Origin: Salinisphaera orenii subsp. halophila YIM 95161
GTDB taxonomy: Bacteria; Pseudomonadota; Gammaproteobacteria; Nevskiales; Salinisphaeraceae
Assembly (NCBI RefSeq): GCF_003732545.1
Contig: NZ_AYKF01000083.1
Coordinates: 1-34,711, forward strand
Length of the DNA stretch: 34,711 nucleotides
Reading direction: 5' to 3'
The number at the start of each line of letters is the position of its first letter. The stretch's first letter is position 1. The position numbers and the translations under genes were made by a program. Positions 1-34,711 of the stretch are shown piece after piece. The notes below the pieces were generated by a model. It worked only from the letters and a program-made list of their open reading frames with translations. It was not told where the DNA came from and did no database searches.

Positions 1-1
1 A

Positions 2-349
2 CGCATGGGCCTCAAGGCCCGGCGGCGGCCGGACGAGTCGCGGGTGGTGCGCGCGCGGCTGGCGCCAGAACTGATGCGTGGCGATATCGTGATCATGGAT
101 AATCTGGCCGCGCACAAGGTCGCCGGGGTACCCGAGGCCATCGAAAGCGCCGGCGCGTGGCTACTCTACTTGCCGCCGTATTCGCTCGATCTCAATCCCA
201 TCGAGATGGCGTTTGCCAAGCTCAAGGCGCTATTGCGGCGCACCGCGGCCCGTACCCGAGCGGCGCTCTGGGACGGGATCGCGGAGGCGTTGCGCCAATT
301 CACCCCGGCCGAATGTCGCAACCTGCTGGCCCATGCTGGCTATAGATGA
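2..349 (+). CDS. IS630-family transposase, C-terminal part (gene cut by window edge)
   Basis: This is the C-terminal catalytic part of a DDE transposase. The reading frame is open from the first bases, so the gene begins outside the window. The motif [11 protein letters not shown] carries the second acidic residue. The block [19 protein letters not shown] carries the final Glu and is a hallmark of IS630/Tc1-mariner transposases. The reading ends in TGA at 347-349. The sequence after the stop (350-372) may hold the terminal inverted repeat, because a TA dinucleotide (373-374), the usual IS630 target, follows it. The stretch before the DNLAAHK motif fits the family poorly and could be decayed. 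The element marks the left border of the catabolic block. Confidence 0.85.
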
Positions 350-433
350 CTCAATAAATAGGCAAAATGCTCTAGTGGGGTTATACCAACTGAATCTTGC
401 GAAAGCTGTACCGCTTCGAGTATTACGATGCCG

Positions 434-1249
434 CTATTTTCCGGGCCGCTCAAATGTCTGCCATAGGTCCGAAAGTTTCATCGCTTGGGCTAGCAGCACC
501 GGCTGATAGCGTGCCCGCATAGCCTCGACGGATACGCGCGCCGACGACGTGCTTACGCTCAGCGCGGCGACAACGGCTCCTGCGGTGTCGCGAATGGGCG
601 CTGCCATGGCGCGCATGCCGAGTTCGATCTCTTCGTCGCTGATTGCGATGCCGTCGTGGCGTACGGCGTCGATTCGCTCGAGCAGTGCCGGCAGCTCGGT
701 GCATGTTTTTGGGGTACGGCGGACGCGATCGTTGTCGGCCAGCTTGGCCTTAGCGCGCTCGATCGGTAGGTCGCTGATGAGCACACGGCCGGTCGCGGAG
801 CAATATATGGGCAGACGACCGCCGACCTTGACGCCGGTGGTCACCACGCGAGAAGTCTCGGCGCGGGCGACGAAAACCGATTCGTCGTTTTCGAGCATCG
901 TAATCGAAACGGGATCCTCGAGCGTGTCGCGCATGCTGTCGAGCATCGACTGTGCCGCCTCGGTGAACGAGGTCGGCTTTGTATAGCCACGCGATAATCG
1001 GATGAGGCGCGCGCTGGGCTTGAAGTATTGGTCGGCGTCGCGTTCAACGTACCCCAGTTCCGCTAGCGTCAATAGACAACGGCGCGCGGTCGCTCGAGAA
1101 ATGCCGATATGCCGAGCGGCTTCCGCAGATGTGAGTGTGTATCGAACGCCGTCGAACATTTCGATGATAGCCAGTCCCTTGGCCAGGCCGGCCATCCACT
1201 CCGCTGGACGCGCCTTGGCGTCGAATGTTTTGTCGCGCGGGGTTGACAC
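434..1249 (-). CDS. tphR: IclR-family transcriptional regulator, TphR-like
   Basis: This is a predicted regulator of the divergent terephthalate operon. An N-terminal winged helix-turn-helix (about residues 20-85, including SAEAARHIGISRATARRCLL) is followed by an IclR effector-binding domain ending near residue 260. I place the start at GTG 1249, giving 271 residues, because GGGAG lies 8 bases upstream of it. A TTG 15 bases further upstream would add five residues but overlaps that Shine-Dalgarno sequence. IclR proteins regulate tph clusters in Comamonas, and the PcaU/PcaR/PobR regulators belong to the same family. The position, back to back with tphA2 across a gap holding two palindromes, supports a role in TPA-responsive control. 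The effector itself is inferred. Confidence 0.85.
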   Translation of the reverse strand: MSTPRDKTFDAKARPAEWMAGLAKGLAIIEMFDGVRYTLTSAEAARHIGISRATARRCLLTLAELGYVERDADQYFKPSARLIRLSRGYTKPTSFTEAAQSMLDSMRDTLEDPVSITMLENDESVFVARAETSRVVTTGVKVGGRLPIYCSATGRVLISDLPIERAKAKLADNDRVRRTPKTCTELPALLERIDAVRHDGIAISDEEIELGMRAMAAPIRDTAGAVVAALSVSTSSARVSVEAMRARYQPVLLAQAMKLSDLWQTFERPGK

Positions 1250-1272
1250 GATGAAATCTCCCAAATAGTGTT

Positions 1273-1306
1273 GTTCGAAAGTCGAACAAGCGTTCGATAA
1301 TCGAAC
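1273..1306. promoter_or_regulatory. Two tandem palindromic operators between tphR and tphA2
   Basis: Two perfect inverted repeats of the form GTTCGA-N3-TCGAAC occupy 1273-1287 (spacer AAG) and 1292-1306 (spacer TAA). Their centres are 19 bp apart, close to two helical turns, so bound dimers would lie on roughly the same DNA face. They sit in the only gap between the divergent tphR and tphA2 genes, 37 bp before the tphA2 ATG. The second site contains GATAAT (1296-1301), a possible -10 element for tphA2, and another GATAAT follows at 1307-1312. The likely ligand is the adjacent IclR protein. This is inferred from position. Confidence 0.75.
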
Positions 1307-1343
1307 GATAATTGCGATTCAATGCTAGCGGAGATCGAAACCG

Positions 1344-2591
1344 ATGAATATAAGAAACGACATCGCCCCACCCACCGAATGGCCGGAAGGCCAGCTCAGC
1401 CGGGTGCCGTACTGGACCTTCCAGCGCGAGGATGTCTATGCCCGTGAACAGGCGCGTATCTATCAGGGCAAGACCTGGAACTATCTCTGTCTCGAAGTGG
1501 AGATCGCCGAGCCCGGCGATTACGTGGCGACCCATATCGGCGATACGCCGGTGATCGTCACCCGCGCCGAAGACGGCGAAATCTATGCGTTCGAGAACCG
1601 CTGCGCGCATCGCGGCGCGCTGCTCGCGCTCGACGATCGCGGCAAGGCCAAGGATTTCACCTGCGTCTATCATGCCTGGACCTACAGCCTGCAGGGCGAT
1701 CTCACCGGTATCGCCTTCAAGGACGGTATCGGTGGCAAGGGCGGCATGCCCGACAACTTCTGCATGGCCAAGCACGGGCCCATGAAGCTGCGCGTGACCA
1801 CGCTCTACGGGCTGGTCTTCGGCAGCTTCTCCAACGAAGTGCCGGCGATCGAGGAATACCTCGGCGATGAAGTCCTGGCCTGTGTCGAGCGCGTACTCAA
1901 GGGTCGCAAGCTCGAGGTGATCGGCCGTTTCACCCAACAGCTGCCCAACAACTGGAAGCTGTATTTCGAGAACGTCAAGGACAGCTACCACGCCTCGATC
2001 CTGCATCTGTTCTTCACGACCTTCGAAATCAATCGTTTGTCGCAGAAGGGCGCGATCATCGTCAGCGAAGACGGCGGCAACCATGTCAGCTATTCGGCGA
2101 TCGATCCCGACGCCGAACGCGACGAGGATTACGCCAAGGAAAAAATCCGCTCGGAAAGCGACTATCGCCTGGCCGACCCGTCGTTGCTCGACAACTTCGA
2201 AGAATTCGGTGATGGCGTGACGCTCCAGATTCTGTCGGTATTCCCCGGCTTCGTGCTGCAGCAGATTCAGAACTGCATCGCCGTGCGCCAGATCATTCCG
2301 CAGTCGGTCGAGCAGACCGAGCTCAACTGGACCTATCTCGGCTTCACCGACGACACCCCCGAGCAGCGCCGGATCCGGCTCAAGCAGAGCAACCTCGTCG
2401 GTCCGGCCGGCTATGTCTCGATGGAAGACGGCTGCGTGGGCGGTTTCGTACAGCGCGGCATTGCCGGCGTGCCGGAACACAGCTCGATCATGGAAATGGG
2501 CGGCCATGATGCCCAGTCGAGCGAAAGCCGGGTAACCGAAGCCTCGATCCGCGGCTTCTGGAAAGCCTACCGTCGGGAGATGGACGTATGA
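1344..2591 (+). CDS. tphA2: Terephthalate 1,2-dioxygenase, oxygenase alpha subunit
   Basis: This is the catalytic subunit of a Rieske ring-hydroxylating dioxygenase of 415 residues. The [2Fe-2S] Rieske motif is visible as C87-x-H89 and C107-x2-H110. The mononuclear iron site shows D213-x2-H216-x4-H221 within [12 protein letters not shown]. The subgroup containing this motif includes TphA2 and the anthranilate dioxygenase AndAc. The PdxA-like dehydrogenase two genes downstream discriminates in favour of terephthalate. TphA2A3 would convert TPA to 1,2-dihydroxy-3,5-cyclohexadiene-1,4-dicarboxylate in the cytoplasm, using electrons from TphA1. A GGAG lies about 10 bases before the ATG. The stop overlaps the tphA3 start (ATGA), indicating translational coupling. 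Substrate identity is inferred from context. Confidence 0.88.
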
Positions 2592-3076
2592 CGGGCGTAC
2601 CACTCAGCCAGAGCGAACTGTTTCATCTGATCGCCCGTGCGCAGGCGGCCTATACGCGCTGTGTCGATGACGAACGAGCCCAGAGCTGGCCGGATTTCTT
2701 TACCGAGTCCTGTCTCTATGTCGTGACCACGGCCGACAACTATGCCGCCGGCTTCGAGGCCGGCCTGATGTATGCCGATAGCCGCGGCATGCTCGAGGAC
2801 CGTATTTCGGCGCTCAACGAGGCCAATATTTACGAGCAACAAAGCTATCGACATCTGCTGGGCCAGCCGGATATCCGCAATGTGAGCGACGACGGCATCG
2901 ACGTCGAGACCAGTTTCATGGTCGTGCGCATCATGCGCAACGGCGGCACGAGCGTGTTCGCTTCCGGGCGCTATATCGACCGCTATGTCGTCGAACAAGG
3001 GCGCGCCCTTCTGGCCAAGCGCATCGTCGTGTGCGACAGCAAGACGATCGATACCCTGCTGGCGTTGCCGTTATGA
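2588..3076 (+). CDS. tphA3: Terephthalate 1,2-dioxygenase, oxygenase beta subunit
   Basis: This is the small structural subunit of the alpha/beta Rieske oxygenase, 162 residues, of the SnoaL-like cone fold used by ring-hydroxylating beta subunits. Recognisable family features are the N-terminal acidic segment, [14 protein letters not shown] near residue 60, and the C-terminal strand block [28 protein letters not shown]. No catalytic residues are expected. Its start overlaps the tphA2 stop and its stop overlaps the tphB start, each as ATGA. The three genes are therefore translationally coupled. Isophthalate-type systems use an oxygenase without a beta subunit, so its presence favours the terephthalate assignment. 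Confidence 0.88.
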
Positions 3077-4059
3077 GCGCTGCGTTCGTGGTGGCCGTGC
3101 CGATCGGCGATCCGAACGGCATCGGCCCGGAGATCGCGATCGCCGCGGCGCAGGCGCTGGCCGCAGGCTCGCCGGTGCGTGCGGTGCTGGTAGGCGATGC
3201 CCATGTGCTCGAGCACTACGCGGCGGCCGTAGGGGTGGCACTACGCCGCTGGGCGCCGGGCGCGCCGCTGTCGACGGGGGCTACGGATACCGTCGATATG
3301 GTCGATGTGGCCGCGCTGCCTGCCGAGGCCTTTCGGCCCGGCGACTGTGGCCCGGCCTCGGGCGCCGCGACCGTGGCCTATCTCAAGGCCGCCATCGAAC
3401 TTACCGCCTCGGGCGACGCGCAGGCGATCGTCGGCTGCCCACATCACGAGGGCGCGGTTAACGCATCGGGTACCCCGTTCCAGGGTTATCCCGCGCTGTT
3501 GGGCGAACTTACGCACGCCGAAGCCGATTCGGTGATCCTGATGCTGGAAGGCGGCGGATTTCGTATTGCCCACGTCACTTTGCACGAGTCGGTGGTCAAC
3601 GCGGTCACCCGTGTCAACGAGGCCATGGTGGTGCGCGCGGCCGAGATCACGCTCGCGGCGCTGGCGCGTCGCGGTATCGACAAGCCGCGGCTGGGCATAT
3701 TCGGGATCAACCCGCATGCTGGCGAGAACGGCCTGTTCGGTCACGAGGACGAGCAGGTGACGCGCCCGGCGGTCGCCCGTCTGAAGCAAGCCGGCCATCG
3801 TATCGAAGGCCCGCTCGGCGCGGATCTGATGCTGTCGGAAGATCGTTGCGACGGCTATGTCGCCATGTTTCACGATCAGGGCCATATCCCGATCAAGCTC
3901 CTGGCCCAACGTGAAAGCGTGGCCTATTCGCTGGGCGCGGATTTCATGTTCGCAAGTGTGGGGCACGGCAGCGCGCCGGATATCGCGGGCCAGGGCAAAG
4001 CGGATCACCGGCCCTTGCTCGCCACGCTGAATGCGATCGCCGGGAATGTTGCCGCCTAG
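3073..4059 (+). CDS. tphB: PdxA-like 1,2-dihydroxy-3,5-cyclohexadiene-1,4-dicarboxylate dehydrogenase
   Basis: This 328-residue protein is a PdxA homologue. In tph clusters such proteins oxidise and decarboxylate the TPA cis-dihydrodiol to protocatechuate. The family opening VPIGDPNGIGPE is present. The three metal-binding histidines of PdxA align with H171 (HVTLHESV), H215 (INPHAGENG) and H267 (MFHDQGHIP). The ATG at 3073 overlaps the tphA3 stop as ATGA. A role in pyridoxal phosphate synthesis is unlikely because it is coupled to a Rieske dioxygenase and is not next to ksgA/surA-type genes. Cofactor choice and product are known for the family and were not tested here. Confidence 0.87.
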   Translation: MSAAFVVAVPIGDPNGIGPEIAIAAAQALAAGSPVRAVLVGDAHVLEHYAAAVGVALRRWAPGAPLSTGATDTVDMVDVAALPAEAFRPGDCGPASGAATVAYLKAAIELTASGDAQAIVGCPHHEGAVNASGTPFQGYPALLGELTHAEADSVILMLEGGGFRIAHVTLHESVVNAVTRVNEAMVVRAAEITLAALARRGIDKPRLGIFGINPHAGENGLFGHEDEQVTRPAVARLKQAGHRIEGPLGADLMLSEDRCDGYVAMFHDQGHIPIKLLAQRESVAYSLGADFMFASVGHGSAPDIAGQGKADHRPLLATLNAIAGNVAA

Positions 4060-4078
4060 CGCCGTGAAAGGAGCCGAA

Positions 4079-5080
4079 ATGCAAAGACAGATCACAGTTG
4101 CCGGCCGCGAGACGGTTTTCCCCTGCGGCGAAAGCGAAACCGTGCTCGATGCGGCCGAACGGGCCGGTTGGGGCCTGCCCTATTCCTGTCGCAAGGGCGT
4201 GTGTTCGAGCTGCGAAGCACGGGTCGTGTCCGGTGAAGTCGCCTGCGGGCCCGGCGCGCGCCGCGAGAACGGGCCGCTGGACGCGGTCAAGCTATGCCAG
4301 GCGGTGCCGCTGACCGATATCGAGATCGATCCGGTCTATATCACCGATCGCACGCCCCCGGCGCGTCGGCGTATGCAGGCCCATGTTTTTCGTATCGATA
4401 CCCCGTCCGCCGACGTGCGTATCGTGCACCTGCGTTTTCCGATCGGCCGGCGGGTGCCGTTTCAGGCCGGGCAGTACGTCAAACTGCTGCTCGACGACGA
4501 CCTGAGCCGCAACTATTCGCTGGCCAATCCGCCGCGCGACAACGATGCGGTTCAATTGCACGTGCAGCGATTGCCCGGCGGCTATTTTTCGGACCGGGTT
4601 CTCGGCGGTCTGAACGTCGGCGATGCGCTTGAACTCGAGATGCCGTTCGGCCTGTTCACGCTGTCGGACAGCGACGACGCCCGAACCATTCTGCTGGCCA
4701 CCGGTACCGGCTTCGCGCCGATCCGCTCGATCCTCCAGGATCTGGTGCGCCGCCGGGTCAACCGTCGCGTCTGGTTGTACTGGGGCGCGCGTACGCGTGA
4801 CGAGATCTACCAGTTCGAGCAGATGCAGGCGCTGGATCAACGCTACGACTGGTTCTCGTTCGTGCCGGTGCTGTCGCGACAATCGCAGGCGCCGGCATGC
4901 CGGCAGGGCTATGTGCAGTCGGCGGTGCTCGAAGATCATCCCGATCTGGCGGACTACGAAGTCTATGCCTGCGGCAGCCAGACGATGGTCCAGGCCGCCC
5001 ACGACCGGTTGATCGAAGACGGCGGCTTGGACGAGGCGAATTTCTATTCAGACGTCTTCGTGCCGGCCACAACGGAATGA
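4079..5080 (+). CDS. tphA1: Terephthalate dioxygenase reductase, ferredoxin-FAD-NAD(P)H type
   Basis: This is the electron-transfer component for TphA2A3, 333 residues. An N-terminal plant-type [2Fe-2S] ferredoxin domain has C37-x4-C42-x2-C45 and C73. An FAD-binding domain follows, with RNYSLAN near residues 143-149. The NAD(P)H domain has ATGTGFAPIRSIL and a late YACGS motif. The start at ATG 4079 has AAGGAG six bases upstream. An in-frame ATG 48 bases earlier lies inside tphB and has no such site. Domain order matches TphA1 and other class IB-type reductases. It follows tphB by 19 bp in the same operon. Confidence 0.88.
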   Translation: MQRQITVAGRETVFPCGESETVLDAAERAGWGLPYSCRKGVCSSCEARVVSGEVACGPGARRENGPLDAVKLCQAVPLTDIEIDPVYITDRTPPARRRMQAHVFRIDTPSADVRIVHLRFPIGRRVPFQAGQYVKLLLDDDLSRNYSLANPPRDNDAVQLHVQRLPGGYFSDRVLGGLNVGDALELEMPFGLFTLSDSDDARTILLATGTGFAPIRSILQDLVRRRVNRRVWLYWGARTRDEIYQFEQMQALDQRYDWFSFVPVLSRQSQAPACRQGYVQSAVLEDHPDLADYEVYACGSQTMVQAAHDRLIEDGGLDEANFYSDVFVPATTE

Positions 5081-5165
5081 AAACACGGCGACAGACCGTG
5101 GCTTAGAAACCCATCCACCCAGAAGGCGTGCCCAACGCAGCACGCGATGCGATAGAGAGGAAACG

Positions 5166-6200
5166 ATGATAAGAAACAAACGATTCGGCAAAGCGTGTAT
5201 TGCGCTGCTAGGTGCTGCGATGACGTTGCTGTCGAGCGCGGCGATGGCCGACATCATGGTCATGGGCGGCAACCCCACCGGCAGCCTGTTCTACGCACAG
5301 TCCCAGGCGATCGCCTCGACGATCGGCCGGCATACCGATCTGCGCGTGGACGTGTTGCCCCAGTCCAGCACCGTGTTTTTCCCGATGTTCATGACCGGCG
5401 AAGCCGATATCGGCCTGGCCAGTCCGATCGGCGCGCTGTTGGCCGCCGATGCCGAAGGCCCGTACGACGGGGCCAACGGGGGCAAGGGCTATCGCATGAA
5501 AACCGTCATGCTCGGCTCGCCGATCCGCCTGTCGCTGGTAGTGCGCAAGGGCGCCGGTATCGACTCGGTGGCGGATCTCGAGGGCAAGCGGGTCGTGGCC
5601 AACTACGGTGCATTCGCTGGTTCGACGATCACCGCGCTGGCGGTACTGGCGAACGGCGGTTTGAGCCGTGACGACGTGTCCGTGGTGAACGTGTCGAGCT
5701 ATCCGGGAGGCGTACGCGCGGTGATGGAAGGCCGTGCCGATGCCGCGGTCGGCTCGGTGGGCAGCGGCATACTGCAACAGCTCAATGCCCAGAGTGGCGC
5801 CAAGATCCTGCCGATCGATCCCTCGGAGGACGCCATGGCGCGCTCTAAAGCCGTCGGGCCGGCCTTCGTGCCGCTATTGGTCGAGAAAGGCAGTTCGGTC
5901 GGCGTGGCCGAGGACACCTATACCCTGAGCTATGCGGAAACCATCTATGCCCGCCCCGACCTGGACCATGCCAAGGTCACGGCCGTGATCGATGCGCTCT
6001 GGGCGCACCACGACGAGCTGCCGAAAGTGCATCGCAGCCTGTCGACCTGGACACCCGATCGCTTCGTCAGTACCCAGGCCGCGTTGCCCTACCATCCGGC
6101 GGCGATCGCGTATTACAAGGAAAAGGGTGTGTGGACCGACGACATGGCCCAGCGCCAGAAGCAGCTGCTTGCCGAAGAAGCCGAGCGCGCGAAACGCTGA
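5166..6200 (+). CDS. TAXI-family TRAP transporter solute-binding protein
   Basis: This 344-residue periplasmic binding protein belongs to the TAXI (TRAP-associated extracytoplasmic immunogenic) family. A Sec signal peptide (positive MIRNKR, hydrophobic core, cleavage after SSAAMA near residue 28) precedes the mature start DIMVMGGNPTGSLFY. Family blocks include MFMTGEADIGLASPIGA and a DLEGKRVVANYGAFAGS segment. AGAGAGG precedes the ATG. It follows tphA1 by 85 bp and precedes a fused TRAP permease, so its ligand is probably terephthalate or a related dicarboxylate. This is inferred from operon position. Known TPA uptake systems use TphC of the tripartite tricarboxylate family or MFS permeases. 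Confidence 0.88.
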   Translation: MIRNKRFGKACIALLGAAMTLLSSAAMADIMVMGGNPTGSLFYAQSQAIASTIGRHTDLRVDVLPQSSTVFFPMFMTGEADIGLASPIGALLAADAEGPYDGANGGKGYRMKTVMLGSPIRLSLVVRKGAGIDSVADLEGKRVVANYGAFAGSTITALAVLANGGLSRDDVSVVNVSSYPGGVRAVMEGRADAAVGSVGSGILQQLNAQSGAKILPIDPSEDAMARSKAVGPAFVPLLVEKGSSVGVAEDTYTLSYAETIYARPDLDHAKVTAVIDALWAHHDELPKVHRSLSTWTPDRFVSTQAALPYHPAAIAYYKEKGVWTDDMAQRQKQLLAEEAERAKR

Positions 6201-6257
6201 TTCGCGCCGGCGCACTGTCATAGCCCGCAGGGCGATGCGTTCGCGTAGCGAGACTGT

Positions 6258-6286
6258 GGTTGGCCCGGCGTCATGTCGGGCCAACC
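6258..6286 (+). promoter_or_regulatory. Intercistronic hairpin between TAXI protein and permease genes
   Basis: A perfect 10-bp stem (GGTTGGCCCG paired with CGGGCCAACC) closes a 9-base loop, 57 bases after the binding-protein stop and 52 bases before the permease start. No T-run follows, so it is not a standard terminator. Such structures between a binding-protein gene and its permease gene often protect the upstream mRNA 3' end and set unequal expression. That role is inferred. Confidence 0.6.
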
Positions 6287-6338
6287 GCGGTGCGACCGAT
6301 AGGCGGCGAGCGGCCCGGGGTCGAAAGAGGAGATTACG

Positions 6339-8258
6339 GTGTTACAGAATCGAAGGCCTCTGACAGGGCTATGGGCCCTGTTCGCCCGCCTGATGGCGGC
6401 GCTGGTGCCCGTGTCGACGATCGTCTACGTGTCGCGGGTGTTACCGGACATGGGCTTGATCGTCTACAAGGAACAGTTCCTGGCGTTTTTTCTGACGCTT
6501 TGTCTGGCCCTGACTTTCATGACCGTGCCGGCGCGTGCGGCGCACAAGCAACAGGCACACGTGCCCTGGTATGACGTGATCCTGGTGCTCGCGGCGCTCG
6601 CGATCGGCGGCTACATTTCGTTCGAATATGGCTCGCTGATCACCACGATGGGGTTGATCACCGACGACAAGGTCCTTGTCAGCGCTATCGGTGTCGTGCT
6701 GCTGCTCGAGGCGGCCCGCCGCCAGGCGGGCTGGGTGATGGTCGGGCTGGCCCTGGTCGCGCTGAGCTATGCCTATTTCGGCCATCATCTGTCCGGCGTT
6801 TTCGAAACCCGCGTGATCGGGCTCGACCGGCTGCTCATCTATAACTATCTGGGCACCGGCGCGATCCTCGGTACGCCGTTATACGTGGCGGCCACCATCG
6901 TTGCGGCGTTCGTGTTGTTCGGTCAGGTGTTGTTCCTGGTCGGCGGCGGCGATGCGATTTCCAACTTCGCCTTCGCCTTGATGGGCCGTCGCCGCGGCGG
7001 CCCGGCCAAGGTGGCGGTGCTGTCGAGCGCCTTTTTCGGCTCGCTGTCGGGTAGTGCCTCGGGCAATGTCGCGACCACCGGTATGCTGACGATCCCGATG
7101 ATGCGTCGCGTGGGGTATAGCGATACCAAGGCAGCCGCGATTGAGGCGGTGGCGTCCACTGGAGGCCTGGTACTGCCGCCGGTCATGGCTGCGACCGGCT
7201 TCCTGATGGCTGAATTCCTCGGTATTCCGTACAGCACGGTGGCCATCGCCGCCGCGATCCCGGCGCTGCTGTTCTATCTGTGTGTCTACCTTCAGGTGGA
7301 CATGGAGGCGGGGCGCAACGGTATCACCGGCTGGCAGGGCGATGACCTGCCGGGCTTGCGTCGTTCGTGTATCGAGATACTGCCGGTCGTTCTGCCGTTC
7401 GCCGGGCTGCTCTATACCTTGTTCGCGCTGTACTGGAGCCCGGCGGCGTCCGCGTTCATGGGTACTGGCATCACGATTATCGTCAGTCTCGCACTGGCCT
7501 GGATGCGTCAGAGTGCGCGTGGCTATTTCAACGTGATCGCGACGGCGGGTGAAGCAGTCGTGTTCATCGCGATCATGTGTGCCGTTGCTGGCCTGGTCGT
7601 CGGTTGTCTGGGGTTAACCGGGCTGGGATCGAGTCTGGCCCAGAATCTGGTCACATTGTCGGGCGGCAGCGTCTGGTTGCTGCTGGGCTTCGCCGCGATC
7701 GGCTGTATCGTGCTCGGAATGGGCGTGCCGGTCACTGCGACCTATATCATTCTCGTGATCCTTGTCGGGCCGGCACTGGTGGAAGTCGGAGTCGACGATC
7801 TGAGCGCGCACATGTTCGTGTTCTATTTCGGTACGCTCTCATTCTTGACGCCGCCGGTCTGTCTTGCGGTGTTCGTAGCGGCATCGATCGCACAGTCGCC
7901 GCCCATGCGTACAGCCGGTTATGCGCTTCGGTTCGCGATCGTCGCTTATTTGATTCCATTCGTGTTCGTGTTCAATCCGGCGTTTCTGTTCCAAGGAACG
8001 TGGTTGGAGATCGCGAACGCGACGGTAGCCGGTATTGTCGGTGTGTTCCTTCTGTCGGCAGGTCTGGTCGGTTACCTGAAGGCGCCGCTGTCGATCGCAT
8101 TACGCGTACTGCTCGTAGGTGCGGGGCTGGTCGCTCTATTCCTATGCGGCACGTCCTGGCTGGTAACGCTGTTTGCGGTCGCCTTACTTATCGTAGTGAG
8201 CCGTTATAAATTCGGTTCCTCGGACAAGCGTACGCTGGGTTCGGCACCTGTCAGCTAA
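6339..8258 (+). CDS. Fused TRAP transporter permease (4TM plus 12TM)
   Basis: This 639-residue inner-membrane protein fuses the small (DctQ-like, N-terminal) and large (DctM-like) TRAP subunits, the form that partners TAXI binding proteins. Many hydrophobic spans are visible. Family signatures include FFGSLSGSASGNVATTG (about residue 228), EAVASTGGLVLPPVMAATGFLMAEF (about residue 268) and a repeat of this type in GMGVPVTATYIILVILVGPAL. The start is GTG at 6339 with AGAGGAG upstream. It would drive ion-coupled uptake of the ligand captured by the preceding TAXI protein. It is the last gene of the operon and is followed 54 bp later by an intrinsic terminator. Confidence 0.9.
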   Translation: MLQNRRPLTGLWALFARLMAALVPVSTIVYVSRVLPDMGLIVYKEQFLAFFLTLCLALTFMTVPARAAHKQQAHVPWYDVILVLAALAIGGYISFEYGSLITTMGLITDDKVLVSAIGVVLLLEAARRQAGWVMVGLALVALSYAYFGHHLSGVFETRVIGLDRLLIYNYLGTGAILGTPLYVAATIVAAFVLFGQVLFLVGGGDAISNFAFALMGRRRGGPAKVAVLSSAFFGSLSGSASGNVATTGMLTIPMMRRVGYSDTKAAAIEAVASTGGLVLPPVMAATGFLMAEFLGIPYSTVAIAAAIPALLFYLCVYLQVDMEAGRNGITGWQGDDLPGLRRSCIEILPVVLPFAGLLYTLFALYWSPAASAFMGTGITIIVSLALAWMRQSARGYFNVIATAGEAVVFIAIMCAVAGLVVGCLGLTGLGSSLAQNLVTLSGGSVWLLLGFAAIGCIVLGMGVPVTATYIILVILVGPALVEVGVDDLSAHMFVFYFGTLSFLTPPVCLAVFVAASIAQSPPMRTAGYALRFAIVAYLIPFVFVFNPAFLFQGTWLEIANATVAGIVGVFLLSAGLVGYLKAPLSIALRVLLVGAGLVALFLCGTSWLVTLFAVALLIVVSRYKFGSSDKRTLGSAPVS

Positions 8259-8311
8259 GGGCGTTACGATCGGGTAACGGGTGTTCGATAGCGCGACTGT
8301 CTGCGAGTGAC

Positions 8312-8332
8312 GCCGGGCCAAACCCGGCTTTT
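8312..8332 (+). terminator. Intrinsic terminator of the tph-TRAP operon
   Basis: A perfect 6-bp GC stem (GCCGGG, loop CCAAA, CCCGGC) is followed directly by TTTTA. It lies 54 bases past the permease stop and ends the plus-strand operon. Confidence 0.85.
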
Positions 8333-8586
8333 ATCGGTTCAATGGCGTGTTTGCCGCAGTGCTTGCGACTCTAATTTTTTAGTTTCACCGAACAGAACCG
8401 GGGAAGACCGTCCGTATTTGCAGGATGCAGGCCTGTAAGCGTAGCCGCCCGCCGCTTGATCACGCTCATGGTGTTGATGCGTTCAGCGCACTGGTATGCA
8501 GCGGGTGGCCAGAGCTTGATGCGTTCGGCACAGCGCTGCCGCCATTCGCGGCGGCTGACCCTGGCCCCGCATGCCACTGTGCAGGC

Positions 8587-8874
8587 CTACTTAGCACCGT
8601 AGGCCCGTGGGCATCCCGCTGTTGCCGACACGGTCTGATCCCGCTTATGCCGCTTGTGGGCTGTCCGCAGACGGCGATTGGCGGCCGGTAGTTTGTCCAA
8701 ATGGATCTGCTGGCCCGGTTTGGGTCGATCCCGAACAAGGCTGTAAAGCTGGCCACCGCCTGGGTCGGCGCCGAGCCGGGCGGCTGATCGCTTTCGCAAG
8801 GTGGTGGTCGGCGCTGGTAGGGCCAGTGCCCGTCCCACTGTTCTTATTTGTGGCGGCCGCATCGATCGCAGCAC
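8587..8874 (-). pseudogene. Decayed IS481-family transposase fragment
   Basis: The stretch 8333-9191 holds no intact gene. On the minus strand one reading of about 95 residues resembles the region between the helix-turn-helix and catalytic domains of IS481 transposases. It has an MLRSMR...QI segment, an ALALPAPTTTLRKRSAARLG block, and DRPKPGQQIHLDKLP (DNA about 8690-8735), which parallels the RYERxxPGELIHIDIKKLG pattern of that family. Sequence after IHLD is degenerate and ends early, and the catalytic DDE residues are not recoverable. The assignment rests on this short pattern only. Nothing else recognisable was seen in the gap. Confidence 0.45.
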
Positions 8875-9191
8875 ACGCGCCGACGCGTCGTGATCGCCAC
8901 CAGGGCGTTGAACACGGGTTGATCGCGCACGCGGCGTTGTACGCCCTCGCGCACCTATGCGCAGTCCAATGCCTTACGCATCGGCGGTAGATGAATCCAG
9001 GCGTGCCGCCGGGCGCGAAGTTTGTGCCTGCTATGGGGGAGTGGGCGCTGGAGCACCAAGGTCGATTGGCTATCGAAGCTTGCTGACTTCTTTCTCGCCG
9101 TGCGATCGGAAATATTCGATTTCCGATAGCCCCGGCTTTCGTCACCGAGACAGACAGGTGTCGCAGTTACAGGCGGGTGACGGTGTGCCGT

Positions 9192-10424
<1,233 letters not shown>

Positions 10425-10450
10425 TTAGTCGTTGGTCTGAGAGGCTTGTT

Positions 10451-11074
10451 CTAAAAGTCGAAAAACAGCGTTTCCTGCGGGCCCTGCAGATGGATCTCGA
10501 AGCGATAGCGCGCGGTTTCGCCGTCGGATTCGCGCCGGGCGACCAGCGTGTCGCGACGGCTGGGCGGCAGGCCGTTGAAAAACGGGCAGGCCGCGTTCGC
10601 CGTGCTCTCGTCATCGAAATGCAGCCGCGTGTTCAAATGGATATTGATACCGCGGGCGAACAGCATCAGATTGATATGCGGTGCCATCTCGCCGCCGTTC
10701 GGGTGCGTGACTCGACCAGGCTTTACGCTTTGAAACGACCACTGGCCGGCGTCGTTCTCGCCCGGCGCGCTGCGCCCGAAGCCGCGAAACGCGCGATCGG
10801 TTCGAAAATCGGTCTGATAGACGCCGTTCGCGTCGGCCTGCCAGGCCTCGACCAGAATATCTTCGACCGCGTCGCCGTTGCCGTCGATCACGGTGCCGAC
10901 GATCTCGATCGGTTCGCCTTCGGCCGCGGTGGTGGCGATCGTCGGGCCGATCTCGTCGTCGCGTGGCGGCAGGCCGGCCACTTCCAGCGCCAGGCCGATA
11001 TGAACATAGGGTCCGGCCGTCTGCGAGGGCGATTCGGGATACATGAGGCCGCCGTCTTTTGTCGGTTGTGTCAT
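10451..11074 (-). CDS. pcaG: Protocatechuate 3,4-dioxygenase alpha subunit
   Basis: This is the non-catalytic subunit of the intradiol ring-cleaving enzyme that opens protocatechuate to 3-carboxy-cis,cis-muconate. At 207 residues it has the normal length. Family features include TPSQTxGPY-like SPSQTAGPYVHIGLA near the N-terminus, DILVEAWQADANGVY near residue 75, and HINLMLFARGINIHLNTRLHF near residue 135. PcaG forms the mixed active-site shell with PcaH. In most bacteria pcaH and pcaG are nearly contiguous. Here 436 bp separate them and contain a structured repeat, and no separate promoter for pcaG is evident. The Shine-Dalgarno sequence is weak (AGGAC, 9 bases before the ATG). Confidence 0.93.
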   Translation of the reverse strand: MTQPTKDGGLMYPESPSQTAGPYVHIGLALEVAGLPPRDDEIGPTIATTAAEGEPIEIVGTVIDGNGDAVEDILVEAWQADANGVYQTDFRTDRAFRGFGRSAPGENDAGQWSFQSVKPGRVTHPNGGEMAPHINLMLFARGINIHLNTRLHFDDESTANAACPFFNGLPPSRRDTLVARRESDGETARYRFEIHLQGPQETLFFDF

Positions 11075-11142
11075 GGCTTATGTCCTGTCTCGTAAGTTTC
11101 TTGCCTCTGTGAGCAGGCGTAATCGGCGTGTCTGGCAAGGTG

Positions 11143-11414
11143 TAGGGCCTGTTCACGTTTCGTGCGAGTCCGCGCCAAGCGCTGTTCTGCGGCAAGACGA
11201 GGCGTAGCACGTGCCGCGCAGTCATTCTGCGCAAGCGTGCTAGAACGCTGGATTGCCGCAAAACAGCGCTTGTCCCGAAGGGTTGGGCCGCAAATCGCGC
11301 TCTGCGGCGTTGCGAGTCTGGGCCGTGGCACACCACGACGCGGCGACTCGCGCCTTGCAGAACACGATTTGCGGTCTCCAACGCGGCGCCCGGACGAAAC
11401 GTCAACAGGCCCTA
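11143..11414. repeat. 272-bp TA-flanked palindromic element (MITE-like) between pcaH and pcaG
   Basis: The element has 21-bp terminal inverted repeats (11143-11163 and 11394-11414) that differ at one position and begin TAGGGCCTGTT. The terminal TA on each side fits a duplicated TA target. Inside are two large stem-loops. The first pairs 11176-11195 with 11253-11272 (20 bp, one mismatch) and contains a smaller GCGCAG/CTGCGC hairpin at 11216-11232. The second pairs 11288-11297 with 11365-11374. No transposase is encoded. The ends resemble those of IS5/IS427-type elements, whose transposase could act in trans. That link is inferred. Confidence 0.8.
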
Positions 11415-11430
11415 GGGCCGCGTCGTAGCG

Positions 11431-11466
11431 GCGCCTGCGGCGAGGTTTTACAACGCCGGCAGGCGC
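11431..11466. other. Hairpin between pcaH stop and the palindromic element
   Basis: Arms 11431-11442 and 11454-11466 (GCGCCTGCGGCG against CGCCGGCAGGCGC) pair with one bulged base around an 11-base loop. No T-run follows on either strand, so it is not called a terminator. It lies 45 bp downstream of the pcaH stop and could stabilise or attenuate the pcaH transcript. Confidence 0.5.
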
Positions 11467-11510
11467 GACGAGTGCGCTGCGCAACGCAAGGTTACGTGCG
11501 AGGCAGGACA

Positions 11511-12248
11511 TCACCCCTGGTTCTCGAAATAGGTCTGCAGCGCGCCGCGGGTGACGATATCGAAGCGGTACGCCAGGCTGTCCATCGGCCGCGAGCCGGC
11601 CTTGTCCAGGCGGGCGACGAGCGTGTCGATCGCGTCGGGGTCGTTGAGCGTATGCATGATCGGGCACAGCGGAATCAGCGGGTCGCCCTCGAAGTAGAGC
11701 TGCGTGATCAACCGGGTGCTGATCGCAGGACCCATCACCGACACATGGATATGTGCCGGGCGCCAGGAGTTCACATCGTTGGGCCACGGATAAGGGCCCG
11801 GCTTGATGGTACGAAAGCGATACCAGCCGTCGGCATCGGTCACGGTCCGGCCCACGCCGCCGAAATTCGGATCGAGCGGCGCCATATAGGCGTCTTTCTT
11901 GTGCCGATAGCGCCCGCCGGCGTTGGCCTGCCAGATTTCGACCAGCGTGCCGGGCACGGGTTTGTTGTACTGATCGACGACCCGGCCATAGACGATGATG
12001 CGCTCGCCGATCGGCAGACCGTCGCGGTCCGTGCCGGGGCGAAAGTTCAGCAACAGGTCGTTATCGACCGGGCCCAGCACGAAATTGTCGAAATCGGGGC
12101 CGGTGAGCTCGGAGGCGGTCGGCGTCTGCAGGCTGACCAGCGACTGCTGCGGCGAGCGTGCGACTGTGGTCTTGTAAGCGGGCGCATAAGGTCGCGGGTG
12201 CCAGCCGCGATCACGCATGACGAAGGCGGTACGGTCGTTCTGCGCCAT
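11511..12248 (-). CDS. pcaH: Protocatechuate 3,4-dioxygenase beta (catalytic) subunit
   Basis: This is the iron(III)-binding subunit of the intradiol dioxygenase, 245 residues. The four iron ligands are visible as Y114 (GGRYRHKKD), Y153 (PGPYPWPN), H166 and H168 ([10 protein letters not shown]). Flanking family blocks [17 protein letters not shown] and [24 protein letters not shown] are intact. I chose ATG 12248 because GGAG lies 7 bases upstream; an in-frame ATG 45 bases earlier lacks this. It begins 123 bp after the pcaQ stop and has a PcaQ-box-like palindrome in front of it, so it probably has its own regulated promoter. Confidence 0.95.
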
Positions 12249-12366
12249 GTAAATCTCCTGCATGGCACGCTGCGCACGGCCTATAGCTCGCACGCGACGT
12301 GTTTTGTTATCTATTCGATTGTGGCGAATCGATGACGATTGCCAAGTGAAAGTCGGGCGACTCGAT

Positions 12367-12382
12367 ATAACCTATAGGTTAT
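12367..12382. promoter_or_regulatory. PcaQ-box-like palindrome upstream of pcaH
   Basis: The perfect 16-bp palindrome ATAACC-TATA-GGTTAT closely matches the ATAACC-N4-GGTTAA motif I recall for PcaQ in Sinorhizobium. It lies about 119 bp before the pcaH ATG and overlaps the last codons and TAG stop of pcaQ. PcaQ bound here could activate pcaHG-pobA. Confidence 0.75.
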
Positions 12383-13310
12383 TTAATTTATAGGACACCG
12401 GATACGCGGCGGCCACGTCGCGCAGGCAATCACAGAAATCTTCGACCGCACGCGGGGTCGGTTGACTGGTGTTCACCGCATAACCTACGGAACCGCCGCG
12501 TGCTTCGATTGGCTGGGCCAGTCGTACGAGCGTGCCGGCGGCGATGGCTTCGCGGGCGGTATCCTGCGGCGTGATCCATACCGCGTCGGACATGAGCGCA
12601 TAGCGTGTGCTCAACGGCAACGACAGGGTTTCCACGGCCAGGCGCGGCGGTTCGGCCGCCTGTTCGACCCAGAATCGTTCGAGCTGTTCGCGCAGGGTAG
12701 TACCGCGCGGCGGCACAACCCACGGGTAGGCCATGAGGGCGGGGGTGTCCGGTGCGTGGCTGCTCGTCAGCAACGGATGATCGCGCCGCACGACGGCGAT
12801 CAGCGGCTCGTAGTAGAGATGCTGGAATTGCAGGTCGCGAATCTCTTCGGCCTCGCTCATGCGCCCGAGCACCAGATCCAGCTCGCCCAGGCGCAGGCGT
12901 GCCAGCAGAGCGGCGCTGGTGCCGGTATCCACTTCCATGCGCAGGTCGGGCTGGCGAGCATGCAGGCGATACAGCACTTCGGGCAGCAGCCCGCCTTCGA
13001 CGTTGGACAGCGCGCCCAGACGTACCACGGTTTCGACGGTGTCCTGGCGGATCGCATCGATGCCTTCGCGTAGCGAACGCAGAGCGGGTGCGGCATGACG
13101 CAGCAGGGTGCGCCCGGCCGGGGTCAGGCGAACGCCGCGGGGCAGGCGTTCGAACAGCTTGACGCCGAGGCTCTCCTCGAGCTCGCGGAGGGTCTTGGAA
13201 ATACCCGGCTGGGTGATCGACAGCGCCTCGGCGGCGGACTTGATCCGCCCCAGCCGTGCTACCTCCTGAAAGGCGACCAGATGGCGCAGCTTGATCGGCG
13301 AATGAATCAC
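12372..13310 (-). CDS. pcaQ: LysR-family regulator of protocatechuate catabolism
   Basis: This 312-residue LysR-type regulator has an N-terminal winged helix-turn-helix (IKLRHLVAFQEVARLGRIKSAAEALSITQPGISKTLREL..., residues 6-65) and a C-terminal periplasmic-binding-like effector domain. Length, sequence style and placement inside the pca run match PcaQ, which activates pca genes in response to pathway lactone intermediates. It lies between the pcaD-pcaC fusion and pcaH on the same strand. This differs from the divergent arrangement common in rhizobia. Its last codons form part of the probable PcaQ-binding palindrome. Autoregulation through read-through from the upstream genes is possible but not shown. 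Confidence 0.87.
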   Translation of the reverse strand: MIHSPIKLRHLVAFQEVARLGRIKSAAEALSITQPGISKTLRELEESLGVKLFERLPRGVRLTPAGRTLLRHAAPALRSLREGIDAIRQDTVETVVRLGALSNVEGGLLPEVLYRLHARQPDLRMEVDTGTSAALLARLRLGELDLVLGRMSEAEEIRDLQFQHLYYEPLIAVVRRDHPLLTSSHAPDTPALMAYPWVVPPRGTTLREQLERFWVEQAAEPPRLAVETLSLPLSTRYALMSDAVWITPQDTAREAIAAGTLVRLAQPIEARGGSVGYAVNTSQPTPRAVEDFCDCLRDVAAAYPVSYKLNNL

Positions 13311-13355
13311 GGGATCGTCAGCGATCGAGCGGCGGCGTCATGAAGCCACTATCGG

Positions 13356-14534
13356 TTACGGCGCAGCGCTCGAGCCCCAACCCTGCTCCTTGGCGAGCTT
13401 GAAGGCATGATTGGCGGCCGGCACGCCGGCATAAATCGCGACATGCATCAGCGCCTGGCGCAGTTCGGCTTCGCTTACGCCGATGCGCTGCGCGGTCTTG
13501 AGATGCAGGATCAGCTCGCCATCGCGTCCGAGCGCGGCGAGTATGGCGGTCGTGATCAGGCTGCGTTGGGTGCGTGACAGATCGGGATTGCCCCAGAGCT
13601 CGCCCCAGGCATAGCGGGTGATCAGGTCCTGGAAGGACGCATCCAGCGTTGTGGCCGACGCGCCGGCACGCTCGACGTGTTCGCTGCCCAGTACCGATTT
13701 GCGCGTTTCCAGGCCTTGGGCATAGGTCAGCGGCGGGGCGTTGTCGTCGTCGTTCGTAGCGAAGGCGTGAAGCAAGCTATCAGTAAAGGCATCGCTGTCT
13801 TCGACGGACGGCACATGGGCCACGTCGTCGATCGTGTCCAGCGGCGCGCCGCCGAGTTCGTCGGCCAATGCTTCGAGCGCCGACACCGGCGTGGCCGGGT
13901 CCTCGGCGCCGGCGATCAAGCAAACCGGGCGATCGACGCCGGCCAGCTTGCCGCGGAAATCGGCTTCGGCGAGCAGTTCGCACAGCCGGGCATAGCTTTC
14001 ATCGTCGGTACGTGCGAGCTGATGCGTCCAGCCGGCAACCCCCGCCGGCTGCTGATCCTTGTAGGCATCGGCGAACCAGCGCTGCGAGAGTTCGGCGGCC
14101 ATCTGTTCGAGGCCTTCGCTACGCACACGCGCAGCGCGCTGTTGCCAGGCGTCCGGCGTGCCGATCGCCGCGCCGGTATTGGTAAGCACCACGCGATCGA
14201 GCCATTCCGGCGCGTCGAGCAGCAAGGCCTGGCCGATCACGCCGCCGATCGAGGTGCCGACGAACCCACAGCGTTCGACGCCGAGCGCTGCCAGCAACGC
14301 CTGCGCGTCGCGGGCGAGATCGCGCGCGGTCACGGCCGTGCTAGCCGGCGCACTGGCGCCGTGGCCGGGCAGGTCCCAGCGAATACACCGATAGCGCCCG
14401 CGCAGACGCGCGACGACATCGGCCCAGACCTGTTGCGACATGCCCAGCGGGTGCGCGAACAAAACCGCGGGCAGGGCCGTTTCCCCGCTCTCCTGATAAC
14501 AGATCACCCGCCCGTTGCATTCGACAAACGCCAT
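13356..14534 (-). CDS. pcaL: Fused 3-oxoadipate enol-lactonase / 4-carboxymuconolactone decarboxylase
   Basis: This 392-residue protein joins two consecutive enzymes of the pathway. Residues 1-262 are an alpha/beta hydrolase (PcaD) with nucleophile S95 in GTSIGG, acid D212 in GAEDPATP and base H240. Residues about 270-392 are the carboxymuconolactone decarboxylase domain (PcaC) with RYAWGELWGNPDLSRTQRSLI and the late LMHVAIYAGVPAANHAF block. The order, lactonase then decarboxylase, is the PcaL type known from actinobacteria and some proteobacteria. It turns 4-carboxymuconolactone into 3-oxoadipate. It starts 17 bp after pcaF on the same strand. Confidence 0.93.
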   Translation of the reverse strand: MAFVECNGRVICYQESGETALPAVLFAHPLGMSQQVWADVVARLRGRYRCIRWDLPGHGASAPASTAVTARDLARDAQALLAALGVERCGFVGTSIGGVIGQALLLDAPEWLDRVVLTNTGAAIGTPDAWQQRAARVRSEGLEQMAAELSQRWFADAYKDQQPAGVAGWTHQLARTDDESYARLCELLAEADFRGKLAGVDRPVCLIAGAEDPATPVSALEALADELGGAPLDTIDDVAHVPSVEDSDAFTDSLLHAFATNDDDNAPPLTYAQGLETRKSVLGSEHVERAGASATTLDASFQDLITRYAWGELWGNPDLSRTQRSLITTAILAALGRDGELILHLKTAQRIGVSEAELRQALMHVAIYAGVPAANHAFKLAKEQGWGSSAAP

Positions 14535-14551
14535 GACTCGGCTCCTGCGTG

Positions 14552-15760
<1,209 letters not shown>

Positions 15761-15762
15761 GT

Positions 15763-16536
15763 TTAGGCCTCGCTGTGGTGTTTTTCGGTGCGCGCCTTGA
15801 GATCGCGCAGCACCTCGAGTTCGTGATCGTCGGGCTCCGGCGTTTCGCCCAGATCGGCGGCGAAACGGATCGCCCAGCCGGTGGCCTCTTCAACCTGCGC
15901 CCGGGTCACGCCCGGATGCAGGGAGGTTACCGTGAGTTCCTTGGTTTGCGTATCGGGCTGCATCACACACAGATCCGTGATGATGCGCGTCGGGCCGCGG
16001 CCGATGTTGGGCACGTTGTCGCGGGCGGTCCCGTCACGGCCGAAACCGACCGTGGTGATGAAATCCGCCGCGTCCACGAACGTGCGCTTGGAATGCTTGA
16101 GGGTGATGAATATCTCGCCCGTACAGGTCGCCATTTCCGGCGCGCCGCCGCCGCCCGGCAGGCGGACCTTTGGCTGGGTGTAGTCGCCGATCAGCGTGGT
16201 ATTCAGGTTCGCATACTTGTCGACCTGGGCAGCACCCAAAAAACCGACGTCGATCTGGCCGCCCTGGACCCAGTAGCGAAACATCTCGGGCACCGACACA
16301 GTGGTCAACGCCGTTTCGCACAGTTCGCCGTCGCCGATCGACAGCGGCAGTACCTCGGGCTTGGTCTGCAAGGTCCCGGATTCGTAGATGAGTACGACAT
16401 CCGGCGCGTGCGTGAGACGGGCCAGATTGGCTGCTTCGCTGGGCAGGCCGATGCCCACGAAACAGCTCTGGCCGTTGTGCAGCGCACGCGCTGCGGTGAC
16501 CGTCATCATTTCCGAGGAATCGTAGCGCTCGCTCAT
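15763..16536 (-). CDS. pcaJ: 3-oxoadipate CoA-transferase subunit B (CatJ type)
   Basis: This is the second subunit of the enzyme that moves CoA from succinyl-CoA to 3-oxoadipate, 257 residues. The segment GIGLPSEAANLARLTHAPDVVLIYESGTL contains the probable catalytic Glu in YESG (about residue 52). The glycine-rich LPGGGGAPEM follows near residue 148. The length and motif style match the glutaconate-CoA-transferase-like CatI/CatJ pair of Pseudomonas strain B13 rather than the shorter classical PcaI/PcaJ. The ATG at 16536 overlaps the pcaI stop as ATGA. Substrate is inferred from the operon. Confidence 0.88.
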   Translation of the reverse strand: MSERYDSSEMMTVTAARALHNGQSCFVGIGLPSEAANLARLTHAPDVVLIYESGTLQTKPEVLPLSIGDGELCETALTTVSVPEMFRYWVQGGQIDVGFLGAAQVDKYANLNTTLIGDYTQPKVRLPGGGGAPEMATCTGEIFITLKHSKRTFVDAADFITTVGFGRDGTARDNVPNIGRGPTRIITDLCVMQPDTQTKELTVTSLHPGVTRAQVEEATGWAIRFAADLGETPEPDDHELEVLRDLKARTEKHHSEA

Positions 16537-17363
16537 GCCGTGTCTCCGTTGTCCTGTCCTGCGGCAAAGACGTGTTCGTCCAGCCAGGCGGTGAACGCTT
16601 CGCGGTCGCGGGCGATCGCGTCCCAGTCCTTGTAGAACTTGTTGGAGCGTGAATAGTAGCCGTGGGTATAGGAGGGCTTCGCGCCAGCGGGCGCTTCGAC
16701 GACGGCCGAGATCACCCAGCCCGGGATCACGCAGGCATTGGCATGCACGTCGAGCTCGTCGACGATCTCTTCCACGGTCACGATCGAATGCGTGGCCGCC
16801 AGCACGGCCTCTTTCTGGACGCCGATGATGCCTTTGACGAGCACGTTGCCGTTCCGGTCGGCCTTCTGCGCATGCACGATCGACACATCCGGACGTATCG
16901 CGGGCACCGCGGCCAGCCGCTCGCCGGTAAACGGGCATTCGATGAACTTGATCTGATCGTTGACCTTGGGCAGATCCGAGCCGATATAACCACGCAGCAC
17001 CGCCAGCGGCAGACCCGAGGCGCCGGCCTCGAAGGCGTTGGCCATGGCCGCATGACTGTGCTCGAGGATCTCGATCTGATGCGGCCAGCCTTTTTCGACC
17101 GCGTCGCGCAGCCGATGCAGCGAGCCGACGCCCGGATTGCCGCCCCAGGAGAAGATCAGTTTGCTGGCACAGCCGGCGCCGATCATCTGGTCGTAGATCA
17201 GGTCGGGCGTCATCCGGATGAGGGTGAGATCGCGTTTTTTCTGGCGGATGACTTCGTGGCCCGCCGCGAACGGAATGAGATGGGTGAAGCCCTCCATCGC
17301 GACGGTGGCCCCATCGGTGACGTAACGGGCGACGGCATCATGCAGCGAGAGAAACTCTGCCAT
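16533..17363 (-). CDS. pcaI: 3-oxoadipate CoA-transferase subunit A (CatI type)
   Basis: This is the first subunit of the heteromeric CoA-transferase, 276 residues. The N-terminal VTDGATVAMEGFTHLIPFAAGHEVIRQ contains the glycine-rich CoA-transferase fold entry, and GNPGVGSLHRLRDAVEKGWP lies near residue 76. It belongs to the CatI-like, glutaconate-transferase-related branch. It overlaps pcaJ by four bases. The 127-bp gap upstream, after pcaB, carries one ATAACC half-site (17415-17420) but no full PcaQ palindrome. The Shine-Dalgarno sequence is weak. Confidence 0.88.
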   Translation of the reverse strand: MAEFLSLHDAVARYVTDGATVAMEGFTHLIPFAAGHEVIRQKKRDLTLIRMTPDLIYDQMIGAGCASKLIFSWGGNPGVGSLHRLRDAVEKGWPHQIEILEHSHAAMANAFEAGASGLPLAVLRGYIGSDLPKVNDQIKFIECPFTGERLAAVPAIRPDVSIVHAQKADRNGNVLVKGIIGVQKEAVLAATHSIVTVEEIVDELDVHANACVIPGWVISAVVEAPAGAKPSYTHGYYSRSNKFYKDWDAIARDREAFTAWLDEHVFAAGQDNGDTA

Positions 17364-17490
17364 GGGACTAGCCTTTCGGTTTGTGCGCTAAACGAACACG
17401 AGTTTGCATAGCGAATAACCTAAAGCGTGGCGGCATGAGCGTCAACGCTGGCGACCGTTTCGCTTGCCGGATGGCCGCTCGGCCGCTGCG

Positions 17491-18837
17491 CTAGAACGAT
17501 TCGAGCGCGCGACGAACACGGGCGACCTGGGCCGCGCTCGCGCCGGTATGGGCGGCCGGGTCGACGGCCGCGCGCACCGCCTCGGCGTCGAATACGGCGC
17601 TGATTTCGGCGTGGTCGAGGAGTATGTCGGCGAGCTCGCGATGGCTTTCGGCCGCCTCGTGGGTGGCCTGGGCGACCAGTTCGGCGGCGCGTTCGTGCGC
17701 CACGCGTTCGGCCAGGAAAGCCGTGATCGGCGCGGTGAGAATCGCGCCGCCGGTCAGCGCCAGGTTGCGCCGCATCGCCTGGGTATGCACATCGAGCCCG
17801 GCCAGTAGCTGTTGCAGGGTTTCCAGTGCGCCCTCGACGAAAAGCACGGCATCGACCAGCGGGGCCCATTCGGCGTGCCATTCACCCAGACCGCGTTCCA
17901 TCGGCTGGGCGCCGGCGTTGTGCAACAGGGCCACGGCCGAATGGACCTGACGCGCGGCGGCGCGGATACGCGCACAGCCCACCGGGTTGCGCTTGTGCGG
18001 CATGGAAGACGAGCCGCCGGCGCCGGTCGAGGCCGGCTCGCTGACTTCGCCGACCTCGGTCTGGGCCATCAACGCCACGTCGAGGGCGATCTTTTCCCCG
18101 GCCACGGCCACCGCACCCAGGGCATCGCCGAGGGCGAGGATCGGCTGGCGATCGGTATGCCAGGGCAGCACCGGACAGGCCAGGCCGAGTTCGCCCGCAA
18201 GCGCGTCCATGAGATCGAGCCCGGTATCGGCAAAACCGGTATGCGTGCCGACCGGGCCGCCGAGCTGCACGAGCAGGCCGTCGCGGGCCACCGGGGCGAG
18301 ACGCCGTTCGGCCTGGGCGAGCCCCCAAAGCCACTGCGCGACCTTGGCGCCGAACGTGATCGGCAGCGCCTGTTGCATGAGGGTTCGTCCGATCATCGGC
18401 GTGTTTTCGTGGCGCGTCATCAGCGCCAGACCGTCGCCACGGCATTGGCCGAGCAGCTTGATACAACGGGCCAGACGCGGTTTGAGCACCAGCATGAGCG
18501 CGCTGTCGACGATGTCCTGACTGGTCGCGCCGCGATGAAAGCTCGCGCGCAGATCGGCGGCCAGCATGGCCTTGGCCTGCTTGACGAACGGAATCGCGAC
18601 ATTGCCGCCATCCGCGCTGTCGGCGGCCAGCGCGTCGAGATCGAACGCCGTCATGTCGATCTGGTCGGCGATCGCCGCGGCCGTGCCGGCGGCCAGCAAG
18701 CCGGCGTCTTCCTGGACCCGGGCGAGCGCGATTTCCACGCGGCACATGGCGTCGACGAATGCCTGCGGCGTACAGGCCGCTTCGCCCACGGAACTCATGA
18801 ACGGGTGACGCAGAAACAGATCGAGCATGGCAGTCAT
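17491..18837 (-). CDS. pcaB: 3-carboxy-cis,cis-muconate cycloisomerase
   Basis: This 448-residue enzyme of the fumarase/aspartase superfamily lactonises 3-carboxy-cis,cis-muconate to 4-carboxymuconolactone. The superfamily signature GSSSMPHKRNPVG lies near residue 275, and the second conserved block SFHRGATSQDIVDSA lies near residue 100. Length fits PcaB. Two ATG codons nine bases apart are possible starts and neither has a strong Shine-Dalgarno sequence; I kept the upstream one. It is the first structural gene after the IclR regulator, from which it is separated by 62 bp containing a 26-bp near-perfect palindrome. Confidence 0.92.
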   Translation of the reverse strand: MTAMLDLFLRHPFMSSVGEAACTPQAFVDAMCRVEIALARVQEDAGLLAAGTAAAIADQIDMTAFDLDALAADSADGGNVAIPFVKQAKAMLAADLRASFHRGATSQDIVDSALMLVLKPRLARCIKLLGQCRGDGLALMTRHENTPMIGRTLMQQALPITFGAKVAQWLWGLAQAERRLAPVARDGLLVQLGGPVGTHTGFADTGLDLMDALAGELGLACPVLPWHTDRQPILALGDALGAVAVAGEKIALDVALMAQTEVGEVSEPASTGAGGSSSMPHKRNPVGCARIRAAARQVHSAVALLHNAGAQPMERGLGEWHAEWAPLVDAVLFVEGALETLQQLLAGLDVHTQAMRRNLALTGGAILTAPITAFLAERVAHERAAELVAQATHEAAESHRELADILLDHAEISAVFDAEAVRAAVDPAAHTGASAAQVARVRRALESF

Positions 18838-18854
18838 CCAGGGCAGAACGGGCG

Positions 18855-18880
18855 CCCGAGTGTGGCATGCCGCACTCGGG
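18855..18880. promoter_or_regulatory. 26-bp near-perfect palindrome upstream of pcaB
   Basis: The palindrome has one mismatched pair (18863/18872) and is centred on GGCATGCC, with outer arms CCCGAGTG and CACTCGGG. It lies 18 bp before the pcaB ATG and just after the IclR stop. Without a T-run it is either an operator or an RNA hairpin in the pcaB leader. Confidence 0.55.
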
Positions 18881-18899
18881 GCGAATCCACGGGTAAATA

Positions 18900-19700
18900 T
18901 CAGCTCACCTGGCTGGCGATCTCGCGACAGGTCTGCCGGAGCAGGGGCAGGAAACGCTGGGTGAGCGTCTTTTTATCGACGCGTGCGGCGTTGGTGCTTA
19001 CGTTGATCGCACCCAGCAGCGAACCGTGCATGTTGTAGACTGGCATCGCGAGCGAGCGCAGGCCCGATTCGAGCTCCTGATCGACGATGCAATAGCCCTG
19101 TGCCCGCGCGGTTTCGATATGCGCGCGCAGCTGCTGGGGGTCGGTGATCGTGCGCGGCGTGTAGGTCTCCAGCGTCAGGCCGTCCAGCAGCTGCGACAAG
19201 GCGTCGGGTTCGAGCGTGGCCAGAAGCATACGGCCCATCGATGTCGCCGCGGCCGGCAGATGCGTGCCCACCGACAACGCGATGGTCATCAGGCGGTGGG
19301 GCGCGGCCGAACGCGCGACATAGATCACGTCCGAGCCCTGCAGCACGCCCATCGACGACGACTCGCCGGTCGCCTCGGTGATGTGTTCGAGATGCTGTCG
19401 AATCACGGACTGATAATTATTGGCCGACAGAAAGGCATAGCCGAGCTGCAGCGTTAGCGGGGCGAGTTCGAAATAACGATCCCGGCGGCGCACGTAACCC
19501 AGACCGTGCAGGGTAAGCAGAAAGCGTCTTGCCTTCGCCCGGTTCATGCCGGTACGCGCGGCCACTTCACTGAGCGTCATGCGCGGATGATTGGCGTCGA
19601 AGGCGCGGATGACCTGCAGCCCCGTGGCCAGCGCAGTCACGAAGTCGCGGTGATCGGGCGCCAGGCCCGCGGGATTGTCGTCGATCGGTTCGGATGCCAC
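18900..19700 (-). CDS. pcaR: IclR-family regulator, PcaR/PcaU-like
   Basis: This regulator of about 266 residues has an N-terminal winged helix-turn-helix (TLSEVAARTGMNRAKARRFLLTLHGLGYVRRRD) and an IclR effector domain with SSSMGVLQGSDVIYVAR and YCIVDQELESGLRSLAMPVYN. It fits the PcaR/PcaU/PobR/CatR group that controls protocatechuate genes. No ATG lies near the start of homology. I chose GTG 19700, but the start is uncertain, because no clear Shine-Dalgarno sequence marks it. It is upstream of pcaB on the same strand and divergent from the aldehyde dehydrogenase gene across 286 bp. It could control both directions. Confidence 0.82.
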   Translation of the reverse strand: MASEPIDDNPAGLAPDHRDFVTALATGLQVIRAFDANHPRMTLSEVAARTGMNRAKARRFLLTLHGLGYVRRRDRYFELAPLTLQLGYAFLSANNYQSVIRQHLEHITEATGESSSMGVLQGSDVIYVARSAAPHRLMTIALSVGTHLPAAATSMGRMLLATLEPDALSQLLDGLTLETYTPRTITDPQQLRAHIETARAQGYCIVDQELESGLRSLAMPVYNMHGSLLGAINVSTNAARVDKKTLTQRFLPLLRQTCREIASQVS

Positions 19701-19986
19701 GTCGCGCTCGGTCGGTGAATCGAGGATTGCGTCGCAGTGTAGCAACGACGATTGAAGTTCGTGATGCGAACATCGGTCGCGTTCTCGGCCGCTGCCCAAC
19801 GCGCCCGAGTCCTGCTCCCGGGGTGGATGCCATAATCGATACGCCGGGGTACCGTGCGTCTTGCGGGCGAATGGCCGGCATGCGAACTTGACGCGCAACC
19901 GACCCTGCCATGCACACGGCATCGACACGGCGCGCGACGCGGTTTTCACGGCTACGACCGACGACAACTCGAACGAGGAGATATCA

Positions 19987-21438
19987 GTGCAGGACATCAA
20001 GCTACTCATCGGCGGCGAATCGAAAGCCGCCGCGAACGCAGCCACTTTCGAACGACTTACGCCGGTTTCCGGCGAGGTGGCCACCCGGGCCGCCGCGGCC
20101 AGCGTGGAAGACGCCCAGGCCGCGGTCGAGGCGGCGCATGCCGCGTTCGCCGACTGGTCGGGCATCGGCCCGCATGCGCGCCGGGCGAAACTGCTGGCCG
20201 CCGCCGACGTGCTCGAAGCGCGAACCGATGCCTCTATCGAGAACATGGTCGCCGAAACCGGTGCGACGCCGATGTGGGCCGGCTTCAACGTGCACGTGGC
20301 GGCGGGCATGCTGCGCGAGGCCGCGGCGCTGACCACCCAGGTGGCGGGGCAGACGATTCCGACCGATGTGCCCGACAATTTCGCGTTTTCAGTGCGTGTG
20401 CCCTGCGGCGTGGTACTGGGCATCGCGCCCTGGAACGCGCCGGTCATTCTCGGCACGCGTGCGGTGGCGACCGCGCTGGCCTGTGGCAACACCGTGGTGC
20501 TCAAGGCCTCGGAGCAGTGCCCGGCCACGCATACGCTGATCGGCGACGCGTTGATCGACGCCGGGCTGGATCAGGGCGTGGTCAACGTCGTCACCAATGC
20601 GCCGGACGATGCGCCCGCGGTCGTCAAAGCACTGATCGAGCATCCGAAGGTGCGGCGCGTGAATTTCACCGGCTCCACGCCGGTGGGGCGCATCATCGCC
20701 GAAACCGCCGCGCGCCAGCTCAAGCCGGCGTTGCTGGAACTCGGCGGCAAGGCGCCGTTCGTGGTTCTCGACGACGCCGATCTGGATGCCGCCGTCGAGG
20801 CGGCCGCCTTCGGCGCGTTCTTCCATCAGGGCCAGATCTGCATGTCGACCGAACGCTTGATCGTGATGGACACCGTTGCCGATGCCTTCGTCGAAAAGCT
20901 CGCCCGTAAGGCCGAGAGCCTCGAGGCCGGCGATCCGGAGAAAGAGCAGACGCCGCTGGGCACGCTCATCGGCGAGCCGTCGCGCCAGCATCTCAACGAG
21001 CTTATCGCCGATGCCCGCGACAAGGGGGCGACGATCGCCTGCGGCGGCGAAGCGGAAACGGTGGTCATGCAGCCGACCGTGGTCGATCGGGTCACCGCCG
21101 ACATGCGCCTGTACGCCGAAGAATCCTTCGGTCCCGTCGTGGCGATGATCCGTGCTTCCAGTGAAGAACAGGCCATCGAACTGGCCAACGATACGGAATA
21201 CGGGCTGTCGGCCGCGGTGTTTTCCGGCGACGGCGCCCGCGGCATGCGCGTGGCCCAGCAGATCCAGTCGGGTATCTGTCATGTCAACGGCCCGACCGTG
21301 CACGACGAAGCCCAGATGCCGTTCGGCGGCGTGAAGAACAGCGGCTACGGCCGTTTCGGCGGCCAGGCGGGCATCAATGAGTTCACCGAACTGCGCTGGA
21401 TGACCCTGCAGACCGGCCCGCGCCATTATCCGATCTAG
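19987..21438 (+). CDS. Aromatic aldehyde dehydrogenase, NAD(P)-dependent (vanillin/benzaldehyde/salicylaldehyde type)
   Basis: This 483-residue aldehyde dehydrogenase oxidises an aldehyde to the acid. Catalytic residues are N150 (GIAPWNAPV), E251 (LLELGGKAP) and C285 (HQGQICMSTERLIV). The QICMSTER segment is typical of vanillin and salicylaldehyde dehydrogenases. The start is GTG at 19987, with GAGGAG seven bases upstream. In this setting likely substrates are benzaldehyde, 4-hydroxybenzaldehyde or vanillin. 4-hydroxybenzaldehyde would give the PobA substrate, and the benzoylformate decarboxylase at 24-25.7 kb would supply aldehyde. The exact substrate cannot be read from the sequence. A strong terminator follows 34 bp after the stop. 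Confidence 0.88.
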   Translation: MQDIKLLIGGESKAAANAATFERLTPVSGEVATRAAAASVEDAQAAVEAAHAAFADWSGIGPHARRAKLLAAADVLEARTDASIENMVAETGATPMWAGFNVHVAAGMLREAAALTTQVAGQTIPTDVPDNFAFSVRVPCGVVLGIAPWNAPVILGTRAVATALACGNTVVLKASEQCPATHTLIGDALIDAGLDQGVVNVVTNAPDDAPAVVKALIEHPKVRRVNFTGSTPVGRIIAETAARQLKPALLELGGKAPFVVLDDADLDAAVEAAAFGAFFHQGQICMSTERLIVMDTVADAFVEKLARKAESLEAGDPEKEQTPLGTLIGEPSRQHLNELIADARDKGATIACGGEAETVVMQPTVVDRVTADMRLYAEESFGPVVAMIRASSEEQAIELANDTEYGLSAAVFSGDGARGMRVAQQIQSGICHVNGPTVHDEAQMPFGGVKNSGYGRFGGQAGINEFTELRWMTLQTGPRHYPI

Positions 21439-21472
21439 CCCGATATCGTCCGGGCGGGTACTGCGGCCCGTG

Positions 21473-21509
21473 GCCGCGGCGATCGTACGAATCGATCGTC
21501 GCGGCTTTT
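21473..21509 (+). terminator. Intrinsic terminator after the aldehyde dehydrogenase gene
   Basis: A 13-bp stem (21473-21485 with 21493-21505, one G-T wobble) closes a 7-base loop and is followed by TTTT. It lies 34 bases past the stop. Confidence 0.85.
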
Positions 21510-21626
21510 CGGCCGGTGCAAGCCGGCCCGTTCGCACCGTGTGACCGGTCTATCGCCCATGCGGGGCCGGTCGTCTATCCAAGCGTTGGCGGCATTCCTC
21601 CGCCGGCCTGTCGAAATCGATATCGC

Positions 21627-22367
21627 ATGACCTTCTACGAACTCGTCATCGCCTTCGTTTGCCTCGCTCTGGGCGGCGTCATCAAGGGGGCGACCGGCGC
21701 CGGCGCGCCGATCTTTGCGGTGCCGGCGCTTGCGATGATGTTCGACGTGCAGTTTGCGGTGGTGGTCATGCTCATGCCCAACCTGCTGACCAACTGCTGG
21801 CAGGCCTGGCGTTTTCGTGCGCAGCGGCTGCCGGCGCGCTTCAACCTGTCGTTCGCGGGCTTCGGCGCGCTGGGCGTGATCGCCGGCAGTGTGGTTCTCG
21901 CCCAGCTCTCGCCGCGTTTGCTGTCGCTGATCGTGGCGTTGGGCGTGATCGCTTATATCGGGTTCAAATTGTCACGCCCGGACTGGTTCATCCGCTACGA
22001 GATCGCGCGGCGCATCAGCGGCCCGGCCGGGTTCGTCGCGGGACTGCTGCAGGGCGCCTCGGGTCTTTCGGCGCCGGTATCGCTGTCGTTTCTCAACGCG
22101 CTCAAGCTCGAGCGGCCCTATTTCATCTCTACCGCGTCGTTCTTTTTCGTGGCGATGACGGCGGTACAGATTCCGGCGCTGGCTACGCTGGGGCTGATGA
22201 CCCCGCATCGGCTGTTGCTGAGCGCGTGCGCTCTCGTACCGCTGGCCGCATTCATGCCCGTGGGCGCCCGTCTGGCCCGGCATCTGCCGCGCACGGTGTT
22301 CGATCGCGTGATTCTAGCGGTGCTCGGCGTGCTCGCGATCAAGCTCATGTTCGACGCACTGTATTGA
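21627..22367 (+). CDS. TauE/SafE-family membrane exporter
   Basis: This 246-residue inner-membrane protein of the TauE/SafE (DUF81) family has about eight hydrophobic spans. It carries the repeated glycine-rich feature GGVIKGATGAGAPIFAVPAL at the N-terminus and AGFVAGLLQGASGLSAPVSLSFLNAL in the second half. Members export sulfite, sulfoacetate or other organic anions, and some lie next to aromatic-sulfonate genes. No sulfonate-cleaving enzyme is seen here, so the cargo is unknown. It has its own leader after the aldehyde dehydrogenase terminator. The Shine-Dalgarno sequence is weak. Confidence 0.85.
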   Translation: MTFYELVIAFVCLALGGVIKGATGAGAPIFAVPALAMMFDVQFAVVVMLMPNLLTNCWQAWRFRAQRLPARFNLSFAGFGALGVIAGSVVLAQLSPRLLSLIVALGVIAYIGFKLSRPDWFIRYEIARRISGPAGFVAGLLQGASGLSAPVSLSFLNALKLERPYFISTASFFFVAMTAVQIPALATLGLMTPHRLLLSACALVPLAAFMPVGARLARHLPRTVFDRVILAVLGVLAIKLMFDALY

Positions 22368-22388
22368 CCCGCGCGCGCCGCGCTGGCG

Positions 22389-22414
22389 CGAATCGACCCG
22401 CGCCGCTCGATTCG
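22389..22414. terminator. Candidate hairpin between convergent genes
   Basis: A perfect 8-bp stem CGAATCGA/TCGATTCG with a 10-base loop lies 22 bp after the TauE/SafE stop, in the convergent gap before the MFS pseudogene end. There is no clear T-run, so this is a weak call. Confidence 0.35.
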
Positions 22415-22542
22415 TGTGTCGGCACGCCGGCGTGACGGTGAAGACGCGTTCTGCGCCGCGTGGCGGGCGTACGACGGCGCCGGGCGTGCACGTGTATGCC
22501 ACCGGCACGCCTACTGTAGTCGTCGATTGTGCGGTTACGGGT

Positions 22543-23854
22543 TCAGGCCCGGCCGGGTTCGCGCTGGGTCTTGACGAAGAACAGGGCGAGCGCCGCCACG
22601 AGTGCGCCGCTGGCCATGAAGATCGCCACCCCTTGCAGACCGAAGCCGCCCTCGAACAGAAGACCGGCGATGATCGGCGACAGCGACGCCCCGCCGCGTC
22701 CGACGCCGATCGCGAAACCGGTGCCCGAGGCCCGTACGTGGGTCGGAAATGCCTCGGCGAAAATGGCATAGAGACCGACCACGCCGGCATTGGTGAAAAA
22801 ACCCGCGGTCGCGGCGACAAGCGCCAAGCCGGTGAGCGTGGTCTGGCCGCTGCCGAACACGCAAACCATGACGAACGTGATCAGCATGACGCCGATGGTG
22901 AGTAGCCGAACCGGATAGCGCCGGGTAAGAAAGCCCAGTAATGCGCCGCCGATCGCGCCGCCCACGTTGGCCCAGACCAGCACGCCGGCCGCCGACGAGG
23001 CCGCGAAATCCATGTCGACGACGATCTTGGGCTCCCACTTCAGAATGAAATAGAACGTGGCGATATGGGTGAAGTAGGCCAGGGTCACCAGCGTGGTGGT
23101 CGTGATCAACGCCGGGCTGAACAAGTCGCTGGTCGCGCCCTTGAACGCCTGCTCGCGCACGGGCGGCAGCGCTTCAGCGTTCGCGTGGCCCATGCGCTCG
23201 AGCGTACGGTTGCAGCGTTCGAGCGCGTCCCTGGGCTGGCGCTGGCACAGAAAAGCCACGGTCTCCGGCAGGCGCAGCCACACGATCGGAATGAACAGCA
23301 AGGACATACAGCCGCCGAGCATGAATACAGTGCGCCAGCTGTAGTACTGCAGCAGCCACGCGGCCACCGAGCCCCCGAGTATCGCGCCGATCGGATAGCC
23401 GATCGCCATGAGCGAAACCGCCAGATTACGGTTCTTGTCGTTACTGTGTTCGGCGGCGGCGGCATTGGTCGCGGCCAGCATGCCGGCCGATGCCCAGACC
23501 GGTCATCAGCCGCCAGATCGACAGGCTCGTCACCCCGTTGGCGGTCGCGGCCAGCATCATGCCCGCGGTCATCACCACCAGACAGCCGAGAATCATCGGC
23601 CGCCGGCCTTTCTTGTCGGTGATGCCGCCGAGCAGGATCGAGCCCGCGGCCATGCCCATGAGTTCGACGGCGAGCACGAAACCGAGTGCCGCGCGGTTGA
23701 TGCCCCATTCGTCCGCGATACCGGGCGCGGCGAAACTGATGGAGAGCACGTCCAAGCCATCCAGGCCGTTGAGCCCGACGGTGATCGCGATCGCCACGAT
23801 CTGAAACGACGACAGCTTCGAGTTCGCGACGATCTGATCGGGGGTGTTGGGTAT
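22543..23854 (-). pseudogene. Aromatic acid:H+ symporter (MFS, PcaK-like), broken
   Basis: This MFS transporter of the AAHS group has been disrupted. The N-terminal part (to about 23490) shows the family DGxD motif in GLNGLDGLDVLSISFA and the loop GGITDKKGRRPMI. The C-terminal part continues from MLAATNAAAAEHSNDKNRNLAV in another frame. Restoring GLGIGGMLAATN requires removal of one C in GGCCGG near 23486-23496. At the expected start, codon 23854-23852 is ATA, five bases after AAGGAG, where an ATG would be expected. Reading PNTPDQIVANSKLSSFQ follows from it. A GTG at 23797 is in frame but removes these residues. Either both lesions are real or the frameshift is a sequence error. The intact gene would have imported an aromatic acid. 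Confidence 0.75.
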
Positions 23855-24072
23855 GCTGCCTCCTTTTACAAAGCGACCACGCGCGGCGTTCGGGCTTCTG
23901 CGCTACATGTCCGTGCGCTTCACGAACACCCGTTCGTAAAGCATGGCCTCACTTAAGCCGAGTTGCGTGAGGCTGTCAAATAGCCGCGTTCGCGCGAGCG
24001 CCCGGACCGTGCGATTTTCAGACCTGCGCCGGCAATCGGCATATCGTCGTGCGTGGCCACCAACCGCTACGG

Positions 24073-25665
24073 TCAGGGTTCGATGGTGGTTGTCGGCACT
24101 TCGATAAGCGTAGGCCGATCGGTGCGTGCCAACGCCTCGGCATAGACCCGGCGAAACGTCTCGCCGTCGGTCGCGCGTTCGGACTGGACGCCGTAGCCGG
24201 CAGCGATCGAGCAGAAATCGAGCCCGGGCAGGTCGATACCGGGGGCATCCTCGGCGTCCAGAAGACGCGAGAACCAGCGCAGGGCGCCGTAGGTATCGTT
24301 TTTGAGAATCACGAAGACCACCGGTATCTCGTAATGCGCCGCGCTCCACAGGGCGGTGATCGCATAGTTGGCCGAGCCTTCACCGATGAGGGCGACCACG
24401 CGGCGTTGCGGCTGTGCCATCTGCACGCCGACCGCTGCCGGCAGACCGAAGCCGAGCCCGCCGGCCGCCGGAAAGAAATAGCTGTCGGGATGGCGCAGGG
24501 TCACCCGTTGCCAGAATGCGGTGACCGTCGAAGTCGATTCCTTCACATAGATCGCATCCTCCGGGCTGAGCGCGTCGATCGCATCGAATACGTTTTCCGG
24601 CGCCAGCCGATCCGCTTCGTCCGCCACGCCGCCCGGCCGTGGCAGGGGCTCGGGCCAGTCACGGGTCGCCGGGGCGAGGCGCGCGAGCAGGGCATCCATA
24701 ACCGCGCTGATATCGCCGACCGTAGCGTCGCCCATCGGCGCGCGTGCGGCCTCGTTCGGGTCGGCGGTGATATGGATCAGTTGCGCGCCGTCGGCGAGAT
24801 ATTCGCCCGGCGCGTACTGGTGATAGCGAAACACCGGCGCGCCGATCACGATAACGAGATCGTGATCGGAGAACAGCTCGGCGATGCCTTTGATCGCAGC
24901 GGGCAGAACGCCCCGAAAACTGCGGTGGTTGGTGGGAAACGGGCAACGCGAGGCCGATGGCGCGATCCAGGCCGGCAGACGCAGCCGGTCGGCGATCGCG
25001 ACCGCGCGCTCGTTGGCGCCGCAGGCGTCCACGGCGGGTCCGAGTACGAGCACCGGATTGGCGGCGGCGTTGATACGCTGGGCCAGGGCATCGACCTGTT
25101 CGTCGTCGGGCCGCCCCGCGGTCGCGACGGTGCGCGATTGCAGCAGTTCGGCCGTGCGCGGCGAGACCTCGGCGGCCCAGTCGTCGTGCGGGATGGATAG
25201 ATACGTCGGCCCCGACGGCGCCAGGCGGGCGCTGTGAACGGCCTGGGCGAGGGCGCGTGGCACGTCCGAAGCACAGGCCGGTTCGTAGCTCCATTTCACC
25301 AGCGGGCGAGGCAGTTGCGCTGCGTCGACGTTGGCGAGCATGGATTCCACGCCGACCATCTCGCGGGCCTGCTGACCGGCGGTGAGCACCAGCGGCGAGT
25401 GCGCATACCAAGCGTTGGTCAGCGCGCCCATGGCGTTGCCCGAGCCCGCCGCCGCATGCAGATTGACCAGCGCCGGCGCGCCGCACGCCTGGGCGAAGCC
25501 GTCTGCCATGCCCACCACCACGCCTTCGTGCAGGCCGAGCACATAGCGAAAATCGGCCGGGAAGTTCTTGAGAAAGGGCAGCTCGTTGGAGCCCGGGTTG
25601 CCGAAGACCGTGGTCAGGCCCTGGGCCCGCAGAAAATCGTAGACACAGGTATGAACGCTGGGCAT
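24073..25665 (-). CDS. mdlC: Benzoylformate decarboxylase (thiamine diphosphate enzyme)
   Basis: This 530-residue enzyme of the pyruvate-decarboxylase superfamily turns benzoylformate or a ring-substituted analogue into the aldehyde and CO2. It aligns closely with the Pseudomonas putida enzyme from FGNPGSNELPFLKNFP onward. Active-site residues S26, E47, H70 and H282 (VFRYHQY; H281 in P. putida) are conserved. In the cofactor motif the usual GDG is GEG (428-430), with N456 and T458 retained. The Asp to Glu change at a Mg-ligand position is unusual. No mandelate dehydrogenase or racemase gene is in the window, so the arylglyoxylate must arise elsewhere or be imported. It is divergent from a LysR gene. 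Confidence 0.9.
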   Translation of the reverse strand: MPSVHTCVYDFLRAQGLTTVFGNPGSNELPFLKNFPADFRYVLGLHEGVVVGMADGFAQACGAPALVNLHAAAGSGNAMGALTNAWYAHSPLVLTAGQQAREMVGVESMLANVDAAQLPRPLVKWSYEPACASDVPRALAQAVHSARLAPSGPTYLSIPHDDWAAEVSPRTAELLQSRTVATAGRPDDEQVDALAQRINAAANPVLVLGPAVDACGANERAVAIADRLRLPAWIAPSASRCPFPTNHRSFRGVLPAAIKGIAELFSDHDLVIVIGAPVFRYHQYAPGEYLADGAQLIHITADPNEAARAPMGDATVGDISAVMDALLARLAPATRDWPEPLPRPGGVADEADRLAPENVFDAIDALSPEDAIYVKESTSTVTAFWQRVTLRHPDSYFFPAAGGLGFGLPAAVGVQMAQPQRRVVALIGEGSANYAITALWSAAHYEIPVVFVILKNDTYGALRWFSRLLDAEDAPGIDLPGLDFCSIAAGYGVQSERATDGETFRRVYAEALARTDRPTLIEVPTTTIEP

Positions 25666-25724
25666 CGCAAGACTTGGCGCTGGAATGACCGGGTCAAACT
25701 ATGTCGATCCGCGTCAGCGATCAA

Positions 25725-25763
25725 ATCGATAGTATCGTTAATCGGTATAGATGCTATCGATAA
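25725..25763. promoter_or_regulatory. Inverted-repeat operator between mdlC and its LysR gene
   Basis: ATCGATAG (25725-25732) and CTATCGAT (25754-25761) form an 8-bp inverted repeat across 21 bp. Within it are two shorter palindromes, CGATA-G-TATCG (25727-25737) and TATCGATA (25756-25763). The block lies in the 108-bp divergent gap, as expected for a LysR binding region. Confidence 0.6.
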
Positions 25764-25773
25764 CCGTGGTGCC

Positions 25774-26685
25774 ATGGACCTGAATCTCGTTCGTACCTTC
25801 GTCACCCTCTACGAATGTCGCAGTGTCAGTGCGGCCGCACGTCGGCTGCACGTGACCCAGCCGACGGTCAGCTACGGGCTGGCGCGACTGCGTGAACGCC
25901 TGGCCGACCGGCTGTTCGTGCGCGCTCGTAACGGCATACGCCCGACCGCGGTGGCGGTGCAGTTGTATCCCGCCCTCAGCGCATCGCTGGTGGCGATCGA
26001 CGATGCCCTCGAGCAGGGCCACCGGTTTGATGCGGCCCGGTCGACGCGACGATTCGTCATCGCGTTGTCCGATCTGGGCGAACTCACGCTGTTACCCGAC
26101 ATTCTCGCGGCCGTGGAGTCGAGCGCGCCGGGCGTTCGGATCACGGTGGTCGCACTTGATGTCGAGCGTGTGGCAGAGGATCTGGCGCGCGGCGATATCG
26201 ACGCCGCGATCTGCAGTCGCCGGCTCGGGCGCGACGATCTCGAACGCCGACAGGTGCTGTGTGAACGCTATGTCGGCGTGGCGAGAGGCGAACACCCCCG
26301 GATTGGCGATACGCCCGACCTCGCTGCGTTTTTACGGGAACATCATGTGCGTATCGATGCTGGCAGCGGCCACGGTCTTGCGGAGGAGGTTCTGGCCGAC
26401 TCGGACGTCCAGCGAAAGATGCGGCTGACCGTACCGCGTTTTTCGAGCCTGCCGACCCTGATCGGGCGTAGCGACTTGCTGGCGATCGTGCCCGCGCAGA
26501 TTGCCGCTCGATTCGTACGCGACGGCGGGCTGCGAATGTTCGAGCTGCCGTTTCATGTGCCGCGCTTCGACGTGGCGTTGTATACCCACGCGGCCGGCCA
26601 GGCCTCGGCCGCCCAGCGCTGGTTCGCACAGACGGTGCTCTCGGCTGCGCGCGCGGCCACCCGCGACGCGGTCGGATCGGCGTAA
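25774..26685 (+). CDS. LysR-family regulator divergent from mdlC
   Basis: This 303-residue LysR-type regulator has an N-terminal winged helix-turn-helix (MDLNLVRTFVTLYECRSVSAAARRLHVTQPTVSYGLARLRERL) and a substrate-binding domain. The helix-turn-helix form resembles the NodD/NahR/LinR-like branch that senses aromatic compounds. The reading frame is open further upstream, but ATG 25774 is the first position where the LysR fold begins. It shares a 108-bp promoter gap with mdlC and precedes the dctPQM-porin genes on the same strand. It is a candidate activator of both. The effector is not known. Confidence 0.88.
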   Translation: MDLNLVRTFVTLYECRSVSAAARRLHVTQPTVSYGLARLRERLADRLFVRARNGIRPTAVAVQLYPALSASLVAIDDALEQGHRFDAARSTRRFVIALSDLGELTLLPDILAAVESSAPGVRITVVALDVERVAEDLARGDIDAAICSRRLGRDDLERRQVLCERYVGVARGEHPRIGDTPDLAAFLREHHVRIDAGSGHGLAEEVLADSDVQRKMRLTVPRFSSLPTLIGRSDLLAIVPAQIAARFVRDGGLRMFELPFHVPRFDVALYTHAAGQASAAQRWFAQTVLSAARAATRDAVGSA

Positions 26686-26847
26686 CCGGATTAGGTCGTC
26701 GATCGACGTCGGCATCGCCGCGCGCGGTCGCGCCACACAGTATCGAGCCCGCGTTGTGTATGAACCGGCATGGGCCGCACAACCGGGAATATACGGGGGT
26801 ATTCGACTAAAGTCCTATTTGCTTGCCGAAGGCGCCCGATCAGGGTT

Positions 26848-26860
26848 TGTTCCACGAACA
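26848..26860. promoter_or_regulatory. Short palindrome upstream of dctP
   Basis: TGTTC-CAC-GAACA is a perfect 13-bp palindrome 73 bp before the dctP ATG, in a 248-bp gap with otherwise no recognised feature. It is a plausible operator but short. Confidence 0.35.
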
Positions 26861-26933
26861 GGCGTGCGCACGGCGAACAAATCGTATATAAACGGCGCCG
26901 GCATGTGACTCGACAAACGGATGAGGAGCCATC

Positions 26934-27971
26934 ATGACTTTGTTTTCCAGGCGGCCGCGTTGGGCCATCACCGCGGGCGCGGCCTTGTTGATAGGCGCCG
27001 CCGGCTCGGCGAGTGCGGCGACCACACTGCGATTCGCCCACTTCTGGCCGGGCGGTTCGGCGATCAACGAACAGGTGTTCCAGCCTTGGGCCGAGGCCGT
27101 GGAGAAACAGTCCAACGGCAAGCTGCAGGTCCAGATCTTTCCCTCGCAGACGCTCTCGAAGGCCGATCAGTCCTATAAAGCGACGGTCAACGGCCTGGCC
27201 GATATCACCGCGACCGCCCAGGGCTACACCGCCCGGTGTTTCCCGTTGACCCAGATCGTCGAGTTGCCGGGGGTATCGCGCAGCGCGCCCCAGGGTTCGT
27301 GCATCGCCCAGAAGCTCTACGAGAACAACAGCGATTTCGCCAAGGAGTATCGCGATTCGCATGTGCTGTTCATGTTCACGACCGGGCAGGGTTTCATCAA
27401 CACCCGCGAAACGCCGGTCCGCAAGCCCGAGGATCTCGACGGGCTGCGTATCCGTCGTCCCACGGCGGTGGTCGGCGAAATGCTGACCTCGCTGGGCGCT
27501 CAATCGGTGGGCATGCCCGCGCCCCAGGCGTATCAGGCCATGCAGCGCGGCGTGATCGACGGGACGACGCTGCCGTGGGAAGGCATGAAAACCTTCCGGC
27601 TCAACGAGCTGGCGCATTACCACACGCAGATGCCGCTCTATACGCTGACCTTCGTGGCCACCATGAACAAGCAGGCCTACGAGCGTCTGCCCGACGATCT
27701 CAAGCAGGTCATCGACGACAACAGTGGCATGAAGTGGGCGAACAAGGCCGGTGAAGTGTTTGCCGCCGAGGACGCGGCCGGACGCAAGCAGGCCCAGGGC
27801 CCCGAGCACACCATCTTCGATATCGATGAGCCGCTCGACGATCCCGACTGGGGCCCGCCGTTGAAGAAAGCCACCGAGGGTTATCTCGAAGAGTTGGAAG
27901 CGCGTGGTCGCCCCGCACGCCAGGTCTACGAACAGGCCATGGCTCTGTCTGAAGACTGCGCCGCCGGCTGA
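26934..27971 (+). CDS. dctP: TRAP transporter solute-binding protein, DctP family
   Basis: This 345-residue periplasmic binding protein has a Sec signal peptide (MTLFSRRPRW, hydrophobic core, cleavage after GSASA near residue 28), followed by the mature start ATTLRFAHFWPGGSAINEQVF. The conserved carboxylate-binding arginine region is LRIRRPTAVVGEMLTSLGAQSVGMP (about residue 165). Later family blocks include QRGVIDGTTLPW. GAGGAG precedes the ATG. Ligands of such proteins are mostly organic acids. Here an aromatic acid such as benzoylformate, mandelate or a hydroxybenzoate is likely from the neighbouring mdlC, but this is inferred. Confidence 0.9.
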   Translation: MTLFSRRPRWAITAGAALLIGAAGSASAATTLRFAHFWPGGSAINEQVFQPWAEAVEKQSNGKLQVQIFPSQTLSKADQSYKATVNGLADITATAQGYTARCFPLTQIVELPGVSRSAPQGSCIAQKLYENNSDFAKEYRDSHVLFMFTTGQGFINTRETPVRKPEDLDGLRIRRPTAVVGEMLTSLGAQSVGMPAPQAYQAMQRGVIDGTTLPWEGMKTFRLNELAHYHTQMPLYTLTFVATMNKQAYERLPDDLKQVIDDNSGMKWANKAGEVFAAEDAAGRKQAQGPEHTIFDIDEPLDDPDWGPPLKKATEGYLEELEARGRPARQVYEQAMALSEDCAAG

Positions 27972-27976
27972 GCGAT

Positions 27977-28489
27977 ATGAAGGTACTGATGCGCCTGAGT
28001 ATCTGGCTCGAACGCGCGGCACTCGCGATCGCCGGTGTCGCGCTTCTGGCCATGATGATGGTGACCGTGATCGATGTGGCCCTGCGTTTTCTGTTCCAGC
28101 TGACCGACGGGACCAGCGGGTTGACGTTCATGGGCAGCGTCGAGCTCGTCAAGTACCTACTGCTGGCCGCGCTGTTGGGCGCCATGGCCGGCCACGTGGA
28201 AAAAAGCCAGGTGGTGGTGGAAGTGTTCACCAACAAGCTCGGCGATGCGATCAAGGCACGGATCGCCGGCCTCAATCTGCTCATCTTTGCCGCCGTCGGC
28301 GTGGTGCTCGTCTGGGGTATCCACGAAGCCGCGCGCTCGGCGGCCGAATTCGGCGAGGTGACCCAGGACTTGGCGATGCCCAAATTCGTGATCTATGAAA
28401 TGGCCGCGGTGCTGCTGGTGATCTTCACCGTGCGCAGCCTCATCCACGGCATTCGCGGTCTCGTGCAGGGAGTCGACGATGGCGCCTGA
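27977..28489 (+). CDS. dctQ: TRAP transporter small permease subunit
   Basis: This 170-residue inner-membrane protein has four hydrophobic spans, the DctQ form. Typical features are VTVIDVALRFLF in the first span and the GSVELVKYLLLAALLGAMAGHVEKSQVVVEVF segment linking spans two and three. It starts five bases after the dctP stop and overlaps the dctM start by 11 bases, so all three genes are one operon. It connects the binding protein to the large channel subunit. Confidence 0.9.
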   Translation: MKVLMRLSIWLERAALAIAGVALLAMMMVTVIDVALRFLFQLTDGTSGLTFMGSVELVKYLLLAALLGAMAGHVEKSQVVVEVFTNKLGDAIKARIAGLNLLIFAAVGVVLVWGIHEAARSAAEFGEVTQDLAMPKFVIYEMAAVLLVIFTVRSLIHGIRGLVQGVDDGA

Positions 28490-29766
28490 AACGATCGGCT
28501 TTGCCGGCATGGCAATCCTCCTGGTGCTGCTGGCGCTGCGCGTGCCGGTGGCGCTGTCGATGCTGCTGGTGGGCTTTTTCGGCTTCACCCAGGTGATCTC
28601 GTTCGATGCGGCGCTGGCGATGATCAAATCGGTGCCGCTGGAAGTGCTGACCAGCTACAGCTTCAGTGCCATTCCGATGTTTATCTTCATGGGGGTGCTG
28701 GCCTCGCATTCCGGTATGGCGGGCAGCCTGTTCGATGCCTCGCGCACGCTCTTCGGGGGGCTGGAAGGGCGGCATGGCGATCGCCGCGGTGAGTTCCTGC
28801 GGCGTGTTTTCGGCGATTTCGGGTTCGTCGCTGGCCACGGCCAGTACGATGAGCCGAGTGGCATTGCCGGAAATGGAACGCAACGGTTATGCGCCGTCGC
28901 TTGCCACCGGCGCGCTCGCCGCCGGCGGAACGCTCGGGATCATGATTCCGCCCTCGATCGCCTTGCTGCTCTACGCGATCATCACCGAACAATCGGTGGG
29001 CGAGATGTTCGCCGCCGGGCTGATTCCGGGCCTGATGGGGCTGCTATTCTACTGCATCACGGTTTATATCGTGGTCAAGCTGCGCCCGGACGTGGCATCG
29101 CCCTCGGCCTCGACATCTTTTGTCGACAAGCTCAAGTCGATAACTGGACTGCTGCCGTTCGGCGGCGTATTCGCGCTGATGGTGTTCGGTATCTACGGCG
29201 GGCTGTTCACGCCTACTGAAGGGGCGTCGATCGGCGCATTCGCAACCCTGGTCTATGCGCTCTACAAGGGTATGCGTACCCGCGGGCTCTGGCAGGCCTG
29301 TCAGGAAACGCTTTCATTGTCGGCGATCGTGTTCTTCATGATCGTCGGCGCCGAAACGCTCGGTTATTTCATATCGGCCTCGCGCCTGTCCTTTGCCGTG
29401 ACCGAGTATGTCGCCGGCTTGGGCCTATCCAATATGGGCGTGCTGTTGTGCATGCTCGCGCTGTTCTTCGTGCTGGGCTGTTTCATGGACGCGATCGCGA
29501 TGCTGCTGGTCACGGTGCCGGTGGTTTATCCGATCGTGACCAGCCTGGGCATCGATCCGGTCTGGTTCGGCATCGTGACCGTATTGACCGTCGAACTCGG
29601 CCTGATCACCCCGCCGGTCGGGATGAACGTATTCGTGATCAAGGCAACCGCGCCGCACGTCAGCCTCGGCGAGATTTATCGCGGCGTGACGCCGTTCATT
29701 ATTTCGGACCTGTTTCGGCTGGGGCTATTGGTCGCGTTCCCGGTACTCACCCAGTTACTGCTCTAG
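28479..29766 (+). pseudogene. dctM: TRAP transporter large permease subunit, frameshifted
   Basis: This DctM-type channel subunit reads as two frames. The first covers about 93 residues (MAPETIGFAGMAILLVLLALRVPVALSMLLVG... to SRTLFGG). The second continues with WKGGMAIAAVSSCGVFSAISGSSLATASTMSRVALPEM to LTQLLL. One extra G in the G6 run at 28755-28760 explains the break, since five Gs would give LFGGWKGGMA in a single frame. The rest, including LGIMIPPSIALLLYAI and LGLITPPVGMNVFVIKA, is intact. This could be a real inactivating or reversible slippage mutation, or an assembly error. If real, the importer is off. Confidence 0.85.
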
Positions 29767-29791
29767 CCAGAAGATAGAACGGAGAGGAAAC

Positions 29792-29808
29792 GGCCTAAGC
29801 CTTTTTTT
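29792..29808 (+). terminator. Weak terminator after dctM
   Basis: GGC-CTAA-GCC followed by seven Ts lies 26 bp after the dctM stop. The stem is only three pairs, so the call rests mainly on the T-run. Confidence 0.3.
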
Positions 29809-29866
29809 CGTGCTTATTATAAATAATAAATAATTGATTATAAAATAATTCCTAAGAAACTACTCC
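29809..29866 (+). promoter_or_regulatory. AT-rich promoter region of the porin gene
   Basis: Bases 29812-29852 are almost pure A/T (TTATTATAAATAATAAATAA and onward), in strong contrast to the GC-rich surroundings. TTGATT and TATAAA-like hexamers occur. The block precedes a very strong Shine-Dalgarno sequence (AAGGAGGAG, 29867-29875) and the porin ATG. It probably contains a strong promoter with UP-element-like sequence. Confidence 0.55.
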
Positions 29867-29880
29867 AAGGAGGAGATGCT

Positions 29881-31305
29881 ATGAGAGGATTGAATACCCG
29901 CTTGGCGCCGGCGGCGTGCCTGCTCGGGCTGGCCGCGATGGGCTGCCCGGCGCTATCGGCGCATGCCGGACCGAATATGGAACGTTCGCGCCCGCTTCGT
30001 CCGGGCCCGCCGCGTTATCTCGAGAACTACGATTTTCTGGCCGACTCGAGCAAACACAATGATTTCTTCGATCCGATTCGATATATCCCGGTATCGGACA
30101 GTTCCTGGCTGCAGTTCGGCGGCGGGTTTCGCTATCGCTACGAAGACCAGAATGACCCCGGCTTCGGTCTGTCGGGTGTGGACAACGACAGCTATTGGCA
30201 GCAGCGCATCCAGCTGCACGCCGACCTGCATCTGTTCGACGACGCGCTACGGGCTTTCGTGCAACTCGAAAATACCGAGTCGTGGGGCAAGGAAACCTTC
30301 TCGCCCTACGACGAAAGCAACAACGAAGTCCACCAGGCGTTTCTGGATTTCGGCACCGATACCTATTCGGGCGGCCGGCTGACCGCGCGCGTCGGCCGGC
30401 AGGAAATGGCCTACGGCGAGTTCGTCAACACGACCCCCCGCGCGGTGCCCAATGTACGCCTGGCATTTGACGGCGTACGGCTGATGTATGCCGACCCGAA
30501 CGGTTACAAGTTCAATGCCTTCGCAACGCGGCCCGTGGGTACGGTTCAGGAGGGGTCGTTCAACGATACCTCCAACGACAGCGGCGATTTCTATGGCCTG
30601 TATGCCACGCTGCCGCTTACCGAATCCATCGACGACGATGTCTATTACTATGGCTATCGGCGCGATGCGGCGGTATTCAACGGTGTGCCGCTCGAGGAGA
30701 ACCGCCAGACGGTCGGCAATCGCATCTACGGCGCGGTGAACAACGTCGATTTCACCCTGGACACGCTGTACCAGTTCGGCGACCGGGGTGATCAGGATAT
30801 CCAGGCCTGGGGTATGTCCAGCTCGACCGGTTATACCTTCAACGACGTGACCGGCAAACCGGGCGTGGCGCTGCGCTTCGATGCCGCCAGCGGCGACGAC
30901 AATCCCGACGACGGCGAGTCGAATACCTTCGATCCGCTGTTCCCGGCCAACGGCAAGTTCTATGGCAATGCGTCGCTGACCACGCTATCGAATCTGATCG
31001 CGGTCGGCCCGCAGTTCGCGTTTGCGCCCACCTCGAGCGTGACTGTGTCGCCGACCATCCTCGCGCTCTGGCGTGAAAGCGACGACGACGCCGCCTATGT
31101 GCCCGGCATGCGGCCGATCGCGGGAACGGCCGGCGTGCCGGGGAGTCGTCTGGGCACGTCCTATCAGATGTTCGTGCGCTGGGCGGCGACCGCCAATCTG
31201 ACGTTCGATCTCGAATATCTCTACTACGACGTGGGCGAAGTCATCCAGGACGTCGGCGGTGACGATACCCAGTACGCCTCGATTCGTGCGTCTTTTCTGT
31301 TCTAA
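29881..31305 (+). CDS. Outer-membrane porin, alginate-export (AlgE-like) family
   Basis: This 474-residue beta-barrel protein has a signal peptide ending near SAHA (residue 29). The barrel shows alternating strands such as WLQFGGGFRYRYEDQNDPGF (about residue 76) and LTARVGRQEMAYGEFV. The C-terminal strand ends in YASIRASFLF with terminal Phe, the outer-membrane insertion signal. This pattern is that of alginate-export-family porins, which carry organic acids and are often near aromatic catabolic genes. Following the dctPQM importer, it probably admits the same substrate through the outer membrane. A strong Shine-Dalgarno sequence suggests high expression. Confidence 0.85.
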   Translation: MRGLNTRLAPAACLLGLAAMGCPALSAHAGPNMERSRPLRPGPPRYLENYDFLADSSKHNDFFDPIRYIPVSDSSWLQFGGGFRYRYEDQNDPGFGLSGVDNDSYWQQRIQLHADLHLFDDALRAFVQLENTESWGKETFSPYDESNNEVHQAFLDFGTDTYSGGRLTARVGRQEMAYGEFVNTTPRAVPNVRLAFDGVRLMYADPNGYKFNAFATRPVGTVQEGSFNDTSNDSGDFYGLYATLPLTESIDDDVYYYGYRRDAAVFNGVPLEENRQTVGNRIYGAVNNVDFTLDTLYQFGDRGDQDIQAWGMSSSTGYTFNDVTGKPGVALRFDAASGDDNPDDGESNTFDPLFPANGKFYGNASLTTLSNLIAVGPQFAFAPTSSVTVSPTILALWRESDDDAAYVPGMRPIAGTAGVPGSRLGTSYQMFVRWAATANLTFDLEYLYYDVGEVIQDVGGDDTQYASIRASFLF

Positions 31306-31317
31306 ACGGCGCGGCAG

Positions 31318-31349
31318 AGCCGATGCCTGCACTTGCGCGGGCATCGGCT
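31318..31349 (+). terminator. Hairpin downstream of the porin gene
   Basis: A perfect 10-bp stem (AGCCGATGCC/GGCATCGGCT) with a 12-base loop begins 12 bases after the porin stop. No T-run follows, so it may be a factor-dependent terminator, an mRNA-stabilising hairpin or a partial attenuator before the next gene. Confidence 0.5.
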
Positions 31350-31427
31350 GGGCCTCAACTCATGAATAGCGTCCTCGTCAACGCACTGCGCGTCGCGAGT
31401 GAGCGCAGATCCAGAGAGGAATAAACA

Positions 31428-32345
31428 ATGAAAACGTTCCGCGTTCCGGCGCTTCGTAGGGCCGGTTTTGTAGTGTTGTTGTGTTTGAGCTTGCCGGTGG
31501 CCGCCCAGACGCAGGTAGTCATGCTGGGCACGGGCACGCCGGTGCCCGACGGCGATCGTGCCGGCCAGAGCTTTGCCGTAGTGCACGACGGCGAGGCCTA
31601 TGTGTTCGATCTTGGCGGAGGGGCGGTTCAGAACGCCATCCGGGCCTCCGAAGAGAAGGACATCAAGGCGCTGTACCCGACGAATATCGATCATGTGTTC
31701 TTTACCCATCTGCACAGCGATCACATGCTCGACTATCCGGAGATGCTCGGCACCTACTGGTGGCGTCGGGATGCGCATATCAACGTCTATGGCCCGCCGC
31801 CGGGCACCCAGCAGATGTCCGACGGCGTATACGAGATGATGGCGCCGGATCTGAAAGCGCGCTTCGCTGGCAACCAGCCGATCAAGGACAAGGAAGGCTA
31901 CAAGGCCAACGTCACCGAGATCACGAAAGATGGCACGGTGTTCGAGGACGACGGTATCCGTATCGACGCCTTCTCGGTGCCGCACGGTTCGCTGGCTCAT
32001 GCCTTCGGTTACAAGATCGTGACCGACGATCGCACGATCGTCATCTCGGGCGACACGGCTTATTCGCCGGTCGTCGCCGAACAGGCCAAGGGCGCCGATA
32101 TTCTCATTCACGAGGCTATTAGCCAGGAAGGACTGTCGGCGTTGCCGGAGTTCTGGCAGAACTATCATCACGATGCCCATACCGTGAGTACGGAGCTCGC
32201 GAAGATCGCCAACCAGGCCAAGCCGGGCAAGCTCGTGATCGTCCATAACTTGTTCTACGGCGCCGACGAGGATAGCACGCTGGAAGAAGTGCGCGCCGCC
32301 TACGATGGCGATGTGGTGCTCGCCGACGATCTGGACGTGTACTAG
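31428..32345 (+). CDS. Secreted metallo-beta-lactamase-fold hydrolase
   Basis: This 305-residue protein has an N-terminal signal peptide (MKTFRVPALRRAGFVVLLCLSLPVAAQ). It carries the zinc motif H94-x-H96-x-D98-H99 in FFTHLHSDHMLDYP, then VPHGSLAHAFGY and SGDTAYSP. The fold is the RNase Z/arylsulfatase-like branch, but export to the periplasm argues against tRNA processing. It may hydrolyse an ester, a sulfate or another secreted substrate. It lies 122 bp after the porin and on the same strand. GAGAGGA precedes the ATG by several bases. Specific substrate unknown. Confidence 0.82.
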   Translation: MKTFRVPALRRAGFVVLLCLSLPVAAQTQVVMLGTGTPVPDGDRAGQSFAVVHDGEAYVFDLGGGAVQNAIRASEEKDIKALYPTNIDHVFFTHLHSDHMLDYPEMLGTYWWRRDAHINVYGPPPGTQQMSDGVYEMMAPDLKARFAGNQPIKDKEGYKANVTEITKDGTVFEDDGIRIDAFSVPHGSLAHAFGYKIVTDDRTIVISGDTAYSPVVAEQAKGADILIHEAISQEGLSALPEFWQNYHHDAHTVSTELAKIANQAKPGKLVIVHNLFYGADEDSTLEEVRAAYDGDVVLADDLDVY

Positions 32346-32579
32346 CGCCCACTGTCATCTGCTAGGCAGCTTCGATGAAGCCGGGCTTGCAGGGTTGTTT
32401 CATCGCAGATTGACACCGGTTTGATGGGCCGGGACGTGTGCCGACCCGCGGCATGATTCGACGCTTGCGGTATGCTCATGGGCTTGGCGCCGGTCGGCCT
32501 CGACGACGTGGTTTTACGGCTCGGCACGGCGCGTTCCTGGGTATCGAGTCGATGAGCAAACCTCAGAACGCCAGTGCTA

Positions 32580-33414
32580 GGCCGTGTCGTCACGAAATTT
32601 TAAGCCATAAGCAGAGACACGCGATCTGAGCTTGGGCCAGGAACGACGAGAGTCGTTTGGCGTAGCGCGTCGCGAGGCCACGCCACCGTTTGAGTTGTTC
32701 GAATGCGTTTTCGACCAAGTGCCGGTGGCGATACAGTGCCGCATCCAAGGCGCGGGGGTTTTTGCGGTGTACGCGCGATGGCACCTGGACCTGCATGCCT
32801 TGCGCTCGCGCCTGGCTCACGATCGCATTGCTGTCGTACCCCTTGTCCGCGATCAAATGCTCGGCTTCGAAGTCACGGATCAGTTCATCAGCTTTTGCAC
32901 AATCCGCTCGGGCACCTTGCGTTGCAAGGATTCGGAGCGGCATACCATGCGCATCCACGGCCAGATGGAGCTTGGTGTTGAGCCCCCTTTTGTGCGGCCG
33001 ATGCCATCGTTGCCGCCGGGCGCGCCGGCGGCGCTCGCCTGCGCTTTGCAATGACTGGCATCAATCATCAGCCATTCGAAATCGGGCTCGTCAATCAGCA
33101 CCTCGAGCAAAGCTTCCCAGATCCCGCGATCACGCCAGCGGCAAAACCGTCGATGGGTGTTTTTCCAACCCCCATAGGCCGGTGGCAAATCGCGCCACGG
33201 CGCCCCGGTGCGCAGAATCCAAAGGACGGCATTGACGAACTGGCGATTGTCCTCGGCCACGCCGCCCCATTGGCCCGCGCGGCCAGGTAAGTGCGGCGCG
33301 ATCAAGGCCCATTGACGGTCCGTTAGATCGTGGCGATGTTGGGCATCCGACATGCTGTGTCGTCGATCAGAAGTATCAGTGCCCTATGACAACAGATCTC
33401 GTGACGACATGCCC
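32580..33414 (-). mobile_element. IS5-family insertion sequence, IS427-like, 835 bp
   Basis: Terminal inverted repeats begin GGCCGTGTCGTCACGA on the left and GGGCATGTCGTCACGA on the right (read inward), with further partial matches. TA flanks both ends (32578-32579 and 33415-33416), consistent with a TA target duplication. One transposase in two frames fills the element on the minus strand. It appears complete. The 234 bp between the previous gene and this element contain nothing certain. Confidence 0.88.
32590..33353 (-). CDS. IS5-family transposase made by -1 frameshift
   Basis: The first frame starts MSDAQHRHDLTDRQWALIAPHLPG and carries the N-terminal DDE part (WLMIDASHCKAQ). The second frame gives GLNTKLHLAVDAHGMPLRI, LIADKGYDSNAIV and the terminal NAFEQLKRWRGLATRYAK with the catalytic Glu. 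The frames meet at A AAA GGG GG on the minus strand (about 32983-32990), where a -1 slip joins GRTK to RGLNTK. This is the usual arrangement for IS427-type elements, so the gene is probably functional. The combined product would be about 250 residues. Confidence 0.85.
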
Positions 33415-33475
33415 TAGAACTTATCCGCAAATAAATTATACTGTTTGATACAGGTAAAAATGTATTGAGGCAGCT

Positions 33476-34056
33476 ATGAGTCAGTCCCGGGTTGAATCCT
33501 GGGAAGTGTCGGATGCTTTCTGGGAACGTGTGGCGCCGCTTATTCCGCCGCGTGAGCCACGCCAAGGCAATCCGCAAAGCGCGTATCGGCGTAAAGCGGG
33601 GGGGCGGCCGAAAACCTAAAGAGCCGCGTATTGTTTTCGAAGCGATCGTGTATGTATTGCGCACGGGCTGCCAATGGAAAGCTCTGCCGTTTGAGCGTTT
33701 CGGCAGCGCGAGCGCCATCCAAAAGCGATTCCTGGAATGGGAGCGCCGCGGTTTCTTTGTCGCCCTTTGGCAAGCGGGCTTGGCTGAATATGACGATATG
33801 GAAGGGATCGCCTGGCGATGGCAAAGCATGGACGGCGCGATGATGAAAGCTCCCATGGCGCAGGAAACGGTCGGACCCAATCCCACCGATCAGGGGAAAA
33901 AATGGCAGCAAACGTCATCTGCTGGTCGACGCGCGTGGGGTCCCGTTGTCACTCGTCGTGACCGGCGCGAATCGGCATGATGTTTCGCAGCTGGCTGATG
34001 TGCTGAACGCGATACAAGTTCACCGCCCTAATCCACCTCAGCGACGACATAAGCAC
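33476..34056 (+). pseudogene. Second IS5-family transposase, frameshifted and truncated
   Basis: This is a different IS5 subtype from its neighbour. The reading starts MSQSRVESWEVSDAFWERVAPLIPPREPRQGNPQSAYRRK. It breaks at a G7 run (about 33599-33605) and continues one base later with GGGRKPKEPRIVFEAIVYVLRTGCQWKALPFERFG. A second break at GGGGAAAAAA (33894-33903) leads to GKNGSKRHLLVDARGVPLSLVVTGANRHDVSQLADVLNAI. Both breaks need one base removed. Homology stops after QRRHKH at about 34056, where the next element begins. The left end (about 33417 onward, GAACTTATCCGCAAATAAA) directly abuts the first IS. Confidence 0.8.
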
Positions 34057-34144
34057 TCTCTTGATTAGGCCCGAAACTCAGCCGGGTCACGGAATGACCC
34101 AGTCGCGCCGGATAATCAGACCATGACAGCACAGGAGACATGTC

Positions 34145-34711
34145 ATGGCGATCAATCGGGTTCAAATGCAACCGGGCTTGTCGATGCGCGAGTTCATGCA
34201 ACGGCATGGCACCGAAGCGCAGTGCGAGGCGGCGCTGGCGGCGGCGCGCTGGCCGAGCGGCTTTCGTTGTCCGGCCTGTCATTGTCGGCGGCATACGACA
34301 TTCGAGCGCGTCGGCCGCACCCACTGGCAGTGCCAGCGATGCCGGCACCAGACCACGGTGACCGCCGGCACGATTTTCGCCTCGACCAAACTGCCACTGA
34401 CGACCTGGTTTCTGGCCATGCATCTGATGACCCAGGCCAAGAACAACGTCTCGGCTCTGGAGCTGCGGCGCCAGCTCGGCGTGAGCTACCGGTCCGCGTG
34501 GCGCATCAAGCAGAAACTGCTGCAGGTCATGGTCGAGCGTGAATCGCGCCGCCAATTATCCGGGCGCGTCGAGATCGACGACGCCTATCTCGGCGGTGAG
34601 CGTGCCGACAAACCCGGCCAGCGCGGCCGCGGTTCACCCCACAAGATCCCGTTTGTCATCGCCGTATCGACCACGGCGGATCGCAAACCCCATCAGGTGG
34701 TCCTCCGGTGT
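34145..34711 (+). CDS. IS1595-family transposase, N-terminal part (cut by window edge)
   Basis: The reading is open from ATG 34145 to the last base, 189 codons. An N-terminal zinc-ribbon has CPACHCRRH and CQRCRHQTTVTAGTIF, as in IS1595/ISXO2-like transposases. A following segment resembles the family's helical region (TTWFLAMHLMTQAKNNVSALELRRQLGVSYRSAWRIKQKL). The first catalytic Asp region is VEIDDAYLGGER near residue 142. The rest of the DDE domain lies outside. Upstream, 34057-34144 would contain the left end; GGGTCA-CGGAA-TGACCC (34085-34101) is a short inverted repeat there. Confidence 0.88.
   Translation, partial: MAINRVQMQPGLSMREFMQRHGTEAQCEAALAAARWPSGFRCPACHCRRHTTFERVGRTHWQCQRCRHQTTVTAGTIFASTKLPLTTWFLAMHLMTQAKNNVSALELRRQLGVSYRSAWRIKQKLLQVMVERESRRQLSGRVEIDDAYLGGERADKPGQRGRGSPHKIPFVIAVSTTADRKPHQVVLRC

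Follow-up and report, generated by a model that had tools for sequence, protein, structure and literature searches.

The 34,711-nucleotide stretch of Salinisphaera orenii subsp. halophila YIM 95161 analysed here, called the window, raises the question of how this bacterium might import terephthalate (TPA) and channel it into central metabolism. Open reading frames and profile scans of the window place the IclR gene, tphA2A3BA1, pobA and pcaG-H-Q-DC-F-J-I-B, all in intact frames, between positions 434 and 18837 (Table 1). Every tph, pobA and pca gene named in a preliminary description of this DNA was found, and on paper the set is enough to take TPA to succinyl-CoA and acetyl-CoA. The tph genes lie on the plus strand and pobA-pca on the minus strand; the two groups are convergent and do not form one operon. 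That description did not mention an importer pair inside the block: directly after tphA1, positions 5166-8258 encode a TAXI-type solute-binding protein followed by a TRAP permease of the fused kind. We infer that this pair imports TPA and that the host may grow on this compound, and we consider it likely that the locus joins an acquired TPA uptake-and-oxidation module, with TAXI-TRAP as the importer, to the genus's own protocatechuate set.

Table 1. Features of the tph-pca region and its borders, with positions in the window.
Feature	Position	Strand	Evidence and remarks
Transposase C-terminal part, DDE_3 domain	2..349	+	PF13358, 57.0 bits; contig end
IclR regulator of tph (TphR/TpaR-like)	434..1264	-	TIGR02431, 256.4 bits, below 284.75; divergent to tphA2
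Candidate IclR operator 1	1273..1287	+	GTTCG-N5-CGAAC, exact match
Candidate IclR operator 2	1292..1306	+	19 nt from operator 1; fits PcaU core GTTCGATWATCGMAC
tphA2, terephthalate 1,2-dioxygenase alpha subunit	1344..2591	+	TPADO best PDB match; S/R/R residues
tphA3, dioxygenase beta subunit	2588..3076	+	PF00866; 51-60% to tph-linked beta subunits of ten plasmid loci
tphB, PdxA-like cis-dihydrodiol dehydrogenase	3073..4059	+	Nearest PDB entry 4aty (terephthalate dihydrodiol dehydrogenase), 278.5 bits
tphA1, reductase	4079..5080	+	2Fe-2S, FAD and NAD domains; possible start at 4031
TAXI-type TRAP solute-binding protein, proposed TPA-binding	5166..6200	+	TIGR02122, 127.9 bits, cut-off 84.35
Fused TRAP permease, proposed TPA permease	6339..8258	+	TIGR02123, 551.9 bits, cut-off 320.65
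Junction	8259..9191		No similar stretch in congener stretches taken or plasmids
pobA, 4-hydroxybenzoate 3-monooxygenase	9192..10379	-	TIGR02360, 653.5 over 538.7
pcaG, protocatechuate 3,4-dioxygenase alpha	10451..11074	-	TIGR02423, 217.5 over 126.25
pcaH, protocatechuate 3,4-dioxygenase beta	11511..12293	-	TIGR02422, 326.2 over 296.4
pcaQ-like LysR regulator, inside pca set	12372..13310	-	TIGR02424, 302.6, cut-off 303.8
pcaDC, fused enol-lactonase/carboxymuconolactone decarboxylase	13356..14534	-	NF051488, 413.4 over 390
pcaF, 3-oxoadipyl-CoA thiolase	14552..15760	-	TIGR02430, 659.7 over 597
pcaJ, CoA-transferase subunit B, divergent type	15763..16536	-	PF01144; 63% to TPA3 subunit
pcaI, CoA-transferase subunit A, divergent type	16533..17363	-	PF01144; 73% to TPA3 subunit
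Candidate PcaR-type operator upstream of pcaI	17383..17397	-	1 mismatch to palindrome
pcaB, carboxymuconate cycloisomerase	17491..18837	-	NF006554, 368.1 bits, below 595
Second IclR regulator, PcaR/PobR type	18900..19740	-	TIGR02431, 293.7 over 284.75; start uncertain within frame 18900-20528
Candidate IclR operator before second IclR gene	19757..19771	+	Exact palindrome

The best PDB matches of TphA2 are the TPA dioxygenase (TPADO) entries 7vju (599.6 bits) and 7q04 (595.7 bits), the next being a salicylate 5-hydroxylase, 7c8z (323.5 bits); a salicylate oxygenase was rejected on this difference, 323 against 600 bits. A tree was built from 97 of the 102 alignment rows, leaving out L006 and L136-L139, the latter being repeats of other loci (the relative set kept 80 of at least 543 confirmed relatives). 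In it the TphA2 clade (support 100) was separate from the AndAc rows tested, and the window protein paired with an MFS-linked Sphingobium relative (support 98). A grouping with anthranilate or salicylate oxygenases, named beforehand as an outcome that would count against TPA, was not seen, and the protein fell in the TPA-dioxygenase clade instead. In the alignment, S249, R315 and R396 correspond to TPADO S243, R309 and R390, which we take to be substrate residues from the roles described for them in the TPADO structure papers. These residues are kept in all 95 TphA2-like rows (four of which repeat other rows), and the serine and second arginine are missing in seven distant rows of the 102-row alignment. 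The residues do not discriminate inside the TphA2 clade, and because they also occur in the TphA2-like loci in which no TphB was detected (16 of 90), they do not prove TPA as the substrate.

Those 16 close relatives suggest that enzymes with other activities may belong to the TphA2 clade, and the best NCBIfam match of the window protein is AndAc. That the oxygenase acts on a related para-substituted acid and not on TPA is nonetheless very improbable: an anthranilate oxygenase AndAc/AndAd was rejected on scores far below the cut-offs (448.4 against 750 and 131.1 against 230 bits) and on the absence of grouping with AndAc, TphB is present alongside the conserved serine and arginines, and the genes, IclR first and then A2-A3-B-A1, are ordered as in the Pseudomonas umsongensis GO16 tph operon (tphRA2A3BA1K), which gave P. 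putida growth on TPA according to the available text of PMC8601165. The beta subunit, the reductase and the PdxA-type TphB are encoded together with tphA2 in one operon, supporting the TPA dioxygenase and dehydrogenase set of the preliminary description. TphA2A3 and the reductase TphA1 would dihydroxylate TPA, and TphB would turn the diol into protocatechuate by oxidation and decarboxylation.

The protocatechuate 3,4-cleavage set was likewise confirmed, and PcaHG, PcaB, PcaDC, PcaIJ and PcaF would convert protocatechuate to succinyl-CoA and acetyl-CoA. PcaG, PcaH, PcaDC and PcaF score above their curated cut-offs, and PcaI (40.4 against 128.5), PcaJ (46.9 against 243.55) and PcaB (322.5 against 355.75; 368.1 against 595) fall below theirs in NCBIfam, so the identities of these three rest partly on the pca context. 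They are 73%, 63% and 35% identical, respectively, to their counterparts in the pca set on the plasmid of the TPA strain Stutzerimonas frequens TPA3. A congener pcaB (60-77% identical) was seen in seven of eight congener stretches and PcaI/PcaJ in four of the eight, L112, L113 and L117 having no match between pcaB and pcaF. The fusion described earlier as CD is real, but in the order PcaD-PcaC, with the lactonase first (NCBIfam PcaDC).

The gap between pcaH and pcaG measures 436 bases, compared with about 10-13 in congener L111, and contains a repeated element of about 274 bases. This repeat, and the MFS and DctM genes that are each split over two frames, could point to a degraded or silent region, which we judge quite improbable: none of the tph, TAXI-TRAP or pca frames is broken, and the genome assembly, a 153-contig draft, may contain sequencing errors.

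Genome comparisons divide the block in two. pcaH occurs in 8 of 13 congeners and 9 of 17 family genomes, and TphA2 and the close TAXI protein were found, among the 17, in the YIM 95161 genome alone (family genome G001 has a 29% TphA2 match); the idea that all 18 kb arrived in one transfer was rejected on this distribution. The block is a composite, whose left 8 kb were probably acquired beside the genus's own protocatechuate set. Synteny with the congeners begins at 9194-9209, and the junction gave no plasmid match that would mark it as a relic. At the other end, 84 bases separate the IclR gene from the transposase fragment, presumably of the IS630 family. Base composition fails to separate the parts of the block (G+C 0.627 against 0.650), no near-identical island was found on plasmids above 13% coverage, and no Rfam families, tRNA or tandem repeats appeared in the searches run. 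Linked tph and pca genes had been called uncommon, which agrees with their presence in 3 of 90 TphA2-like loci, but they are not unique: the TPA3 plasmid unnamed2 also has both in one stretch. In YIM 95161 they are linked because tph adjoins pca genes that the genus has of its own. Differences from TPA3 are its MFS importer, unfused pcaC and pcaD, an IS30 between the sets and the absence of pcaGH from the genes listed for the stretch shown; its porin is 47% identical to that at 29881-31305 of the window.

The TAXI gene starts 85 bases after tphA1 on the same strand. The model of its product (pLDDT 87.5) has TAXI proteins as closest folds, and this periplasmic protein would feed the fused permease, bringing TPA into the cell. 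The binding protein is 63-65% identical to tph-linked TAXI proteins in four other loci, and the permease 61-64% identical to tph-linked permeases. In these loci (pDY25-B, Paracoccus albus p2, Pseudooceanicola antarcticus and Mesorhizobium YIM 152430) the pair lies 1.8-7.1 kb from tphA2, upstream and on the opposite strand, with at least one gene between; Sulfitobacter HI0040 has TphA2 and TAXI genes on separate contigs. Among 90 TphA2-like loci, a census by similarity thresholds within 5-9 kb of the locus yielded an MFS importer in 39, a TTT importer in 33 and TAXI in 4, with none seen in 11 full and 3 cut loci; a TTT binding protein of P. albus about 4 kb beyond tphA2 fell below the threshold. 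No TTT importer (TctC-type binding protein) was found beside tph among the window proteins scanned.

A close TAXI relative (E<=1e-40) is present in only 2 of 72,556 plasmids, both carrying tph, and the next-best plasmid matches are at most 31% identical. The tph-linked TAXI proteins, including that of the window, form one clade, with support of only 82/85, within a 99/99 clade, whereas TphA2 of the window groups with an MFS-linked relative. Since the carriers G383, G384 and G385 were found via TphA2, their co-occurrence is not independent; two plasmids and G534 were found by TAXI alone, and G534, having both genes at the pDY25-B coordinates, looks like the same strain. In a phylum sample of 398 genomes the one carrier was the YIM 95161 genome itself.

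Alternatively, the tph enzymes could act on TPA while TAXI-TRAP serves a different substrate (o-phthalate, isophthalate, protocatechuate, 2-oxoglutarate or glutamate, for example), with TPA taken up by an AAHS-type MFS (22543-23481) or another system, which we regard as unlikely. TAXI substrates reported in the available parts of the literature are glutamate, 2-oxoglutarate/2-hydroxyglutarate (PMC12344293) and o-phthalate (PMC13040137), and genome G030 carries a close TAXI-TRAP (55-58% identical) next to genes for a UbiD-type decarboxylase and for a PaaK-like ligase, with no TphA2 in the genome, so that the wider TAXI clade is not restricted to tph. Against another substrate, TAXI accompanies tph in six hosts, which amount to about three distinguishable branches because the Rhodobacterales copies are near-identical. 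Glutamate, bound by the TAXI proteins VcGluP and TtGluBP, is disfavoured in particular, as VcGluP Y45 and Q93, key for glutamate in the accessible text of PMC11574862, are replaced: they align, in a pairwise alignment of low identity, with F42 and S86, and F and S occupy these positions in the other tph-linked TAXI proteins too. The window does encode an MFS protein from the family of aromatic acid symporters, but it has no N-terminal part in frame (its profile match begins at 123 of 398) and is only 25-28% identical to plasmid tph-linked MFS. A DctPQM system is present in the window too.

With TAXI-TRAP as the preferred TPA importer, we find it rather more probable than otherwise that its clade is a further class of TPA importers beside MFS (TpaK/TphK) and TTT (TphC/TpiBA), recruited more than once to different tph backbones, and supplies the transporter missing so far from the pDY25-B/pTPD cluster, which handles TPA in a marine plastic-degrading consortium. 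In the available text of PMC7666164 (Meyer-Cifuentes 2020), this cluster is reported without tphC, the metagenome without a tphC homologue, and the transporter is not named. The cluster has TphA2A3BA1, the TAXI-TRAP pair and the operator upstream of tphA2 in common with Salinisphaera; it differs in its location, a plasmid from an alphaproteobacterium that also carries a tannase-family gene (the MHETase-like gene mle046 is placed on pDY25-B in the part of PMC8351946 available), in its downstream IclR gene and in the absence of listed pca genes from the surrounding 12 kb. The o-phthalate TAXI-TRAP systems of Aromatoleum/Azoarcus and Pseudomonas sp. PTH10 (OpaL/OpaN), compared by their descriptions in the available text of PMC6362003 and PMC13040137, also have a TAXI protein and fused permease beside a phthalate-isomer cluster, and differ in serving the ortho isomer with other enzymes. 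No report of the TAXI-TRAP family as a TPA carrier was found in the literature as far as its text was available. TPA is one of the monomers of PET plastic, and its uptake is described as a bottleneck in PET upcycling strains in the accessible parts of PMC13040137 and PMC8601165. If correct, our reading would offer a binding-protein-dependent, two-gene importer suited to dilute TPA and movable as a small cassette, name the transporter of the marine pTPD cluster, and bring an aromatic ligand to a family for which few substrates are on record in the text available (PMC12344293).

Growth on PET with a hydrolase encoded elsewhere, as suggested at first, gained no support from an esterase search of the genome covering PF12740 and PF07519. 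The PETase family PF12740 had no match (the control matched in 6 of 14 genomes), nor had the tannase family PF07519, which includes MHETase-type enzymes and was silent in the control set too. PF07519 matched on plasmids pDY25-B and P. albus p2, used as positive controls, and not in G383, G384 or G385.

The IclR protein next to tphA2 is 47-50% identical to tph-adjacent IclR proteins of R. jostii RHA1, S. frequens TPA3 and C. insecticola. Group 1 IclR operators follow GTNCG-N5-6-CGNAC, with tandems 18-22 nt apart and a PcaU consensus (PMC8222616), and two exact candidate sites of this palindrome lie between the regulator and its target. The regulator may act on both, and their closeness to the PcaU/PcaR box would permit joint control of tph and pca expression. 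This likeness is a basis in sequence for the proposal, in the available text of PMC8601165, that TphR can coordinate the two. The tph operon of GO16 also feeds a pca pathway, and L019, the locus of DSM 16611, carries a related regulator (44%) and an identical operator; GO16 differs from Salinisphaera in its importer, the MFS TphK in that text, without which P. putida KT2440 carrying GO16 tphRA2A3BA1 does not grow on TPA. Comamonas sp. E6 cleaves protocatechuate by the 4,5-route. Its tph clusters share the TPA dioxygenase and TphB with the window and differ in the importer, TphC/TpiBA, with a TTT-class binding protein, and in the TphR box, TTGCGC-N5-GCGCAA in the part of PMC8222616 available (Table 1 there). 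In viral contigs, a TphA2 single-protein query gave no loci and an alignment query three (37-38%). Upstream of tphA2, the Group 1 motif is exact in 38 of 90 loci and has at most one mismatch in 54; all four other TAXI loci have it there, and none has it next to the IclR gene, which lies elsewhere.

Contig C83, one of the 153 contigs of a 3.79-Mb genome, carries the tph and pca genes in a single stretch (434-18837), which the preliminary description had read as a complete route from terephthalate (TPA) to succinyl-CoA and acetyl-CoA. The genes identified bear out this reading, with enzymes of known kinds, and on paper the set would suffice to convert both TPA and 4-hydroxybenzoate to these two products. 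PobA, PcaG, PcaH, PcaDC, and PcaF passed their NCBIfam cut-offs, whereas PcaB, PcaI, PcaJ, and PcaQ missed theirs and were assigned partly from context. Adjoining the pca set are an aldehyde dehydrogenase and a thiamine-diphosphate enzyme; the latter, for which the profile search gave domains only, presumably resembles benzoylformate decarboxylase, and together the two perhaps provide a mandelate or benzaldehyde side route.

Features of the window, with coordinates in nucleotides
Feature	Coordinates	Strand	Remark
DDE_3 transposase, C-terminal part	2-349		at contig end
IclR regulator	434-1264	-	
tphA2, tphA3, tphB, tphA1, in this order	1344-5080	+	
TAXI solute-binding protein and fused TRAP permease	5166-8258	+	
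pobA, pcaG, pcaH, pcaQ-like, fused pcaDC, pcaF, pcaJ, pcaI, pcaB	9192-18837	opposite to tph	
pcaH-pcaG gap	11075-11510		436 bases
Putative MITE-like element	about 11143-11416		within pcaH-pcaG gap
Second IclR gene			beyond pcaB end of pca set
Aldehyde dehydrogenase	19861-21438	+	
Aromatic-acid MFS gene	22543-23800	-	split over two frames
Thiamine-diphosphate enzyme	24073-25665	-	
DctP-DctQ-DctM TRAP system	26934-29766	+	large permease split over two frames
Alginate-export-type porin	29881-31305	+	
IS1595-type transposase	34145-34711		truncated at contig edge

Among solved structures, TphA2 matched two alpha subunits of terephthalate 1,2-dioxygenase (TPADO) best, with 599.6 and 595.7 bits, compared with only 323.5 bits for salicylate 5-hydroxylase; the top-scoring structure was deposited merely as a Rieske protein, and we take it to be a TPADO. 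Residues S249, R315, and R396 correspond to the TPADO substrate residues S243, R309, and R390. All three are kept in 95 of 95 TphA2-like rows of a 102-row alignment (91 distinct loci including the window, plus four repeats), and the other seven rows (three plasmid relatives, two of them AndAc, three viral-contig relatives, and one host paralogue) retain the first arginine only. In a FastTree phylogeny of 97 rows, which left out L006 and L136-L139 of that alignment and drew a program warning about the long branches L142, L141, L014, and L036 and the joins among them, TphA2 fell inside the TphA2 clade (support 100) beside Sphingobium naphthae (98), with AndAc outside. Among solved structures, TphB is closest to 4aty, a terephthalate dihydrodiol dehydrogenase (278.5 bits). 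We also compared 90 other TphA2-like loci (80 from genomes, drawn from at least 543 confirmed relatives, and 10 from plasmids), of which 16 have no TphB in reach, some being on cut contigs, and keep the equivalents of S249, R315, and R396, which suggests that the clade may include activities other than TPA oxidation. Five Paraburkholderia loci (L065, L066, L068, L071, and L085) encode TphA2A3 and a reductase without a detected TphB or known importer, and their oxygenase may act on another acid. The tph gene order of the window matches that of the GO16 operon (PMC8601165).

The two halves of the block differ in their distribution in the family. PcaH was found in 9 of 17 family genomes, namely the host and 8 of 13 congeners, whose copies are 73-94% identical, and the pca order is the same in the congener stretches wherever the genes are present. 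TphA2 and a close TAXI protein (a TRAP solute-binding class) were found in the host alone among the 17, one genome of the family (G001) having a 29% oxygenase match. Nucleotide similarity to six congener stretches ends at 9194-9209, the end of pobA, and the sequence to the left of this point found no match in the eight congener stretches taken. This distribution and this break indicate that a tph/TAXI-TRAP module, flanked at its other end by a transposase remnant, abuts a native pca set, and we interpret the 18-kb block as a composite. Linked tph and pca genes were found in 3 of the 90 other loci (the S. frequens TPA3 plasmid, a Streptosporangiaceae MAG, and Streptomyces cellulosae), a lower bound under our own thresholds because of short contigs and the 12-kb limit. 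The linkage is thus uncommon, as first described, and the composition of the block would account for it.

Four of the eight congener stretches lack matches to pcaI and pcaJ; the pca sets of L112, L113, and L117 have none between pcaB and pcaF, suggesting that the CoA-transferase genes were moved or lost there. The pcaH-pcaG gap of 436 bases, compared with about 10-13 bases in congener L111, holds an element of ~274 bases whose ends appear inverted by eye (AGGGCCTGTT..ACGTTTCGT); it is 81-85% identical over 77-274 bases to sequences in congeners L115, L116, and L118 and appears to be a MITE-like repeat of the genus.

Both halves share a candidate operator. The motif GTTCG-N5-CGAAC occurs in two exact copies 19 nt apart (starts 1273 and 1292) between the IclR gene and tphA2, in a third exact copy at 19757 before the second IclR gene, and with one mismatch at 17383 before pcaI; the window has ten sites with at most one mismatch, against 2.22 expected, and 0 of 100 shuffles reached ten. 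Of the 90 loci, 38 have the exact motif upstream of tphA2 and 54 have it there when one mismatch is allowed; in the remainder of those loci, the exact form occurs 10 times in 1.68 Mb. Among 21 loci with an importer of the TTT family and an IclR homologue, regulators of the nine that have a site share 38-46% identity with the window IclR; in the 12 site-less loci, identity is 33-36% in 11 and 40% in the twelfth. All six congener stretches compared have one or two sites (at most one mismatch) around the second IclR gene, pcaB, and pcaI. The second tph site matches the PcaU core, GTTCGATWATCGMAC, from which the Comamonas TphR box differs (PMC8222616, Table 1). The motif common to both sides and its fit to the PcaU core make cross-talk between tph and pca control plausible.

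The noteworthy part of the block is the importer. The TAXI gene follows tphA1 after 85 bases on the same strand, and both its product (TIGR02122, 127.9 bits; cut-off 84.35) and the fused permease (TIGR02123, 551.9 bits; cut-off 320.65) exceeded their family cut-offs. Near tphA2 in the 90 loci, we found an MFS importer in 39, TTT in 33, TAXI in 4, and none in 14, making the window the fifth TAXI case. The other four are pDY25-B (Pacificitalea manganoxidans), Paracoccus albus p2, Pseudooceanicola antarcticus, and Mesorhizobium sp. YIM 152430; in Sulfitobacter sp. HI0040, whose TphA2 is identical to that of pDY25-B, the TAXI gene lies on a separate contig. In the tph-linked TAXI loci, TAXI (63-65%) and permease (61-64%) are about as similar to those of the window as TphA2 (64-66%) and more so than TphB (48-49%). 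In the window, the pair is downstream of tph and codirectional with it; in the other four loci, it sits 1.8-7.1 kb upstream of tphA2 on the opposite strand, separated from it by one or more genes. In the alphaproteobacterial loci L009 (5115-6503), L010, and L083, a 462-residue protein with many hydrophobic stretches and without a Pfam match adjoins the TAXI gene.

Close relatives of this TAXI protein were few in the collections searched. Only 2 of 72,556 plasmid records passed E<=1e-40, both with tph, and relaxing to E<=1e-12 added nine relatives with at most 31% identity. Among 369 genomes sampled from the class, the host and G030 alone passed E<=1e-50. Four of 394 genomes of the Pseudooceanicola family passed, two (G383 and G534, 64%) with TphA2 and two (35-37%) without; in G534, the TphA2 and TAXI genes sit at the coordinates of pDY25-B. 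A sample of 398 from the phylum yielded nothing but the centre itself at E<=1e-60. Identity does not exceed 33% for the seven other TAXI proteins of the host or for those found in its family. G030 has a TAXI and permease 55-58% identical to those of the window and no TphA2 at E<=1e-40; its pair (stretch L119) neighbours a UbiD-family decarboxylase, a PaaK-like CoA ligase, and a PcaR-type IclR, and the locus looks like another aromatic acid pathway, perhaps an oxygen-independent one for a phthalate isomer or hydroxyaromatic. The tph-linked TAXI proteins form a clade (support 82/85; IQ-TREE, 20 rows) nested in one with G030 (99/99). In the TphA2 tree, the MFS-linked L040 and L015, the latter with ABC genes nearby, intervene between the window and the alphaproteobacterial TAXI loci, which would require two TAXI recruitments or later replacements; the fork embracing them all has a support of only 83. 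This specific TAXI-TRAP clade goes with tph across different backgrounds.

The predicted TAXI structure (pLDDT 87.5) has TAXI proteins as its nearest folds, four of the first five matches being described as glutamate-binding or having a glutamate-receptor-like core. Y45 and Q93, the residues that matter most in VcGluP (PMC11574862), align with F42 and S86 at ~20% pairwise identity, using a chain-to-paper offset of 28 that is consistent with S40, V44, Y45, Y46, and Q93. The other tph-linked TAXI proteins also have F and S there, and G030 has F and N; these residues would argue against glutamate as the ligand, but not for TPA. A 2026 review lists MFS, TTT, ABC, and TAXI-TRAP systems for phthalate isomers, with TAXI-TRAP for o-phthalate (PMC13040137). 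The sequence of the marine pTPD cluster is identical to the one on pDY25-B; the cluster was described as lacking tphC, with no tphC homologue in the metagenome (PMC7666164). In Thioclava, TRAP transporters of unnamed type were raised on PET, BHET, and TPA and suggested as possible TPA carriers (PMC8215760). We found no report of TAXI-TRAP for TPA in the literature searched, largely non-subscription papers, and the clade makes TPA uptake by marine tph carriers a directly testable question.

Other transport genes lie further along the contig. The profile match of the aromatic-acid MFS gene begins at position 123 of 398, its N-terminal part being in the other frame, and the gene is either a pseudogene or a draft error. 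The porin, ~25 kb from tphA1, is 47% identical to the tph-adjacent porin of S. frequens TPA3 and P. veronii pPVG21 and 50% identical to that of P. umsongensis and Pseudomonas sp. TH41.
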